Source of the DNA: Microbulbifer thermotolerans
GTDB taxonomy: Bacteria; Pseudomonadota; Gammaproteobacteria; Pseudomonadales; Cellvibrionaceae
Assembly: GCF_900112305.1 (NCBI RefSeq)
Contig: NZ_FOKT01000004.1
Span: forward strand, 213,209-277,208
Reading direction: 5' to 3'
Length of the DNA stretch: 64,000 nucleotides
A program made the position numbers and the translations under genes. Under the pieces are notes generated by a model. That model saw only the letters and a list, made by a program, of their open reading frames with translations, ran no database searches and was not told where the DNA came from. Positions 1 to 64,000 of the stretch are shown here, in pieces; the first letter of the stretch is position 1, and each line of letters opens with the position of its first letter.

Positions 1-155
1 CTGCTGCTGGAGCTACTACCCGCTCCGCTATCACTTCCGCCACCACCGCCTCCGCCGCCGCCACAGGCGGTCAAAAGAGTGGACAGTAAAATTGCTGGAA
101 GCTTACCGGCCAGACTTCCAAGTCTCTGACGGGCATTTTGGTTGGCTGTCATCAT
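1..155 (-). CDS. Lipoprotein with beta-propeller-like repeats, 5' part only (paralogue of the next gene)
   Basis: Only the first 51 codons are in the window; the gene runs off the left edge. The start is ATGATG at 155, with an AAGGA-type ribosome site just upstream. The N-terminus has a lipoprotein signal with lipobox LLTAC, then runs of Gly and Ser, almost the same as the protein at 600-3050. The similarity continues into the upstream DNA. I infer a recent tandem duplication and the same repeat architecture. The function is unknown; it would be an envelope lipoprotein. Confidence 0.75.
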   Translation of the reverse strand, partial: MMTANQNARQRLGSLAGKLPAILLSTLLTACGGGGGGGGGSDSGAGSSSSS

Positions 156-599
156 GAGTATTCCTTTTTAACTGACTGTGTAGAGATCCTTCGATAGTGC
201 CGCTGTACCGATACCATTTTGATGGGTTGGTATCTGGTCTTTCGTGGAATTGTTTTAATTATTTGCTCTGGTGATTAATCGTGTTTACAGCTGATCTTTG
301 ATTGCAGTTTTACTACAGAGGCGTGGAGTGATCAGTTATATTTCTAGAGTCGATATTGGTGTCAATCGCCTAATTAATCCCCCGTCACACTGGCGACTGT
401 TGAAAGACAATTTTAACTAAATGGAAAATATTTCATCTACTGAGGCAGCATAAATGGTTGAACTGGTTCTCAGTTTACACTGAAAAGGTGTAATCATTTG
501 GATAAAAAAGGCCGGCATTAAGCCGGCCTTTTTGTTGTTGCTTCGTCTGAAATTAATAATTTTCAGCAGTCTTATCAGCTGTCGATTTTTTCTAGGCCT
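156..599. other. Intergenic region between the tandem lipoprotein genes
   Basis: No gene is seen. The part next to 155 is the promoter and leader side of the left gene and matches the region upstream of 3050 (about 156-215 against 3051-3111). A second stretch at about 384-495 matches about 3308-3420 with scattered substitutions. A bidirectional terminator lies near 507-535. Confidence 0.6.
507..535 (-). terminator. Rho-independent terminator (bidirectional) behind the 600-3050 gene
   Basis: The inverted repeat AGGCCGGC / GCCGGCCT has a short loop and is flanked by A and T runs on both sides. It lies just downstream of the leftward gene ending at 600. Confidence 0.8.
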
Positions 600-3050
600 T
601 TAGTCCGCTGCAGATTCGGCAAGAGGCAGGATAGCCAGGTGAGGTGAAGGTTCACCGTTGACTTCGGTGAAGAGTCCCCCTAGATAGAGAGAATTTCCAG
701 ACACCATTAAGGATTGAACATTACCAGAAAGGGAATAGCTCCAATCCAGCAAGGTACCGTTGTTGTCAAAGGCGGCTAGATAGCTGCGTGGCTTTCCGTT
801 AACAGTGTCAAAGTCTCCACCTGCATAGAAGATTCCGTTGTTTTCTGTAAGGACAAAGACTGGGCCATTGATATCGGGATTCGAATCAGCCAGGCTGCCA
901 TCGGTGTTAATGGCTGCTATATAATTACGAGAGATTTCTCCGATGCTGGAGAAATAACCACCAACATAGATGGTGCTGTCATTAGCAGTGAGTGTTTCGA
1001 CAATTGAGTCTATATCTAGATACCAATCGAGCAGGCTGCCGTCGGTATGGATGGCAGCAAAATATTTGCGTGGCAGCTCATTAACACTACTAAATCTCCC
1101 TCCCAAAATAACGGTATCTCCACTAACGGCAATAGTGGAGACAGGGGAATTCATATTTGGAGTCCAGTTGAGCAGGCTGCCATCGGTAGTACGAATCGCT
1201 GCCACGTTATTGCGGGTGTTTTCGTTAAAATTGGAAAAAGAGCCACCTACGTACAATGTATCACCAGCTAATGTGAGAGTATATACGCGGCCACGTGGTT
1301 TCTCTGTCCCCCTAGTAATTTGCCAGTCACAGCTAAGTACTGTGTCACTGGTATCTATGGCTGCTAAAGCGAAGCACTCTTGTCCATTGATAGACTCGAA
1401 GAGTCCTCCCGCAAAGACGGTATTACCGTCCACTGCGAGTGCCCGGACTTCTGCGTCTGCACTTGGGCTCCAGGGGAGCAGTTGGCCCTCGGTATCAATT
1501 GCCGCTAAGTAATTGCGTACCTGCCCCTGAACACTGGTGAGGTCGCCGCCTGCATATACCGTATCGCCACTGATCGCAAGTGCCTTGACGCCGCCGTGGG
1601 CCGCCGGGCTCCAGTCGAGCAGGTTGCCGTCGGTATCGAAGGCCGCTAGGTTATTGCGTTCTTGCCCCCCTATGCTGGTGAATTTTCCACCCATATAGAC
1701 GGTATCGCCGACCACTGTGATTGCGTTAACCGCTTCATTGGGTTCTGGGTTCCAGTCGAGCAGATCGCCGTTGCTATCAAACGCGGCCAAGTAGTTGCGA
1801 GTTTCTCCGTTTATAGTGACGGGTGAGTATTCCCAACCTATAAAAATGGTATCGCCGGCTACTGCAATGGTGCATTGCCAGTCACAATAAGATGCGTCAG
1901 TATCCGGATTCCAATCGAGCAGGTTACCGTTGGTATCGACGGCGGCGCCGCCATTGCGTGTTTGCTCGTTGATCTTATCGAAATCTCCGACCACGTAAAT
2001 AGTGTCGCCAGACACAGCGATGTCGTGTACTTCTCTATAGTTAAAACTCAGAGTCCAGTCGTACAGGCTACTGTCGGTATTGATGGCGGCTAGAAAGAAA
2101 TCACTTCCCACATAGATGGTGCCGTCTGCTACTGCGATGGCGTTAACGTTGGAGCTGGCAGCGGGGCTCCATTCGAGCAGGTTGCCGTCGGCATCAACAG
2201 CGGCCAGGTTACTGCGTGGCTGCCCGTTAACTTCGTCAAAATCTCCGCCGATATATACGGTATCGCCCAGTACAGCGAGGGCGTTAATATCACCGTCAAT
2301 GGTCGGGTTCCAATCACCCAGTGTGCCATCGGCGCGGATATAGGCCAGGTTGTTGCGAGCCTCTCCGCCGACGGTTGTGAACTCGCCGCCGATATAGAAG
2401 CCCCCCTTGTTATCGCCTGCAACGGCGGTTACCGGCCCGTTGACCAGTGGAAAGGCTCCTGCGTACCCACTGGTTGTACTAAATGGGACACCGTGGCCAC
2501 TGAGCACGCCGAAATAGGTGAAGTATCCTCCCAGGTAGACAGTGCCGTCGGCGCCTGTGGCCATGGCCTCCACCCAACTGTTCGGCACTAGTCGATCCGG
2601 CCGCGCTCCGGCTTCATTGGAGACGGCGTTGCTCTCATCTAAGATGGATTCCACCTGGAACCAGTAGTTCTGGCCGTTAGTAAGTCCGGTGACGGTATAG
2701 GGGGATTCGGCGCCTGCCACCATGGTTCCGCCCGGGCAGCTTGCGTAGTTTTCGATATCGCAGCCAGGTGCGGTGGAATAAAACAGGTTGTAGCTGTCCG
2801 CCCCGGTGTCTTCCCAGGTCAGTGTCACCGATTCGGTGTCGGCCTTGGCGTGGAGTATTGTGGCAACCGCGGTCGGGGGTATAGTGGTGCCGCCACTGCT
2901 GCTGGAGCTACTACCCGCTCCGCTATCACTTCCGCCACCACCGCCTCCGCCGCCGCCACAGGCGGTCAAAAGAGTGGACAGTAAAATTGCAGGAAGCTTA
3001 CCGGCCAGACTTTCAAGTCTCTGACGGGCATTTTGGTTGGCTGTCATCAT
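600..3050 (-). CDS. Exported lipoprotein with a fibronectin III-like domain and beta-propeller-like repeats
   Basis: The protein has 816 residues. Residues 1-31 form a lipoprotein signal with lipobox LLTAC, followed by nine Gly and a Ser-rich linker. Residues of about 60-145 look like a fibronectin type III domain. The rest is about 13 imperfect repeats of 45-50 residues with the pattern V-ALAV-GDTVY-GG-F--VNG--RN-LAA-D--G-LL-W-P. This resembles DUF5122/delta-60 and other propeller repeats. Two repeats contain extra Cys pairs (CDWQC), which would be disulphide candidates in an exported protein. The start at 3050 (ATGATG) follows AAAAAGGAA. Function is unknown; a cell-surface binding or structural role is inferred. 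Confidence 0.75.
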   Translation of the reverse strand: MMTANQNARQRLESLAGKLPAILLSTLLTACGGGGGGGGGSDSGAGSSSSSSGGTTIPPTAVATILHAKADTESVTLTWEDTGADSYNLFYSTAPGCDIENYASCPGGTMVAGAESPYTVTGLTNGQNYWFQVESILDESNAVSNEAGARPDRLVPNSWVEAMATGADGTVYLGGYFTYFGVLSGHGVPFSTTSGYAGAFPLVNGPVTAVAGDNKGGFYIGGEFTTVGGEARNNLAYIRADGTLGDWNPTIDGDINALAVLGDTVYIGGDFDEVNGQPRSNLAAVDADGNLLEWSPAASSNVNAIAVADGTIYVGSDFFLAAINTDSSLYDWTLSFNYREVHDIAVSGDTIYVVGDFDKINEQTRNGGAAVDTNGNLLDWNPDTDASYCDWQCTIAVAGDTIFIGWEYSPVTINGETRNYLAAFDSNGDLLDWNPEPNEAVNAITVVGDTVYMGGKFTSIGGQERNNLAAFDTDGNLLDWSPAAHGGVKALAISGDTVYAGGDLTSVQGQVRNYLAAIDTEGQLLPWSPSADAEVRALAVDGNTVFAGGLFESINGQECFALAAIDTSDTVLSCDWQITRGTEKPRGRVYTLTLAGDTLYVGGSFSNFNENTRNNVAAIRTTDGSLLNWTPNMNSPVSTIAVSGDTVILGGRFSSVNELPRKYFAAIHTDGSLLDWYLDIDSIVETLTANDSTIYVGGYFSSIGEISRNYIAAINTDGSLADSNPDINGPVFVLTENNGIFYAGGDFDTVNGKPRSYLAAFDNNGTLLDWSYSLSGNVQSLMVSGNSLYLGGLFTEVNGEPSPHLAILPLAESAAD

Positions 3051-3511
3051 TAGTATTCCTTTTTAACTGACTGTATAGAGATCCTTCGATAGTGCCGCTG
3101 TACCGATATGGTATTGATAATCTGGCGCTCGCTATTTTTTCTGAAAATAATGGAAATTTATTAATGGCTGTCCCGTCTAGGGGCGCGCTTTGCACTTGGG
3201 CCGCCGCTTGTGGATCGCAGTGTTTAGTGCATTAAGAGGTAGGGGAGCAATAATTTGTTTAGCCTAGACATTTGTACCAATTATCGCATTTCCCTGGCTC
3301 TTTCCCTGTCACACCAGTGACTGTCGAGTGACAATTTTAACGAAATGAAAAATATTGCATCTACCGAAGCGGCATAAATGGTTGAACTGGTTCTCAATTT
3401 GCAGCGAGAAAGTTGTGATCACAAAAAGTGCGTCTCAATTAGCAATATTCAACCTTTTATGAAGAAATATGCGAAGATGCGCGGTTCGTCCCGCAATTGA
3501 GGAAAAAATCT
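3051..3511. other. Intergenic region between the lipoprotein gene and ppc
   Basis: This divergent region carries the leader of the leftward lipoprotein gene and the upstream region of ppc. About 3051-3111 and 3308-3420 are duplicated copies of sequence at 156-215 and 384-495. No other gene is seen. I could not pick out a convincing sigma70 promoter. Confidence 0.55.
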
Positions 3512-6175
3512 GTGAGTCAGGATCAAAACGCCCCTCTGAGAGAAGACGTCCGCCTGCTCGGTGAAGAGCTCGGCGCGGTATTGCGGGAGCAGGCTGGCGA
3601 GGCGTTATTCGATACAGTTGAAACTATCCGTCAGGTCGCGGTAGAGAGCCGTGGTCAGGGTGAGATGCCAGTAAAGCGCTTGCGCCAACTTTTAAGGCCG
3701 CTGGACGATGAAACACTGTTGGAGGTGGCGCGGGCCTTCAGCCAGTTTTTAAATTTGGCCAATATTGCCGAGCAGCGCCACCGCGAGCGGTTGCACCGGC
3801 ACCACCAGCGCTACCCGGGCGACCCGGATACCGATCGCAGTTTGCGCCAGGTACTGGCGGAGTTGAGAAACGCCGGGATCGGTCGGGAAAAAATCCGTTC
3901 GGTGCTGGAGAATTTATCCGTGGAACTGGTGCTCACCGCACATCCCACCGAAGTTACCCGCCGCACACTGATCCGCAAATACGACCGGATCGCCGACCTG
4001 CTGGCCGATCTGGACCGGCCGGATCGCACAGAAGAGGAAAAGGACAGGCTGCGCCGCCTCCTGCGCGAACAAATTCTTTCCGCCTGGAGTACCGACGAAA
4101 TCCGCCGCGAGCGCCCCACACCTGTGGACGAGGCGAAATGGGGTTTTGCGACGATTGAGCAATCCCTGTGGCAGGCACTGCCGCGAGTGATGCGCGGAAT
4201 AGACGCGGAATTAAAACGGGAGGGGCTGGAATCACTGCCGGCGGACTGGGTTCCAATTCGCTTTGCATCCTGGATGGGGGGTGACCGCGACGGCAACCCC
4301 AATGTCACCGCCGCCGTTACCCGCAAAGTGTTGCTGCTCGCCCGCTGGATGGCCGCGGACCTCTACCTCCGCGATGTGGAAAACCTGCTCGCGGATTTGT
4401 CCATGCACAAGGCCAGTGACGAACTGCTCGCATATACCGGTCCCAGCCACGAGCCCTATCGGCTGGTATTGCGCCGGGTGCGCAACCGCCTGCGCAATAC
4501 CCGCGCGCGTATGGAGGCTTTGGTGAATGGGGCTCCGGAGCCGCAGGGGGAGGGCTACACCAGTGGGCAGCAGCTATTGGATGAGTTGAACCGGATCGAC
4601 CGCTCGCTGCGCGAAGTGGGGCTTGCGGCCATTGCCGACGGTCAGCTCAAGGACACACTGCGCCGCCTTAACTGCTTTGGTATTACCCTGTTGCGCCTGG
4701 ATATCCGCCAGGAGTCCACCCGCCACAGCGAGGCGCTGGATGCTATCACCCGCTATCTGGCGCTGGGCAGCTACACCGAGTGGGACGAAGAGCAAAAGCA
4801 GCAGTTTCTCCTCGCGGAGCTGGAGAGCCGCCGCCCACTGGTGGACGAAGGTTTTTACCGCAGCGATTTGTGCAGCGAAGAGGTGCGGGAGGTGCTGGAC
4901 ACCTGTCGGGTGATCGCTGAGCAGGGGCCGGAGGGGCTGGGCGCCTATGTGATTTCCATGGCGAGAAGGCCTTCCGATGTGCTGGCGGTAATGCTGTTGC
5001 AGAAGATCGCGGGTGTTACTCAGCCCATGCGTGTGGTGCCACTGTTCGAGACTCTGGACGATCTCAACAATGCCGCCGATACCATGGGCGCACTGTTGGA
5101 GATCCCTTTCTACAAAGCGCGCGTGCGCGCTGGACAGGAGGTGATGATCGGCTATTCGGATTCGGCCAAGGACGCGGGTTTTCTCGGTGCGGCTTGGGCT
5201 CAGTTCCGCGCCCAGGAAAAGCTCACGGAGATTTTTCGGGTTCAGAAGGTTCCACTGACATTGTTCCACGGCCGCGGAGGCTCCATTTCCCGTGGCGGTT
5301 CGCCCACCCGGATGGCTCTGTTGTCGCAGCCGCCCGGTGCTGTGGCCGGGCGCATTCGCGTTACCGAGCAGGGTGAAATGATTCGCTTCAAATACGGTCG
5401 CCCCGCAGTGGCGGCCTACAACCTGGAGCAGTATGTGGCCGCTACCCTTGAGGCGACGCTGGTGCCGCCGGCGGCGCCGCGTCCGGAGTGGCGTGCGGAA
5501 ATGGAGCGCTTGGCGGAAGTGTCTGTCGCCGATTACCGTAAAGTGGTGCGCGATGATCCGGCGCTGGTTGCTTACCTGCGCACAGTGACCCCGGAAACCG
5601 AGCTCAGCCGTCTGGCGCTGGGTAGCCGCCCTGCGCGGCGCAAGCCCGGCGGTGGCGTGGAAACGCTGCGCGCGATTCCCTGGGTTTTCGCCTGGACACA
5701 GATCCGCCTGATGCTGCCGGCTTGGTTGGGCACCGGGGCAGCCCTCGACCGGGCGCTGTCAGTCCGCGAAGAAACCGAAGTGGTGCGGGAAATGAATGCG
5801 CACTGGCCCTTCTTTCAAGGCTTGGTGGACATGTTGGAGATGGTGCTGGCCAAGACGGACATTCGGGTCGCCTCCTGGTACGAGGAGCGGCTGACGGATG
5901 ACGAGGAACTGCTGCGCCTCGGCACCACCCTGCGCAAGCAGTTGGCGCATACCGTGGATGCACTCCGCTGCCTCACCGGCCGCGACAGCCTGTTGGACAA
6001 TAACCCGGTGATGCGTTGGTCCATCCGCGTGCGCGATCCTTACACAGATCCGCTGCATCTGCTGCAGGCGGAGTTGATGGCCCGTCTGCGCGAGCGGGAG
6101 TCGGCGCCGCTGCTGGAGAGCGCCCTGATGGTAACCATCGCCGGTATCGCCGCCGGGATGCGCAATACCGGGTGA
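3512..6175 (+). CDS. ppc: Phosphoenolpyruvate carboxylase
   Basis: This enzyme carboxylates PEP with bicarbonate to oxaloacetate, replenishing the TCA cycle in the cytoplasm. The protein has 887 residues, the usual bacterial length. The catalytic His lies in LTAHPTEVTRRT near residue 144. GYSDSAKDAG and the Gly/Arg loop HGRGGSISRGG are present, and the C-terminus is the canonical NTG. I chose GTG 3512 because TGAGGA lies about 9 bases upstream; an in-frame TTG at 3497 is possible. A terminator shared with the converging tRNA gene follows. Confidence 0.97.
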   Translation: MSQDQNAPLREDVRLLGEELGAVLREQAGEALFDTVETIRQVAVESRGQGEMPVKRLRQLLRPLDDETLLEVARAFSQFLNLANIAEQRHRERLHRHHQRYPGDPDTDRSLRQVLAELRNAGIGREKIRSVLENLSVELVLTAHPTEVTRRTLIRKYDRIADLLADLDRPDRTEEEKDRLRRLLREQILSAWSTDEIRRERPTPVDEAKWGFATIEQSLWQALPRVMRGIDAELKREGLESLPADWVPIRFASWMGGDRDGNPNVTAAVTRKVLLLARWMAADLYLRDVENLLADLSMHKASDELLAYTGPSHEPYRLVLRRVRNRLRNTRARMEALVNGAPEPQGEGYTSGQQLLDELNRIDRSLREVGLAAIADGQLKDTLRRLNCFGITLLRLDIRQESTRHSEALDAITRYLALGSYTEWDEEQKQQFLLAELESRRPLVDEGFYRSDLCSEEVREVLDTCRVIAEQGPEGLGAYVISMARRPSDVLAVMLLQKIAGVTQPMRVVPLFETLDDLNNAADTMGALLEIPFYKARVRAGQEVMIGYSDSAKDAGFLGAAWAQFRAQEKLTEIFRVQKVPLTLFHGRGGSISRGGSPTRMALLSQPPGAVAGRIRVTEQGEMIRFKYGRPAVAAYNLEQYVAATLEATLVPPAAPRPEWRAEMERLAEVSVADYRKVVRDDPALVAYLRTVTPETELSRLALGSRPARRKPGGGVETLRAIPWVFAWTQIRLMLPAWLGTGAALDRALSVREETEVVREMNAHWPFFQGLVDMLEMVLAKTDIRVASWYEERLTDDEELLRLGTTLRKQLAHTVDALRCLTGRDSLLDNNPVMRWSIRVRDPYTDPLHLLQAELMARLRERESAPLLESALMVTIAGIAAGMRNTG

Positions 6176-6193
6176 CGCCTCTGGTGCAGCCAA

Positions 6194-6229
6194 CAAAAAA
6201 GGCCGACTCTCACGAGTCGGCCTTTCTTT
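6194..6229. terminator. Bidirectional terminator between ppc and tRNA-Leu
   Basis: The stem AGGCCGACTC / GAGTCGGCCT is flanked by AAAAAA and TTTCTTTT. It serves ppc from the left and the tRNA-Leu gene from the right. Confidence 0.85.
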
Positions 6230-6233
6230 TATA

Positions 6234-6320
6234 TGGTGCCCAGGAGAAGACTTGAACTTCCACGACCGTAAGGCCACTAGCACCTGAAGCTAGCGCGTCT
6301 ACCAATTCCGCCACCTGGGC
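6234..6320 (-). tRNA. tRNA-Leu, anticodon CAG (copy 1)
   Basis: The gene is 87 nt on the minus strand. It starts GCCCAGGTGGCGGAATTGG and ends with an encoded CCA. The anticodon stem CTAGC/GCTAG closes the loop TTCAGGT, giving anticodon CAG for CUG codons. It has the long variable arm of class II tRNAs and a normal T arm. It differs from copy 2 by one base in the variable arm. Confidence 0.97.
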
Positions 6321-6350
6321 AATCGGCGTCGTGTGCCGTTGCGGGGGCGC

Positions 6351-6378
6351 ACTATAGCCATTTTCCAGGGCGAGTCAA
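6351..6378 (-). promoter_or_regulatory. Promoter of tRNA-Leu copy 1
   Basis: On the minus strand TTGACT, a 16-base spacer and TATAGT are followed by a GCGC discriminator. Such a GC-rich discriminator is typical of stringently controlled stable-RNA promoters. Confidence 0.75.
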
Positions 6379-6408
6379 TGCCCTCTGGGCCGCGCCGCTG
6401 CAGACAAT

Positions 6409-6438
6409 AAAAAAGGCCGACTCTCGCGAGTCGGCCTC
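6409..6438 (-). terminator. Terminator behind tRNA-Leu copy 2
   Basis: The stem AGGCCGACTC / GAGTCGGCCT around a short loop is followed on the minus strand by TTTTTT. It is almost the same hairpin as at 6194-6229, so it belongs to the duplicated cassette. Confidence 0.85.
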
Positions 6439-6448
6439 TGTCTGAATA

Positions 6449-6535
6449 TGGTGCCCAGGAGAAGACTTGAACTTCCACGGCCGTAAGGCCACTAGCACCT
6501 GAAGCTAGCGCGTCTACCAATTCCGCCACCTGGGC
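6449..6535 (-). tRNA. tRNA-Leu, anticodon CAG (copy 2)
   Basis: This is an 87 nt minus-strand gene with encoded CCA and anticodon CAG. It is identical to the copy at 6234-6320 except for one base in the variable arm. The two genes are offset by 215 bases, and the terminator is part of the repeated unit. Confidence 0.97.
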
Positions 6536-6566
6536 AATTCGACGGCATCCGCCGTTGAGGACGCGC

Positions 6567-6595
6567 ACTATAGTGATCTGCGCAGCCGGTGTCAA
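6567..6595 (-). promoter_or_regulatory. Promoter of tRNA-Leu copy 2
   Basis: On the minus strand a perfect TTGACA, a 17-base spacer and TATAGT are followed by a GCGC discriminator. Confidence 0.85.
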
Positions 6596-6778
6596 CGGCC
6601 AAGGTGCGCTTTTTTCAACTTTTTACCTGCCGGTCGGGAAATGCGGCGAAATCGCTTATACTGCGTACACGGCGGCTTTGCCTGAACCGGTAATCACCGG
6701 TGCCAGTCGCCGGTCCATACTGTCGGAGTGCCTCGGACAGCTGCCGGGGAAGCTTCCGGCCGCAACAGGTACTCCGGA

Positions 6779-9523
6779 ATGCCGCAGAAAAATACGCGGC
6801 CACTTCGAATAACGGATGCTGTTTTGACGCAAAAGAAAACTTCAGATCACCACCTCGCCAGTGCTCCCGCCGATCCCTACGCGGAGCGTGAGGCGGAAAA
6901 ATACGAAAAACCTGTTCCCAGCCGAGAATTTTTGCTGCAACTCCTGGAGCGGCAACCGGAGCCGGTGTCCTGGGAGAAGGTGGCGGATCTACTCGATATC
7001 CGCGACGCCGACCGCCGTGAAGGGGTGCGTCGGCGCCTGATCGCCATGTCCCGGGACGGCCAGATTGCCAGTAACCGCTCTGGTGACTTCGGCGTGCTGG
7101 ACAAAATGAGCCTGATTCGCGGCCGGGTTATCGGCCACCGCGATGGCTTTGGCTTTGTTGCGCCGCGGGATGGTGGCGACGACTTATATCTTTCTCACCG
7201 GCAGATGCGCAAGGTCTTCGACGGTGACGAAGTGCTGGTGCGCGAGACCCCCGGCGGCTTCCGCGGCAAGCGCGAGGCGGCGGTGGTGCGGGTCATCAAG
7301 CACAATACTCAGCAGTTGGCCGGGCGTCTCTATCGCGAGAATGGTATTTGTTTCGTGCGCCCGGATAACCCGCGCATCAACCTCGATGTCATGGTTGCCG
7401 AGGAACACACTGCAGGTGCCGGCCACGGTCAGTATGTGGTGGTAAAGATTGTCACCCAGCCGGGCCGTGACAAGGTGCCGCAAGGCGAGGTCATCGAGGT
7501 ACTCGGCGACCATTTGGCGCCGGGTATGGAAATAGACGTAGCAATTCGCAACTACGATATCCCTCACGTTTGGCCGGCGGCGGTGCTGAGCGAAGTGGAG
7601 GCTATTCCCGATGAGGTGGTCGAGGGCGATAAGAGCGGGCGGGTAGATCTGCGCCAGCTGCCGCTGGTGACGATTGACGGCGAGGACGCGCGGGACTTTG
7701 ATGACGCTGTCTACTGCGAAGCGTTACCGGATGGTGGCTGGAAACTGCTGGTGGCCATTGCCGACGTGTCTCACTATGTGCGTCCGGGCACACCCCTGGA
7801 CGAGGAGGCCCACAACCGCGGTAACTCCGTTTATTTCCCGGACTTCGTTGTGCCGATGCTGCCGGAGAAGCTGTCCAACGGCCTCTGCTCCCTCAATCCC
7901 GAGGTGGATCGCCTGTGTATGGTGTGTGAAATGCACATTGACCGCGATGGTGAGATCCGCGACTACCGCTTCTTCGAAGGTGTGATGCGCAGTCATGCAC
8001 GGCTTACTTATACCCAGGTGGGGCAGATAATTGCGGAGCGCGGCCTCCGCGGTTCCGGTCTGCGCAAACAGTTCGCGGCGTTAACTCCGCACCTGGACAA
8101 TCTGCACGACCTCTACAAGGCCCTGCGCTCCGCCCGCGACCGCCGCGGTGCCATCGACTTCGAGACCACTGAGACGCGCATTATTTTTGATGCCAACCGC
8201 AAAATAGAGCGCATAGTGCCGGTTGTGCGCAATGACGCGCACAAGCTCATCGAAGAGTGCATGCTCGCCGCCAATGTGTGCGCGGCCAGGCTGATGGAGC
8301 TGGCGGAAGTGCCAGCCCTCTACCGGGTACACGACGCGCCCAAGGAGGAGAAGCTCAGCAATCTGCGTGAATATTTGGGTGAGCTGGGCCTGCGCTTACC
8401 CGGCGGGGCCGAGCCTCAGCCGATGGACTTTCAGCTGCTGCTGGAGCAAGTGGCGGGGCGCGCCGATGCACATATTATCCAGATGATGCTACTGCGCTCT
8501 ATGAATCAAGCCGTTTACCAGCCGGAGAATCGCGGCCACTTCGGGCTCGACTATCCCGCTTACGCCCATTTCACCTCGCCGATCCGCCGCTATCCGGACT
8601 TGCTGTTGCACCGCGCGCTGCGCTGGTTGATTCGCAATGGCGACGCCAATGAGCGCGCGGTGGCTAAAAAAGTGTATTCGGTGCCCGGCGCCAAGGTTAT
8701 TCCTCGGGAAAAAATCCTGCCCTACGATATGCCGGCCATGGTATTGCTGGGCGAGCACTGCTCCATGACCGAGCGCCGTGCCGACGATGCCACCCGCGAT
8801 GTGGTCAGCTGGCTCAAGTGTGAGTATTTGCAGGACCGCGTTGGCGAGGTCTACACCGGGGTGATTAGTGCCGTCACGGGTTTCGGTCTCTTTGTCGAAC
8901 TGGCCGACCTCTACGTGGAGGGCCTGGTGCATGTGACAGCCCTGCCGAAAGACTATTACCGCTTTGAGCAGGCCCATCAGCGTCTGGTTGGCGAGCGTAG
9001 TGGCAGGCGTTATCACCTGGGGGATTCCGTGCGGGTTCAGGTGGCGCGGGTGGATTTGGATGAGCGCAAGGTGGATTTCACCCTTGAAGAGCTGATGCCA
9101 CGGGAGCAGGTCAAGGTCAGCGCCCGCGCAATGGAAATGGCGCTGGAGCACCAGCGGGAAAGAGATAGGCGAGGCAAGTCCTCGGCGGCTAAGAAAAGTG
9201 GCCCCGGTGGCAGGGGCACAGCCAGCCCCTGGGCCGGGCGCGCCGAGCTTCCGCCCGCTGCTGCCCCCATCCGCAAGCGCAAGGTCGGCACCACCGAGGC
9301 GGTACCGGTGGAAACCCGGTTGACGGAAAATGCAGCTGGAAGTGAAGAGGAAATACCGGCGAAAAAGCGCCGACGCCCCAAACGCACGCCACCGCGCAAA
9401 GGGGGTAAGCGCCCGGCGGTCGCAGCGCGCAAGGCGGCGCAACGGGCGGCCAAAGCCAATGGGAAAACCATCAAGGCTAAAAAAAAGAAAAAGTCCTCTA
9501 TCAAGCGCAAAAAGAAAAAGTAG
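6779..9523 (+). CDS. rnr: Ribonuclease R
   Basis: This 3'-5' exoribonuclease degrades structured RNA in the cytoplasm. The order is an N-terminal winged-helix region (SREFLLQLLERQ onward), cold-shock domains (RGRVIGHRDGFGFV), the RNB catalytic domain with the metal-binding run DGEDARDFDDAV, and an S1 domain (GVISAVTGFGLFVEL). A very Lys/Arg-rich tail of about 130 residues follows, longer and more basic than in E. coli, and probably binds RNA. The start is uncertain: ATG 6779 has AGGT upstream, but family alignment would also suit TTG 6824 (MTQKKTSDHH). A GTG lies at 6728. rlmB follows, as in E. coli. Confidence 0.95.
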   Translation: MPQKNTRPLRITDAVLTQKKTSDHHLASAPADPYAEREAEKYEKPVPSREFLLQLLERQPEPVSWEKVADLLDIRDADRREGVRRRLIAMSRDGQIASNRSGDFGVLDKMSLIRGRVIGHRDGFGFVAPRDGGDDLYLSHRQMRKVFDGDEVLVRETPGGFRGKREAAVVRVIKHNTQQLAGRLYRENGICFVRPDNPRINLDVMVAEEHTAGAGHGQYVVVKIVTQPGRDKVPQGEVIEVLGDHLAPGMEIDVAIRNYDIPHVWPAAVLSEVEAIPDEVVEGDKSGRVDLRQLPLVTIDGEDARDFDDAVYCEALPDGGWKLLVAIADVSHYVRPGTPLDEEAHNRGNSVYFPDFVVPMLPEKLSNGLCSLNPEVDRLCMVCEMHIDRDGEIRDYRFFEGVMRSHARLTYTQVGQIIAERGLRGSGLRKQFAALTPHLDNLHDLYKALRSARDRRGAIDFETTETRIIFDANRKIERIVPVVRNDAHKLIEECMLAANVCAARLMELAEVPALYRVHDAPKEEKLSNLREYLGELGLRLPGGAEPQPMDFQLLLEQVAGRADAHIIQMMLLRSMNQAVYQPENRGHFGLDYPAYAHFTSPIRRYPDLLLHRALRWLIRNGDANERAVAKKVYSVPGAKVIPREKILPYDMPAMVLLGEHCSMTERRADDATRDVVSWLKCEYLQDRVGEVYTGVISAVTGFGLFVELADLYVEGLVHVTALPKDYYRFEQAHQRLVGERSGRRYHLGDSVRVQVARVDLDERKVDFTLEELMPREQVKVSARAMEMALEHQRERDRRGKSSAAKKSGPGGRGTASPWAGRAELPPAAAPIRKRKVGTTEAVPVETRLTENAAGSEEEIPAKKRRRPKRTPPRKGGKRPAVAARKAAQRAAKANGKTIKAKKKKKSSIKRKKKK

Positions 9524-9663
9524 ACTCACTGTCAGCCGGGCCGGCGGGCTTATCTCACTCCGAGCACAGAATGGCCGGGAACACCGCGAGTTCCCGATAT
9601 TCTCACAGCGGGTGAGAGCACAGGCGAGCGCGGTCCGAATATTCAAATCAGCAAGCAATACCC

Positions 9664-10419
9664 ATGTCCACAGAAATCGTTTATGGCCTGCACGCCGTTC
9701 AGGCCCTATTGAAAAGTGCTCCCCAACAGGTCCACGAGCTGCTGCTTCTTCGCGGTCGCAAGGATCAGCGTCTGAAAAAAATTCTCGGACAAGCGGAGAA
9801 AAACCATATCGCCGTGCGCTTTGCCGACCGCCGCACTTTGGACGAAAAAGTCGGTGGCGATGGCAATCACCAGGGGGTTGTTGCTGTTTGTGAGGCGCAG
9901 ACCAAAGTTTTCGACGAACGCTTTTTGGAGGAATTGCTGCAACAGCTGGAGGTGAAGGGAGAAGCGCCCTTCCTGTTAGTCCTCGACGGCGTCACCGATC
10001 CTCACAATATCGGCGCCTGCCTTCGCTCCGCCGAGGCCGCCGGTGTCCACGCGGTAATTGCGCCCAAGGACAAATCCGCCGGCTTGACACCCACGGCGCG
10101 AAAGGTCGCCTGCGGCGCCGCCGAAGTGCTGCCATTTGTCAGCGTCACCAATCTCGCGCGCACCCTGCAGATGTTGCAGCGGGCCGGGGTGTGGATATTT
10201 GGCGCCGCCGGTGAGGCCGAGCAGGATATCTATCAAAGTCAACTCACCGGTCCGCTGGCGCTGGTGATGGGGGCCGAGGGCACCGGCCTGCGCCGCCTGA
10301 CCCGGGAACACTGCGATCATCTCATTAAAATTCCCATGGCGGGCGAGGTGAGCAGTTTGAATGTTTCCGTCGCCACGGGCGTCTGTCTCTTCGAAGCGGT
10401 CCGGCAGCGCGCCGGCTGA
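9664..10419 (+). CDS. rlmB: 23S rRNA (guanosine-2251-2'-O)-methyltransferase RlmB
   Basis: This SPOUT-class enzyme methylates G2251 in the P loop of 23S rRNA. It has 251 residues, the usual length. An N-terminal substrate-binding domain starts [15 protein letters not shown]. The trefoil-knot motifs follow: [37 protein letters not shown] and [17 protein letters not shown]. It lies 140 bases behind rnr, the same order as in enterobacteria. Confidence 0.96.
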
Positions 10420-10759
10420 TACACTGATTTCTTCCCAGTTTGGAAATGCTTTCGCGCATTTCCGCCGGCGCAGCGGCGCAATGGAGTGTCGTCCGGGCGC
10501 CGTGTTTATCTCTTCAGACAGCAAAATAATTAAAACTTCCCGGGTATCTTTTCTCTGCGTGCCGCTCGTGCGCAAAAACTTTGCTGCGCAGCGCGTATTC
10601 CCTCCTCTGAGACACCTGCACTGCTAAATTTCTTGCGCGATTGTAGTGCGCGGGAACTTCTCGAATTTTTCAACCGTGTAAAAGTGGTGATCGAGTGCGC
10701 AGTGCACGTCAGATATTTATCTGGCGCCCTGTGCCTTTTACGCCGATGGGAGCAGTGCA
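10420..10759. other. Intergenic region before the ECF sigma operon
   Basis: No gene is seen. A hairpin (GGAAATGC / GCATTTCC, about 10441-10462) follows rlmB without a T run. A GGAACTT hexamer typical of ECF sigma -35 elements lies at 10653-10659. Confidence 0.5.
10653..10682 (+). promoter_or_regulatory. Possible ECF-type (autoregulated) promoter
   Basis: GGAACTT at 10653-10659 matches the sigmaE-like -35 element. About 16 bases later comes GTGTAAA as a weak -10. It lies 100 bases before the sigma-factor gene. The -35 is good and the -10 is doubtful. Confidence 0.4.
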
Positions 10760-11335
10760 TTGAGTATTTGGCTGGCGCGTATTTTCGAACGGTGTCGGTC
10801 GCCAGAGGAGCGATTTGTCGCGCTGGTGTCCCCCCATATACGCCGAATGTACCGCATGGCATTCCGCTGGACGATGAACGCGGCGGAAGCGGAAGACTTG
10901 GTGCAGGACGTATTAATCAGTCTGTTGCCGAAAGTTGCGCAGATCGAAAAAGTCGAGCGTCTGGGGCCCTGGCTGATCAAAGTACTGTACCGGCGTTTCG
11001 TGGATCTGTACCGCAGCCGCCAGGCGTCGCCAATCGATGAAACCGTTTGCGTGGAAGGCGATGAATTTTTTGCGCCGACAGATTGCGACAATTACCGGCG
11101 GCTGGAACTGCGCCGTGCGCTGAACCGCGCTTTGCGATCCCTGGATGGCCCTTGGCGCGACATCGTGTTGTTGCACGATGTAGAAGGTTATTCCGCCATA
11201 GAAGTTGCGGACATTCTGGAGATCAATATCGGTACGGTGAAGTCCCGTTTGCACCGCGCGCGTAAAAAATTAAAAAAAATACTCGCGGAGGAAACATTTT
11301 CGGTTTCCCATGCGTGTCAGGAGGCAGAGAGGTGA
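10760..11335 (+). CDS. ECF-family RNA polymerase sigma factor
   Basis: The protein has 191 residues. Region 2 includes AEDLVQDVLISLLPKV. Region 4 is a helix-turn-helix: LRSLDGPWRDIVLLHDVEGYSAIEVADIL, then NIGTVKSRLHRARKKLKK. The TTG start has GGGAG about 8 bases upstream. The stop overlaps the GTG of the next gene (GTGA), which implies translational coupling to a putative anti-sigma factor. The regulon is unknown; the following envelope genes are likely targets. Confidence 0.93.
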   Translation: MSIWLARIFERCRSPEERFVALVSPHIRRMYRMAFRWTMNAAEAEDLVQDVLISLLPKVAQIEKVERLGPWLIKVLYRRFVDLYRSRQASPIDETVCVEGDEFFAPTDCDNYRRLELRRALNRALRSLDGPWRDIVLLHDVEGYSAIEVADILEINIGTVKSRLHRARKKLKKILAEETFSVSHACQEAER

Positions 11336-11907
11336 GCGAAATGGAAAACAGGGTCGCCTCGGAGACAGAGCAGGACCGCGAATTATTGCGGTTGTTGCGG
11401 ACTATCGAGGTGCCGGAACCCGGCGATGATTTCGAAGCCCGCATGCTGCAAAAGGTGATTTTTCGGGCGCGCGCGGATAGGGCACGGAAAATACCGATCC
11501 GCCCGTCTTTCCCGCACTTGGGGTGGCTGCCGCTCAGTGCTGCGCTCTTGTGTGCTGTATTCATTAGCTCTGCGCTCTATTGGGCCGGAAGAGGCCTGGA
11601 GCCGGCGACCCAGTTGCAGGAAGCCGTTGCTCTGCGGCCCGTGCACATACTGTTGCAGAGCCCGAGGGATATGCCCGGAGCAACGATTCGGGTGACGCTT
11701 CCAGACAACGTTGGCTTGGATGGCTATGAGCGCGTGAGGACTTTGCAGTGGCGGGCGGATATTTCCGCTGGTGAAAACCGGCTTTCTTTGCCAGTGAGAA
11801 TCGGCGCTAGCGGCGAAGTGGGCGAAATCCGGGTGGAGGTCGAATACCGGGGCGCGCGCAAGTCGTTGCATTTGCCGGTCGCAACAGGCGCTGTCACCAG
11901 AACCTGA
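11332..11907 (+). CDS. Putative membrane anti-sigma factor
   Basis: The protein has 191 residues and is not assigned to a named family. About 65 cytoplasmic residues (SEMENRVASETEQDRELLRLL) come first, then one membrane segment (WLPLSAALLCAVFISSALYWAG), then an extracytoplasmic beta-rich domain of about 105 residues. There is no zinc-binding HxxxCxxC motif. GTG 11332 was chosen because AGGAGG lies 7 bases upstream and the start overlaps the sigma-factor stop. Topology and position support an anti-sigma role, which remains an inference. Confidence 0.7.
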   Translation: MSEMENRVASETEQDRELLRLLRTIEVPEPGDDFEARMLQKVIFRARADRARKIPIRPSFPHLGWLPLSAALLCAVFISSALYWAGRGLEPATQLQEAVALRPVHILLQSPRDMPGATIRVTLPDNVGLDGYERVRTLQWRADISAGENRLSLPVRIGASGEVGEIRVEVEYRGARKSLHLPVATGAVTRT

Positions 11908-11941
11908 TCACAAGATCTGTCAGTCCAGAGAGGTAGGGAAG

Positions 11942-12499
11942 ATGTTGAGGAAAAAATTGCTGATTGCAGGTGTGTTTTTCGGTACCTGCTGTTCTCTTCC
12001 GGCAATGTCCCAGGAGGTGCCGGAGGCGGGTGGAGAACTGGATGTCACGCTGACGGTGATCGAGGACAGCGAGGATGTTCAGGACCTGATCAACAATATC
12101 GAGTTGCCACCGCAGGCGGAAGCCATCGCCGAGGAGACCATGGCGGCGGTGATGGAAACGCTCAAAGCGGCGGAGACGGTCGGTGAAAAAAGCGATGCCG
12201 AGCGGGAGGCAATGATCCGCGAGGCGCTGGCCCGCAGCCAGGAACTGATTGCCAATGCTTCTGCGTCGGCGGATATCGCCAACGAGGAGGCTCTGAGGGC
12301 GGCGGAAGCGACCCGTGAAATTATCGAAGAAGCGGTAAAAAGTGCGCTTTCCGGTGCTGAGCTGGATGGCCTGATCGATCAGATGATGCAGGATATTATC
12401 GACAGCCTGCCAGACGATATCAAAAGTGAACTACCTGAAGATTTGGATGAAATGCTCGACGAAGTCCGGAACCGCTTGAGGGAACAATCAGAGGAGTAG
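11942..12499 (+). CDS. Exported acidic helical protein of unknown function
   Basis: The protein has 185 residues. Residues 1-24 form a signal peptide (MLRKKLLIAGVFFGTCC, cleavage near AMSQ). The mature protein is Glu/Ala-rich, strongly acidic and mostly helical, with possible coiled coil at about 70-140. A ribosome site (AGAGAGGTAGGG) precedes the ATG. It lies 34 bases behind the putative anti-sigma gene and ends the operon at a strong terminator. I do not recognise the family. Confidence 0.75.
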   Translation: MLRKKLLIAGVFFGTCCSLPAMSQEVPEAGGELDVTLTVIEDSEDVQDLINNIELPPQAEAIAEETMAAVMETLKAAETVGEKSDAEREAMIREALARSQELIANASASADIANEEALRAAEATREIIEEAVKSALSGAELDGLIDQMMQDIIDSLPDDIKSELPEDLDEMLDEVRNRLREQSEE

Positions 12500-12510
12500 C
12501 GGCGATGGAT

Positions 12511-12543
12511 GCAGGGGCCGGGTGTGCGCGGCCCCTGTTTTTT
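12511..12543 (+). terminator. Rho-independent terminator of the sigma operon
   Basis: The stem CAGGGGCCG / CGGCCCCTG around a short loop is followed by TTTTTT. Confidence 0.9.
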
Positions 12544-12763
12544 CGTGTAGGAAATCTCTGACTAATTCGCTTCCTGGCAAAAAATACTACGCGCCAGACG
12601 GAAAACACAGTTGGTGGGATGGGTATTGTGAACCCATCGAATACAAGGAGGTATTTGTGGGTTTTCAACCTGTCTACCCTTCCGCCCGAGCGTCTTGAAT
12701 CAGCTACCGCGTACACGCGAATGCATCGGAGTTTTTATAGGGAAATACAAAGAGGGAATTGGC

Positions 12764-14077
12764 GTGCGCAAACGGCTTATCGGAATCGTGCTGGCAGGTG
12801 CGGCTCTGGCCGCGGCCCCGGGGTTATGGGCACAGGAAAAGTGGAGGCAGGGTGTCTCCGCCTTCAAGGGTGGGGATTACCGTCGCGCCCTGGGGCTGTT
12901 CGAGCGGGAGCTGCAATCGGGCAATGAAAGCGCCAAGCTCAAATACAATATTGGCGTCACGCTAATGAAATTGGGGCGTTATCGCGAAGCCGGTATTTAT
13001 TTTCAGATGCTGCTGAGCGACCCCGAGTGGCGCGATATCGCCCGTTTCAATCTCGCCCTGGCAGCAGAGCGGCAAAACCTGAAGATGATCGCTGCCAAAC
13101 ACTACCGGAAAGTGAGTGGATCGGCCGGCTCGCAGAAATTGCGCAGACTCGCCGCAGACCGCCTCAATGCGCTGGCCGCCGACGGCAGGGAAGTGGCCGC
13201 GTCGCGGCGTTGGTTGGGGACCGCGAGTCTTTCCGCCGGCTATGACGATAATGCCTACGCCTTGCAAAACGCGTTATTGGGGGATTCATCCGCGAGTGCA
13301 GACAGTTTCACCGAGCTGTTTGCCTGGGGGCAATACCAGTTGAGTGGCGCCGGGGCGGATGGCTGGCGCTTGCACGGTTACGGTTTTGGTCGGCGCTATA
13401 GCGACTTCGACAGCCTCAACCTGGCGAGCGCCAGCGTGGCGCTGTCCCGCGATCGCCGGTGGCTGGGCTGGCAGGTCGAGGCGGGCGCGGCGGCGGAGGT
13501 GGTTTACCTGGGTGGCGAACAGGTGACAAGGCAGGCACAGTTTACAGCCCGGCTGCAGCGGGAGTTTGGCCAGACCAGCCTCTCCTTCTCCTATATCCCC
13601 AGCTACTACACGGGCGGAGACGGCTACAGTTACCTGGATGGCTGGCGACAGCGCTTCGAAGCCGCATGGCAGTATCCGTTGTTCTCCATGGCGGCGCGCA
13701 CCTACTACCGCTACGATGCGAATGACCGTGAAGACCTGCTGCGGGACCAGGGGGACTTCTATAGTTACTCCCCGGTGCGGCATTCGTTTGGGGGTGTCCT
13801 GGAGTGGAGGCCGGTACCCGCCTGGAGCCTGTCGGCTGGGGTGGAGTACCGGCGCAGTACCTACGACGGCAGCAACCGAGTAACCGACCCCGATGGGAAC
13901 CTGTTGAGTTACCGGCGGGAGTCTGAGCGGATCAAATCCTGGTTCGCCACCAGGTTCAGATTCACTCCCTCTTTCAGCCTGAGCGGCAAGCTGGTAGTGA
14001 TCGACAACGAAGAAAACCGGGAGCTCTATACCTACGACAAGAGCGAGGCCACCCTGGGAATCAGCTACATCTTCTGA
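12764..14077 (+). CDS. TPR plus outer-membrane beta-barrel protein (Slam/DUF560-like)
   Basis: The protein has 437 residues. GTG 12764 was chosen because AGAGGGA lies 7 bases upstream and a signal peptide follows at once (RKRLIGIVLAGAALAAAPGLWAQ). Residues of about 30-150 hold TPR-like helices (FKGGDYRRALGLFERELQ). From about residue 165 the sequence alternates like a 12-14-strand barrel (SLSAGYDDNAYALQN) and ends in aromatic ISYIF, a typical barrel C-terminus. This architecture matches surface-lipoprotein assembly modifiers, which move lipoproteins across the outer membrane. Without a search, other TPR-barrel secretins remain possible. A terminator separates it from the sigma operon. Confidence 0.7.
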   Translation: MRKRLIGIVLAGAALAAAPGLWAQEKWRQGVSAFKGGDYRRALGLFERELQSGNESAKLKYNIGVTLMKLGRYREAGIYFQMLLSDPEWRDIARFNLALAAERQNLKMIAAKHYRKVSGSAGSQKLRRLAADRLNALAADGREVAASRRWLGTASLSAGYDDNAYALQNALLGDSSASADSFTELFAWGQYQLSGAGADGWRLHGYGFGRRYSDFDSLNLASASVALSRDRRWLGWQVEAGAAAEVVYLGGEQVTRQAQFTARLQREFGQTSLSFSYIPSYYTGGDGYSYLDGWRQRFEAAWQYPLFSMAARTYYRYDANDREDLLRDQGDFYSYSPVRHSFGGVLEWRPVPAWSLSAGVEYRRSTYDGSNRVTDPDGNLLSYRRESERIKSWFATRFRFTPSFSLSGKLVVIDNEENRELYTYDKSEATLGISYIF

Positions 14078-14129
14078 TGCTGGGAGCAAGAGGCGCCCGG
14101 CCTCTGCCTCCCCGGCTCGATTGATCAAC

Positions 14130-14158
14130 TTGCAACCAATCCGCCAAGCCCATAGAAT
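14130..14158 (+). promoter_or_regulatory. Promoter of the rpsF operon
   Basis: TTGCAA, a 17-base spacer and TAGAAT are followed by a GC-rich discriminator, as expected for a ribosomal-protein operon. Confidence 0.75.
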
Positions 14159-14159
14159 A

Positions 14160-14244
14160 CGCCGCCCGCAACAGGCCTTGCGCCCGTTGTACTCCTTGCC
14201 TCACCGGGTTGTCCGGGAGGCTGTCTAAACCGTAAGGAGCGAAA
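14160..14244 (+). promoter_or_regulatory. Possible S6:S18 autoregulatory leader
   Basis: The 85-base leader contains two CCG-bearing short hairpin segments (CACCGGGTTGTCCGGG) just before the ribosome site TAAGGAG. Many bacteria have an rpsF leader bound by the S6:S18 complex. The assignment rests on position and the CCG elements; the structure was not modelled. Confidence 0.35.
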
Positions 14245-14703
14245 ATGCGTCATTACGAAATTGTATTCCTGGTCCACCCGGATCAGAGCGAGCAGGTGCC
14301 CGGCATGGTGGAGCGTTACACCGCTGCCATCAAAGACAGCGGTGGCCAGGTTCACCGTCTGGAAGACTGGGGGCGTCGCCGCCTGGCTTACCCGATCAAC
14401 AAGATCCACAAAGCGCACTACGTTCTGATGAACGTCGAGTGTTCGGAAGAAGCGCTGGAAGAACTGACCACCAACTTCCGTTACAACGACGCGGTTATCC
14501 GCAACCTGGTGATTCGCGAAGACGAAGCCATCACCGAAGAAAGCCCGATCATGAAGGCGGAGAAAGAGAGCCGCGAGCGCAAAGCTGCCCGCGCGGAGCG
14601 CTCTGAGCGTCGCGAGCGCAGCGAAAGCGGACAGAGCGAGAACGCCGCTGCCTCCGAGGAAGCGGAAGGCGAAGCTTCCGATACCGCCAGCAACGAAGAG
14701 TAA
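14245..14703 (+). CDS. rpsF: 30S ribosomal protein S6
   Basis: S6 is a small-subunit protein that pairs with S18. The 152 residues begin [19 protein letters not shown], and the conserved core runs to about residue 100. A charged Glu/Arg/Ser-rich tail of about 45 residues follows; in E. coli S6 such a tail is polyglutamylated. TAAGGAG lies before the ATG. It is first in rpsF-rpsR-membrane protein-rplI. Confidence 0.98.
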
Positions 14704-14715
14704 GGGGATTATCAG

Positions 14716-14946
14716 ATGGCACGTTTTTTCCGTCGTCGCAAGTTCTGCCGTTTCACCGCTGAAGGCGTCAAGCGGATCGACTACAAGGATCTCGATACCC
14801 TGAAGGCTTACATCTCCGAAACCGGCAAGATCGTTCCGAGCCGTATCACCGGCACCAAAGCCAAGTATCAGCGCCAGCTGGCCACCGCGGTCAAGCGCGC
14901 CCGCTACCTGGCCCTGCTGCCGTACACGGACAGTCACGAAGCCTGA
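14716..14946 (+). CDS. rpsR: 30S ribosomal protein S18
   Basis: The 76 residues show the full S18 signature ([22 protein letters not shown] and [32 protein letters not shown]). It starts 12 bases after rpsF. Confidence 0.98.
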
Positions 14947-14999
14947 GCACTGAGCTCCGGCTTTTAGTGCTTGGACGTTTGATAAGAGAAGCTATCTAA

Positions 15000-15836
15000 G
15001 TGCGCGCCCTGGCTGAATTCATTATGCGCGGGCGCGTGCGCGCGGTGCTCATCACCATGGTGGGCATCCCGCTGATCAGCCCGGCGGCGCTGGCCTTGGT
15101 GAGCCTGCGCCGCGGCGGCAGCGATGGCCTGATGGTGTTGGCCTGGGCGCTGCTGCCAGTGATCACCGCCAGTATGAGCGGTCATATGTCGCCGCTGATG
15201 ACTGGTCTGGCCATCAGCCACTTGGGGGCCGTTTTCTGCGGCGCGCTGGTGTTGCGCAGCAGCCGTTCCTGGAGCGCAGCCCTTGTGGTGCTGACGGCGG
15301 CGGCCGCGGCGGGCATACTGGGCACCGCCCACTTCAGTGGCGGCATGTTGCAAAGCCTGCTGCAGGCGGCGGAGGAGTCCGGCGGCGGCCAGGTGGCGCA
15401 GTTGCAGCAGATTTTCGGCAGCGAGCCACTGGCTACCGGTTACCTGTGTTGGGTATCCGCCATCACTGCAACACTGGCCCTGGTGCTGGGGCGCTACTGG
15501 CAGGCGATGCTGTATAACCCCGGAGGCTTCCGCCGGGAGTTTCACCTGCTGCGAATGCCGCTGCCCCTGGCGGCAGCCGGAATGCTGGTGTGGGTATACT
15601 GCCTGTTGACCCAAGACTATGTGTTTTGGGGGGCCGTGGTGGCCTTTCCAATCATGGTGGCGGGAATTGCACTGATGCACTGGTTGGTGGCCGACAAGGG
15701 ATGGGGCCGGGGCCCTTTGGTGGCGCTGTATGTGATGCTGGTGATCGCGGCGCTGCCGCTGGCCGGCTTCCTGTGCGGTTTGGCGCTGATAGATAGCTGG
15801 ATAGATATTCGCGGTCGCTTCTCAAAAAACCGATAG
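15000..15836 (+). CDS. Multipass membrane protein between rpsR and rplI (DUF2232-like)
   Basis: The 278 residues contain about eight hydrophobic segments, such as [19 protein letters not shown] and [19 protein letters not shown] membrane protein at this place in the rpsF operon is common in Pseudomonas, Marinobacter and Cellvibrio relatives and is often labelled DUF2232/YybS-like. Its function is unknown. The start is GTG 15000 with a weak AGAGAAG site. It is cotranscribed with rplI, 37 bases downstream. Confidence 0.8.
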
Positions 15837-15873
15837 GCGCGATCCGCACGAAACTGAAATTGAGGAAACCGAG

Positions 15874-16320
15874 ATGGAAGTTATTCTGCTCGACAAAGTA
15901 GGCAAACTGGGCAACGTGGGTGACCGCGTTGAAGTCAAAGCCGGTTTCGGCCGCAACTTCCTGTTGCCCACCGGTAAGGCCATCCCGGCCACCGAAGCCA
16001 ATATCGCCGAGTTCGAGGCCAAGCGCGCTGAGTTGGAAGCCGCCGCCGCCGCCAAGGTGAGCGAAGCTGAAGCCCGCGCCGCCAAACTGGCCGACCTGAC
16101 TGTCACTATCAGCGCCAACGCTGGTGACGAAGGCAAGCTGTTCGGCTCTGTCGGCACCCGCGATATCGCCGAGGCGATCACCGCCGCTGGTGTGGAAGTG
16201 GCCAAGGCCGAAGTGAAACTGCCCGAGGGCGCGCTGCGCGAAGTAGGTGAGTACGAAGTTGACGTGCAGTTGCACTCCGATGTGGTCGCCGCTGTGAAGG
16301 TAGTGATCGAGGCGGAATAA
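15874..16320 (+). CDS. rplI: 50S ribosomal protein L9
   Basis: The 148 residues begin [36 protein letters not shown], the L9 N-domain signature that binds 23S rRNA. A long Ala/Glu helix and the C-domain ([14 protein letters not shown]) follow. Confidence 0.98.
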
Positions 16321-16421
16321 GCGCACTGTCGATTCCGTGGGCCGGCGCTTGTCTGCCCCGCTGCGGGCGCTGTGCCGATGGACGGAGAATTCCGTCCAGG
16401 TCCATGCAAAGTCGCGCTACA

Positions 16422-16465
16422 ATCGGGCGCTGAATCCCTGTTGGATTCAGCGCCCGATTTGTTTC
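16422..16465 (+). terminator. Strong hairpin between rplI and dnaB
   Basis: A perfect 16-base stem (16422-16437 with 16443-16458) around the loop CTGTT is followed by TTTGTTTCT. It probably ends the ribosomal transcript just before dnaB. Confidence 0.75.
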
Positions 16466-16483
16466 TGTATCCAGTAAATCCCT

Positions 16484-17926
16484 ATGATCGACGAATACGC
16501 TGTCCCTGAAGAAGACGTGCCCACGGAAGACGCTTCGCCGCTGCCGCATTCGGTGGAGGCCGAGCAGTCGGTGCTGGGGGGGCTGATGCTGGACCCGAGC
16601 CGCATCGACAGTGTCTGCGAGCAGCTGGGAGAAGCGGACTTTTTCGTTGCCAGTCACCGCAAGATATTTGCGGTGATGCGCGAGCTGACTGACACCGAGC
16701 AGCCCCTGGATATCGTCACCCTGGCCGAAGCGCTGGCCAGCCGGGAACTGCTGGCAGACGTGGGCGGCCCGGCTTACTTGGCTGAGTTGGCCGAGAACAC
16801 GCCGTCTGCGGCCAATATTGTCGCTTACGCCAAAATCGTGCGCGAGCGCTCCGTCCTGCGCCAGCTGATCGCCGCTGCCGGAGAGATCAGTCGCACCAGC
16901 TTTAATCCCGGCGGTCTGGCCTCCGCGGACCTATTGCAAATGGCGGAACGCCGGGTGGCGGAAATCGCCGAAGGGGGCGTCAAGGAGGGCGGCTTTGTCG
17001 GTGTCGATGCTCTGCTCAAGAAAACCGTCGAGCGCATCGATGAGTTGTTCAAAACGGAAGGGGACATCACTGGCTTAAGCACCGGCCTGACTGAACTGGA
17101 TCAGCGCACATCCGGCTGGCAGCCGGGCGAACTGATTATCCTGGCTGCGCGCCCTTCCATGGGTAAGACCGCTTTGGCGCTGAACTTTGTCGAGAGCGCC
17201 ATGTTGAGTCAGGAGAAGCCCACCCTGGTATTCAGTATGGAAATGCCCGCCGACAGCCTGGTGATGCGGATGCTGTCTTCCATCGGCCGCATCGACCAGG
17301 GCCGCATTCGGAACGGCAAGTTGCAGGAAGAGGATTGGCCCAAGCTTTCCAGCGCAGTACAGAAAATGAAGGGGCGGGCCCTGTACATTGACGACACGCC
17401 TGCACTAACACCCAGTGAAGTGCGCGCGCGCACTAAACGCACCGTGCGCGATCACACCAACAAGCTGATGCGGGAAAACCCCAAAATGACCAGGGAAGAG
17501 GCTGAGGCAAAGAGTATGCCCGCCTTGATTATGGTGGACTACCTGCAGTTGATGCAGGTTGGGGGGCACACCGAGGGGCGCACACAGGAGATTTCCGAGA
17601 TCTCCCGTTCTCTAAAGGCGTTGGCGAAGGAGTACGACTGCCCGGTTATCGCGCTGTCACAGCTGAACCGCGGGGTAGAGCAGCGTCCCAACAAGCGGCC
17701 GATGAACTCGGATTTGCGTGAATCCGGTGCCATTGAGCAGGATGCGGATGTGATTCTGTTTATTTACCGCGATGAGTACTACAACGAAGACAGTCCGGAC
17801 AAGGGTATAGCCGAGCTGATTATCGGTAAGCAGCGCAATGGTGAAATCGGTACCTGCCGGGCCGCATTTGTCGGCAAGTACACCCGCTTCGACAATCTCG
17901 CACCGGAGTACTATCAGGAGGGCTGA
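16484..17926 (+). CDS. dnaB: Replicative DNA helicase DnaB
   Basis: This hexameric 5'-3' helicase works at the replication fork. The 480 residues have an N-domain that contacts DnaG (LPHSVEAEQSVLGGLMLD). The RecA-like ATPase has Walker A AARPSMGKTALALN near residue 222 and the Walker B/DnaB motif LIMVDYLQLM. SQLNRGVEQRPNKRPMNSDLRESG follows. There is no intein. It follows rplI, as in many gammaproteobacteria. Confidence 0.98.
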   Translation: MIDEYAVPEEDVPTEDASPLPHSVEAEQSVLGGLMLDPSRIDSVCEQLGEADFFVASHRKIFAVMRELTDTEQPLDIVTLAEALASRELLADVGGPAYLAELAENTPSAANIVAYAKIVRERSVLRQLIAAAGEISRTSFNPGGLASADLLQMAERRVAEIAEGGVKEGGFVGVDALLKKTVERIDELFKTEGDITGLSTGLTELDQRTSGWQPGELIILAARPSMGKTALALNFVESAMLSQEKPTLVFSMEMPADSLVMRMLSSIGRIDQGRIRNGKLQEEDWPKLSSAVQKMKGRALYIDDTPALTPSEVRARTKRTVRDHTNKLMRENPKMTREEAEAKSMPALIMVDYLQLMQVGGHTEGRTQEISEISRSLKALAKEYDCPVIALSQLNRGVEQRPNKRPMNSDLRESGAIEQDADVILFIYRDEYYNEDSPDKGIAELIIGKQRNGEIGTCRAAFVGKYTRFDNLAPEYYQEG

Positions 17927-17953
17927 GCGCCCTCCGCACCGCTTTGCGCACTG

Positions 17954-18583
17954 TTACAGGCGAACTACCACGTAGACCTCACGCCCGTCGCGTTGGGTTG
18001 GCATAAAGTAATCGTCGCCATAGCGGTAGTACTGAATGCCGTTGATGACTTCGGCGGTATAACCTGTCGGCAGGGTTTCCAGCACCTGTCCCGGTGTGTA
18101 GGCGGAAGTGGTTGCCGTTGGGGGGAGTGGCGCAGCTGGTGCGGCCACCGGTGCCGGTACCACCACATAGGCGCGTCTCGCGGGGTGCCACTGGTAGTAG
18201 GTGTTGGCATGTCGATAGTAAATAGCACCGCCTATCTCCACGCGCACCGCACTGGCGGGGAGGGCGGTCACCGCGGCGCCCAGGGGGGCGGATACAACCA
18301 CATAGCCCGTGGGTGCCGGGCGGTAGAAGTAACCGCCGTGGTAGTAGTAAGGAAGGCCGCCGACGTTCAGGGTGACGAAGCCTGTGGGGAGTATTGGCGC
18401 GACAAAGCCGATGGAGATGCGCGGTCCCCAGTGGCGATGTTTGTGCCAGTGTCTGGCGGGCCAGTGAGCGTCATGGCCACCGGCCTGGTAACCGCGCGGG
18501 GAGGCGTCCGCTGGAGGGCTGAAGGCGAATGCTGCCAGTGCCAGTAGCGATGCCGCGCCGATCAGGGTTTTTAATGTCTTCAC
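17954..18583 (-). CDS. Exported Tyr/Pro-rich protein (DUF6515-like), paralogue of 24655-25320
   Basis: The protein has 209 residues from GTG 18583 (VKTLKTLIGAASLLALAAFAF), with a signal peptide cleaved near ADA. A His/Trp-rich stretch (HDAHWPARHWHKHRHWGP) comes first. Repeated modules follow: PTGFVTLNVGGLPYYYHGGYFYRP, GYVVVSAPLGAAVTALP, VEIGGAIYYRHANTYYQW and TAEVINGIQYYRYGDDYFMP. The layout matches what I know as DUF6515; function is unknown. It converges on dnaB with 27 bases between. It shares the YVV-PLGA-V-LP module with the gene at the other side of the polyamine operon. Confidence 0.75.
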   Translation of the reverse strand: MKTLKTLIGAASLLALAAFAFSPPADASPRGYQAGGHDAHWPARHWHKHRHWGPRISIGFVAPILPTGFVTLNVGGLPYYYHGGYFYRPAPTGYVVVSAPLGAAVTALPASAVRVEIGGAIYYRHANTYYQWHPARRAYVVVPAPVAAPAAPLPPTATTSAYTPGQVLETLPTGYTAEVINGIQYYRYGDDYFMPTQRDGREVYVVVRL

Positions 18584-18790
18584 GGTCTCTCTACCTAAGT
18601 GGCTACTCACATAGTTTAAATAGTAACCCTTGCGGTTGTATTTTCGCCACGCTGTCGCGTAAAGAATTGTCAAAAAGTGTCGTTTCCCCGGGCCTTTAAA
18701 CTACGTCTTTCAAGGTGTGGGCAATCTCAAAGCCCGCCACAGCTCCCCCTGTATTCATCAAGATTTCTCAGCGTTGCGCGTGCGCAGATC

Positions 18791-19675
18791 TCAGGTGTCG
18801 CTCCGCCGGTTGCGCTGCACTATGCCCATCAGTTTGTACAGCAACTGCGCGGCGGCGAAATCGTAGGCATGGAATCCCTCGATAGGCGCAAACTCCAGCA
18901 GGTCGAAGCCGATGATTTCCCGCTGTCGGGCCACGGATTCAAACAGGTTCAGCGTCTGATACCAGCCGAGCCCTCCGGGCACTGGGGTACCGGTGGAGGG
19001 AAAGACCGACGGGTCTATGCCATCTACGTCGAGCGTGAAAAAAACCTTGCTGGGAAAATCTTCCGGCAGTTCGAATTCCTGTACGTTAGTGGGGACCAGC
19101 TGGTGGGCATCCAGATAGCGCACACCGAATTGTTCGCGGGCTTGTACTTCCTCTTCACAGTAGGCGCGGATACCCAGTTGGAAGAGGGGGATGCCGGCTT
19201 CAACCACCAGCCGCATCACACTGGCGTGGCTGTGCTTCTGACCCTCGTAGCTATCCCGCAGGTCTGCGTGGGCGTCTATCTGCACCACGCCGAAATCTTC
19301 GATGCCGGCATCCAACAAGCCTTTGATCACACCCCAGGTCACTGAGTGCTCGCCGCCAATGCCCACTGGCATTTTCCCGAGCTCCAGGACTTCGCGGGTG
19401 GCGGTGGCGATATTGTCCATCACCTGTTCCGGTGTGCCGGAAACATTCACCGGGCTGCGGGTGTGAATGCCGAGTTCACAGGGGTAGGAGAAGTTGTCGA
19501 AGGTCTCCAGCTGCCAGGAGGCTTCCAGAATTGCCGCCGGCCCCTTGCCGGTGCCGCCGCCGTAGGAGACGGTTTCCTCGTAGGGAATGGGGATTATATG
19601 GAAGAGGGCATCTTCCGGTTTGGCTTGCTCGATTTCGGAGCCCAGAAAAATTGGGTAGTCGTTTTCTGATAACAT
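18791..19675 (-). CDS. speB: Agmatinase (arginase/ureohydrolase family)
   Basis: This enzyme hydrolyses agmatine to putrescine and urea with a binuclear manganese centre. The metal motifs are GGEHSVTWG, DAHADLRD and TLDVDGIDPS. The protein has 294 residues from ATG 19675, which has AGGTG upstream; an in-frame GTG at 19684 is an alternative. It is last in the operon after speA, the dehydrogenase and nspC, where it supplies putrescine from the agmatine made by SpeA. Confidence 0.95.
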   Translation of the reverse strand: MLSENDYPIFLGSEIEQAKPEDALFHIIPIPYEETVSYGGGTGKGPAAILEASWQLETFDNFSYPCELGIHTRSPVNVSGTPEQVMDNIATATREVLELGKMPVGIGGEHSVTWGVIKGLLDAGIEDFGVVQIDAHADLRDSYEGQKHSHASVMRLVVEAGIPLFQLGIRAYCEEEVQAREQFGVRYLDAHQLVPTNVQEFELPEDFPSKVFFTLDVDGIDPSVFPSTGTPVPGGLGWYQTLNLFESVARQREIIGFDLLEFAPIEGFHAYDFAAAQLLYKLMGIVQRNRRSDT

Positions 19676-19698
19676 TTTTTGCACCTGATTTGTGGGCG

Positions 19699-20949
19699 TT
19701 AAGCGCAGCCGCCATTTTCTTGCGCGGAGCTGTGTTCGAGTATTTTCCAGTCCCTTCCAGAAAGGCGCCCTTTGAAGTCCTCGTAACCGAATTCCCGGAT
19801 TATTTTCAGTTCATCAGTCCTGGAGTTCCACAGTGCGATCGCCGGCAGTGGTATACCGTTGAAGGTATTGGTTTTGACCATGGTGTAATAGGCCATTTCC
19901 TCAAACACTAGCCGGTCGCCCACTTTGAGCGGTTCGTTAAAGCTGTATTCGCCGATACTGTCCCCGGCAAGGCAGCTCTGGCCGCCGAGGCGGTAGTCGT
20001 GAGGCAGTTCTCCGGGATGAGCGGCTCCGGTGATTTCGGGACGATAGGGCATCTCCAGTACGTCCGGCATATGACAGGTGGCGGAGGCGTCGAGGATCGC
20101 CTGATTTTGGCCGTTCCAGGTGATATCCACCACCTCGGCGACCAATATCCCGGAAAAAAGGGAAATGGCTTCTCCGGGCTCCAGATAAACCTGCACCTGG
20201 TGTTTGTCGGAAAAGGCGCGCACCGCTTCGACCAGTTCGTCTACTTGGTAGTCGCAGCGGGTGATATGGTGGCCGCCGCCGAAATTGATCCATTCCATCT
20301 GACCCAGCAGATGGCCGAATTTCTCTTCCACCGCGGCGATGGTGCGCTCCAGTGGCTTGAAGTCCTGCTCGCACAGGGTGTGGAAATGCAGGCCGCTGAT
20401 GCCGTCCAGGTTTTCGCCTTCGAACAGGGAGCGCACTATGCCCAGGCGCGAGCAGGGGGCACAGGGATCGTACAACTCGGTGTGGCCCTCAGAGTGCTCT
20501 GGATTGATGCGCAGTCCGAAACGCAATTCCGGTCTTTCCCGTTGAGCCTGCAGACACAGCGCCTTGTAGCGTTTCCACTGGGAGAAAGAATTGAAGATCA
20601 CGTGGTGGGCAAACTGCAGTATCTCTTTCAGTTCTTCCTCTTTGTAGCCGGCACTGAATACGTGCACCTCTTTGCCGAGGTCCTTGCCGCCGTATTCCTC
20701 GTAACCCAGCCTGGCTTCGTATAGCCCGCTGGCACAGGTACCGGATAAGTACTCGGCTACGATGGGGCCGGTGCTCCACATGGAGAATGCTTTGAGCGCG
20801 GCTAGTATTTTGGCGCCACTGCGTTTCTGCACATCGGCAAGCACTTCAAGGTTGTCGCGCAGTGCCTGCTCGTCGACGACAAAGCAGGGAGAAGGGACGC
20901 GTTTGGGATCGAAGTTGCCGAAGTAATCGATACGCGGAGTCAGGTCCAT
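19699..20949 (-). CDS. nspC: Carboxynorspermidine/carboxyspermidine decarboxylase
   Basis: This PLP enzyme of the alanine-racemase fold decarboxylates carboxyspermidine or carboxynorspermidine, the last step of the SAM-decarboxylase-free polyamine route. The 416 residues begin DLTPRIDYFGNFDPKRVPSPCFVVDE. The PLP Lys is in ALKAFSMWS. Other motifs are GLRINPEHSEG, the Gly-rich phosphate loop INFGGGHH, and DASATCHMPDVLEMPYRP. ATG 20949 was chosen by family length; GTG 20988 is possible. It lies 23 bases before speB. Confidence 0.93.
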   Translation of the reverse strand: MDLTPRIDYFGNFDPKRVPSPCFVVDEQALRDNLEVLADVQKRSGAKILAALKAFSMWSTGPIVAEYLSGTCASGLYEARLGYEEYGGKDLGKEVHVFSAGYKEEELKEILQFAHHVIFNSFSQWKRYKALCLQAQRERPELRFGLRINPEHSEGHTELYDPCAPCSRLGIVRSLFEGENLDGISGLHFHTLCEQDFKPLERTIAAVEEKFGHLLGQMEWINFGGGHHITRCDYQVDELVEAVRAFSDKHQVQVYLEPGEAISLFSGILVAEVVDITWNGQNQAILDASATCHMPDVLEMPYRPEITGAAHPGELPHDYRLGGQSCLAGDSIGEYSFNEPLKVGDRLVFEEMAYYTMVKTNTFNGIPLPAIALWNSRTDELKIIREFGYEDFKGRLSGRDWKILEHSSAQENGGCA

Positions 20950-21011
20950 AAATATGCCATCGAATGTGTGTTGAGCAATGGTGTGCACGTGAGTGTAAAG
21001 AGGGGGCCCCG

Positions 21012-21085
21012 GGCACTGGGTTAACCCTTCCCAGTGCCTCAGGGGAAACCTCTGATTGGGCGCGAAGCCGCATTGAGCAGAGGTT
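21012..21085 (-). other. Hairpins between the dehydrogenase gene and nspC
   Basis: GGCACTGGG (21012-21020) pairs with CCCAGTGCC (21030-21038). AACCTCTG (21047-21054) pairs with CAGAGGTT (21078-21085). No T run follows, so this may be an attenuator, a processing site or a relic of the repeat at 29322-29534, whose ends carry AACCTCTGATT. Confidence 0.45.
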
Positions 21086-21091
21086 ATCTGG

Positions 21092-22285
21092 TTATTGGAA
21101 AGGCTTGTCCAACCAGGTTTCCTGCCACGGCAGGCCGTACTGATTCAGGTCGTGCATAAACGGATCGGGGTCCATCTGCTCCATATTCCAAACACCCGGC
21201 TTCATCCACTTGCCTTCGAGCATCATTTTGGCACCGATCATCGCCGGTACGCCGGTAGTGTAGGAGATGGCTTGGGATTGGACTTCCTTGTAGCACTCCT
21301 GGTGATCGCAAATATTGTAGATGTAGTAGATCTTCTCTTCGCCGTCCTTGGTGCCGCGGATAATATTGCCGATGCAGGTTTTGCCTTTGGTCAGCGGACC
21401 CAGACTGGCGGGATCGGGCAGCAGCGCTTTCAGGAACTGGATCGGGACTATCTGCTGGCCTTGGAATTCAACCGGCTCGATACTGGTCAGCCCCACATTC
21501 TGCAGTACTTCCAGGTGTTTCAGATAGCTGGCACCAAAGGTCATCCAGAAGCGCGCGCGCTCAATTTCCGGGAAGTGTTTGGACAGGGACTCCAGCTCTT
21601 CATGGTAGAGCAGGTAGATATCCTTTTCCCCAATGCCCTCGGGAAACTCGAATACGCGCTTTTCTTCCATCGGCTTAGTGGTGACCCACTGGCCGTTTTC
21701 CCAGTAGCGGCCGTTGGCGGTGATCTCCCGAATATTAATTTCCGGGTTAAAGTTGGTGGCGAAAGGCAGACCGTGGTCACCGGCGTTGCAGTCGATAATA
21801 TCGAGCGTTTGGATACGGTCGAAATGATGTTTCTTCGCATAGGCGGTGAAGACACTGGTCACACCCGGGTCGAAGCCGCTGCCGAGCAGTGCCATCAGCC
21901 CGGCCTTTTCAAATTTTTCCTGGTAGGCCCACTGCCATTTGTATTCGAATTTGGCTTCTTCCGGCGGTTCGTAGTTGGCGGTGTCCAGGTAGTGCACGCC
22001 GGTTTCCAGGCAGGCGTCCATGATATGCAGGTCCTGGTAGGGCAGGGCGACGTTGATCACCATGTCCGGTTTGACCTTCTCGATCAGTTTTACCAGTTCC
22101 GGCACATTGTCCGCATCCACTTGGGCGGTATCGATTTTGCGCGGCAGCATGTCCGCGATCTTGTCACACTTGCTCTTGGTGCGACTGGCGAGGGTGATGT
22201 TTTCAAATACTTCCTCGACCTGGGCGCACTTGTGCGCAACTACCTGGCCGACACCACCGGCGCCGATAATCAGTACATTGGCCAT
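21092..22285 (-). CDS. Carboxynorspermidine/carboxyspermidine dehydrogenase (saccharopine dehydrogenase family)
   Basis: This NADPH enzyme condenses aspartate semialdehyde with putrescine (or diaminopropane) to carboxyspermidine (or carboxynorspermidine). The 397 residues begin with a Rossmann motif, MANVLIIGAGGVGQVVAHKCA. DTANYEPPEEAKFEYKWQWAY and LGSGFDPGVTSVFTAYA are typical of the family. ATG 22285 has AAGGAGAT upstream. Since agmatinase is in the same operon, putrescine and hence carboxyspermidine is the likely substrate pair here. Confidence 0.93.
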   Translation of the reverse strand: MANVLIIGAGGVGQVVAHKCAQVEEVFENITLASRTKSKCDKIADMLPRKIDTAQVDADNVPELVKLIEKVKPDMVINVALPYQDLHIMDACLETGVHYLDTANYEPPEEAKFEYKWQWAYQEKFEKAGLMALLGSGFDPGVTSVFTAYAKKHHFDRIQTLDIIDCNAGDHGLPFATNFNPEINIREITANGRYWENGQWVTTKPMEEKRVFEFPEGIGEKDIYLLYHEELESLSKHFPEIERARFWMTFGASYLKHLEVLQNVGLTSIEPVEFQGQQIVPIQFLKALLPDPASLGPLTKGKTCIGNIIRGTKDGEEKIYYIYNICDHQECYKEVQSQAISYTTGVPAMIGAKMMLEGKWMKPGVWNMEQMDPDPFMHDLNQYGLPWQETWLDKPFQ

Positions 22286-22479
22286 ATAAATCTCCTTGTA
22301 TGAGTGGCTGCCGCTCTTATACCAGAAAGAAAGGCGGTAGCGTCTCTGCCGGACAAAAATGCTGTGTATGCCCGTGGCGCCTAATGGCCACAGGCTGTGT
22401 CGCAAACAATCCCCGACGTCTTGGTTTCATAATGAATGAAAGGGAATTTTGAATTCATTATTTCTCAAAAGCGTCGCGG

Positions 22480-24402
22480 CTATTTTTCAAAGTAGGTATA
22501 ACCGCTCATGCTTGCCGTATAGGTATGCAATATTTGTTTGCGCTGCTGCGGTGTGATTTTTCCGCTCTTGACCGCCTTTTCCGCCAGTTTGCGGAAGCTC
22601 TCGAACAGGGCTTGCGGCTGGTATTCCACGTAGCTCAGCACGTCGGCAATACTGTCGCCGTGAATCTCGCGACTGTAATCAAAACTGCCGTCATCGTGTA
22701 TGCGCACGCTGACCACATTGGTGTCGCCAAACAGATTGTGCAGGTCGCCGAGAGTTTCCTGGTAGGCACCGATGAGAAAGGTCCCGAGTATATAGTCTTC
22801 ACTCTCTTTCAGCGCGTGCACAGGCAGAGTCTTGTGCTCTTTCTGGCGGCCTATGAACCGGTCTATCTTGCCGTCGCAGTCGCAGGTGATGTCGGCGATG
22901 ATCGCCGAGCGGGTTGGGGCCTCGTTGAGCCTGTGTATGGGCACCAGAGGAAAAACCTGGTCGATGGCCCACATATCCGGCAGCGATTGGAAGACACTCA
23001 TATTTGCGTAGTAGATATCCGAGAGCACTTCCGGCAGCGCCTGCAGGTCTACCGGTACTTCATCCACTTCGTCCAATAGCGCGCGTATTTTTTGTGCGCC
23101 TTGCAGAAAGAGGTTTTCCGCACTGGCGCGCTCACGCAGGCTGACCTGGCCGTGCAGGTAGAGGGCGCGCACCTCGTCGCGGTAGTAGAGGGCGTCGTTG
23201 TAACTTTCCTGCAGGTTTTTGGGAGTGATGTTGTTCACGGCGTCCAGCAGGTTCATCAACATCGGGTGGTCGCCGTCGCTGAGCGCTGTTTGCTCCAGCT
23301 CCACGGGCTCGAAGCGGGTGGTGTCGAGAATGTCGAACAGCAGCACCGAAGAATAGGCCACAGTGGCGCGTCCGGACTCGGTGATAATCACCGGGTGGGC
23401 GACGCCTTCGCTGTCCAGGGTGCCCATGATGGCCTCGACTACATCCACGCAGTATTCATCCAAGGAGTAGTTTTTGGAGTGGGTGTAGTTGGTTTTGGAA
23501 CCGTCGTAGTCCACCGCGAGGCCACCGCCCAGATCCAGATAACCCATGGCTGCGCCTTCTTCCACCAGATCGGCGTAGTAGCGGCAGGCCTCCAGCACAC
23601 CGGTGCGGATGTCGCGGATGTTGGGTACCTGGGAACCCAGGTGGTAGTGCAGCAGTTTCAGGCAGTCGAGCATGTCGTGGTGGCGCAGCTGGTCCACCAT
23701 GGCGATCAGGTCGTTACTGCCGAGGCCGAAGATGCTGCGATCGCCGCTGGTGGCGTTCCAGTAGCCGCCCACCTTGGAGGCGAGCTTGACCCGCACGCCG
23801 ATATTGGGGCGCACTTGCTCCCGCTCGGCGCAGCGGATAATGGTGTCCACTTCCGAGGGGGTCTCGACCACAAAAAAGATCTGTACGCCCAGGCGCTGCG
23901 CCTGCAGGCCCAAGTTAATGAACTCTTCGTCTTTATACCCGTTGCAGATAATCAGAGATTCCGTGTTGTCGAGGATCGACAGTGCCGCGATCAGCTCAGC
24001 TTTACTGCCCGCCTCCAGGCCGTGGTTAAAGCGGCGGCCGGCCTTGGCGATCTCTTCGATCACCTGGCATTGCTGATTCACCTTGATTGGGAAGACGCCG
24101 CGGAAGACATTGCCGTAGCCGCAGGATTCGATGGCACGGGCGAAGGATTGGTTGATCCGGGCGATCTGTGCGTCGAGCAGGTTTTCGATGCGCAATAGCA
24201 GCGGCAGACCGAGGCCGCGTTCGGTGGCGCCGCGGGCGATATCCATCAGCGACACGCTGCGAATCTCACCGGAGGCCGTTTCCACACGCACGGTGATTTC
24301 ACCGGCTTCGTTCAAATCAAAATAACCGGCGCCCCAATTACGGATTCCGTAAAGTTCTGCGGCGTCTTCGCCGGACCAGTCTTGTACTTGTCGCTGTTTC
24401 AT
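22480..24402 (-). CDS. speA: Biosynthetic arginine decarboxylase
   Basis: SpeA converts arginine to agmatine with PLP and Mg. The protein has 640 residues, the usual length. It shows YGVFPIKVNQ-type FPIKVNQQCQV with the PLP Lys, LEAGSKAELIA, NGYKDEEFINLG, YLDLGGGLAVDYDGSKT and VITESGRATVAYSSVLLF. It is first in the leftward operon, 194 bases before the dehydrogenase. The AT-rich inverted repeat AATGAAT / ATTCATT (about 22432-22460) lies in that gap. Confidence 0.97.
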   Translation of the reverse strand: MKQRQVQDWSGEDAAELYGIRNWGAGYFDLNEAGEITVRVETASGEIRSVSLMDIARGATERGLGLPLLLRIENLLDAQIARINQSFARAIESCGYGNVFRGVFPIKVNQQCQVIEEIAKAGRRFNHGLEAGSKAELIAALSILDNTESLIICNGYKDEEFINLGLQAQRLGVQIFFVVETPSEVDTIIRCAEREQVRPNIGVRVKLASKVGGYWNATSGDRSIFGLGSNDLIAMVDQLRHHDMLDCLKLLHYHLGSQVPNIRDIRTGVLEACRYYADLVEEGAAMGYLDLGGGLAVDYDGSKTNYTHSKNYSLDEYCVDVVEAIMGTLDSEGVAHPVIITESGRATVAYSSVLLFDILDTTRFEPVELEQTALSDGDHPMLMNLLDAVNNITPKNLQESYNDALYYRDEVRALYLHGQVSLRERASAENLFLQGAQKIRALLDEVDEVPVDLQALPEVLSDIYYANMSVFQSLPDMWAIDQVFPLVPIHRLNEAPTRSAIIADITCDCDGKIDRFIGRQKEHKTLPVHALKESEDYILGTFLIGAYQETLGDLHNLFGDTNVVSVRIHDDGSFDYSREIHGDSIADVLSYVEYQPQALFESFRKLAEKAVKSGKITPQQRKQILHTYTASMSGYTYFEK

Positions 24403-24603
24403 AGGCCTGTTCGGCGGTCTTTTGTCGAGTGTCAGTGCGGGCGCGAATCTTGGGGCCTGAGCCGCTGGAAAGCAATAACTATAGATAACAAAAGCACTAT
24501 TTTTATCGGGATAAAATTAAATTTTTATTCGGTTTGTGCAATAGGTGCCGCGAATTTTTTGAGCTTTTATTCGGCTTTATTCATATGTCGCCACAAGGGC
24601 AAC

Positions 24604-24628
24604 AAAAAGGCGGCCCGGGGGCCGCGTA
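24604..24628 (-). terminator. Terminator behind the 24655-25320 gene
   Basis: GCGGCCC / GGGCCGC is followed on the minus strand by CTTTTTGTT. Confidence 0.65.
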
Positions 24629-24654
24629 AGTCGGGGTGGGTCTGGGAGGAGGTA

Positions 24655-25320
24655 TCAGAAGAAACCGGGGTTGGCGACGACGCGGTATCCCCGCGCGGCG
24701 CTGTCCCACAAGTAGTAGGTATCGTAGGCCGCGTAGTAATTGCGGCCGCTGACCACCACGCTCACCGCGGTGCCCGGCAGGCTGTGCACCACCGCGCCGA
24801 TAGGCGGACGCGCCACAACATAGCCTTGGTTGTGGGGGCGGAAGAATATGCCGTCGCTGTAGAAGTAAAATCCCGCGGCGCCGAAGCTGATACGTACGAA
24901 GCTGCGCGGCAACTGCCGCCAGCGATAGCCGTAACCATAGTGTGCCGGCCGCCAGCGCGGTTTGTGATGGATGTAGCCGGGGCGGTAGTGTGGCCTGTGG
25001 ACGGGTTTATGGTGGTGGGTGTAATTCCGCCGGCGGCTGTCGCGGTAGCCGTGCTCGTAGCCTTTTTTGTAGGCGCGCTTGTATTTCTTTGTGTCCCCGT
25101 GGTGCTTGTCACCCTTGTGGTCTTTGCTCTTCTTGTGGCGGCTTTTGTCGGGGCGTTCGTCGTGTGCTTTGCGCCGTTCCCGTTGGTAAGCTTCACGCAG
25201 GGCGGAGCCACTGGCCTCCCGGTGGCCGCGCCATTTGTGCTGGTCGTCGGCCAGGCTCGGCGCGGCGGCCAGTAGTAGTCCGGTGGCGATAACAGCTGTG
25301 AGGGTCGGTATCGTTTTCAT
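24655..25320 (-). CDS. Exported basic Tyr/His-rich protein (DUF6515-like)
   Basis: The protein has 221 residues from ATG 25320 (MKTIPTLTAVIATGLLLAAAPSLADD), with a clear signal peptide and GGGAGAA upstream. Residues of about 30-120 are highly basic and His-rich (KSRHKKSKDHKGDKHHGD and HHHKPVHRPHYRPGY) and could bind metal or polyanions. The C-terminal half has FVRISFGAAGFYFYSDGIFFRPHNQGYVV and PPIGAVVHSLPGTAVSVVVSGRNYYAAYDTYY, the same modules as the protein at 17954-18583. Function is unknown. Confidence 0.75.
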   Translation of the reverse strand: MKTIPTLTAVIATGLLLAAAPSLADDQHKWRGHREASGSALREAYQRERRKAHDERPDKSRHKKSKDHKGDKHHGDTKKYKRAYKKGYEHGYRDSRRRNYTHHHKPVHRPHYRPGYIHHKPRWRPAHYGYGYRWRQLPRSFVRISFGAAGFYFYSDGIFFRPHNQGYVVARPPIGAVVHSLPGTAVSVVVSGRNYYAAYDTYYLWDSAARGYRVVANPGFF

Positions 25321-25722
25321 TTCGGGTTCTCCCGAGCGTTGAGGCTCTTTGATCCGGCGCCGGGGCACGATGCTTAGGCGCTGAAGGCTCTTTGGTCAGA
25401 TGCGAAGGGCTCCCTCCCGAACGCTGGAGATTTTCCGCAGTCGCCGCGGCGACTTCTGGAACTGTGGATGCCAGTGTGCCCCTGGCGTACTGAACATTGC
25501 CTGAACCGCCGTCGGCCGGATTTTTTCGGGGGAGTGGAGAGCTGCCGCGCGAGCTGAAAAAACCGAACGATAATTCTAATTTCTGCGCAATGGGCGCAGA
25601 TCGGTGCCTGTTTGCAGCCGGATTGGCGACGTTTGCCGGTTTGCCGTTTGCGCCCGTATTGTCGCCCGATGGTCAGGGGAGTATGATGCCGCGCTGATTC
25701 AGTCACAGCGGTAGCGAATCCG
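25321..25722. other. Intergenic region upstream of panC
   Basis: This divergent region of 402 bases has no convincing gene. It carries the leader of the leftward exported protein and the panC promoter at 25659-25687. Confidence 0.55.
25659..25687 (+). promoter_or_regulatory. Promoter of panCD
   Basis: TTGTCG, a 17-base spacer and TATGAT lie 36 bases before the panC start. Confidence 0.65.
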
Positions 25723-26571
25723 ATGCAAGTCTTCCACCATGTGGCCAGTCTGCGCGATGCGCTGGCAAAGGCCCGCAGCGACGGCAAGACCGTCGCATTC
25801 GTGCCCACTATGGGCAATCTGCACGACGCCCATATCGAGTTGGTCAAAACCGCTCAGCAGCATTGCGACTTGGTGGTGGTGTCCATCTTTGTCAACCGCC
25901 TGCAATTCGGCCTGAATGAGGACTGGGATAAGTACCCGCGCACCATGGAGCAGGATATGGCACGCCTGCGCGCCGTGCAGTGTGACTTCCTTTTCCACCC
26001 CGAAGAAAGTGAGATTTATCCCAACGGCATGGACGAGCAGACCCGCGTGATCTGCCCGGCAATGACCGACATCCTCTGTGGCGCCAGCCGCCCGGGGCAC
26101 TTCGAGGGGGTGACCACTGTGGTGGCCAAACTGTTCAACATCGTACAGCCGGACAAGGCCGTCTTCGGCATCAAAGACTTTCAGCAGCTGGCGGTGATCC
26201 GGCGTATGGTTGAGGACCTGTGTATCCCGGTGGAAGTTATCGCCGCGCCGGTACACCGCGAGCCGGACGGGCTGGCGATGAGCTCCCGCAACAGCTACAT
26301 CACAGCGCAGGAGAGGCCAAAAGTACCGGTGCTCTACCAGACACTGCTGTGGGCCAAAGGTGAGATAGAAGGTGGTCGCCGGGATTTTGCCGTACTGGAA
26401 GACGAGGCGAAGCAGCGTATTGAGAAGGCTGGTTTCCGCGTCGATTACTTCTCCATCCGCAACAGCAAAGACCTGCAACCGGCCGCTGATGACGATAGCG
26501 AAATCACCATTCTCGGCGCCATCTACACCAGTGCCGCGCGCCTGATCGACAACCTATCCCTGGAACTCTGA
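25723..26571 (+). CDS. panC: Pantoate--beta-alanine ligase
   Basis: PanC joins pantoate and beta-alanine using ATP to make pantothenate, the CoA precursor. The 282 residues have [15 protein letters not shown] (HIGH-like motif), [29 protein letters not shown] and the KMSKS-like [11 protein letters not shown]. panD follows by 22 bases, so the pair makes beta-alanine and uses it at once. Confidence 0.97.
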
Positions 26572-26593
26572 GCGGCGGGAGGAGAGGAAAGTT

Positions 26594-26980
26594 ATGCAAA
26601 TTGAAATGCTGAAGTGCAAACTGCATATGGCTGCGGTAACTCAGGCCGAACTTTGGTACGACGGCTCCTGCGCAATAGACGAAGAATTGGTGGAGCTGGC
26701 CGGGCTGCGCGAATTCGAGAAAATCGATATTTACAACGTGACCAATGGCGAGCGCTTTCATACTTATGTCATTCTGGCCGAGCGTGGTTCCGGCATTATC
26801 TCCATGAACGGCGCCGCCGCGCGCCAGGTCCAGGTGGGGGATCGCGTGATTATTGCCGCCTATACGAGCATGACCGAGCAGGAGGCCGAGGCTTTCAAGC
26901 CGAAGCTGGTTTACCTGGACGAAAAGAACCGTGTAGAGCGCAGCGCCAATACCATCCCCGTACAGCGCGCTGAAGCGTAA
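26594..26980 (+). CDS. panD: Aspartate 1-decarboxylase
   Basis: PanD makes beta-alanine from aspartate. It is a pyruvoyl enzyme that cleaves itself between Gly24 and Ser25, seen in [10 protein letters not shown]. The 128 residues also have the conserved [13 protein letters not shown] and [23 protein letters not shown] precedes the ATG. Confidence 0.97.
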
Positions 26981-27305
26981 GGCGCGCTGCTGGCCATACA
27001 CTGGGGCAGAATCCGCCTCCTTGTGCTGTATGGATAATCGCCCTCCGCAAATGCCGGTCGCGGGCCGGATTGGCTGCGAAACCTCTGCCGCCGCCCGCCC
27101 GTAAACCGGTATTGTCACTTATTTCTCTCTTTGCCATGGAAGCCGGTGTCTGCCGGTCTATGCTGACAGGCCTACAATCGTCATTGCACACTGGGTAAAA
27201 GTGAGCGTTTGACAGCGTTGTCACCACCTGAGTGGCAATGTTATAAACGGGCGCAAGCCGCCGCTAAACTGGCCGGTGCCGATAATTCTAATAAGGGAGA
27301 AAACC
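26981..27305. other. Intergenic region upstream of acs
   Basis: No gene is seen in 325 bases. Small dyads occur: TGACAGCGTTGTCA (27210-27223) and CCACCTGAGTGG. TTATAA at 27241 could be a -10 but lacks a well-placed -35, which suggests activator-dependent transcription. acs is CRP-dependent in E. coli, but I see no clear CRP site. Confidence 0.45.
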
Positions 27306-29243
27306 ATGTCAGAAGTACACACCCGTCCCGTCCCCGCAGACTTCGCCGCCAAGGCGCACATCAATGCGGATGATTACCGGAAAATGTACCGCAAATCGGT
27401 GGAGGATCCGGATGCCTTTTGGGCCCAACAGGCCAAGGATTTCCTGAAATGGGAAAAGCCTTTTACCCGGGTGGTGGAAGAGGATCTCGCACGCGGTTTT
27501 GCCGCCTGGTTTGCCGATGGCGAATTGAATGTGACGGTGAACTGTATAGACAGACACTTGCCCGCCCGCGCAGAGCAGACGGCGATCATTTGGGAGGGAG
27601 ACGATCCGGCGGAGAGCGATGAGATCACCTATCGCCAGCTGCATGAAAACGTCTGTCGGCTGGCCAACCTTTTGAAGGCGCGCGGTGTTGAGAAAGGCGA
27701 CCGCGTCTGTATATACATGCCCATGATCCCCGAGGCCGCTTACGCGATGCTCGCCTGTGCGCGCATCGGCGCCATTCACTCGGTGGTCTTTGGCGGTTTT
27801 TCGCCTGAGTCGCTGAAGGACCGCATTCTCGACTCTGACTGCCGTCTGGTGATCACTGCTGACGAAGGGGTACGCGGCGGCAAAAAGGTGCCGCTGAAAG
27901 CCAATGTCGATAAGGCTCTGGCCAGCTGTCCCGACGTACACACAGTTATCGTTGTCAAGCGCACGGGTGCCAATATCGACTGGAGCAGCAAGCGGGATAT
28001 CTGGTACACGGAATCCGTCGCCGAGATGGACACGGTCTGTGCGCCGGAGCCGATGAACGCAGAGGACCCGCTGTTTATCCTCTATACCTCCGGCTCCACC
28101 GGAAAACCCAAGGGTGTTATGCACACCTCGGCCGGCTATCTGTTGATGGCGACAATGACCTTTAAGTACACCTTCGACTACAAGGAGGGCGAGGTCTTCT
28201 GGTGTACCGCCGACGTGGGCTGGATTACCGGACACAGCTATATCGTCTACGGCCCGCTTTGTGCCGGTGCCGTTACCCTGATGTTCGAGGGGGTGCCCAC
28301 CTACCCGGATGCTTCCCGTTGCTGGCAGGTAGTCGATAAGCACAAGGTCAATATTTTCTATACAGCGCCGACCGCGATTCGCGCACTGATGGGCGCCGGA
28401 GACACCTATGTCACCAAAACCGACCGCGGTTCTCTGAGGCTGTTGGGCACAGTTGGCGAGCCGATCAATCCGGAAGCTTGGGAGTGGTACTACAAGGTGG
28501 TTGGTGAAGAGCGCTGCCCGATCGTCGATACTTGGTGGCAGACAGAAACCGGTGCCCATCTGATCACGCCTCTGCCCGGCGCCATGGCGCTGAAACCGGG
28601 TTCCGCGGCACAGCCGTTTTTCGGTGTGCAGCCAGCGCTGCTGGATGACAAGGGCAGGGAAATCGAAGGGGAGGGGGAAGGCACACTGGTGATGAAAACC
28701 AGTTGGCCGTCCATGATCCGCAGCGTATACGGCGATCACCAGCGCATGATCGACACCTACTTCTCCGCTTACCCTGGATACTACCTCACCGGAGACGGTG
28801 CCCGCCGCGATGCCGACGGTTACTACTGGATCACTGGCCGTATCGACGACGTGTTGAATGTCTCCGGCCACCGCCTCGGCACCGCTGAAATCGAAAGTGC
28901 CATCGTACTGCACGACGACACTGCCGAGGCAGCAGTGGTGGGTTATCCGCACGATATCAAAGGGCAGGGCGTTTACGCCTATGTGACTTTAAAGGCCGGC
29001 TGCGAACCGAGCGAAGCCCTGCGTCGGGAGCTGGTGGATCTCTGTGCGCGGGAGATTGGGCCCATCGCCAAACCGGATATTATCCAGTGGGCACCCGCCC
29101 TGCCGAAGACCCGCTCCGGAAAAATCATGCGCCGAATTTTGCGCAAGATCGCCTGCGATGAGCTGGACAATCTCGGCGATACTTCCACCCTGGCGGACCC
29201 CTCGGTAGTGGAACAGTTGATCGCGCACAGGGTAAATCGCTGA
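27306..29243 (+). CDS. acs: Acetyl-CoA synthetase
   Basis: Acs activates acetate to acetyl-CoA through acetyl-AMP. The 645 residues carry the ATP loop [20 protein letters not shown] and [31 protein letters not shown] is followed by [11 protein letters not shown], whose Lys (near 606) is the site of regulatory acetylation in this family. ATG 27306 has AAGGGAG upstream. Confidence 0.97.
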
Positions 29244-29684
29244 TTACAGCAGAAAAGTCCTTCTGACACATTCGCGCGAGCTTTGCGCGCGGATGGGGGA
29301 GGGGAATCAGGGATTCCCTAAGGAACCTCTGATTTATTCGCGAGAACACTATGATAGCTTCTGGGGCGCTCAGGCAATAGGGCCGACATTTCGAAAACGC
29401 ACGAGTACTTCCCTGTAGCTCCGACGGATACATCCCTGTATCCGACGGTTTCGAAATGTCGGCCCTATCACCTGAGCTTCACATCCACCCGCGAAGAGCC
29501 TCTGCCACCAGAAAGTGATTTAATCAGAGGTTCCCTAAGAAATTTTTACTCTGTATCTGACCGTGGTACTCGCAGTCCTTTGAGCTTAAATACAGTGCCC
29601 CAGAACGCGGTACTGCATTTAAGCCTGAGTGGACCCAGGTAGAGAATTACCTATCGAAAATCACTACACAATAGGGAGGTGTTT
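29244..29684. other. Intergenic region carrying a MITE-like element
   Basis: This 441-base gap has no gene. Its main content is the inverted-repeat element at 29322-29534, followed by about 150 bases that lead to the small membrane-protein gene. Confidence 0.6.
29322..29534. mobile_element. MITE-like element with CTAA target duplication
   Basis: GGAACCTCTGATT at 29322-29334 and its exact inverse at 29522-29534 form the ends. CTAA flanks both sides (29318-29321 and 29535-29538). Inside, 29-base arms at 29368-29396 and 29449-29477 pair with two mismatches, and a small hairpin (CGGATAC / GTATCCG) sits in the loop. No transposase is encoded in 213 bases. CTAA fits the YTAR target duplication of IS5-family elements, so a non-autonomous derivative is inferred. 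Confidence 0.65.
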
Positions 29685-30098
29685 TTGGACGAGCAGCAGT
29701 ATCTTTGTGAGCACTACCGCTTCAACGCAGAGCAGAGACTGAAGGGCTTTAACTTTTTCGTCATTCTTTCGATGTTTGCCGAAGGTGGCATTTTTACCGC
29801 GGTGGAAAAAAGCTTCCACCCGCTGAGTCTGGCGCTTTTGGGGGGCTTTGTCGTGATTTTGTCCGTAGTCTTCTGGTTGGTGGACGCGCGCAGCCGCGAG
29901 CTGCTCAACCTCGCTGTGCCGGCTCTGAAACGGCTGGAGCAGGAGCTGCCGGAGACGAGCCGGATTTTTTCCCGTGACAGTGTCAAAAAGGGCGTTTTTA
30001 TTCGTTACACCTTTGCGATTCGAGCGCTGTTGATTGGTCAGTTCCTATTTGGCGCCGGCGTGGCCTGTTACGGGCTCTATCACTGGAAGTTTGGCTAA
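29685..30098 (+). CDS. Small membrane protein of unknown function
   Basis: The protein has 137 residues. TTG 29685 was chosen because AGGGAGG lies about 5 bases upstream; GTG 29679 overlaps that site. Three hydrophobic stretches appear: FNFFVILSMFAEGGIFTAV, LALLGGFVVILSVVFWLV and ALLIGQFLFGAGVACYGLY. A helical cytoplasmic or periplasmic loop of about 45 residues lies between the last two. I do not recognise the family. Confidence 0.65.
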   Translation: MDEQQYLCEHYRFNAEQRLKGFNFFVILSMFAEGGIFTAVEKSFHPLSLALLGGFVVILSVVFWLVDARSRELLNLAVPALKRLEQELPETSRIFSRDSVKKGVFIRYTFAIRALLIGQFLFGAGVACYGLYHWKFG

Positions 30099-30276
30099 AG
30101 CGCGTTGGGCCCAGAAGCTGATTACAGTGTCCACTAGAATGAATCAGTGGTGCCCTGGCAATGCGGTAAAAATTGCAAGAAAGACGGTATCGACAGCCCC
30201 TAACAGGGAGGGAACAGGGATTTCTCAGACTCTGGTTAGGGGCCTTCAGGAGATGTGTGATAAGGAGGTTAACGCC

Positions 30277-30654
30277 ATGTTGGACCACATTGGTATCTAT
30301 GTACACAGTTACGAGCGCAGCAAAGCGTTTTACCGCCTTGCACTGGCGCCACTCGGCTACGAACTGATACTCGAATATGCCGGCTGGGGCGGTTTCGGTT
30401 GGGCCGATAAGCCCGTTTTCTGGATTAAAGGCGGTAAGAGCACTGCGCCAGGCTTACAGATCGCCTTCCGCGCGGAAGACAGGGAGACGGTGCGTGAATT
30501 TCATCGGGTCGCGTTGGAGGCCGGTGGCAAAGATAAGGGTGCGCCGGGACTACGCGAAGAGTATCACCCCGATTATTACGCCGCCTATGTACTGGATCCG
30601 GACGGACATAATGTTGAGGTGGTCTGCCATACTCCCGGGGACTTGGAAGTATAG
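30277..30654 (+). CDS. Glyoxalase/bleomycin-resistance (VOC) family protein
   Basis: The protein has 125 residues from ATG 30277, with the strong site TAAGGAGG. The single VOC module pair is visible: LDHIGIYVHSYERSKAFYRLALAPLGY at the N-terminus and YYAAYVLDPDGHNVEVVCH at the C-terminus, with metal-ligand candidates His3 and the Glu of NVEVV. The substrate is unknown. Members include glyoxalases, dioxygenases and antibiotic-binding proteins. Confidence 0.88.
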   Translation: MLDHIGIYVHSYERSKAFYRLALAPLGYELILEYAGWGGFGWADKPVFWIKGGKSTAPGLQIAFRAEDRETVREFHRVALEAGGKDKGAPGLREEYHPDYYAAYVLDPDGHNVEVVCHTPGDLEV

Positions 30655-30735
30655 CCGCAGCGGAGCCGCGCGAGGCTACGGGTAAATTGCCTCCGGTGCC
30701 CATTTGTCGTTGCCCCTCAAAAGAAAGGAATCATC

Positions 30736-31116
30736 ATGGATGCGTTTAGCAGGGAGCGCTATCTGAAAATCGCTCTGGTTGTTATTGGAATCTTATTCAT
30801 ATTTGCCATCTATCCGATGATGATGTGGATTTGGCCCTCCGGCTGGGGGTGGACACCGCGGCAGCCGGAATACGAGCAGATGATCGCCGGCATCTATGCG
30901 ACCTTGGGTGTTTTCCTGATTCGCGCGGCAAAAGACCCCGGCGCTAATGCCAGCCTGATCTGGTTTACCATATGGTCCAGCCTGATTCACGGCGGGATTA
31001 TGCTGATGCAGGCTCTGGCGGACAAATCGGAACGGGCCAATTTGCTAGGCGATGTGCCCGCGCTGTTTCTGATTGCCGGACTACTCTGGTATCTGATGCC
31101 GAAGCGGCGCGGTTGA
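30736..31116 (+). CDS. Four-helix membrane protein of unknown function (DUF6632-like)
   Basis: The protein has 126 residues and about four membrane helices: LKIALVVIGILFIFAIYPMMM, IAGIYATLGVFLI, LIWFTIWSSLIHGGIMLMQAL and VPALFLIAGLLWYLM. The layout is like the DUF6632 group, from memory. AAGAAAGGAA precedes the ATG. Confidence 0.65.
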   Translation: MDAFSRERYLKIALVVIGILFIFAIYPMMMWIWPSGWGWTPRQPEYEQMIAGIYATLGVFLIRAAKDPGANASLIWFTIWSSLIHGGIMLMQALADKSERANLLGDVPALFLIAGLLWYLMPKRRG

Positions 31117-31144
31117 TGATAGTCTCCTTGCAGAAATCTATTAA

Positions 31145-33493
<2,349 letters not shown>

Positions 33494-33515
33494 TTCTATC
33501 CCTCACAGGATGGGG

Positions 33516-33545
33516 CCCCCTCCTCTGGAGGGGGTATTCTCTTAT
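33516..33545 (+). terminator. Terminator behind katG
   Basis: CCCCCTCC / GGAGGGGG around the loop TCT is followed by a T-rich stretch. Confidence 0.75.
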
Positions 33546-33631
33546 ATTTTCTGTCACTGGCGGGACAGATTTGTCCCCGGCCCCCACGCCGCGTTAGCAT
33601 AGCTATCCGCTGTAATGCCACGGGATAGGTT

Positions 33632-34618
33632 ATGCCTTTGAGCCACCACCCCTTTGATGCCCTGACGCCGGATGCGGTAATCGACTGCGTCGAGAGCTGT
33701 GGACTTGTCTCCGATGCGCGCATTTTTCCCCTCAACAGCTATGAAAACCGTGTCTATCAAGTGGGGATTGAGGGCGCTGAGCCGCTGATTGCCAAGTTCT
33801 ATCGCCCCGGGCGATGGAGTGATGAGCAGATACTGGAAGAGCACCGTTTCGCGCAGGAGTTGGCCGAGGCGGAGATCCCTGTGGTGGCCCCCTTGGCATT
33901 TGACGGTCACACGCTGATGGAAGCGCAGGGTTTCCGTTTTGCGCTTTTCCCTCGCCGTGGCGGGCGCCAGCTGGAGCTGGACAACTTTGAACACCTGGAA
34001 CAAGTGGGCACTATGCTCGGCCGCATCCATGCGATTGGCCGCTCCAAGCCCTTCCAGTTCAGGCCAGCGCTGACGCTGCAGCATTTCGCAATTGACAGCC
34101 GCGAGTTTATCCTCAGCGGCGATTTCCTGCCGCGGGAAAATCGCGATGCCTATGCATCGATCACCGCCCATCTTATCGATCAGGTAGCGCCGCTATTCGA
34201 GCGTGACTGGCAGGTACTGCGTCTGCACGGCGACTGCCACAGCGGCAATTTTCTCTGGCGAGACGATACCCCCTGGTTTGTAGACCTGGATGACTGCCTT
34301 AGCGGTCCCGCGATCCAAGATATTTGGATGCTGATTTCCGGCAATCGCGCCGAGCAGACAGCCTATCTGGACGCGGTGATCGAGGGATATGAAACCTTCT
34401 CCCCCTTTGACCCGCAGGAGCTGCAATTGATAGAGCCACTGCGCTGCCTGCGGCAGATGCACCACGCCGCCTGGCTGGCGCGCCGCTGGCAAGACCCGGC
34501 TTTCCCTCAGTCCTTCCCCTGGTTCAATACACCGCGCTATTGGGCCGAGCATATATTGGCACTGCGCGAACAGCAGTCGGCGTTACAGGAACCGCCTCTG
34601 ACACTGGGTACCGTATAA
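33632..34618 (+). CDS. srkA: Stress response kinase A (YihE-type Ser/Thr kinase)
   Basis: This aminoglycoside-phosphotransferase-fold kinase counters the MazEF death pathway in E. coli. The 328 residues show SYENRVYQVGIEGAEPLIAKFYRPGRW (nucleotide-binding Lys), the catalytic loop LHGDCHSGNFLW and the Mg-binding VDLDDC. The length matches YihE. Confidence 0.94.
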   Translation: MPLSHHPFDALTPDAVIDCVESCGLVSDARIFPLNSYENRVYQVGIEGAEPLIAKFYRPGRWSDEQILEEHRFAQELAEAEIPVVAPLAFDGHTLMEAQGFRFALFPRRGGRQLELDNFEHLEQVGTMLGRIHAIGRSKPFQFRPALTLQHFAIDSREFILSGDFLPRENRDAYASITAHLIDQVAPLFERDWQVLRLHGDCHSGNFLWRDDTPWFVDLDDCLSGPAIQDIWMLISGNRAEQTAYLDAVIEGYETFSPFDPQELQLIEPLRCLRQMHHAAWLARRWQDPAFPQSFPWFNTPRYWAEHILALREQQSALQEPPLTLGTV

Positions 34619-34920
34619 ACGCCGCAGCGCCGCTTTGGGGAACTCTGAAATAACGCATCGGAAGTGCTCACTGCGTCAGTGTTACGGAACGGATAAAACT
34701 GACAGCTTCTTTTCTTGTGATCGGCGTCGGTTGGATCGCCGTTGCAGTGCCTCGCTGTTACAATTCGGGCTTTCCGCGTAGGGATGTCGAGGCAAAAGTG
34801 CGCCGCATAAGGCCGCCGCTGCCAGTGGAATAGTGCCAGGCAACGGAGTGCGAGGGGGTGGTTTGAGTCGGCGGTGGTGCCGGCGGGCCCGGTTCGTGAC
34901 TTGATATGGAGTCTGTACAG
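34619..34920. other. Intergenic region before cysE
   Basis: No gene is seen in 302 bases. GGGGAACTCTGAAAT at about 34637 is like the ends of the 29322-29534 repeat with one base missing, so it may be a decayed copy. No clear sigma70 promoter was found. Confidence 0.4.
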
Positions 34921-35742
34921 ATGGAAGCGATTCAATCGACGAACAAGGCGGATGCGCTCTGGCAGCAAATCCGCGCCGATGTGGGCCGGCAGGTGGAGCA
35001 GGAGCCGATGCTGGCGAGTTTTCTGCACGCCACCATCCTTAACCACAGTACTTTGGAATCCGCGCTCAGCTTCCATCTGGCAAACAAACTCGACAACGCG
35101 GTGGCGCCGGCGCTGTTGATTCGCGAAGTGATCGACGAGGCTCTGGCCGCGGATGCCTCCATCGGGCGCGCCGCCCGGGAGGATCTTGTCGCTGTCCACC
35201 AGCGCGATTCCGCCTGTAACTCACTCTACGAACCCTTTCTTTACTTCAAAGGCTTTCACGCTCTTCAGGCCTACCGCGTGGCCCACTGGCTCTGGCAGCA
35301 GCAGCGTCGCTCTCTGGCGCTGTTCCTGCAGCATCGCATTTCTGTAGTCTTCGGCGTTGATATTCACCCTGCGGCCAAGCTCGGTGAAGGTATCCTGCTG
35401 GACCACGCCACCGGCATTGTGATCGGTGAGACGGCGGTGGTGGAGGACAAGGTATCGATCATGCAGTCGGTGACCCTCGGTGGCACGGGCAAGGAAAGCG
35501 GCGACCGTCACCCGAAAGTGCGGCGTGGTGTGCTGATTGGCGCCGGCAGCAAAGTGCTCGGCAATATCGAAATCGGCGAGTGTGCACAGATCGCCTCCGG
35601 CAGTGTGGTGCTCAAACCGGTGCCGGCGCACAAGTTGGTGGCCGGCGTGCCGGCGCGGGTGATCTGCAGGGCCAGCTGCGATCAGCCGGCGCTGTCGATG
35701 GATCAGTGTGCCCTGAGTCTGGTCGACAAGCAGTTGCCCTGA
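34921..35742 (+). CDS. cysE: Serine O-acetyltransferase
   Basis: CysE acetylates serine with acetyl-CoA, the first step of cysteine synthesis. The 273 residues have the N-terminal helical domain (EPMLASFLHATIL and FKGFHALQAYRVAHWLW). The left-handed beta-helix follows: VDIHPAAKLGEGILLDHATGIVIGETAVV, then SVTLGGTGK and DRHPKVRRGVLIGAGSKVLGNIEIG. ATG 34921 has GGAG about 9 bases upstream; ATG 34906 is in frame but has no site. Confidence 0.95.
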   Translation: MEAIQSTNKADALWQQIRADVGRQVEQEPMLASFLHATILNHSTLESALSFHLANKLDNAVAPALLIREVIDEALAADASIGRAAREDLVAVHQRDSACNSLYEPFLYFKGFHALQAYRVAHWLWQQQRRSLALFLQHRISVVFGVDIHPAAKLGEGILLDHATGIVIGETAVVEDKVSIMQSVTLGGTGKESGDRHPKVRRGVLIGAGSKVLGNIEIGECAQIASGSVVLKPVPAHKLVAGVPARVICRASCDQPALSMDQCALSLVDKQLP

Positions 35743-35796
35743 ACCCGGCATTTTTCCGCCACTCCGGTTACTCTGCCAGCCGCTATTCTTACAGGC

Positions 35797-36597
35797 ATGA
35801 AATACAGTCTCAGCGCCAAGAATCTCGTCTGCCGCAATCTGGAGGCCCGCGCCAGTTATTGTGCTGGTCTGCTGAACCCGGACCACAGTAAAGAAATCAC
35901 CGGTGTGCTGCGAGCGGACAGCGGTCTGCTGTCACACACATTCAACCAGGCGGTAACGAACGCGGTGATGCCGACGCGCATACTGCAGCGCTTTGTCGTC
36001 GACTATTTCTCAGAGCGGCACAGTCCCTTCACACTGTGGCACTGTGCGAGCAAGCCTCTCGACGACACGGAATTGTCTGCGCTGGGACTGAAGCGCCAGG
36101 AGTCGCGGGTGGCAATGGCGGTTGAGGTGAAAAGGCTGGCGCTGGACAGGGAAACGCCGCCGGAGCTGCGTGGCAAGCTGGAAATTGCCCCGGTTGCCGC
36201 CGAGGAGCTGGATCGTTACGGGGATATTCAGGCCGCCTTTTACAGTGGTGTCCGCGAAGGGCTGCAAATCAAGAAGTTCTACCAAGAGTTAAAGGAAACG
36301 GCAGAGCAGAAGCGCAGCCGGCTGAAGTTTTTCTTCGCCAAACTCGAAGGTGAGGAGGTCGCCGCGGGCTGTTTGTTCGCTTCTACCGACGCTCTGGGTT
36401 TCTACGATCTGACCACCCGGGAAGAATACCGCGGGCGCGGCATCGGCAGGGCCCTGTTTCATCACTTGGTGGGACAGGTTCTGAGTAGTCACCACAAATT
36501 TGCCGTGGCACTGGTGCCGGTGGAGCGACAGGAGCTGCTGCTGGAAACCGGTTTTTTCGCCGTCGGAGAAGTCGCCCAGTACCGCTACGAAGCCTAG
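35797..36597 (+). CDS. GNAT-family N-acetyltransferase
   Basis: The protein has 266 residues. The C-terminal GNAT domain shows the acetyl-CoA motif GFYDLTTREEYRGRGIGRALFHHLV (RGxGIG) near residues 199-225, followed by FFAVGEVAQYRYEA. An N-terminal half of about 120 residues is of unclear fold. The substrate is unknown. It lies 54 bases behind cysE. Confidence 0.85.
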   Translation: MKYSLSAKNLVCRNLEARASYCAGLLNPDHSKEITGVLRADSGLLSHTFNQAVTNAVMPTRILQRFVVDYFSERHSPFTLWHCASKPLDDTELSALGLKRQESRVAMAVEVKRLALDRETPPELRGKLEIAPVAAEELDRYGDIQAAFYSGVREGLQIKKFYQELKETAEQKRSRLKFFFAKLEGEEVAAGCLFASTDALGFYDLTTREEYRGRGIGRALFHHLVGQVLSSHHKFAVALVPVERQELLLETGFFAVGEVAQYRYEA

Positions 36598-36662
36598 GGC
36601 GCCCCGGAACCAACGACCGCGCTCAGGCGAATGAATCAGCGGCTCCCCGGACCCACTTGCGC

Positions 36663-37616
36663 TCAAGCCCGCTCGATGGGGAAGGCGATAACCTGATCGA
36701 TCGATGAGTAACCTCCGGCCAGCATCAGCAGCCGGTCTACCCCGAGTGCCACCCCGGCACACTCCGGCATACCCGACTGCAGTGCTTCCACCAGCCGCTC
36801 TTCGAACGGATAGACGTGCAGCTTGTGTGCGCCGCGGTAGCGGTGGTCCGCCTGAAAGCGGCGCAGCTGCTCCGCGGGGTCTGTCAGTTCCCAATAGCCG
36901 TTGGCCAGCTCCAGGCCGTTCACATAGGCTTCAAAGCGCCGTGCCACCGGTGTGCCGGTCGCGTCCTCGGCCACCTTGGCCAGTGCCGCCTGGCTCGCGG
37001 GAAAGTCGTACAGCAGCGTAATGCCACCGCCCATGGCCGGTTCCAGGCGGTGGCTCATCAAGAGGTCCAGGCATTCGTCGCGGTCCGAGGGAGCAAACGA
37101 CAGCTCGATTTCCCGCGCCACGCATGCGCACAGGTCCGCTTCACTGGCGGTGTGGGGGTCCAGCTGTAATTCGCGCAGGAACAGTTCCCGGTAGCTCAGC
37201 GACTGCACCACTTGGATGTCCAGTACCAGGCTGAGCAACTCGCCTACCTCGCCCATGAGCTTCCGGTCGTCCCAGCCGCAGCGGTACCACTCTAGCATGG
37301 TGAACTCCGGATTGTGCCTGCCCCCGGCCTCACCCTCGCGGAACGCCTTGCCCAGGTAATAGCAGTCGCCCAGCCCGGCGGCCAGCAGGCGCTTGAGGCC
37401 AAATTCCGGACTGGTGGCGAGATAGGCGGGATCGCCGTTACAAAGGGCGGTGATGGAATCGATATGGGGGTCGCTGGTGGCGCGGCGGGAAAGGATCGGC
37501 ACCTCTACTTCCAGCACCTGGCGCCGGGCAAAGAATTGGCGGATATCCGCCAGCAGAGCGGCGCGCTGGCGCAGGGCCGCAAGGGAAGCGGTGGGCTGCC
37601 AGGTGTTATCCGTCAT
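36663..37616 (-). CDS. epmA: EF-P--(R)-beta-lysine ligase (GenX/PoxA)
   Basis: EpmA is a truncated class II lysyl-tRNA synthetase that attaches (R)-beta-lysine to EF-P. The 317 residues have the class II motifs RRATSDPHIDSI, YLATSPEFGLKRLLAAG, FREGEAGGRHNPEFTMLEWY and GVALGVDRLLML, and no tRNA anticodon-binding domain. ATG 37616 suits the family length. efp lies about 105 bases upstream in the same direction, and epmB is at 55308. Confidence 0.96.
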   Translation of the reverse strand: MTDNTWQPTASLAALRQRAALLADIRQFFARRQVLEVEVPILSRRATSDPHIDSITALCNGDPAYLATSPEFGLKRLLAAGLGDCYYLGKAFREGEAGGRHNPEFTMLEWYRCGWDDRKLMGEVGELLSLVLDIQVVQSLSYRELFLRELQLDPHTASEADLCACVAREIELSFAPSDRDECLDLLMSHRLEPAMGGGITLLYDFPASQAALAKVAEDATGTPVARRFEAYVNGLELANGYWELTDPAEQLRRFQADHRYRGAHKLHVYPFEERLVEALQSGMPECAGVALGVDRLLMLAGGYSSIDQVIAFPIERA

Positions 37617-37721
37617 TGATCGGAACCCCATACGGGAACGGCCCGCGCCGCGATCGGTTTCCCCGAGCTCCGGGAAGCGCGATCGCGGCGCGGGCCGCCC
37701 CTGTCGTCAGATAAGAGAAAA

Positions 37722-38294
37722 TCAGTCTTCCTTCGCCCGGCCCAGATATTCGCCGGTACGGGTATCCACCTTGATGGCGTCACCGATTTCCAGGAACAGC
37801 GGTACCTTCACCACGGCGCCGGTGGAGAGGGTGGCCGGCTTGGTGCCGCCCTGGGCGGTGTCGCCGCGCAGTCCGGGGTCTGTGTCGGTGATTTCGAGCA
37901 CCACGTGATTGGGGGGCGTCACCGCCAGGGGGGCGCCGTTGTAGAGCGTCACGGTGCAGACATCCTGTTCTTTCAGCCATTTAGCGGCGTCGCCCACCGC
38001 GTCGGTGGAAGCCTGGTGCTGTTCGAAGGTATCCGGCTCCATGAAGTGGTAGAACTCACCGTCGTTGTACAGGTACTCCATCTCCCGGTCCATCACGTCA
38101 GCGGCCTCCAGGCTCTCGCCGGAGCGGAAGGTGCGCTCCCAGACACGGCCGGTTTTCAGGTTGCGCAGCTTGACGCGGTTAAATGCCTGGCCCTTGCCGG
38201 GTTTGACGAATTCGTTTTCCAGAATGGAGCAGGGGTCCCCGTCGAGCATCACCTTGAGGCCGCCCTTGAACTCGTTGGTGGAGTAACTAGCCAT
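37722..38294 (-). CDS. efp: Elongation factor P
   Basis: EF-P relieves ribosome stalling at polyproline. The 190 residues have domain I with the modified Lys34 in [11 protein letters not shown] and the C-terminal signature [20 protein letters not shown]. EpmA and EpmB for the Lys34 modification are both in this window. The promoter -10 TATAAT lies at 38334-38339 on the minus strand. Confidence 0.98.
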
Positions 38295-38333
38295 AAAAAT
38301 GAAAATCCCAGTGAACGTCGTTGATAGCGGCGG

Positions 38334-38339
38334 ATTATA
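38334..38339 (-). promoter_or_regulatory. -10 element of efp
   Basis: A perfect TATAAT on the minus strand lies 40 bases before the efp start. The -35 is poor. Confidence 0.55.
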
Positions 38340-38372
38340 CAGGAGCTGCGCGGCCTAAACGAACCGCGTGCC

Positions 38373-38984
38373 TCAGCAGTCGCCGAGGCAGTATTCCGCC
38401 GGTATCTCTACCGGGTAGAAGGCGCCACTGAAAGTGGCGACGACAGTGACCGCCAGCAGCAGGCCCAACACCATGGCACCCGCGGCGGCTCTGTCGAGGA
38501 CCCGCGGGGTAAAACGGCGCCGCAACAGCCAGCGCAGCGCGCAGGCCAGGTGGGTGAAATAGGCCACCACCGCAAGGGTATAGTAGGGCATGAAAAAGGC
38601 GGGATAAGCGCCGGGCTGCAGGCCTGCCGCGGCGAAAAAGAAGTTGGTGTCCACGCCTTGAACCGTACGCCCGTAGAGTATCGCACCGATGTGGAAGAGG
38701 AAAAAGAAGGCCAGGTAGGCGCCGGAGACGGCCTGGGCGCGGTCGAAGAAACCGCGTCGTTGGCCGATGCGGCGGATGATAAATGTCATTCCGGAGCCAA
38801 CCTGGAAGAGCACGCAAGCCAGCAACAACGGCTCTACCAGAGCGTTCCGGTAGATGTTGCGGTAGCTGTCCATAAAGGCGATATGTTCCTCCACGCCACC
38901 TAGTGCGAGCAAGTGATTGGCCAGATGAACGAGGATGTAAAGGCTGATCAACAGTGCCGAAGCACGGTGTAACTTGTGCAGCAT
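38373..38984 (-). CDS. Membrane protein resembling a succinate dehydrogenase cytochrome b anchor
   Basis: The 203 residues form about five membrane helices. The start HKLHRASALLISLYILVHLANHLLAL and later FFLFHIGAILYG and YFTHLACALRW place His residues within helices, as in the haem-binding anchors of fumarate/succinate dehydrogenases. No catalytic subunits are nearby. It is the last gene of the 39-55 kb leftward cluster. An electron-transfer partner for the diiron enzyme two genes upstream is possible but unproven. Confidence 0.6.
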   Translation of the reverse strand: MLHKLHRASALLISLYILVHLANHLLALGGVEEHIAFMDSYRNIYRNALVEPLLLACVLFQVGSGMTFIIRRIGQRRGFFDRAQAVSGAYLAFFFLFHIGAILYGRTVQGVDTNFFFAAAGLQPGAYPAFFMPYYTLAVVAYFTHLACALRWLLRRRFTPRVLDRAAAGAMVLGLLLAVTVVATFSGAFYPVEIPAEYCLGDC

Positions 38985-39039
38985 TGATCCGACTCCAAAT
39001 TTCCAGAATCCGCGCCGCCGCGGCGTTTTTACACAATGG

Positions 39040-39852
39040 TCAGGTCAGGGGGTGAATCTCGTCCGGCCCGATGGCCCGCAGGGCGCGCCGGGCGTAATAG
39101 GCAAAGGTCGCCCCGGTACGCTTTTCGTGCAGCACCCAGTCATGGGCCTCGCGGGCAAGCTGTGGGTCTATATCCCGCACCCGGCCCGCCGACTCGGCTA
39201 GCAACTGAAGGCGCGCCGCTCGCTCGCACTGGATTGCCAGCACACAGGCCTCTTCCACCGAGCGGCAGGCCAGTACCAGGCCGTGGTGCGCCAGCAGCGC
39301 CGCGCGTTTGTCGCCGAGTGCCGAGGCGATGATCTCGCCCTCGCTATTGCCCACCGGAACGCCGGGCCACTCAGCCAGGAATGCCACCTCACCGTAGAGT
39401 GGGCAGGTGTCCATATGGGCAATTTCCAAGGGCCTGCCCAGCATCGACAGCGCAGAAATGTGCAGTGGGTGGGTGTGCACTATGCACTGCACATCCGGCC
39501 GTGCGCGGTAGATCCAAGAGTGGAAGCGGTTGGCGGGATTGGCCATTCCCTCTCCGGAGAGCACTTCCAAGTCTTCGTCAACTATTAGCAGGTTGGAGGC
39601 GGTGATCTCGTCAAAGCCCAGGCCAAGGCGCTGTGTGTAATAGGCTTCCGGTACCTCGGCGCGGGCGGTGATTTGACCGGCGAGGCCGGAGTCGTGCCCC
39701 TGGGAAAACAGAATGCGGCAGGTAAGCGCGACTTTTTCCCGCAGGGACCAGTCGGGGATATCGAGGTGTCTGTGCATCGCATCCTGGGCGCGCCGTACCA
39801 GCTCGCATTTGTTCAAGGACAGGGTTTCGCCTGTGATCTTTTCTGCGCTCAC
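39040..39852 (-). CDS. Class II aldolase/adducin-family protein
   Basis: The 270 residues have the fold's zinc-binding His pair in VHTHPLHISALSMLG and the later LLAHHGLVLACRSVEEACVLA. The N-terminus is SLREKVALTCRILFSQGHDSGLAGQITARAE. Members include sugar-phosphate aldolases and decarboxylases; the substrate here is unknown. It lies 20 bases behind the haem-oxygenase-like gene and belongs to the metabolite cluster. Confidence 0.88.
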   Translation of the reverse strand: MSAEKITGETLSLNKCELVRRAQDAMHRHLDIPDWSLREKVALTCRILFSQGHDSGLAGQITARAEVPEAYYTQRLGLGFDEITASNLLIVDEDLEVLSGEGMANPANRFHSWIYRARPDVQCIVHTHPLHISALSMLGRPLEIAHMDTCPLYGEVAFLAEWPGVPVGNSEGEIIASALGDKRAALLAHHGLVLACRSVEEACVLAIQCERAARLQLLAESAGRVRDIDPQLAREAHDWVLHEKRTGATFAYYARRALRAIGPDEIHPLT

Positions 39853-39871
39853 TGTGAACTCCTCTGATATA

Positions 39872-40600
39872 TCAGGCCGGAATGGCTTCGGGCGCCGTGT
39901 CAGCGTGCGTGGCCTGGGGCTGCGACCCGCGGCAGGCGGCCTCTATGGAGTCGAAGAAGCGCAGGCGGGCCTCCACCAGGTCGCTGCCGGCAGCGAGCAT
40001 GATGCCGAGTTGGCCGGGATCGGCGGCCGCGATATCCACCATTATGTCGCGGATGGTTTCCGCGTGGCCGTCGTCGCACTCTATGTGCAACAGGAAAAAC
40101 TCGATGTCCCCGTCTGCGGCACCGCGGGCGCGGAAGCCGGCGACTATGTCGCCGTAGATTGCCGGAACCAGCGCCTCTGCTCCTAGACAAAGGGCACCCA
40201 GGCCGGCACTGGGCCTCGTGTCACGGCAGTGGCGGAACATGGTGTCGATCAGCTGGCTGGTACCGGGCAGTAGTTCGGCACTCTCCAGACTCACTTCAAA
40301 GCGGTCGAGCATAGAGCGGTAAACCTCATGGTGAGGTTGGGGACTGTCCGGCTCCAGGCCAAGTTCTTCAAACAGGTTCTCTGCCAGGGCCAGCACTTCC
40401 CTGTTACTGGGCAGGTTGGCCATCATGGCGCAGAGGTAACGGGTGAAGTAGGCGCTGTAGAGGCCCTGCTGGGCAAGGAATACTTTCAATTCATCCAACT
40501 GGATTGCGCCTTCCCGGCAACGCTGCAGAAATGGGTGTGAGCGCAGGCGTCCGATTAAGGCGCCCTTGCCGGCTTCGAGCAGTTTAAGTTGCATATCCAT
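39872..40600 (-). CDS. Haem-oxygenase-like diiron oxidase (iron-containing redox enzyme family)
   Basis: The 242 residues form a TenA/HO-like helical bundle. Candidate iron ligands are in place: Glu79 (ENLFEELG), His90/91 (QPHHEVY), Glu142 (LGAEALVPAIYG), His172, Asp176/177 and His179 (LLHIECDDGHAE). Family members such as UndA, BesC, SznF and CADD carry out oxidative C-C cleavage, N-oxygenation or self-sacrificing aminobenzoate synthesis. ATG 40600 has AAGGAGAG upstream. It is divergent from the LuxR gene. It may oxidise the aromatic amine made by the cluster or supply another building block. Confidence 0.85.
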   Translation of the reverse strand: MDMQLKLLEAGKGALIGRLRSHPFLQRCREGAIQLDELKVFLAQQGLYSAYFTRYLCAMMANLPSNREVLALAENLFEELGLEPDSPQPHHEVYRSMLDRFEVSLESAELLPGTSQLIDTMFRHCRDTRPSAGLGALCLGAEALVPAIYGDIVAGFRARGAADGDIEFFLLHIECDDGHAETIRDIMVDIAAADPGQLGIMLAAGSDLVEARLRFFDSIEAACRGSQPQATHADTAPEAIPA

Positions 40601-40786
40601 TGGGTGTTCTCTCCTTGTCACTTACGGTTCGTATATGTCGGGTTTGCCAAAGACAGCACAGGGACCGGACGGGGTTAATGGAAACTTTTTCTCTTCTTTG
40701 TCATTAAACTGCGTTACTATTGGGTGGTTTTCTGCAGGAACGCAGAATAATCCTTTGATTTTCCTCGTTTTATTGGGAGAAAAGAT

Positions 40787-41515
40787 TTGTGCCCGCAAAA
40801 GGAAGTGATTCGGGCCCTGCCCGACCTCTTGGCTGCGCAGACCGTCGAACAAGTCAAAGACCGCATCCGCGGCTCCGTCCGTGCCATCGGTTTCGACTTT
40901 TTTTTGATTGGCATCGAAAAGCCCACAGCCTCCGGTGGCGCGCCATACAGCGTGCAGACCAATTACCCGCGAGAGTGCGTCGAGCGCTACAGCCGGCTGC
41001 GCTGGGTTGGACGTGATCCCGTGGTTCGCCACTGCCGGCAGTCGCCGGTACCGATGATTTGGCATAGGGAGCACTTTCCCGGCGAGGCCCGCGAGCTGTA
41101 CGAGGAGTCCGCGGCTCACGGAATCGCCACTGGCGTGGCCACAGCGTTGCGCAGCGCCGGGCACAGCCGGGCGATGATGATTTCTGTGGCCAATGGAGCC
41201 CCGTTCAGCAAGCGGATCGAGTCCTGGCTCACCGAGACAATGCCCACTATTCAGCTGCTGGCTTCCTACGCGTACGAGGCGATACTGCGTATTGAGGAAG
41301 CCGAAGCGGCGGCGGACGTGGGTTTGACGCCGCGAGAAGGGGAATGCCTGCACTGGGCGGCGGTGGGCAAGACCTCCTGGGAGATCTCGCGCATTCTCGG
41401 CTGCTCCGAGGCGACGGTGAATTTTCATTTTCGCAATATCATCCATAAGCTGGGGGTTTCCAATCGACCCCAGGCCGTGGCACGGGCCCTGTCCCTGGGG
41501 CTGATCCAACCCTAG
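40787..41515 (+). CDS. LuxR-family regulator with autoinducer-binding domain (LuxR solo)
   Basis: The 242 residues have an N-terminal acyl-homoserine-lactone-type domain and a C-terminal GerE helix-turn-helix (LTPREGECLHWAAVGKTSWEISRIL, then SEATVNFHFRNIIHKL). Aligned to TraR, Tyr61, Asp70 and Trp85 are kept (Tyr68, Asp77, Trp92), but Trp57 is Cys64. No luxI gene is in the window. The start is TTG 40787 with GGGAGA upstream. The 3' end overlaps the converging ligase gene by 4 bases. It probably controls the cluster. Confidence 0.92.
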   Translation: MCPQKEVIRALPDLLAAQTVEQVKDRIRGSVRAIGFDFFLIGIEKPTASGGAPYSVQTNYPRECVERYSRLRWVGRDPVVRHCRQSPVPMIWHREHFPGEARELYEESAAHGIATGVATALRSAGHSRAMMISVANGAPFSKRIESWLTETMPTIQLLASYAYEAILRIEEAEAAADVGLTPREGECLHWAAVGKTSWEISRILGCSEATVNFHFRNIIHKLGVSNRPQAVARALSLGLIQP

Positions 41516-43059
41516 CGGGCAAGCAGGGCCCCGGCCCTGGCCACTGGCCGTCCCACTAGGCTGCGCAGCTCCTGTCGCTTGATTTTGCCGCTCGGGGTGG
41601 TGGCGATATCCTCGACCAGCTCTATGCGGTCCGGGCGCAGCGCGCGCGGGTGCAGTTGCTCGCGGATGCGTTTCATCAGACTGTCGATCAGCGCCTCGGC
41701 GGAATAGCCATCGGTATCGGCGACGACAAAGGCGCGCAGCCGCGTCAGGCCCTCGGCGGTTTCCAGCGGTAGTGCCGCGGCTTTGAGCACCCGGGTATCC
41801 GCGAGCAGGAACTCTTCCAGCTCCTGCGGGCTGACCCAGTGCCCGGCTACTTTGATGCGCTCGCTGTCGCGGGACACAAAACGCACCCCGGCCCCGGTGC
41901 GGGTAAAGAGATCGCGGGTAGCGAAGGGCGTTGGCACCTCCTGCAACAGACCACTGCCCGGACTCAGGTAGCCCAGCATCAGGCATCCTTCGGAGAGCGA
42001 TAACGAAAAGTCGCCGTCGCTGCCGTGTGGTGTCTCTGTGTAGTGGAAACCGCCGACCCGCTGCAGCCCATGGGGATTGTCCGGTGCGACACTGGCTGCG
42101 CTCTCGGACAGATAGGGGGCAAAGGTTTCGGTGGTGCCGATGGAATCCAACATTTGAGAATTGCTCCAGGCCTGCCAGCGTTCGCGGATTATTGGGGGCA
42201 GTCGCTCGCCAGCGGACAGAGACAGCCGCAAGGCATCCAGCCGATAGGGGCGGCAGGCGCGGGACATCAGTAAGTGGTAGAGGGTGGGGACTGCCAGAAA
42301 GACGCTGACCGATTCGCTCTCCATTACCTCGAGAAAGTCCGTGTGCTGCTGCCATTCCGGCAGTGTCACGGCGGTGGCGCCGCAGGCCAGAGGGGCGTGT
42401 AGTCCCTGCAGGCCGAAGGAGAAGAAAGGGCCGGTGCTGGCCAGCACACGGTCGTCCTCCCGAATATCCCACATGGCGCGGCTGACATTGCGCGCGAAGG
42501 CCCAGAAAGCACGGTGGCTGTGCACGCACAGCTTTGGTCGGCCAGTGGAACCGGAGGTGGCCAGAACCAATGCCGGGCGTCGGTCCAGGTCGGCGGCCAA
42601 ATCACTGACTTCCCGTAGCTGGCCCTCGGCGGCACCGGCGACCACAAGTTCTTCCACTGCGGTCATGGGCTCCGCTTCCGCGGCCGGCGCTGCCGTCCGG
42701 TCCGCCAGAACCAGAGTGGGATCGAAGTCCTCCCATAGGCTGGCGTAGTGCTCCGGGGGCAGGGCCGGGTGCACGTTAAATGGCAGGTGGCCGGCGCGCA
42801 TGGCGCCGAGCCAGTAGACGATATTTTCGAGCGTCGCTGCGCCGACCAGTGCAATGCGCTGCTGGCTGCGGCTGCCGGCCAGACGCACCTGCAGCTCCTG
42901 CGCCGCGGCCAGAGTGCGTTGCTGCAGTTCGCGGTATGTCAGGCTGCGTCGGCCGCAGGCGTCGCGCTCCACGAGTGCGGGATGGTCGCCGCGGCCGGCG
43001 CGCACGTGGCGGTCGACCAGAAGGTCGACGCAGCCGGGACTGGGGTCGATCAAATTCAC
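41512..43059 (-). CDS. AMP-dependent (benzoate-CoA ligase-like) ligase
   Basis: The 515 residues show the ANL motifs: LATSGSTGRPKLCVHSHRAFW (ATP loop), SIGTTETFAPYLS, TRDLFTRTG followed by SRDSERIKVAGHWVSPQELEE, and the C-terminal catalytic Lys in TTPSGKIKRQELR. Spacing and FFSFGLQGLHAPLACGATAV recall benzoate-CoA ligases. GTG 43059 has AAGGA upstream. It directly follows the GriI-type gene (49 bases), so 3-amino-4-hydroxybenzoate is the likely acid to be activated as AMP or CoA ester. Confidence 0.85.
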   Translation of the reverse strand: MNLIDPSPGCVDLLVDRHVRAGRGDHPALVERDACGRRSLTYRELQQRTLAAAQELQVRLAGSRSQQRIALVGAATLENIVYWLGAMRAGHLPFNVHPALPPEHYASLWEDFDPTLVLADRTAAPAAEAEPMTAVEELVVAGAAEGQLREVSDLAADLDRRPALVLATSGSTGRPKLCVHSHRAFWAFARNVSRAMWDIREDDRVLASTGPFFSFGLQGLHAPLACGATAVTLPEWQQHTDFLEVMESESVSVFLAVPTLYHLLMSRACRPYRLDALRLSLSAGERLPPIIRERWQAWSNSQMLDSIGTTETFAPYLSESAASVAPDNPHGLQRVGGFHYTETPHGSDGDFSLSLSEGCLMLGYLSPGSGLLQEVPTPFATRDLFTRTGAGVRFVSRDSERIKVAGHWVSPQELEEFLLADTRVLKAAALPLETAEGLTRLRAFVVADTDGYSAEALIDSLMKRIREQLHPRALRPDRIELVEDIATTPSGKIKRQELRSLVGRPVARAGALLAR

Positions 43060-43108
43060 GGTGGTGTCCTTCTTTTCTGTTGTTCCTTCGCGTTTTTGAG
43101 GGGGCTGC

Positions 43109-43930
43109 TCACACGGCCAATTCGGTCTCCCGCTCCCGCTGTGTCGGCGGACAAGTGAAACGGATATCGGTAATCGCACCGGTGCGGAATACCTGCAGCA
43201 GGCGCTGCAGCGTGAGCGCCGGCGCGGCACGCTGGAACACGTTGCGGCCTACGCAGATGCCTTCTGCGCCGTGTCGCACTACGGCGGCTGCCAGCGCCAA
43301 TAGTGCGTTTTCCTCGGCCAGGGCGCCGCCGGCAAACAGCACCGGGGTGTGGTTCTGCACCCCGTCGAGCACTTCGGGGATGCGTTCCAGTTGCGCAGGT
43401 GGCGCTACTTTGAGTGCGTCGACACCGAGCTCGACAGCTGCGCGCATAAAGTGGCGCAGGTGTTCGAGGGCGCGGTCGTCGCGCCGGGTTTTGTCGTACA
43501 CCATGCTAAGTACTGGCAGCCCCCAGCTGTGAGCCTCGTCCACCACCCGACCTATCAGGCGCAGGTTGTGGGAGGCCGTTGCGGGGGAGAAATTTGTCTG
43601 CACTGAAACGGCATCCGCCCCTAGTCGGACGGCCGCTTCGACCGAGGTCACCAGCTGTTTGAGGTCCGGCTGTTCATCTATGTTGAGCGAGCCGTTCAGG
43701 TGGATCACCATGCCGCAGCCCAGGCCCCCGCCAATGCGTTCGGCGTAGCCCTTGTGCAGCACTACGCCGGTGGCGATTTCGGCACTGAGCCAGCGCTCAA
43801 TTTCCTCCGGGCTGTGGATACCGGGGATGGGTCCCATGGTCAGTCCGTGGTCCAGGGGGACCACTAGGGCCTTGCCGGATTCCTGGTCTATAAAGCGTTT
43901 CCAGCGCCGTTTGCGTGCCATTTCAGTCAT
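43109..43930 (-). CDS. GriI/AroA'-type aldolase (2-amino-4,5-dihydroxy-6-oxo-7-phosphonooxyheptanoate synthase)
   Basis: The 273 residues belong to the DhnA/FbaB class I aldolases. VPLDHGLTMGPIPGI (residues 24-38) is the phosphate/substrate motif. Lys174 in GVDALKVAPP is the Schiff-base candidate, and the barrel ends VLFAGGA and ICVGRNVFQ. In Streptomyces griseus GriI joins aspartate semialdehyde and DHAP, and GriH then forms 3-amino-4-hydroxybenzoate. A GriH homologue is at 53677. An archaeal-type shikimate role is less likely because DHQ would need a different start compound. ATG 43930 has AAGGAGA upstream. Confidence 0.88.
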   Translation of the reverse strand: MTEMARKRRWKRFIDQESGKALVVPLDHGLTMGPIPGIHSPEEIERWLSAEIATGVVLHKGYAERIGGGLGCGMVIHLNGSLNIDEQPDLKQLVTSVEAAVRLGADAVSVQTNFSPATASHNLRLIGRVVDEAHSWGLPVLSMVYDKTRRDDRALEHLRHFMRAAVELGVDALKVAPPAQLERIPEVLDGVQNHTPVLFAGGALAEENALLALAAAVVRHGAEGICVGRNVFQRAAPALTLQRLLQVFRTGAITDIRFTCPPTQRERETELAV

Positions 43931-43963
43931 TGAAATTTCTCCTTTGGTGCGAAAGTGGCGGCG

Positions 43964-45286
43964 TTACGCGTCGGAGAGCACTGCGCGGATCGGCCGTCTC
44001 ATTATCTTGTGGGTTGGAATTGCGCTGGCGATCACCGCGAGCAGTACTACTCCCATCAGCGCGGCCACATACGTGGGAAGAACCCAGGCCAGATCGATCG
44101 GTACCGCGTTGCTGGAGCCGGGCGGTGTCCACATGATCTGCGCCTCGCGTACCGTCCAGACAATAGCGGCGGTGGCGCCTATGCCCGCCAGCGCCGCGCC
44201 CAGGGCCAACCAGCTGTTTTCCAGCGCGGTTAGCGCCAACACAAAGCGGCGGGTGAAACCGAGGCTGCGCAGCGTCGCGAACTCGCGTGATCGCTGGATA
44301 AAATTCATGTGGCTGGCGTTTAGGAGGCTGGTGAAACCGATGGCGCAGGCAATGAGGGCGATAAAATTGAGGAAGCCGCCGAGCACTGCTTTGACTTGCT
44401 GGTAGAAGGCAGCGCGGTCGGACCAGAGAAAGACTGCCACATCTTCCAGGCCCGCTTCGGCCAGGGCGGTGGCGATACGTGCCCGTGCGGCGGCCTCGTC
44501 GCTGCCGTCTTTGAGCAGCAGGTGGTACTCGCTGACATCAGTGGTGTTGAGCAGCGCCTGGGCATCGCCCATGGGCATCACAACCAGGCGGTCGTTAATT
44601 TCCTTGATACCCCAGTCCATGATCCCGGTGGGCTGTGCGCGTACTGCGTTGACACGCGCCGTGCCGCGGGTGGTCGCGGTCAGCTCCAGGGCTCCGGGGG
44701 GACATTCGAGTGGCCGCGATTGGGGAGTGTCGCCGGGCTGCAATGGTGCGAACCCCACATCCGGCACATCGCAGCCGAGAATGGCTGCGAGGCCTTGGCC
44801 GAGCACCAGCGGTTGCGGGCGGGTTTCCATCCACAGTGGGGTGCCGGCGACCACATCGTATTCGTAGGCCGGCCCCTTGATCGCGCGAATTGCCTCCACG
44901 TCCTGGCCAATGCCGGCGAAGATGGTGCTCACCTTGGTGTTTGACACCATTCCGGAAATGCGCAGAACGCGCGCGTGGGTTTGCAGTTGCGGCTCTTCGT
45001 CCAGTACCGCTTCAATGCGGCGCTGAATTTCCGCGGTCAGCGGAAGCTGTCCCGCACCCTCGACCCTGCGGGCGAGTTCGGAAGCGGGGCGCTCAATCAC
45101 CAAGTGACCGCGGGCGCCCCAGCGCATGAAAGCGTCGCGGATCAGTTCTACGTTGGATTGCGTATAGCCGGACAGCAGGCACAAGGCGAGCACGGAAACC
45201 GTCATCACGATAAAGGTGCCGAGGGATTTGCGCCCGTGTCGCCACAGGTTGCGCAGGGACATGGTCAGCAACAGTTTGACAGGCAT
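43964..45286 (-). CDS. ABC transporter permease (FtsX/MacB/LolE type)
   Basis: The 440 residues have an N-terminal helix (SLRNLWRHGRKSLGTFIVMTVSVLALCLLSGY), a large periplasmic domain of about 230 residues with a MacB-like fold, and three C-terminal helices. The coupling segment NFIQRSREFATLRSLGFTRRFVLALTALEN is the FtsX signature. TAGGAGC precedes the ATG. It lies 10 bases behind the second permease gene. Together with the ATPase it would form a LolCDE/MacB-type exporter. Confidence 0.93.
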   Translation of the reverse strand: MPVKLLLTMSLRNLWRHGRKSLGTFIVMTVSVLALCLLSGYTQSNVELIRDAFMRWGARGHLVIERPASELARRVEGAGQLPLTAEIQRRIEAVLDEEPQLQTHARVLRISGMVSNTKVSTIFAGIGQDVEAIRAIKGPAYEYDVVAGTPLWMETRPQPLVLGQGLAAILGCDVPDVGFAPLQPGDTPQSRPLECPPGALELTATTRGTARVNAVRAQPTGIMDWGIKEINDRLVVMPMGDAQALLNTTDVSEYHLLLKDGSDEAAARARIATALAEAGLEDVAVFLWSDRAAFYQQVKAVLGGFLNFIALIACAIGFTSLLNASHMNFIQRSREFATLRSLGFTRRFVLALTALENSWLALGAALAGIGATAAIVWTVREAQIMWTPPGSSNAVPIDLAWVLPTYVAALMGVVLLAVIASAIPTHKIMRRPIRAVLSDA

Positions 45287-45296
45287 ATCTGTGCTC

Positions 45297-47273
45297 CTAA
45301 AGGGTCATCAGTGTGTCGACGGAAAACAGGCTTTCCGGAGGATCAGCGGGTATCACCTGGTCGTACTGGAGAAGGCTGTAGCGCTCGGGGAAGTTGGCGT
45401 TGACGATTTTCATGCGCGATACAAAGAGCCGCGCTTCGCCGTTGATCTGTACCCGGTTGCCGTACTCAAAATGCGCCACTTTGAGGGGCATGCCGCTGGC
45501 GGTCAGAAATTCGGCCCTGACGCCGAGGCGGCTGCGCCGATCTAGGTAGTAGATAATGGCTTCATAGGTGGCGCTGTCCGTGGCGGCGGTAAGTTTCAGC
45601 TTGTGGCAGGGGATGCCGTCCAACTCCACTGGCCCCAAATACTCTGGGGTGTAGTCCCGGGCGTATTGAGTCGCGGCAATGTCACCATTGGCTGCTTCGC
45701 CCACCAGGCGCTGCTGGGGACTGATGCTGATCGGTTTGCGCAGGCCCGGCTTCGCGTACCACATGGCCCGGGAGGCGATGAGTATCTTTTCCCCGCGGTA
45801 GCGCCGCGGCGCGGTGGTCATCGCCAGGGCGCGGCCGTTCCGCACGGCGATATCGTAGTCGGTGTCCGTAGCGCCAGCCGGGTCTTCGGTGTGTATGCTC
45901 AGCTTCCACATATAACTGCCCCAGCCACCGCGAGCCAGGTCAGCCTGTTTGAGCCAGTTGCGCATGGTTTCCTCATCCGGCACCTCCTCGGCGGGCGCCG
46001 TTAACGGCAGGGCCAGCAGCAGGCAGGCGGCGGATGCCAACATGCGGGTCAGGGGCACGCCGCGGCGCCCGGGGCGCACTTCGCCTCCGACTCGTTTGCG
46101 CGCGGTGAGTAAGGCGCCAAGAGTGATTCCCGCACAGGCGCAGGCGATGGCGCCGATAGCCCAGGTGGGCGGCAGCTGTAGGGTCAGCGCGGTGGGTTCA
46201 GCGATGCGCGGCAGCTGGGTTTGCACACCGATCAGTGCCAGTGCGGCGATGACCGTGTAGGCGAGAGCGGTGGCGACCAGCGCTGCCGCCAGGGTTGTTA
46301 ATAGACTCTCGCGCACGAACAGCCCGGCGATGCGTCCGCGGCTGAACCCGAGGGAGCGCAGAATGCCAATCTCGCGGGTTCGGTCGGCCACGTTCATCGC
46401 CACCGTGTGCTGGATGGTAGTGAGCGCAATGGTGAACACGACGATACCGGTGAAGGCGAACACCATGGTGAAGAATCCCATAAAGCTGGTGTAAAGCTGG
46501 CCTATTTGCGGGTGGTCCCAGGTGGTGACTTCGAAGCGGCCGGGTTGCTGCCGCTCCAGCGCCGCCGCCAATTGGTTGCGGAAGGCGCCGCTGTGAACGC
46601 GGTCGTCTAGTTGGATAACCACCCGCGAGACGGCATCGGTGTCGTACAGGGACTGCAGCAAATCCAGAGGTGCTTTGAGCCCTTTGTCTTCGATGGCTTC
46701 AATGCCGGTGGAAAAGTCGCCAGTCAGTGGCGCCTCTATGGCGTTCATGCGGTTGGCGTAGGAGGCGCCGAACAACTGCAGATAACTGCCTTTATCCGGG
46801 CGGCCGAGCAGGTCCTGCAACTGAGTGGTAAGCAGCAGACCATTTCGGGGCGGGGGTGATGCGGCCAGCGGACTGTGTTGCTGTAGCGCGGTTTCGAACT
46901 CAGGATCTACGCCGCGGGCGAGGAAAACGGCGCTTTCGCTGTCCGCTTGTGCCATGCCGACACCCATCAACTGATTGGAAGCGCGCACAAAATGCGTCAA
47001 TTCGGCGGCGGTGCGGTGAATCAACGCCTGCTCCGCGCTGTCGAGCGAGTACTGTGCCGGACTCGCCGCCAATTGTTCCGGGCCGTCTTTGCGGTAGACC
47101 TGCACATGCGCATTGGCATCGCGGTAGATGACCACTGAGGCCAGGGAGCTCTCCACGAAGCGGATATAGCCGAGAAACATCAGCACTGCGAACAGACCCG
47201 CGCTCACAGCGATGATGGTGGCCAGGGTGCGCCTGCGATCGCGGTAGAGGTTGCGGAAAGCCATGGACCACAT
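45297..47273 (-). CDS. ABC transporter permease fused to a LolA-like domain
   Basis: The 658 residues split in two. Residues of about 1-400 are an FtsX-type permease (MAFRNLYRDRRRTLATIIAVSAGLFAVLMFLGYI at the start, then NVADRTREIGILRSLGFSRGRIAGLFVRESLL). From about Met411 (46043) there is an internal hydrophobic segment (MLASAACLLLALPLTAPAEE) and a LolA-like lipoprotein-sorting domain: ARGGWGSYMWKLSIHTEDP, ILIASRAMWYAKPG and LDGIPCHKLKL. It ends NANFPERYSLLQYDQVIPADPPESLFSVDTL. No stop separates them. The domain would lie in the periplasm and could receive a hydrophobic cargo from the exporter. Confidence 0.85.
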   Translation of the reverse strand: MWSMAFRNLYRDRRRTLATIIAVSAGLFAVLMFLGYIRFVESSLASVVIYRDANAHVQVYRKDGPEQLAASPAQYSLDSAEQALIHRTAAELTHFVRASNQLMGVGMAQADSESAVFLARGVDPEFETALQQHSPLAASPPPRNGLLLTTQLQDLLGRPDKGSYLQLFGASYANRMNAIEAPLTGDFSTGIEAIEDKGLKAPLDLLQSLYDTDAVSRVVIQLDDRVHSGAFRNQLAAALERQQPGRFEVTTWDHPQIGQLYTSFMGFFTMVFAFTGIVVFTIALTTIQHTVAMNVADRTREIGILRSLGFSRGRIAGLFVRESLLTTLAAALVATALAYTVIAALALIGVQTQLPRIAEPTALTLQLPPTWAIGAIACACAGITLGALLTARKRVGGEVRPGRRGVPLTRMLASAACLLLALPLTAPAEEVPDEETMRNWLKQADLARGGWGSYMWKLSIHTEDPAGATDTDYDIAVRNGRALAMTTAPRRYRGEKILIASRAMWYAKPGLRKPISISPQQRLVGEAANGDIAATQYARDYTPEYLGPVELDGIPCHKLKLTAATDSATYEAIIYYLDRRSRLGVRAEFLTASGMPLKVAHFEYGNRVQINGEARLFVSRMKIVNANFPERYSLLQYDQVIPADPPESLFSVDTLMTL

Positions 47274-48010
47274 TACGCCACCTCGCTGTCTTTGCTTGGT
47301 AATACAGAGGTGTCGGCTTTGTCGCCGGCGGTGGGGCGGTCAGCAGATAATTTGCCGTCGCGGAGCTCAACAACTCGACTGACGTGTTGCAGCAGTCTTT
47401 GGTCGTGGGTGGAAAAGACGAAGGTCACCCGCCGCTCGGTGTTCAGCTCTTTCATCAATTCCACCAATGAGAGGGCACTGGGGGTGTCGAGGCTGGCGGT
47501 GGGCTCGTCGGCCAGAATCAGTTTGGGTTCTGTGACCAGGGCGCGGGCGACCGCGACCCGCTGGCGCTGGCCACCGGACAACTGGTCGGGACGGAAGTCC
47601 GCGAAGCGGGTCAGACCGACGGCAGCCAGGGCCGCGCAGGCGCGCATCCGCCGCTCTTCTTGGGAAATCTTGTGTAAATGGAGCGGCAGCATGACGTTTT
47701 CCAGAGCGGTCAGTACCGGCACCAGATTGAAATTCTGAAAGATGATGCCGTAGGTGCGGCTGCGCAGTTGATCCAGAGCATGGTCATCGAGACTGCTGAC
47801 GGGGCGGCCGGATACGCGGATTTCCCCTGACGAGGGACTGTCCAGGCAGCCGATAAGGTTCAACATTGTGGTCTTTCCGCTGCCGCTGGGCCCGGTGATG
47901 GCGACAAAGTCACCACGGCGTACGGCAAAGTTGACAGCGTCCAAAGCGGTGACCTCCACTTCGCCGAGTCGGTAGCGCTTGGTGACCGATTCGAATTCCA
48001 CCAAATTCAT
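47273..48010 (-). CDS. ABC transporter ATPase (LolD/MacB type)
   Basis: The 245 residues have Walker A GPSGSGKTTMLNLIG, the Q-loop IIFQNFNLVPVLTALENVMLPL, the signature LSGGQRQRVAVARAL, Walker B LILADEPTASLD and the H-loop STHDQRLL. The stop overlaps the start of the fused permease by one base (TAATG), so translation is coupled. Confidence 0.96.
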   Translation of the reverse strand: MNLVEFESVTKRYRLGEVEVTALDAVNFAVRRGDFVAITGPSGSGKTTMLNLIGCLDSPSSGEIRVSGRPVSSLDDHALDQLRSRTYGIIFQNFNLVPVLTALENVMLPLHLHKISQEERRMRACAALAAVGLTRFADFRPDQLSGGQRQRVAVARALVTEPKLILADEPTASLDTPSALSLVELMKELNTERRVTFVFSTHDQRLLQHVSRVVELRDGKLSADRPTAGDKADTSVLPSKDSEVA

Positions 48011-48046
48011 TTCCTCTCTCCTTAAATTTCGCTGTTGTGTTTCCCA

Positions 48047-49318
48047 TCAGAAGAAGGCGTCCAGAGCCAAATAAGCGCTGCGGGTAACCGGCTGACTCAT
48101 TTCCAGCGCTTTGCCAGCACGACTGCGCGAGAGTCCCAAATAAACGGTGGCGTCGTCGCTGGGGCTGTAAGAAAGCTCCGCGAAGCTACTGCTGCTGGCG
48201 GAATCCAAACCCTGTAGCAGTCGTGCGGTCAGGCCCCAGCGGCGGTCGCCGAACAACTTTGGCCAGGTGGTTTGCAGCAGCGCGTAGTGGCGCTGTGCGA
48301 AGGGGTGCAGAGGCCTATTTCTGGAGGGGCCCCGCCCGGCTGAAGGTAGGGCGGCGAGTGTGGGATTTAGTAGTTCCTTATCGCTCTGGGCATAGCCGTT
48401 GTAGATGAGTTCGAGGCCTGTCTCTGCGCCGGATGTGGCGCCGTAGCGCAGATTGAAAACGCCGTCCCAACGCCAGCGTGAGCGGTTCTGTGCCAGTGGC
48501 TCGGCGCCGCTGGCGGTCTCGGCATAGCCGCGCGATGCGGATGCTTCAATGCCAATGGTCCAGGCTTCACCGAGACCGTGTTGGAAATAGCCGCCGATAT
48601 AGGGTCGGAAACCGCCGCCGCCGCCAGCTACAGCACCCAGGGTGGCGATGCGGCTCTCCACCCAGTTCCACTCGGCGCGAGCCAGGGTGAAGGTGCCGCC
48701 GCTCTCAATGCCGTCCACCGGGTCAAGTCGTGGGTCCGCCAATAGTAGGTTGGCGCGGCCGCGGGATGTAATAGTGGTGCTTGCGAAGAGCATGGGTTTA
48801 CCGGGGATATCGCGGCGGGGGGTTACGGCGCCGTTGTCGGGAAACAGGCGGTTGGTGGGGCTGTAAAGTAGCGATGGCCCCCAGCCAATCAGGCGCTTGC
48901 CGGCGCCGATGCGGCTGCCGCCGTCCAGTTCGCGCAGCAGATAGCCTTCGGCGAGCCAATCGGGATGCGGGTCCGGCATGGCCTGAGGCCGCTCGTCGTC
49001 TTCCAGGGCCAGGCGCGGTTTTAGAACCACGCGCGTGCCGTCGCAGGGCTTCCTATTGCAGCGCAGCTGCAGGTCTAGGCGCAGCTCGGCGGCGCTGCGC
49101 TCGGTGTTGTCACCGCCGCTCCAGGATGTGGAAAGAGGGGCGAAGAGTTGTTCGCGCTCCCGGATCAACTGCAGTGTGAGCTCGTAGTCGGAGCTCCAGG
49201 TTTTTTGCCCGCCGCTGCTGTCAAAGGCCCAGTCGTTATCGGCGGCTGACGGCGCGGCGCAGATCGCGGCGGTCAGTAGTGCTGGAATCAGGCGGACTGC
49301 AGTGCACTGGCTTCGCAT
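48047..49318 (-). CDS. Outer-membrane beta-barrel protein of the cluster
   Basis: The 423 residues have a signal peptide (MRSQCTAVRLIPALLTAAICAAPSAAD) and many alternating strands. Examples are YELTLQLIREREQLFAPL, YLLRELDGGSRIGAGKRLIGWGPSLLY and YLGLSRSRAGKALEMS. It ends SAYLALDAFF with the C-terminal Phe of barrels. Its start lies inside the upstream ligase gene (31-base overlap) and it precedes the ABC genes. It may be the outer-membrane exit or acceptor for the exporter. I do not know a named family. Confidence 0.75.
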   Translation of the reverse strand: MRSQCTAVRLIPALLTAAICAAPSAADNDWAFDSSGGQKTWSSDYELTLQLIREREQLFAPLSTSWSGGDNTERSAAELRLDLQLRCNRKPCDGTRVVLKPRLALEDDERPQAMPDPHPDWLAEGYLLRELDGGSRIGAGKRLIGWGPSLLYSPTNRLFPDNGAVTPRRDIPGKPMLFASTTITSRGRANLLLADPRLDPVDGIESGGTFTLARAEWNWVESRIATLGAVAGGGGGFRPYIGGYFQHGLGEAWTIGIEASASRGYAETASGAEPLAQNRSRWRWDGVFNLRYGATSGAETGLELIYNGYAQSDKELLNPTLAALPSAGRGPSRNRPLHPFAQRHYALLQTTWPKLFGDRRWGLTARLLQGLDSASSSSFAELSYSPSDDATVYLGLSRSRAGKALEMSQPVTRSAYLALDAFF

Positions 49319-51066
49319 GGAGCCGCCTCCGCTATGGGTTTCTGTTGTGCCTGCAGCAGGGTGTTGTAGCGTTCGCGCAGGTGTCGCTTGAGGGTTTTGC
49401 CGGTGGCACCTATTGGGAACTCTTCCCAGCTAATCACCCACAGGTGGATCAGCTGTTGTTCCTCGGGCAGGAGGGCGTTTAGTGTGCGCCGCAGGGTTTC
49501 CGCGTCGGGGATACGCACATTGGCCTGTGGGGCAACCACTGCTGCGGGTACTTCCGGTCCATTTGCGCGCGGGCGGACGCCGAAGACGCAGGTGTCTAAA
49601 ACGCCCTCCTGCTTCAGCACTATCTCTTCGAGTGGCAGGGTATATACGGGACCGCGGGCGGTGTGCATCACGTCTACCTCGCGATCCAGGTGCACCAGTT
49701 CACCGTCTTCGCCTTCGCACACCATGTCGCCAGTGAACCACCAGCCATCGCGGGTAGCGGAATAGAAAATGTCGTGGGCATTCCAATAGCCGCCGAACAT
49801 GCTCTTGCCCCGAATCATCAGACGACCGACCTCGCCTCTGGGGACCGGGACACCATCGGCGTCAGCGATTTTTATCTCGGGGCCGAGTGGCGTTCGGCGC
49901 CCCACTCGGCGGGAGAATTTCTTGGTCCAGGGGGTGGCGATACGCAGCAGGGCGGCGATGCCCACCTCGCTGGAGCCTAGGCCGTCGACAAACAGTGAGC
50001 CTTTCAGCGGGATACCGAGGCGGGTAAAAAAGGAACCGTGGGGAATTAGGGCGCGCTGCTGTACCTCGTGGCTGGCGTCCGCGGTTGTGCCCCAGATGCG
50101 CACACTGTCCAGCGGCTGATCCGTGACCCCAGCTTCCAGCAGGCGTGTGTAGGTGATTGGGAATCCGAAAAACACAGTGGGTTTTCGCTCGTGCAGCTGG
50201 CGTACCAGCTCGGGGGCCGCCATTTGAGGGTTGACTATGCAACGCACGCCCATTAACAGCACCCCGTGCAGATAGAGGTGTGAAACCTGGTGATTCAACG
50301 GCAGCGCGAAGCAGGCCAGATCGCGGGTGGAAACGGGGTTGAACAGAATGATGGAGCGCAGCGACTGGGCTAAGCCCTCCTGCTTGAGGATCACGCCCTT
50401 GGGGACGCCGGTGGTGCCGGAAGTGTGCACTATGTAGAGGGGATCTTCGGGGCCTCGGGGGCGCTCGGGGGGCGTGGGCAGTGCTTCATCCAGCAGCCGC
50501 GTCAAGCTGTGTACGCGATGACAGCCAGCATGACGGGGCGTGTCCGTTAGCACTATCTGTCGGATATCCTGTGATAGAAGTTCTTCTCCCTGCCCTGTCA
50601 GTTTCCACCAGGCATCACTGTCGGTGATCAGTAGCCGCACACCCAGCCGCTCCATATAGCCAGCGGCTGTGTCCGCGGCCAAATTGGCGTTGATCGGTAC
50701 TGCGATGGCGCCGATGCGCAGTGCGGCTACAGAAAATAGAAAGTAGTCGAACTGGTTGGCCTTGTAGATGGCCACTCGGTCCCCTTGTTCGACCCCCAAA
50801 TGGTGCCAGCAGGCGGACAGTTTTTTCACTGTGGTCAGAATCCGAGGGGTGCTCCAGTGCAGTTCGTCTGTCCAGCTCAGGGGGCTGGTCAGCTCCACCA
50901 GCTTCCGGTCGCCGTGGCGGCGCATAGCGAATTCCAGCGCGCGGTCTACGCGATCGTCCCAGCGGGCCAGCAGAGACAGGCGGCCGAAGTAGCCCAGCTG
51001 TGCGGCGGCGAAGAGTAGGTAGGCGAAAAGCAGGGTGGCGATAGCGGCGATTGCGTAGCTCATCAT
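49288..51066 (-). CDS. Membrane-anchored AMP-dependent acyl ligase
   Basis: The 592 residues start with a membrane helix (IAAIATLLFAYLLFAAAQLGYFG). The ANL motifs follow: YIVHTSGTTGVPKGVILKQEG, IWGTTADASHEV, GWWFTGDMVCEGEDGELVHLDREVDV, and the Lys-bearing FPIGATGKTLKRHLRE. It resembles fatty-acid or bile-acid type CoA ligases. As the second ligase of the cluster it probably activates an acyl partner for the acyltransferase 8 bases upstream. The N-terminal anchor suggests that it works at the inner membrane. Confidence 0.88.
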   Translation of the reverse strand: MMSYAIAAIATLLFAYLLFAAAQLGYFGRLSLLARWDDRVDRALEFAMRRHGDRKLVELTSPLSWTDELHWSTPRILTTVKKLSACWHHLGVEQGDRVAIYKANQFDYFLFSVAALRIGAIAVPINANLAADTAAGYMERLGVRLLITDSDAWWKLTGQGEELLSQDIRQIVLTDTPRHAGCHRVHSLTRLLDEALPTPPERPRGPEDPLYIVHTSGTTGVPKGVILKQEGLAQSLRSIILFNPVSTRDLACFALPLNHQVSHLYLHGVLLMGVRCIVNPQMAAPELVRQLHERKPTVFFGFPITYTRLLEAGVTDQPLDSVRIWGTTADASHEVQQRALIPHGSFFTRLGIPLKGSLFVDGLGSSEVGIAALLRIATPWTKKFSRRVGRRTPLGPEIKIADADGVPVPRGEVGRLMIRGKSMFGGYWNAHDIFYSATRDGWWFTGDMVCEGEDGELVHLDREVDVMHTARGPVYTLPLEEIVLKQEGVLDTCVFGVRPRANGPEVPAAVVAPQANVRIPDAETLRRTLNALLPEEQQLIHLWVISWEEFPIGATGKTLKRHLRERYNTLLQAQQKPIAEAAPCEASALQSA

Positions 51067-51073
51067 CTTGGCT

Positions 51074-52483
51074 TTATCTCCTGGGTGGGGATTGCAGCTC
51101 TTCCAACAGGTGCCGCAGGGCGTCTAGATAGGGTGCGGCGAATTCCCTGTGGATATCTCTGAAGGCCGCGCGGCGGTAAACCAGGTCCAATTGCATGCGG
51201 CCGTTGACGGTGGGCGTGTACAGAATGAAATCGTACGGGGGTACCAGGCAGCCGAAGCCCAGGTAACTTTGGGTGCGGTGTTCGCTGGAACCGAAGGAGG
51301 AAAAGTCCTCCTCGATGCGCCCCGGATTCGAGTAGCAGGCGTTGGTGCCCTGGCACAGATTCAGCAGGTGTCGCGCGGGGCCGCGCAGGGAGCGCAGCCG
51401 CAGCAGTGGCAGCAGGATTTCCAGCCGTCCGAGTTCAGTGCCTATTTGCCGGTCGCTGCGCGCCCGGCAAATAGCTGTATGCAGGTTGTGCAGCAGGGCT
51501 GGAGTTTGTTGGCCAGTGCGCAGGCGGATGCCGCTGGGCACCAGGTAGTTGCGGAAACTGCGGTCGTGGTGATGCTCGATCAGGCGCCGCAGGCTGATGG
51601 CACAAGTGATGCGCAGTGTGCCGCGATGGTGGCTGCCAGTGGACTCCATTAACCGCGCCAGCGCCGCGCATAGAAGGGTGTTAATGGTGACCCCTGCGCT
51701 TTTGGCCGCTGGTCCCAGACGCGCCTCCAGTTCCCGTGGCAGCAGACTGTGAAAAAAGTCCAGCTGTCCTATATCTGGATCGGCTGCCATCCCCTCCCAG
51801 CGCTGTCCCTGAAGTTGTACGGTGAAGCCGATATCGCGGTGCAGTAAATCCGCAACGACACTGCCCAGGGCCCGCAGCCAGCGGTGTCCACGCACTCGCG
51901 GGCGGAACCAGCCGGGGCGTATTTCCGCCAGGGGCGCGAAAGGCAGTTCGCCTCCGGGGGCTGTGGCACCGGGTACCCCGGTAATATGGGCGTAGTGCCC
52001 GATGATGGCGCGCAATAGCAGGCAGTCGCTGCGGGCATCGGCGACGCCGTGATGACTGCTCAGATAAACGCAGGAATTGTGGCCGCCGTTGCCGGTAACC
52101 AGCAGCAACTGCAGTGGCGGCCGCTCGCGCCAGCGCAGGCGATGCTCTGAACTGAAATTCATTAACAAGTGGCGGAAGGCTGCGTCGTTGAAATCACAGG
52201 GGGCGGCGTATTCAAGGTGCTTCACCCAGCGGGTGGTGGAAGTATCGAAGGGGCGCAGCTGACCGACGTCCGGGCGGTAGCGCAATAATGGGATCTGCGC
52301 CACTGCGCGCTGCACACTCTGTTCCAGTGCCAGGGGATCCAGCCGGCCACTGACAATCAGTAACTGATTGGTGTTGACGTTGGCCATATCGCCGAGGTGT
52401 ATGAATACTTCGGCCAGCGCGTCCAGGGCGCGTTTGCCGGCAAGGCTGTCGTCGGTGGTTGCAGAGGTGGTCAGGCTGGTCAC
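51074..52483 (-). CDS. Condensation/WS-DGAT-like acyltransferase (HHxxxD)
   Basis: The 469 residues belong to the CoA-dependent acyltransferase superfamily. The active motif is HHGVADA at residues 144-150, and a second-half segment reads ITCAISLRRLIEHHHDRSFRNYLV. GTG 52483 was chosen because AAGGGA lies 6 bases upstream and it starts 10 bases behind the SDR stop; longer readings overlap the SDR gene. Relatives make esters or amides from acyl-CoA or carrier-bound acids. Here an aminohydroxybenzoate is a plausible acceptor. Confidence 0.8.
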   Translation of the reverse strand: MTSLTTSATTDDSLAGKRALDALAEVFIHLGDMANVNTNQLLIVSGRLDPLALEQSVQRAVAQIPLLRYRPDVGQLRPFDTSTTRWVKHLEYAAPCDFNDAAFRHLLMNFSSEHRLRWRERPPLQLLLVTGNGGHNSCVYLSSHHGVADARSDCLLLRAIIGHYAHITGVPGATAPGGELPFAPLAEIRPGWFRPRVRGHRWLRALGSVVADLLHRDIGFTVQLQGQRWEGMAADPDIGQLDFFHSLLPRELEARLGPAAKSAGVTINTLLCAALARLMESTGSHHRGTLRITCAISLRRLIEHHHDRSFRNYLVPSGIRLRTGQQTPALLHNLHTAICRARSDRQIGTELGRLEILLPLLRLRSLRGPARHLLNLCQGTNACYSNPGRIEEDFSSFGSSEHRTQSYLGFGCLVPPYDFILYTPTVNGRMQLDLVYRRAAFRDIHREFAAPYLDALRHLLEELQSPPRR

Positions 52484-52493
52484 TTTGGGTCCC

Positions 52494-53603
52494 TTAGATG
52501 GCTTCGGCCACTCTTGCTGCGTTGCCTTCGTTCGCGGTGGAAGACTCGTTTGCATACCAGCGGCAAAGGGCGTGGAGTTCGTCGCGCGAAAGTGGTTGCA
52601 CCGGCTGTTCGAGGTCGATGGCGGCATCCAGGCGGGAGCGCTGGAATTGCCACTCGGTGCGCGCGAAGGGGCGGTTGGGGGCCACGGCGCGGTCGAATTT
52701 TTGTTCCATTGCGGTAGTGGGGGTGCCAAGGCGGGCGTCGATACCGGCCACCTGTCCCCAGATGCGCACGATTTCCTCCATGCGCACTTGAATACCGCCG
52801 CTGGAGTGGAATACCTCGAAGGTGTCACCGGTATCTCTGCGCAGTGTCAGGGCGCAGGCGTCGGTGCAGAGTTGGTCGATCGGAACCAAATCTGGCCGCG
52901 CCTCCGGCAGCAGATCTACGGTGATTTCTCTGTGACCGGCAGCGGCGATGGCGATCATCGCGTCCTGGAACATGTAAAAACCGAAGCCGTTGCGGTGCGC
53001 CCAACCGGTGTGGCGGTGTCCGACCACCACCGTTGGGCGGAAGACTGTGATTGGCAGGCCGCAGCGCAGATACAGCAGATGCAGCGATTGTTCCGTGCTC
53101 CACTTGGTGACTTGGTAGGTGTTGACCATGCGGCCCCTGGCGTGCAATTCCTCGCGCACCGGGCCGCCGGCCATACCGGCGACATAGGCGGTGGATACAT
53201 AGTAGAAACGGCGGCAGCGGGGGGCGCAGCGCACGGCGGTTTCGTACAGGCGCGCGCTGTTGCCGACGTTGGTATCGAAGGAGGTCCCCAATTTGTGGGC
53301 GGAGTAGCTCATCTCCGCGGCCACGTGCCAAATTTCGGTGATTTCCTCCAGTCCGGCGTTGGCTAGCTCACCCTCCAGGTCGGCGAAGTTGATATTGAGT
53401 ACCCGCAGGTGATGTTTTACTGCGCCGCTCACGTCAAGCCCGCATCCGCGGGCCGCGGTCAGTATTGCCTCTGTGGTCCGCACGCCGTCGGGGTCATTGC
53501 GGGATACGGCGGTCACTTTGGCACCTCGGGCCAGAAGATTCGCGGCCAGGGCGCTGCCGACAAAGCCGGTGGCGCCGGTAATCAGTACCTGATGCACTTC
53601 CAC
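52494..53603 (-). CDS. Thioester-reductase-like SDR
   Basis: The 369 residues have a Rossmann motif ITGATGFVGSALAANLL and an extended-SDR active site. Ser lies in YYVSTAYVAG, and Tyr and Lys in TYQVTKWSTEQ. VFRPTVVVGH and DLVPIDQLC then resemble the NAD_binding_4/thioester-reductase family. It may reduce an activated aromatic or fatty thioester to an aldehyde or alcohol. An epimerase role is possible. It lies 73 bases behind the GriH-type gene. Confidence 0.82.
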   Translation of the reverse strand: MEVHQVLITGATGFVGSALAANLLARGAKVTAVSRNDPDGVRTTEAILTAARGCGLDVSGAVKHHLRVLNINFADLEGELANAGLEEITEIWHVAAEMSYSAHKLGTSFDTNVGNSARLYETAVRCAPRCRRFYYVSTAYVAGMAGGPVREELHARGRMVNTYQVTKWSTEQSLHLLYLRCGLPITVFRPTVVVGHRHTGWAHRNGFGFYMFQDAMIAIAAAGHREITVDLLPEARPDLVPIDQLCTDACALTLRRDTGDTFEVFHSSGGIQVRMEEIVRIWGQVAGIDARLGTPTTAMEQKFDRAVAPNRPFARTEWQFQRSRLDAAIDLEQPVQPLSRDELHALCRWYANESSTANEGNAARVAEAI

Positions 53604-53676
53604 TCTCCTTTTCTATCCGGTTGATGGGGAAGCGGTGGGCGTCGCCGGGGATAGCCCTGCCCACCGGGTGGAGGAA

Positions 53677-54990
53677 TCAAAGTTCGATGATGTGTTCATC
53701 GACTTTTACGCCCACGTGGCGCCCCGGTTCGGTACCAAAACCGAGTACGCGGTCGCCGGGCTTGAGTTCGGTGACGTTGAGGGGTTTGGCCTCGTCGGAA
53801 AAAATCCGCACGTGCCAGTCATCCTGCATGATGATGTTGACTTTGCGGTTCTCCGGGAAGGTCGCCTCGATTAGCAGCAGTGGCCGTATCTCGGTTTTTG
53901 TGCGCCCTACGTAAATCTGCCGGGTCTCGCCGCGGGCGTTTACCGTAGTCAGCTGACTGCCGGCGCGCAGTTCGCTGATGTAGCTGGTGCGGTCGTTGCT
54001 CTGAAAGACATAGCTGTGCACCGAGGCAGCGTTGATGCGGAAGGGACGCAGCTCCATGTAAGGAAGATGGAACACTTCCGGGCAGCAGAGGATGCCGCCG
54101 GTGGAGGTGGAACCCACCAGTATGCCTTCATCCGGGTTGAACATGTGGGAGGTGTCTATGCAGGCGCGGTAGCCCAGTCCCAGGTGGGTAATGCGGTCGA
54201 TCACACCCACCTGGATTTCGATCCTGGGCGACGCTTGGGCGTCCATTTTGCTGGCGAAGCGGTCGAACTGTTCCATTGTTGTAAAGGAGGTCAGTACGCC
54301 GTCGCTGCCTAGTTCGAGCACGCCGAGGGCAATGACCGCATCGTCCACATCCTGGTGCACCTCCTTCAGCAGAACCGTATTGGTTTTGTGCAGTTCTGCG
54401 ATGACCAATTCCAGGGGGATATTGGTGGGATCTTTAAAAGAGACCATTAGGTGGTCGAAGTGCATTCCCAGGTGAAAGGAGGCGTGCAGGCTGGTGGCAT
54501 TGTCCACATGCATGCGGAGGCTGGTGCGGAATCCAGCTGCCCGGGCCGCGTTCAGTACTTGAGGCTCATAGCTGGAAATAACCGCCACGCGCTTGCCGTC
54601 ACTTTCAGCCCCGGCCTTTTCGGTGAAGTGATTCCAGTCCTCAAGGGTTTCCAAATGCAGTATCCGCTGCAGGCGCGGTGAAACCGCTTTGTCCATTTCT
54701 GCGATATTGTCGGCGTAAAGCACTATGCCGTTGTAGCGGCCTTGCCCCAGGCGTTGGACGATCGCTTTGCTTGAGTCCTCGTCCATGGTCGCCAGCACGC
54801 GGGAGTCGTACCAGAGTAAATGTTCACGGCTTTGTGGAACTTCGGTTGTAACCGGGAAGAGCGCAGTGTTGGCTGGCGCCGCCGGTTCGAGTGGCGTGGT
54901 GGGGCCGCGTTTGGACGGTGTTGCCTTGGCTGCGCCATTCTTGCGAGAGGTTTTTTCCGCGGCTGGGCGTTTGCTCTGCACTTGTTCCAT
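53677..54990 (-). CDS. GriH/DHQ synthase II-type 3-amino-4-hydroxybenzoate synthase
   Basis: The 437 residues belong to the archaeal-type 3-dehydroquinate synthase family (AroB'), which in bacteria includes GriH and NspH. Family signatures are FKDPTNIPLELVIAEL, GVLELGSDGVL, YRACIDTSHMFNPDEGILVGSTSTGG, LPYMELRPFRINA and VHSYV. VGRTKTEIRPLLLIEA, MQDDWHVRIFSDE and GRHVGVKVDEHIIEL follow. The first 70 residues are a Lys/Ala/Pro-rich extension not expected in the family. ATG 54990 has AGGAAA upstream and is the first gene of the leftward cluster. With the GriI-type aldolase it would make 3,4-AHBA. Confidence 0.88.
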   Translation of the reverse strand: MEQVQSKRPAAEKTSRKNGAAKATPSKRGPTTPLEPAAPANTALFPVTTEVPQSREHLLWYDSRVLATMDEDSSKAIVQRLGQGRYNGIVLYADNIAEMDKAVSPRLQRILHLETLEDWNHFTEKAGAESDGKRVAVISSYEPQVLNAARAAGFRTSLRMHVDNATSLHASFHLGMHFDHLMVSFKDPTNIPLELVIAELHKTNTVLLKEVHQDVDDAVIALGVLELGSDGVLTSFTTMEQFDRFASKMDAQASPRIEIQVGVIDRITHLGLGYRACIDTSHMFNPDEGILVGSTSTGGILCCPEVFHLPYMELRPFRINAASVHSYVFQSNDRTSYISELRAGSQLTTVNARGETRQIYVGRTKTEIRPLLLIEATFPENRKVNIIMQDDWHVRIFSDEAKPLNVTELKPGDRVLGFGTEPGRHVGVKVDEHIIEL

Positions 54991-55307
54991 ATCGGTTTCC
55001 TGACTTGCTGGTGGTTGGATTAACCGTCGACCGGGATCGGCACTTCCTTGGCGGCTTGCGCGGGGACAGAGAGAGCACAACAACTGCGGAAGGCTTCCCT
55101 GCCTACAACCGGCGGCCGTTTGAATTGACTGCAGACTATTTAAGGGAGGGAGGGGCGTCACCTAGCAGAATTGAGGGGTGTCGGAGACCGCTAGCAGTGT
55201 TAATCAGCGCCGTTCAATCTGCGCGAATTCTGTAGTTGGTTTCGGGTCGGTTTCGCCGTTTGGGTTGTGCCACTGTTACAATGCGCTTTTTTCCACCCGG
55301 GGGAGGT
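54991..55307. other. Divergent intergenic region between the cluster and epmB
   Basis: In these 317 bases there is no gene. It must carry the promoters of the leftward cluster and of epmB. CTAGCAG occurs twice in the same direction (55162-55168 and 55191-55197). I found no convincing lux box. Confidence 0.5.
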
Positions 55308-56324
55308 ATGGCGCGAAACGCAGCAGTGGGCGAAATAACCGTTCTGGAACAGCGACGCTGGCAGGAGGAGCTGGCGGACCTCGTGACCGACCCCGCGGAA
55401 TTGATCGAGTTGCTGGGCCTGGACCCGGCCCAGCTGCCCCAAGCCCTGCGCGCCAGCGGCGACTTCCCTCTGCGGGTGCCTAGGCCGTTCTTGAAACGCA
55501 TGCGCCGCCGGGACCCGAGCGACCCGCTGTTGCTGCAGGTGTTGCCGGGTGCGCCGGAGCTGCAGGTCAATACGGGCTTTAGCGCCGACCCCCTTGACGA
55601 AGCGCGTGCCAATCCGGTGCCAGGTGTGGTGCACAAGTACCGCGGCCGCTTGCTGCTGATCGCCGCGGGCCAGTGCGCGGTCAATTGCCGCTACTGCTTC
55701 CGCCGCCAGTTCCCCTATGGCGACAACCACCTGAGCGGGGGGCGCTGGCAGGAGGCGCTGGACTATATCCGCGAACGAGACGAGCTGCGCGAAGTGATTC
55801 TCAGTGGTGGCGATCCGCTGGTACTGGGAGACCGCCAGTTAGCCCGGCTGACGCAGGAGCTGGCAGAGATCGAGCACCTGGACAAGCTGCGGGTGCACAG
55901 TCGCCTGCCGATTGTCGTTCCCAGCCGGATAACCGATGAGCTGGTCCACTGGTTTACCAGCACGCGCCTGAAGCCGGTGTTGGTGCTGCACTGCAACCAC
56001 GCCAATGAAATCGATGGCGAAGTGCAGGCCGCGCTGGCAAAGCTCCGCGCCGGTGGCGTGACCCTGCTCAATCAGGCCGTGCTGCTCCGTGGCGTCAACG
56101 ACAGTGTCGGCGCGCTGGCAGACCTGAGCGAAGCACTTTTCGATGCCGGCGTCCTGCCTTACTACTTGCACCAACTGGATCGGGTGCAGGGGGCTGCCCA
56201 CTTTGAGGTGGAGACGGGCCGCGCCCAGTGGCTGGTAGAGCAGTTGCGCAACCGGATGCCCGGTTACCTGGTGCCGAGGCTGGTGCGGGAGATTCCGGGA
56301 CAGAGGTCCAAGTCGCCGCTCTAG
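55308..56324 (+). CDS. epmB: EF-P (R)-beta-lysine-forming lysine 2,3-aminomutase
   Basis: EpmB is a radical-SAM, PLP enzyme that converts lysine to (R)-beta-lysine for EF-P. The 338 residues have CAVNCRYCFRR (the 4Fe-4S CxxxCxxC at about 123-130), SGGDPLVL, HSRLPIVVPSRI and NQAVLLRGVND. ATG 55308 lies right after GGGAGGT, so a slightly earlier ATG at 55281 is possible. Its usual divergent neighbour efp is 17 kb away. Confidence 0.96.
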   Translation: MARNAAVGEITVLEQRRWQEELADLVTDPAELIELLGLDPAQLPQALRASGDFPLRVPRPFLKRMRRRDPSDPLLLQVLPGAPELQVNTGFSADPLDEARANPVPGVVHKYRGRLLLIAAGQCAVNCRYCFRRQFPYGDNHLSGGRWQEALDYIRERDELREVILSGGDPLVLGDRQLARLTQELAEIEHLDKLRVHSRLPIVVPSRITDELVHWFTSTRLKPVLVLHCNHANEIDGEVQAALAKLRAGGVTLLNQAVLLRGVNDSVGALADLSEALFDAGVLPYYLHQLDRVQGAAHFEVETGRAQWLVEQLRNRMPGYLVPRLVREIPGQRSKSPL

Positions 56325-56475
56325 CCGCCTTTTCGAATTTGTGTGACCTGGATCGCTTTTCGCTCTTCCTTCCGCCCTTGTACCCCACTGCCGCGGCCCC
56401 CTAAACTACCCGGCTCGCGGCTTTGTGTGAAATCCCGCACTTGTAGTGCCGCAGTCAGGCATCAAAGAGCGTAGA

Positions 56476-58563
56476 ATGAGCAGCAACGACACCATCCGAC
56501 TTCTCCTGATCCACGACACGCCTTCCGAGGCCCAGCGCCTGGTAAGCATGTTGCACAATGCCGGCCGTTCCAACCGGGCCCAGCATGTCGCCAGTGAGGC
56601 GGCGCTGACCAAGTTACTGCAGGACAAAACCTGGGACCTGCTGATTGCCGAAGAGAGTAGCAAACAGTTGCCCGCGGCGGTGGCGTTGCGCACCATCAGC
56701 AAATTGCAAAAAGACGTGCCGGTGATCCTGCTCACCGAACGCGAAGGCGCGCAACCGGTGGTGGAGGGGTTGAAGCTGGGGGCGCGAGATGTCGTCACCG
56801 TAGACGAAGACCAGCACCTGCTGCTGGTGATACAGCGCGAGATGACCGCCCTGGATAACCGCCGGCAGGCGCGTCTGCACGACCGTCGCTACCACGCCAC
56901 CTTGCAGCGCGCCAAGGAACTGCTGGATAGCTCCAAAGATGCCATCGCCTATATCTCGGACGGATTGATCGTCTATGCCAACGAGTCCTTCGCCGAGCGC
57001 TTCGGCTACAAGAGCAACGAGGACGTCGAGTACCAGCCGTTGATTGATATGCTGGCTGAAGCCGAGCAGGAAGAGGCGCGCGAATTTCTCAAACAGTGCA
57101 CCATCGACAATAACGAAGTGGAGGCGAAGGAGTGGAAATTTACCGCTAAAACCGCCTCCGGCCAGCAGTTGCCTACCCGCGCCGAGGTGCTCTCCACCAT
57201 CTATGACGAAGAGCGCTGCCTGCAGGTGCGTATCGCCGCCCGCGGCGGTGACGCCGAGCAGCTGGAGGCGCAACTCAGCGATATCAAAAACCGGGACCCG
57301 CTCACCGGCCTCTACAACCGACAGCATTTCCTGCAGCTATTCGACTCGGCGATCAAGTCCGCCGCCGGTTCCCAGCGCACTGGCGGTCTGATGTATATCG
57401 AGGTAGACCGCTTCGAAGAAGCCGTGCAGAAGGCGGTCGGCGTAGCCGGCGCGGATGCCATGCTGAAAGGCCTGGCGCAACTGTTGCAGTCCAGCCTGCG
57501 CCGCGGCGATATCGTGGCCCGTTACGGGGAGGAGAGCTTCTGCCTGCTGATCCCGGACACGACCCCGGACAGCGCCGAACACCGCGCCGAGGAAATCGTG
57601 AAGAAAATCGCGGACACTATTTTCGATGCCGCGGGCAAGACAGTGCAGATTACCGCATCGGTGGGGATTTCTCTGTTCAGCGAAGCCTCCGCCGGTGCCC
57701 AGAAAGTGTTGGATCAGGCCCTGGAGGCGCATGACCAGGCACTGGCGAAGAGTGAGCAGGGCGGCGCAGTTGCACTCTATGAACCGGATACCAGCCAGGA
57801 GGGTGACGTTGATACCTACCGCCGCGCCCGCGTGGTGCAGGCTCTGGAAGCCGGCAATCTGAAATTGCTCTATCAGCCCATCCTCAGCCTGCAGGGAACT
57901 GGCGAGCAATTGTATGAAGTGCTGGTGCGCTTGGTGGACGGCAAGGATGAACTGGCGCCTGTGGCCTTCCTCGAGGCGTTGGGAGACGCTGGCCTCTCCA
58001 GCAAAATGGACCGCTGGGTGATACTCACGGCCATCAAGTCGGCCGCCGCGCAGCGCGCCGCCGGCAAGGATATTTCACTGCTGCTGCATATCACCGCCGC
58101 CTCCCTGGTCGACAGCGGCTTGCCCGCCTGGCTGGGGGTGGCCTTTAAGGCCGCCAAGGTGCCGCCGAAATCGGTGGTTTTCCAATTGCGGCAGGAGGAT
58201 ATCAACAGCAATCTGCACGCGGCCCGGGATTTCAGCAATCAGGTGCGGGAGCTCGGCTGTCGCGTCGCTATCTGTCACTTTGGCACTGGGCTCAACCCCT
58301 TTAAGGCGCTGGAACATGTGAATGTGGATGTCGCCAAGGTGGACCCCTCATTCGTGCGCGAAGTGCAGGATGAGGGCGAGAGTAGCGATACCCTCGCCAA
58401 TCTGATCCAGCAGCTGGGGGAGAGCGACATCAAGGTGATCGTGCCTCATGTCGAACAGGCCAGTATGCTGCCCACCCTGTGGCAGACGGGCACCGACTAC
58501 ATCCAGGGCTACTATGTACAGCCGCCCGCGGATGAGATGAACTTCGACTTCAGTCTCGACTGA
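56476..58563 (+). CDS. fimX: FimX-type protein (REC-PAS-degenerate GGDEF-degenerate EAL)
   Basis: In Pseudomonas, FimX is a c-di-GMP receptor that controls type IV pilus assembly and twitching. The 695 residues have a receiver-like domain (about 5-125), a PAS domain (about 140-255), a GGDEF domain with RYGEESF in place of GGDEF, and an EAL domain whose motif is EVL (YEVLVRL). Both enzymatic sites are therefore degenerate. The receiver domain also lacks the usual acidic pocket and phospho-Asp. ATG 56476 suits the family. Confidence 0.9.
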   Translation: MSSNDTIRLLLIHDTPSEAQRLVSMLHNAGRSNRAQHVASEAALTKLLQDKTWDLLIAEESSKQLPAAVALRTISKLQKDVPVILLTEREGAQPVVEGLKLGARDVVTVDEDQHLLLVIQREMTALDNRRQARLHDRRYHATLQRAKELLDSSKDAIAYISDGLIVYANESFAERFGYKSNEDVEYQPLIDMLAEAEQEEAREFLKQCTIDNNEVEAKEWKFTAKTASGQQLPTRAEVLSTIYDEERCLQVRIAARGGDAEQLEAQLSDIKNRDPLTGLYNRQHFLQLFDSAIKSAAGSQRTGGLMYIEVDRFEEAVQKAVGVAGADAMLKGLAQLLQSSLRRGDIVARYGEESFCLLIPDTTPDSAEHRAEEIVKKIADTIFDAAGKTVQITASVGISLFSEASAGAQKVLDQALEAHDQALAKSEQGGAVALYEPDTSQEGDVDTYRRARVVQALEAGNLKLLYQPILSLQGTGEQLYEVLVRLVDGKDELAPVAFLEALGDAGLSSKMDRWVILTAIKSAAAQRAAGKDISLLLHITAASLVDSGLPAWLGVAFKAAKVPPKSVVFQLRQEDINSNLHAARDFSNQVRELGCRVAICHFGTGLNPFKALEHVNVDVAKVDPSFVREVQDEGESSDTLANLIQQLGESDIKVIVPHVEQASMLPTLWQTGTDYIQGYYVQPPADEMNFDFSLD

Positions 58564-58659
58564 TTGCGCCGTCTTCTCTGAGGGCGCGTTCATCATTTGC
58601 TGTGCTTCGGGTATCCTGTGCCGCGATTTAAATAAGCAGAATACTTTTGGAGCCATCCC

Positions 58660-60612
58660 ATGATGTCCCGCTTACTCTTTACCAGCCTGTTTGTCGGCGC
58701 CCTTGCGCTGGCAGGCGGCTGTGCGAAATCGGAGCCACCGAAAACGTCCGACGGGGCGGACAGCCCCGCCTCCACAGCGGCAGATGCCGACTCGCAACAC
58801 GCTTCGGCGGCGATGCCGGAATCCGGTGTCGACTACCACTCCCTTGCCAATACCGGCGACTACCGGGTACAGCACCTCGATCTGGATTTGACTGTGGATT
58901 TCGAGCGCAAAGTGCTCGAGGGCGAGGCAGTGTTGCAAGTCGAGCGGCTGACCGACGAGAACCCGCCGCTGGTACTGGATACCCGCGACCTGGAAATCGA
59001 ACAGGTGAAAGCGGGGCAGGGCGGAGATATGGCACCGGTGAAGTTCCGCCTCGGGGAAAAGGACAGCCATTTGGGAGCGCCGCTGGAAATACAGCTGCCT
59101 CCGGAGGCCACCAGCGTCTCTATTGCGTATCGCACTTCTCCGGGTGCTTCCGGTGTGCAGTGGCTGGAGCCGCGGCAGACCGCCGGCAAAAAACATCCCT
59201 TCCTGTTCACTCAGGCTCAGCCTACACACGCGCGCAGTTTTGTCCCGCTGCAGGACTCCCCCCAGGTGCGTATTACCTACAAGGCCACCATCCGCACGCC
59301 GAAAGCGCTGCGCGCGGTGATGAGTGCAAACAACGATCCCAAGGCGGAAAAGGACGGTGTTTACGAATTTGAAATGCCGCAACCGATCCCCTCTTACCTG
59401 ATCGCACTCGCGGTGGGCGACCTCGAGTTTAAACCCATGGGCGAGCGCACCGGTGTCTACGCGGAAAAGGTGTTGCTGGATGCGGCGGCGAAGGAATTCG
59501 AAGATACCGAATCCATGCTGGAGGCCACCGAAAAGGTTTACGGCCCCTACCGCTGGGATCGCTACGACCTTCTGATACTGCCGCCCAGCTTCCCGTTTGG
59601 CGGCATGGAGAACCCGCGCCTGAGCTTTATCACGCCGACCGTTATTGCCGGGGACAAGAGCCTGGTGGCGCTTATCGCCCACGAGCTGGCGCATTCCTGG
59701 TCCGGCAACCTGGTGACCAACGCCTCCTGGCGCGACTTGTGGTTGAACGAAGGCTTCACCACTTATCTGACCAATCGCATCATGCAGCTTATCTACGGCG
59801 ATGAGCGCTACCGGATGGAAATGGCGCTAGGCTACGATGACCTGCAGGCGGATCTCGCCGATCGCCCCGACAAAGATGAGATTATGGCCATCGACCTGCG
59901 CGGTCGCGATCCTGACGAGGCCTTTTCCAATATTCCCTATGAGAAGGGCTCTCTCTTCTTGTATGAATTGGAGCAGAAAGTCGGACGCGAGAACTTCGAC
60001 CGCTTCCTGCTCGATTACTTCAACCATTTCTCCTTCCAGAGCATTACCACGGAAGATTTCCTGGCCTACCTGGAAAAAACGCTGTTGAAGCAGTATCCGG
60101 ACAAGCTCGATGCCGCGCGGGTCCGCCAGTGGATCTATGAACCGGGTATTCCCGAGGGCGCCCCGCACCCAATGTCGGACGCCTTCAGCAAGCTGGACCC
60201 GGTGCGCCAGCAGTGGCTGGACGGAAAAATCCGCGCTGGAGATATCGATACCCAGGGCTGGACTTTCCACCAGTGGAAATACTTCCTCGACGGCATGCCG
60301 GAAAAACTGAGCGCAGAGCAGCTGAAAGAATTGGACGCTGCCTTTGGTCTCACCGAGTCCAAAAACAACGAGGTCGCCTTCAGCTGGCTGATGATCGCCG
60401 TGCGCAACGACTACCAGCCCGCCTACGCCCGTCTGGAGAGCTTCCTCACCGGTATCGGCCGCAATAAATTTGTGCGCCCGCTGTACCGCGCCATGGTGGA
60501 GACGGGTAAGAAGGACGAAGCCGCGCGTATCTTCGAGAACGCCAAGGCCGGCTACCACCCGCTGACGGTCAAGGTAAACAGCCGTGTTATCTACGGAGAC
60601 GAGCAGGGCTGA
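58660..60612 (+). CDS. M1-family zinc aminopeptidase, lipoprotein
   Basis: The 650 residues start with a lipoprotein signal (MMSRLLFTSLFVGALALAGGC). The zinc site is HELAHSW (about residue 341) plus the Glu of WLNEGFTTYL, and the exopeptidase motif GGMENPRLSF lies just before. The C-terminal helical part is like leukotriene A4 hydrolase. It would cleave N-terminal residues from peptides, attached to the outer or inner membrane on the periplasmic side. Confidence 0.93.
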   Translation: MMSRLLFTSLFVGALALAGGCAKSEPPKTSDGADSPASTAADADSQHASAAMPESGVDYHSLANTGDYRVQHLDLDLTVDFERKVLEGEAVLQVERLTDENPPLVLDTRDLEIEQVKAGQGGDMAPVKFRLGEKDSHLGAPLEIQLPPEATSVSIAYRTSPGASGVQWLEPRQTAGKKHPFLFTQAQPTHARSFVPLQDSPQVRITYKATIRTPKALRAVMSANNDPKAEKDGVYEFEMPQPIPSYLIALAVGDLEFKPMGERTGVYAEKVLLDAAAKEFEDTESMLEATEKVYGPYRWDRYDLLILPPSFPFGGMENPRLSFITPTVIAGDKSLVALIAHELAHSWSGNLVTNASWRDLWLNEGFTTYLTNRIMQLIYGDERYRMEMALGYDDLQADLADRPDKDEIMAIDLRGRDPDEAFSNIPYEKGSLFLYELEQKVGRENFDRFLLDYFNHFSFQSITTEDFLAYLEKTLLKQYPDKLDAARVRQWIYEPGIPEGAPHPMSDAFSKLDPVRQQWLDGKIRAGDIDTQGWTFHQWKYFLDGMPEKLSAEQLKELDAAFGLTESKNNEVAFSWLMIAVRNDYQPAYARLESFLTGIGRNKFVRPLYRAMVETGKKDEAARIFENAKAGYHPLTVKVNSRVIYGDEQG

Positions 60613-60627
60613 TTTCCTAGCGGGAAA

Positions 60628-60654
60628 TTCCGCGCTGAGCTATTCAGCGCGGAA
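60628..60654 (+). terminator. Hairpin behind the M1 peptidase
   Basis: An 11-base perfect stem TTCCGCGCTGA / TCAGCGCGGAA has the loop GCTAT. It lies between the peptidase and the small lipoprotein gene. The T run is poor (CACTTTGTG). Confidence 0.6.
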
Positions 60655-60697
60655 CACTTTGTGAAATCCGCGATTCGGCGAGTGAATGGAGGTTATC

Positions 60698-60823
60698 GTG
60701 AGCAAAAGACTGGTTTCTCTGCTGCTGTTGGCTCTGTTGGCCGGCGGCTGTAGCGGTGACAACAATGTCTGCGCGGAGCGAGACAAACCCCGCAGCCTGC
60801 CGTTTCCCCACGCGGATCTCTGA
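60698..60823 (+). CDS. Very small lipoprotein (41 residues)
   Basis: GTG 60698 follows GGAGGT. The peptide has a lipoprotein signal (SKRLVSLLLLALLAGGC) with lipobox LAGGC. Only about 23 residues follow the Cys (SGDNNVCAERDKPRSLPFPH). Tiny lipoproteins of this kind are common and mostly unstudied. It converges on serB. Confidence 0.7.
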   Translation: MSKRLVSLLLLALLAGGCSGDNNVCAERDKPRSLPFPHADL

Positions 60824-60853
60824 ACCCCAGCTTTCTCTGTTTTGCCGGAGCGG

Positions 60854-61975
60854 CTACAGGCCGCTCTGCGTCAGTTTTCCTATCTGGGCATCATTCAGGC
60901 CGAACAGGTACAGAGCGGCATCCAATCCGAAGCCACTAATGGCCTGGGGCGCTTCCAAACGCACCTTGGGTTTGGGGTGAATGGCGATGCCCAGAGCGCC
61001 CAGGTTCAGCATCGGAATATCGTTGGCGCCGTCACCTACCGCAATCACTCTGTCCAGGCCCAGCCCCAAATCTTCCGCCATTTGCTGTAGCAGTGCCCGT
61101 TTGCGCGCACCGTCGACTATCGGCTCTATCACGTCGCCGGTCAGTGCGCCCTGCGCGAATTCCAGCTGGTTGGCGTGCACAAAATCCACCGGCAGCCGCT
61201 CCCTCTGCAGATAGTGGGCGAAATAGGTGAAGCCGCCGGAGAGGATCGCCGTCTTGCAGCCCAGGGCGCGTAGGGCACCGAGCAGCTTTGCGGCACCGTC
61301 TTTCAGCGGCAGTTCGGCGGCGATTTCCGCCAGGCGGGTTTCCGGGAAGCCCTTGAGCAGCGCCATGCGCTTTTTGAAGCTCTGGCGGAAATCCAGCTGA
61401 CCGCGCATGGCGGCCTCGGTGATGGCGGCAACCTGCTCGCCGATACCGGTGATTTTTGCCAGCTCGTCGATCACTTCGGCATCGATCAGTGTGGAATCCA
61501 TGTCAAAACCCGCCAGGGCGGGCACCCGCTGGCTGTCTCCCGGTTGCAGCACCAGGTCGGCCTTGAGCTTCTCCGCCTGTTGCAGGCAGGCGTGTTTGGC
61601 CGTAGAAAAGTCCAGTACCGCATCGATCTGAAAGCGCAGCACTGTGCGCGTATCGCTTTGCGCCAGGGTATCCACTCCGGTCACCGGCCAACCGTGCTCC
61701 GCGAAGAAAGTCAGCAGCTGTCGCAGCTGTGACAGGGTGACGGCGGGGGACAGCAGGGTGACGCACCAGGGTGCCGATACCGGTGCTGGTTCGGCGGGCG
61801 GTGGCGCGGGCTCGCTGGCGGCGGCATCCGCGAAGGGCGGTTCGCCATTCACTGCCAGGCCGAGGCGCGCCATGTCTCCGCGGTATTCCAGATAGCGCAG
61901 GGCGCCGTCAGCGGAGGCGCCGGCAATCTGCTCCAGGGGCAGGTGGAATTCTCGTGCGGTGGTTTGTTCGCCCAT
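60854..61975 (-). CDS. serB: Phosphoserine phosphatase
   Basis: SerB makes serine from phosphoserine. The 373 residues have an ACT-like domain (about 70-150) and a HAD domain with motif I DMDSTLIDAE, motif II SGGFTYFA and motifs III/IV GDGANDIPMLNLG. It is divergent from the smp-like gene, as in E. coli. A TATAAT for it lies at 62014-62019. Confidence 0.97.
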   Translation of the reverse strand: MGEQTTAREFHLPLEQIAGASADGALRYLEYRGDMARLGLAVNGEPPFADAAASEPAPPPAEPAPVSAPWCVTLLSPAVTLSQLRQLLTFFAEHGWPVTGVDTLAQSDTRTVLRFQIDAVLDFSTAKHACLQQAEKLKADLVLQPGDSQRVPALAGFDMDSTLIDAEVIDELAKITGIGEQVAAITEAAMRGQLDFRQSFKKRMALLKGFPETRLAEIAAELPLKDGAAKLLGALRALGCKTAILSGGFTYFAHYLQRERLPVDFVHANQLEFAQGALTGDVIEPIVDGARKRALLQQMAEDLGLGLDRVIAVGDGANDIPMLNLGALGIAIHPKPKVRLEAPQAISGFGLDAALYLFGLNDAQIGKLTQSGL

Positions 61976-62013
61976 GGCAATGGTCCCTGCGGCCGTGACT
62001 GATGGAACCGCGC

Positions 62014-62019
62014 ATTATA
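62014..62019 (-). promoter_or_regulatory. -10 element of serB
   Basis: A perfect TATAAT on the minus strand lies 39 bases before serB. The -35 candidate is TTAGCG at the 17-base spacing and is weak. Confidence 0.5.
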
Positions 62020-62077
62020 GCCCCGGGGTGGTAATTCGCTAAAATCCGCGCAAGGAACACAACAACGCGCCAAACCT

Positions 62078-63148
62078 ATGATCGCTTCACTGTCCCTGAA
62101 ACAATTGCCGGAACGCATAACAGCCCTGCCACAGAAGGCGCAGCAGCAGTTGCTGGCAGCACTTATCTGGCTGGTGCTGGCGCTCTTCTGCGGCGCAGCG
62201 CTCGGGCACTATCACGGCCAGCAGGTAGCGGCCGCCACTGCCAGGGACCGCGCCGAGGCGGAGGCGGCGGCAAAGTTTCTCGCCGCACAGAGCCTAGAGC
62301 CAATCGTCGCCGGCGACCGCATCAGCATACAGCTGCTCGGCCAACAGGTATTGGCGCTGCCGGCTATCACAGGGGTCTCCATTCGCGATGTGGAGTCCAA
62401 TGCGCTGGCGCAGGTGGGGGACATTCACAGCGGCGAGTCGGTGACTGCGCCGGTGGTACTGCACGACAGTATCGCCGGCAGCGTCACCGTCAATCTCCTA
62501 CCCGGTGGGGACATCCCTTTCCCCTGGGCTAGTTTGTTGCTGTGCTTGGTGTTCGCACTGCCGATATCCGCCGCTGCTGCGCTGGCGGCTGCGAGTCTGA
62601 TTCGGCGCCGCAAGCTGCCGCTGGTGCAGGCGGTGCCGACGCCTCGAGCGGTCCCTGAGGTCGCCGTCGGCCTCTACCTGCGCCCGTTAAACTGGGCCCA
62701 GCTCGGCAACCAGTTGAACCGCAGCGCTCTGGAGAAGCTTGAGCGGGCACTGGAAGGGCAGCTGCAATTGCTCGGGCGCATATACGATGCCCAGCCCCTG
62801 AAACATGCGGGCCCGCAGCAGGGGCTCGGATTCTGCGGCGAGGATGCGGCTTTCCGGGCTGTCTGCTGCGGGCTGCTATTACGCGAACTGCAAGGCGCCA
62901 CCCGCGCCGCCGGCCTGCAGTTGGGGCTGGCGGTGGTGCCGGCACAGCTTTCGGTATTCGGTTTTGCCAGCGAACTGCTGCTCGCCCAGACTCGCGGCCT
63001 GTCCCTGCACCCGGAGCTGCTGGGAAACCCCTCTCTTGACGGGCGCATAGTGCGGCACGATGCCAGCTGGGGCGCCGAGATCACCGGCCTGACGCCGAAC
63101 TATCAGAAACTGCTGGATAACCAGTTGCGCCAACTAGGGAACCTCTGA
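62078..63148 (+). CDS. smp: Membrane protein adjacent to serB (Smp/YtjB-like)
   Basis: The 356 residues have an N-terminal membrane helix (LLAALIWLVLALFCGAALGHY), a periplasmic domain of about 100 residues, a second helix (ASLLLCLVFALPISAAAALAAASL) and a cytoplasmic part of about 185 residues. The topology and divergence from serB match E. coli Smp. Its function is not known. The last codons and the stop lie in a sequence like the ends of the 29322-29534 repeat. Confidence 0.75.
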   Translation: MIASLSLKQLPERITALPQKAQQQLLAALIWLVLALFCGAALGHYHGQQVAAATARDRAEAEAAAKFLAAQSLEPIVAGDRISIQLLGQQVLALPAITGVSIRDVESNALAQVGDIHSGESVTAPVVLHDSIAGSVTVNLLPGGDIPFPWASLLLCLVFALPISAAAALAAASLIRRRKLPLVQAVPTPRAVPEVAVGLYLRPLNWAQLGNQLNRSALEKLERALEGQLQLLGRIYDAQPLKHAGPQQGLGFCGEDAAFRAVCCGLLLRELQGATRAAGLQLGLAVVPAQLSVFGFASELLLAQTRGLSLHPELLGNPSLDGRIVRHDASWGAEITGLTPNYQKLLDNQLRQLGNL

Positions 63149-63149
63149 T
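63134..63149. repeat. Solo end of the GGAACCTCTGAT repeat
   Basis: CTAG followed by GGAACCTCTGAT matches the end and target-site pattern of the element at 29322-29534. No inverse partner was seen in the next 200 bases. It contains the stop codon of the upstream gene. Confidence 0.45.
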
Positions 63150-63324
63150 CCCTGAGACTCGAGGGCTCGCCACGGAGTATCAGGCCACTGCTGCCCCGTC
63201 GACATAGCTTCCCCCCGCCTGAGCGCCCCGCTCCCCTCAAAGCGCTCACTCGTGCTTGTTAATGCTTCCCGTCGTATGAGTGACCGACAGCCTTGGACTA
63301 GTCCGTTTTGAACAGGTGGTTTAC

Positions 63325-63342
63325 GTTTACGTTAACGTAAAC
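63325..63342. promoter_or_regulatory. Operator for LiuR (MerR-type)
   Basis: GTTTACGTTAACGTAAAC is a perfect 18-base palindrome. It lies 35 bases before liuR, where MerR-type operators sit within the promoter. LiuR operators known from Pseudomonas and Shewanella have a similar TTTACGT-type core. Confidence 0.75.
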
Positions 63343-63377
63343 TCTTGCTAGTCTCTGACTTGTTCAGAGGAGATTCC

Positions 63378-63782
63378 ATGAAAGCCAAAGTCGCCAAAGA
63401 GCCCGCCAGCTACAGTATTTCCGAGCTGGCGCGGGAGTTCGACATCACTACCCGCACTATCCGCTTCTACGAAGACAAGGGGCTGATCAGCCCCGCCCGC
63501 CGGGGGCAGACCCGTATATACAGTCCCGAGGACCGGGTGCGGCTGAAGTTGATACTGCGCGGCAAGCGGCTGGGATTTTCCCTGGAGGAGAGCCGGGAAA
63601 TCATCGATATGTACGATCCGGCCCGGGGCAATGTGGAGCAGCTGCAGCGGCTGCTGGCCGCCATTGAACAAAAACGTGCGCAACTGCATCAGCAGCTGCG
63701 CGATATCCAGAGTCTGATGGGCGAATTGGACGAGGCCGAGGCCCGGGCTCGCGCCGCCCTGGAACAGAACACCGATCACTGA
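63378..63782 (+). CDS. liuR: MerR-family regulator of leucine/isovalerate catabolism
   Basis: The 134 residues have an N-terminal MerR winged helix (SISELAREFDITTRTIRFYEDKGLISPARRGQTRIYSPEDRVRL) and a C-terminal coiled coil (IEQKRAQLHQQLRDIQSLMGEL). No Cys metal site is present, as expected for LiuR. ATG 63378 has AGAGGAGA upstream. It is followed by isovaleryl-CoA dehydrogenase, which supports the name. Confidence 0.9.
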   Translation: MKAKVAKEPASYSISELAREFDITTRTIRFYEDKGLISPARRGQTRIYSPEDRVRLKLILRGKRLGFSLEESREIIDMYDPARGNVEQLQRLLAAIEQKRAQLHQQLRDIQSLMGELDEAEARARAALEQNTDH

Positions 63783-63806
63783 CGAGAGAATTTTTACGGA
63801 GTCGCT

Positions 63807-64000
63807 ATGAATACCCCTTACCGCACCCTGAATTTCGGTCTCGGTGAAGAAATCGATATGTTGCGCGACATGGTGTACAAGTTCTGCCAGGCGGAACTGG
63901 CTCCGCGCGCCGCGCAGATCGACGAGGAAAACCAGTTTCCCGCGGATATGTGGAAAAAGTTTGGAGAGCTGGGCCTGTTGGGGATGACGGTCGAGGAGGA
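63807..64000 (+). CDS. liuA: Isovaleryl-CoA dehydrogenase, 5' part
   Basis: Only the first 64 full codons are in the window (MNTPYRTLNFGLGEEIDMLRD onward). LAPRAAQIDEENQFPADMWKKFGELGLLGMTVEEE is the typical acyl-CoA dehydrogenase N-terminal domain, and the start resembles isovaleryl-CoA dehydrogenases. It oxidises isovaleryl-CoA in leucine breakdown. It is 24 bases behind liuR. Confidence 0.88.
   Translation, partial: MNTPYRTLNFGLGEEIDMLRDMVYKFCQAELAPRAAQIDEENQFPADMWKKFGELGLLGMTVEE

What the first reader, a model, noticed from the sequence alone, without database searches (positions are those of the whole stretch)
38373..54990. Probable 3-amino-4-hydroxybenzoate biosynthetic cluster in a gammaproteobacterium
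A GriI-type aldolase (43109-43930) and a GriH/DHQ-synthase-II-type enzyme (53677-54990) lie in one leftward gene set. It also holds two ANL ligases, an HHxxxD acyltransferase, a thioester-reductase-like SDR, a diiron HO-like enzyme, a class II aldolase, an ABC exporter with an outer-membrane barrel, and a LuxR solo. GriI and GriH convert aspartate semialdehyde plus DHAP to 3,4-AHBA in Streptomyces (grixazone; related pairs in nitrosobenzamide, ferroverdin and manumycin-type pathways). I know of few Gram-negative examples, and this set of tailoring and export genes is not one I recognise.
Basis: partly seen in the sequence, partly recalled or inferred. Interest (0 to 1): 0.92.

Follow-up and report, generated by a model that had tools for sequence, protein, structure and literature searches.

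The report
Gram-negative 3-amino-4-hydroxybenzoate export gene cluster
A marine bacterium carries a gene set, shared with other Gram-negative bacteria, that probably makes and exports an unknown small molecule built on an aminophenol acid so far studied mainly in Streptomyces, perhaps with an unusual nitrogen-nitrogen bond.

Summary
In detail: a GriI-like aldolase and a GriH-like synthase lie in one leftward set with the genes listed. The host is a Microbulbifer. The set sits between efp and epmB, which are neighbours in 9 of 10 cluster-less genus-mates examined. Ten core genes recur together in 17 loci (six named genera and a MAG), so this is a conserved pathway, not a one-off. 3,4-AHBA as the starter is likely but unproven: GriI is as far from an Ava-type GriI (33.7%) as from archaeal MJ0400 (33.3%). 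New here: the second ligase (ANL2) is a membrane-anchored sister of the CmaA6/AvaA6/Tri17 ligases that activate nitrite, but lies outside that clade. The diiron enzyme (HDO) stands with a class II aldolase in 13 loci and with a cupin in 4, never both; in Paludibacterium it is fused to a diazotase-type ligase. A CreE-like protein was found in only 1 of 20 such genomes. I propose an exported 3,4-AHBA derivative whose amine ANL2 modifies, HDO plus partner supplying oxidised nitrogen. That last step is inference, and 6 of 23 griH loci lack HDO. Verdict: new variant of a known kind.

The parts
53677..54990 (-). griH-like 3-dehydroquinate-synthase-II family enzyme, 437 aa
   Evidence: Pfam DHQS 300 bits; PRK02290.1-3 302.6, BagC_FevH 243 bits, both below cut-off; relatives 77-86% identical in Microbulbifer, Pseudomonas, a MAG, Paludibacterium and Chromobacterium
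52494..53603 (-). extended SDR, NAD_binding_4 / thioester-reductase-like; TGxTGFxG and YxxxK
   Evidence: Pfam NAD_binding_4 88 bits; Y and K of YxxxK in 19 of 19 aligned rows; only weak matches to AvaA7-type candidates
51074..52483 (-). HHxxxD acyltransferase (condensation/PapA5/WS-DGAT-like); GTG start inferred
   Evidence: weak Pfam Condensation 23.9 bits, below cut-off, PapA5 24.7 bits; second His and Asp in 19 of 19 rows, first His is Ala in 4
49288..51066 (-). ANL2: membrane-anchored adenylating enzyme, sister lineage of nitrite-activating N-N-forming ligases
48047..49318 (-). outer-membrane beta-barrel; no Pfam family; model resembles porins and AlgE
   Evidence: no Pfam hit; AlphaFold model pLDDT 70.4, Foldseek E 1.7e-9 and weaker
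47273..48010 (-). LolD/MacB-type ABC ATPase
   Evidence: Pfam ABC_tran 115 bits; LolD model 235 bits, below cut-off 307.75
45297..47273 (-). FtsX/MacB-type permease with C-terminal LolA-like domain (PF17131)
   Evidence: FtsX 44 bits, LolA_like 86.5 bits in one 658-aa frame; matched over 1-658 in 18 loci from 16 other genomes
43964..45286 (-). second FtsX-type permease
   Evidence: Pfam FtsX 65 bits
43109..43930 (-). griI-like class I aldolase, 273 aa; D27, Y145, K174 align with D, Y, K of MJ0400
   Evidence: Pfam DeoC; PRK07226 198.7 bits
41512..43059 (-). ANL1: benzoate/anthranilate-CoA-ligase-like enzyme
   Evidence: TIGR02262 205.6 bits, below cut-off 375; best PDB matches are benzoate-CoA ligases, then anthranilate-CoA ligase 4wv3
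40787..41515 (+). LuxR-type regulator with autoinducer-binding domain
   Evidence: Autoind_bind 89 bits, GerE 70.5 bits
39872..40621 (-). HDO: haem-oxygenase-like diiron enzyme; E86 H97 E149 H179 D183/D184 H186 invariant in 13 of 13 aligned (their role as metal ligands recalled)
   Evidence: Haem_oxygenas_2 78.8 bits
39040..39852 (-). class II aldolase family protein, PRK07090 type
   Evidence: NCBIfam PRK07090 435 bits, above cut-off 261
38373..38984 (-). small integral membrane protein, possibly cytochrome-b-like; present in some relatives only
   Evidence: Sdh_cyt E 0.005, below cut-off

Best explanation
This is a conserved Gram-negative biosynthetic island for an exported metabolite built on 3-amino-4-hydroxybenzoate. 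Proposed order: GriI joins aspartate semialdehyde and DHAP; GriH cyclises the product to 3,4-AHBA; ANL1 activates its carboxylate; the HHxxxD enzyme transfers the aryl group to an alcohol or amine, with the SDR adjusting that partner. ANL2, anchored in the inner membrane, acts on the arylamine, most likely by activating nitrous acid to form an N-N (diazo-type) bond, as its closest characterised relatives do. HDO with the class II aldolase (a cupin in some relatives) supplies the oxidised nitrogen or pre-oxidises the amine. The lipophilic product leaves through the LolCDE/MacB-like transporter with its built-in LolA-like carrier and the outer-membrane barrel, under a LuxR-type regulator. Shown by sequence: the families, the conserved neighbourhood, the lineage of ANL2, the HDO partner swap. 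Inferred: every reaction, the order, and the product.
For: Ten core genes conserved in 17 loci, window included. GriH's best model equals that of an ava-type griH. GriI keeps D, Y, K wherever the column is filled in 35 rows. griI is found in the own genome and in 14 of 14 other griH genomes searched for it. ANL2: best PDB sequence matches 9xb8 (function unknown to me), 8ztz (CmaA6) and 9bq0/8tf7 (Tri17) at 147-172 bits against 97 for FadD13. An HMM of 23 CmaA6-like ligases scores 12 of 12 cluster ANL2 at 326-363 bits and 18 of 18 other ANLs at 210.5 or less. Shared DAxHE, H[TS]SGTTG, DGLGSSE, TGATGK. HDO profile strong in 16 of 20 griH genomes (13 of the 16 gave rows to the profile) and in 1 of 7 griH-less Microbulbifer. 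ANL-HDO fusion in one gene row with griH/griI in Paludibacterium. CreE-like protein in 1 of 20 such genomes. 3-Acetamido-4-hydroxybenzoate esters (bulbiferates) are known from a Microbulbifer (PMC11285056, passages), and 3-acetamido-4-hydroxybenzoate is a shunt of 3,4-AHBA pathways (PMC11429834, passages).
Against: ANL2 is outside the CmaA6-like clade, misses the AvaA6 cut-off (202 against 975 bits) and scores slightly higher on a generic ligase model (210). It has a membrane helix (11 of 11) and lacks the N-terminal GxGN motif that 23 of 24 CmaA6-like ligases have (0 of 12). Its model matches ordinary ligases almost as well. HDO and its partner are missing from 6 of 23 griH loci and occur without griH in G003; Cupriavidus agavae has a 66% identical ald2 on another contig but no HDO. 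HDO's nearest named relatives are, weakly, 4-aminobenzoate synthase/CADD and BesC, not an N-oxygenase. GriI is no closer to an AvaI-type protein than to MJ0400 and prefers the ADH-synthase model over BagB_FevI, unlike the ava-type griI. No product is known.
Confidence: 0.5

Rival explanations
1. The cluster makes an acylated or esterified 3,4-AHBA (bulbiferate-like or longer-chain) and has no N-N chemistry. ANL2 is a fatty-acid or aryl ligase from the stock out of which the diazotases arose; the SDR reduces an acyl-CoA to an alcohol and the HHxxxD enzyme forms the ester or amide.
For: ANL2 scores 210 bits on a generic fatty-acyl ligase model and 202 on AvaA6; membrane anchor and missing GxGN motif; SDR of the NAD_binding_4/thioester-reductase type; Lol-like exporter; bulbiferates from Microbulbifer sp. 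WMMC-695.
Against: ANL2 shares many residues of the CmaA6-like ligases and stands nearer to them than the 18 other ANLs sampled; it leaves HDO and its partner unexplained.
Confidence: 0.3
2. GriI and GriH do not make 3,4-AHBA but a different amino-heptulosonate-derived acid, closer to the archaeal AroA'/AroB' route.
For: GriI is 33.3% identical to MJ0400 and 33.7% to an AvaI-type protein; the ADH synthase model outscores BagB_FevI for GriI, 167 to 108 bits, whereas the ava-type griI of L089 shows the reverse, 240 to 281.
Against: GriH prefers PRK02290.1-3 and BagC_FevH over the DHQ-synthase-II equivalogs, though the second only by 12 bits; neighbours are aryl-acid ligase and arylamine-ligase relatives; related griH/griI pairs sit with CmaA6-like ligases in L027 and L043.
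Confidence: 0.12
3. A diazotisation-dependent deamination route to 4-hydroxybenzoate or its esters (parabens), as in the ava and cma clusters: ANL2 diazotises and a reductase removes N2.
For: Microbulbifer makes 4-hydroxybenzoate and parabens; proteins about 28-33% identical to three of the four AvaA7 candidates of the ava-type loci, and in shorter matches to the fourth, are present in the Klebsiella plasmid and Paludibacterium second clusters.
Against: The window SDR matches those AvaA7 candidates only weakly (35.4 bits or less, mostly the N-terminal nucleotide-binding part); no other candidate reductase stands in the window cluster.
Confidence: 0.07

Closest known systems
Actinobacterial 3,4-AHBA clusters with a diazotase (cre, ava, cma, crx)
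   Same: GriH/GriI pair, an aryl-acid ANL and an ANL of or beside the nitrite-activating lineage in one cluster (PMC10777205 first part and passages, PMC11705231 passages, PMC11429834 passages)
   Different: No CreE-like match in the own genome; no PKS or carrier protein among the cluster's Pfam matches; has HDO plus class II aldolase, an HHxxxD acyltransferase and a Lol-like exporter with barrel; ANL2 is membrane-anchored and outside the clade
Bagremycin/ferroverdin and grixazone 3,4-AHBA clusters
   Same: GriH and GriI homologues
   Different: Both proteins fall far below the BagB_FevI and BagC_FevH cut-offs (108 of 500; 243 of 750 bits); the tailoring genes differ (content of those clusters recalled)
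Bulbiferates A and B, Microbulbifer sp. WMMC-695
   Same: Same genus; aromatic core is a 3-acetamido-4-hydroxybenzoate ester
   Different: No gene cluster is assigned to them in the passages I read; that genome was not available here
SznF-type HDO-plus-cupin N-oxygenases
   Same: In 4 relatives the HDO gene is followed directly by a small cupin gene (Pfam Cupin_2 for one of them); SznF joins HDO and cupin domains (PMC11705231 passages)
   Different: Separate genes; SznF itself was not among the PDB matches of the window HDO; in the window the partner is a class II aldolase; no N-nitrosourea evidence
LolCDE/MacB-type exporters
   Same: LolD-like ATPase and two FtsX permeases
   Different: Below LolD/LolCE cut-offs; LolA-like domain fused to one permease; own outer-membrane barrel

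Membership tests
GriH/GriI 3,4-AHBA synthase pair | DhnA-type aldolase and DHQS-II enzyme encoded together | tested here: met
   griI in own genome and 14 of 14 other griH genomes searched
GriH/GriI 3,4-AHBA synthase pair | Catalytic Asp, Tyr, Lys of the aldolase (that these are the catalytic residues of MJ0400 is recalled) | tested here: met
   D 35 of 35, Y 34 of 35, K 34 of 35 rows, the odd one a gap; the rows include MJ0400 and 1ojx
GriH/GriI 3,4-AHBA synthase pair | Nearer to bacterial 3,4-AHBA enzymes than to archaeal shikimate enzymes | tested here: inconclusive
   GriH yes by model ranking but narrowly and below cut-offs; GriI equidistant and not grouped with actinobacterial GriI
[quoted passage not shown]
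   needs enzyme assay
ATP-dependent, nitrite-activating ANL (CreM/AvaA6/CmaA6/Tri17) | Reaches the curated AvaA6 model cut-off | tested here: not met
   202 of 975 bits; the Klebsiella and Paludibacterium ligases also miss it (303, 313) but have it as best model
ATP-dependent, nitrite-activating ANL (CreM/AvaA6/CmaA6/Tri17) | Lies inside the clade | tested here: not met
   sister to it, 100 SH-aLRT, if the root lies among the other ANLs (quick tree with few outgroups and long branches)
ATP-dependent, nitrite-activating ANL (CreM/AvaA6/CmaA6/Tri17) | Residues shared across the clade: DAxHE, H[TS]SGTTG, DGLGSSE, GATGK | tested here: met
   DxxH[EDY]-type and GATGKT patterns in 18 of 18 cluster ORFs from 16 genomes
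ATP-dependent, nitrite-activating ANL (CreM/AvaA6/CmaA6/Tri17) | N-terminal GxGN motif | tested here: not met
   23 of 24 CmaA6-like ligases have it, 0 of 12 cluster ANL2; a membrane helix stands there in 11 of 11
ATP-dependent, nitrite-activating ANL (CreM/AvaA6/CmaA6/Tri17) | ATP and nitrite dependent N-N bond formation | not testable with these tools
   needs enzyme assay
HDO superfamily | Three-His/three-carboxylate diiron ligand set (set recalled) | tested here: met
   invariant in 13 of 13 aligned
ANS nitrous acid pathway | CreE homologue in the genome | tested here: not met
   no match in own genome; match in 1 of 20 griH genomes and in the Streptomyces control G467. Query taken as CreE from its place in a cre-like plasmid cluster. 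CreD not searched
ava/cma diazotisation-dependent deamination | AvaA7-type reductase | tested here: not met
   window SDR matches AvaA7 candidates at 35.4 bits or less; the candidates were taken by position behind the AvaA6-type gene

The most novel reading that the evidence does not exclude
HDO plus class II aldolase (or, interchangeably, HDO plus cupin) is a previously undescribed, CreE/CreD-independent way of making nitrous acid (or an equivalent oxidised nitrogen donor) in Gram-negative bacteria. It feeds ANL enzymes that form N-N bonds on 3,4-AHBA-derived amines, and in Paludibacterium donor and ligase are one fused protein. The window's ANL2 would then be a new, membrane-bound branch of the N-N-forming ligases coupled to a Lol-like exporter.
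Probability: 0.22. Interest if true: 0.85.

Novelty: new variant of a known kind. Interest (0 to 1): 0.6.

Why it matters
3,4-AHBA pathways and nitrite-activating diazotases have been worked out mostly in actinobacteria. A conserved Gram-negative version, found here in six named genera and a MAG, would open an unstudied metabolite family. The HDO/aldolase and HDO/cupin swap, with one HDO-ligase fusion, makes a specific hypothesis about an alternative source of oxidised nitrogen testable with three purified proteins. It also gives candidate genes for the acid part of the bulbiferates, known from the same genus.

Tried and rejected
Window SDR as an AvaA7-type diazo reductase: rejected, 35.4 bits or less. 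ANL2 as a plain member of the diazotase family: rejected on clade, cut-off and N-terminus. The 635-aa frame 40622-42529: not taken as a gene; no Pfam or NCBIfam match, and it overlaps ANL1 and the LuxR gene. CTGCAG-centred palindromes as a conserved LuxR box: rejected, CTGCAG found upstream of griH only in the window and L012 among 18 stretches looked at, two of which (L007, L013) are the same genome. My first motif count for ANL1 used wrong patterns (0 and 1 of 17); corrected. Rfam at gathering threshold: nothing in the cluster. The branch lengths of the griH and griI trees are unreliable, so I use only their broad grouping. I had no archaeal griH sequence in hand, so griH was not placed against archaea in a tree. 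A diiron enzyme of another fold, Dob3, makes diazo groups by oxidising hydrazones (PMC13061610, passages); nothing here points to a hydrazone, so I did not adopt it for HDO, but it is not excluded. Papers: ten searches brought up no description of this cluster in titles and abstract starts; the last was too broad to be a real test, and subscription journals are mostly not held.
Full report
WHERE IT LIES. The window is a stretch of a 3.9-Mb genome. Among 58 genomes searched, griH was found in 5 of 37 same-genus genomes, own included, and 0 of 21 others. Two of these, G036 and G015, have contigs of the same length as the named records of Microbulbifer variabilis and M. halophilus, so the host is a Microbulbifer. 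The cluster lies between efp (37722-38294) and epmB (55236-56324). I looked at the epmB site in 10 of the 32 genus-mates without a griH match: in 9 of 10 efp stands beside epmB, an empty site; the tenth, G003, has ald2 and hdo there (efp-ald2-hdo-epmB). In M. variabilis (L008) and G009 the parts lie on both sides of epmB. G+C of the cluster (0.61-0.63 in 4-kb windows) is a little above most of the left flank.

WHAT IS CONSERVED. Ten genes (griH, sdr, HHxxxD acyltransferase, ANL2, barrel, ABC, permease with LolA-like domain, second permease, griI, ANL1) recur together in 16 loci besides the window: five more Microbulbifer, Pseudomonas sp. sp1636, a gammaproteobacterial MAG, Paludibacterium, four Chromobacterium, two Paraburkholderia and two Cupriavidus. 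The LuxR gene is found in the Microbulbifer, Pseudomonas, MAG, Paludibacterium and Chromobacterium versions, not in the Paraburkholderia and Cupriavidus ones. Shorter sets with griH, griI, a CmaA6-like ANL and HDO, without the exporter genes, occur in Pseudoduganella, two Bdellovibrionota MAGs and a second Paludibacterium locus; a Klebsiella michiganensis plasmid and a Sinorhizobium medicae plasmid have griH, griI and an ANL without HDO. In samples of the wider groups it is rare: PF01959 matches 2 of 398 genomes of the phylum, own included, and the ANL2 profile at E 1e-70 matches 1 of 274 of the class, own only.

GriI AND GriH. Both belong to the expected superfamilies. For GriH the top two models are the same as for the griH of an ava-type Streptomyces locus, L089 (PRK02290.1-3, then BagC_FevH), but at lower score (302.6 and 243 bits against 506 and 397); another Streptomyces griH beside a CmaA6-like ligase, L096, has them in reverse order, and for the window the next model, a DHQ-synthase-II equivalog, follows at 231 bits. 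A sister locus of L089, L090, holds a ligase above the AvaA6 cut-off (1120.9 of 975 bits), so the ava-type loci are fair references. GriI keeps the Asp, Tyr and Lys of MJ0400, but is 33.7% identical to the L090 griI and 33.3% to MJ0400, while the L090 griI is 42.9% identical to MJ0400. The griI tree puts the Gram-negative proteins apart from both. So the pair is a deep branch; 3,4-AHBA remains the most economical product because of the neighbours, not because of the trees.

ANL2. ANL1 is nearest to benzoate and anthranilate CoA ligases. ANL2 is different: its best PDB sequences are 9xb8, 8ztz and 9bq0/8tf7 at 147-172 bits, then a drop to 97 bits. 8ztz is the diazotase CmaA6 by its PDB title; 9bq0 and 8tf7 are Tri17 by the review PMC11705231 (passages). 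I do not know what 9xb8 does. CmaA6-like genes (E 1e-60) are in 35 of 199 Streptomyces genomes searched; I fetched 20 of these regions. An HMM of those 20 ligases and the three PDB sequences scores cluster ANL2 at 326-363 bits (12 of 12), the Pseudoduganella, Bdellovibrionaceae, Sinorhizobium and Klebsiella ligases at 460-678, and 18 other ANLs at 210.5 or less. Apart from CmaA6 and Tri17 the function of the 23 is inferred from similarity. The tree makes ANL2 the sister of this clade (quick method, long branches, few outgroups). It shares the clade's H[TS]SGTTG, DAxHE, DGLGSSE and GATGK residues. Against membership: it misses the AvaA6 cut-off and scores slightly higher on a generic model; a hydrophobic N-terminal helix is present in 11 of 11, and the GxGN motif of 23 of 24 CmaA6-like ligases is absent in 12 of 12. 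Its AlphaFold model (pLDDT 74.9) has CmaA6 first among PDB matches, but ordinary ligases follow closely. I therefore say that ANL2 may work like a diazotase but do not file it as one.

HDO AND ITS PARTNER. Residues that fit the diiron ligand set are invariant in 13 of 13 aligned proteins. Its best PDB matches are weak: 4-aminobenzoate synthase (34 bits) and BesC (30 bits), so N-oxidation is not indicated by similarity. Of 23 griH loci tabulated (22 plus the window), 17 have HDO. Its partner is the PRK07090-type class II aldolase in 13 and a small cupin in 4 (two Paraburkholderia, two Bdellovibrionota MAGs), never both and never neither (no cupin match above 23 bits in the window). This was judged within the loci, not genome-wide. 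In the second Paludibacterium locus one 801-aa frame joins a ligase whose best model is AvaA6 (312.7 bits) to an HDO, followed by the aldolase; in the two Bdellovibrionota MAGs the ligase and HDO genes overlap. By whole-genome search the HDO profile is strong (E below 1e-90) in 16 of 20 griH genomes, 13 of which gave rows to the profile, and in 1 of 7 griH-less Microbulbifer. A CreE-like protein, the first enzyme of the known nitrite supply, was found in 1 of the same 20 genomes (Paludibacterium, another contig) and in the Streptomyces control. The query was taken as CreE because it stands before an adenylosuccinate-lyase-family gene in a cre-like plasmid cluster; CreD was not searched. The reading that HDO plus partner replaces CreE/CreD follows from this pattern but no reaction has been shown. 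Four exporter-type clusters (Pseudomonas, MAG, both Cupriavidus) have no strong HDO and no CreE match, so they would need nitrite from elsewhere; and C. agavae has an ald2 relative without HDO. Both count against an essential role.

EXPORT AND PRODUCT. ABC and permeases are of the LolCDE/MacB kind without reaching those cut-offs. One permease carries a LolA-like domain in the same frame, and the barrel model resembles porins and AlgE. This suggests a lipophilic product taken to or through the outer membrane. Bulbiferates, 3-acetamido-4-hydroxybenzoate esters, come from Microbulbifer sp. WMMC-695 (PMC11285056, passages). 3-Acetamido-4-hydroxybenzoic acid is described as a shunt product of 3,4-AHBA pathways (PMC11429834, passages). 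The link is plausible and unproven; the original bulbiferate paper was not held.

VERDICT. Observation confirmed, interpretation partly supported. What makes the locus interesting is not the GriH/GriI pair alone but its conserved coupling, in Gram-negatives, with a new branch next to the N-N-forming ligases and with a swappable HDO module.

Noticed in passing
L043:5760-13234 (Paludibacterium purpuratum, second cluster): griH, griI, AvaA7-like SDR, MFS transporter, an 801-aa fusion of a diazotase-type ANL with an HDO, and a class II aldolase, in a row.
   Followed up: partly
L031:11563-17496 (Klebsiella michiganensis plasmid NZ_CP048110.1): Plasmid-borne griH, griI, AvaA7-like SDR, MFS and AvaA6-like ANL, with IS elements nearby: a possible diazotisation-dependent deamination cluster in an enterobacterium.
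   Followed up: partly
L030:1-20469 (Sinorhizobium medicae plasmid NZ_CP149880.1): griH and a griI-like gene next to a large adenylation-domain protein, an AMP-binding protein, a cobalamin-dependent protein, a SagB-type dehydrogenase and a PPTase on a plasmid typed as conjugative.
   Followed up: no
L120:5176-9504 (Microbulbifer G003): ald2 and hdo alone between efp and epmB, in a genome without a griH match: remnant or independent unit.
   Followed up: partly
window 45297-47273: A MacB/LolC-type permease with a LolA-like domain in one reading frame, matched end to end in the 16 other exporter-type loci.
   Followed up: no
window 36663-56324: The island lies in an EF-P region: a tRNA-synt_2-family protein (36663-37631; EpmA-like by recall) and efp on one side, epmB on the other.
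   Followed up: partly
G061:C4:53998-55803: A CreE-like gene (35% identity) elsewhere in Paludibacterium, perhaps a further nitrite-using cluster.
   Followed up: no
G063:C27:8531-9169 (Chromobacterium haemolyticum): A second, more distant HDO (203.6 bits) away from the cluster.
   Followed up: no
L028:13897-15545: The diazotase-type ligase of a Pseudobacteriovorax MAG is split over two overlapping frames as assembled.
   Followed up: no
window 6234-6535: Two tRNA-Leu (cag) genes in tandem.
   Followed up: no
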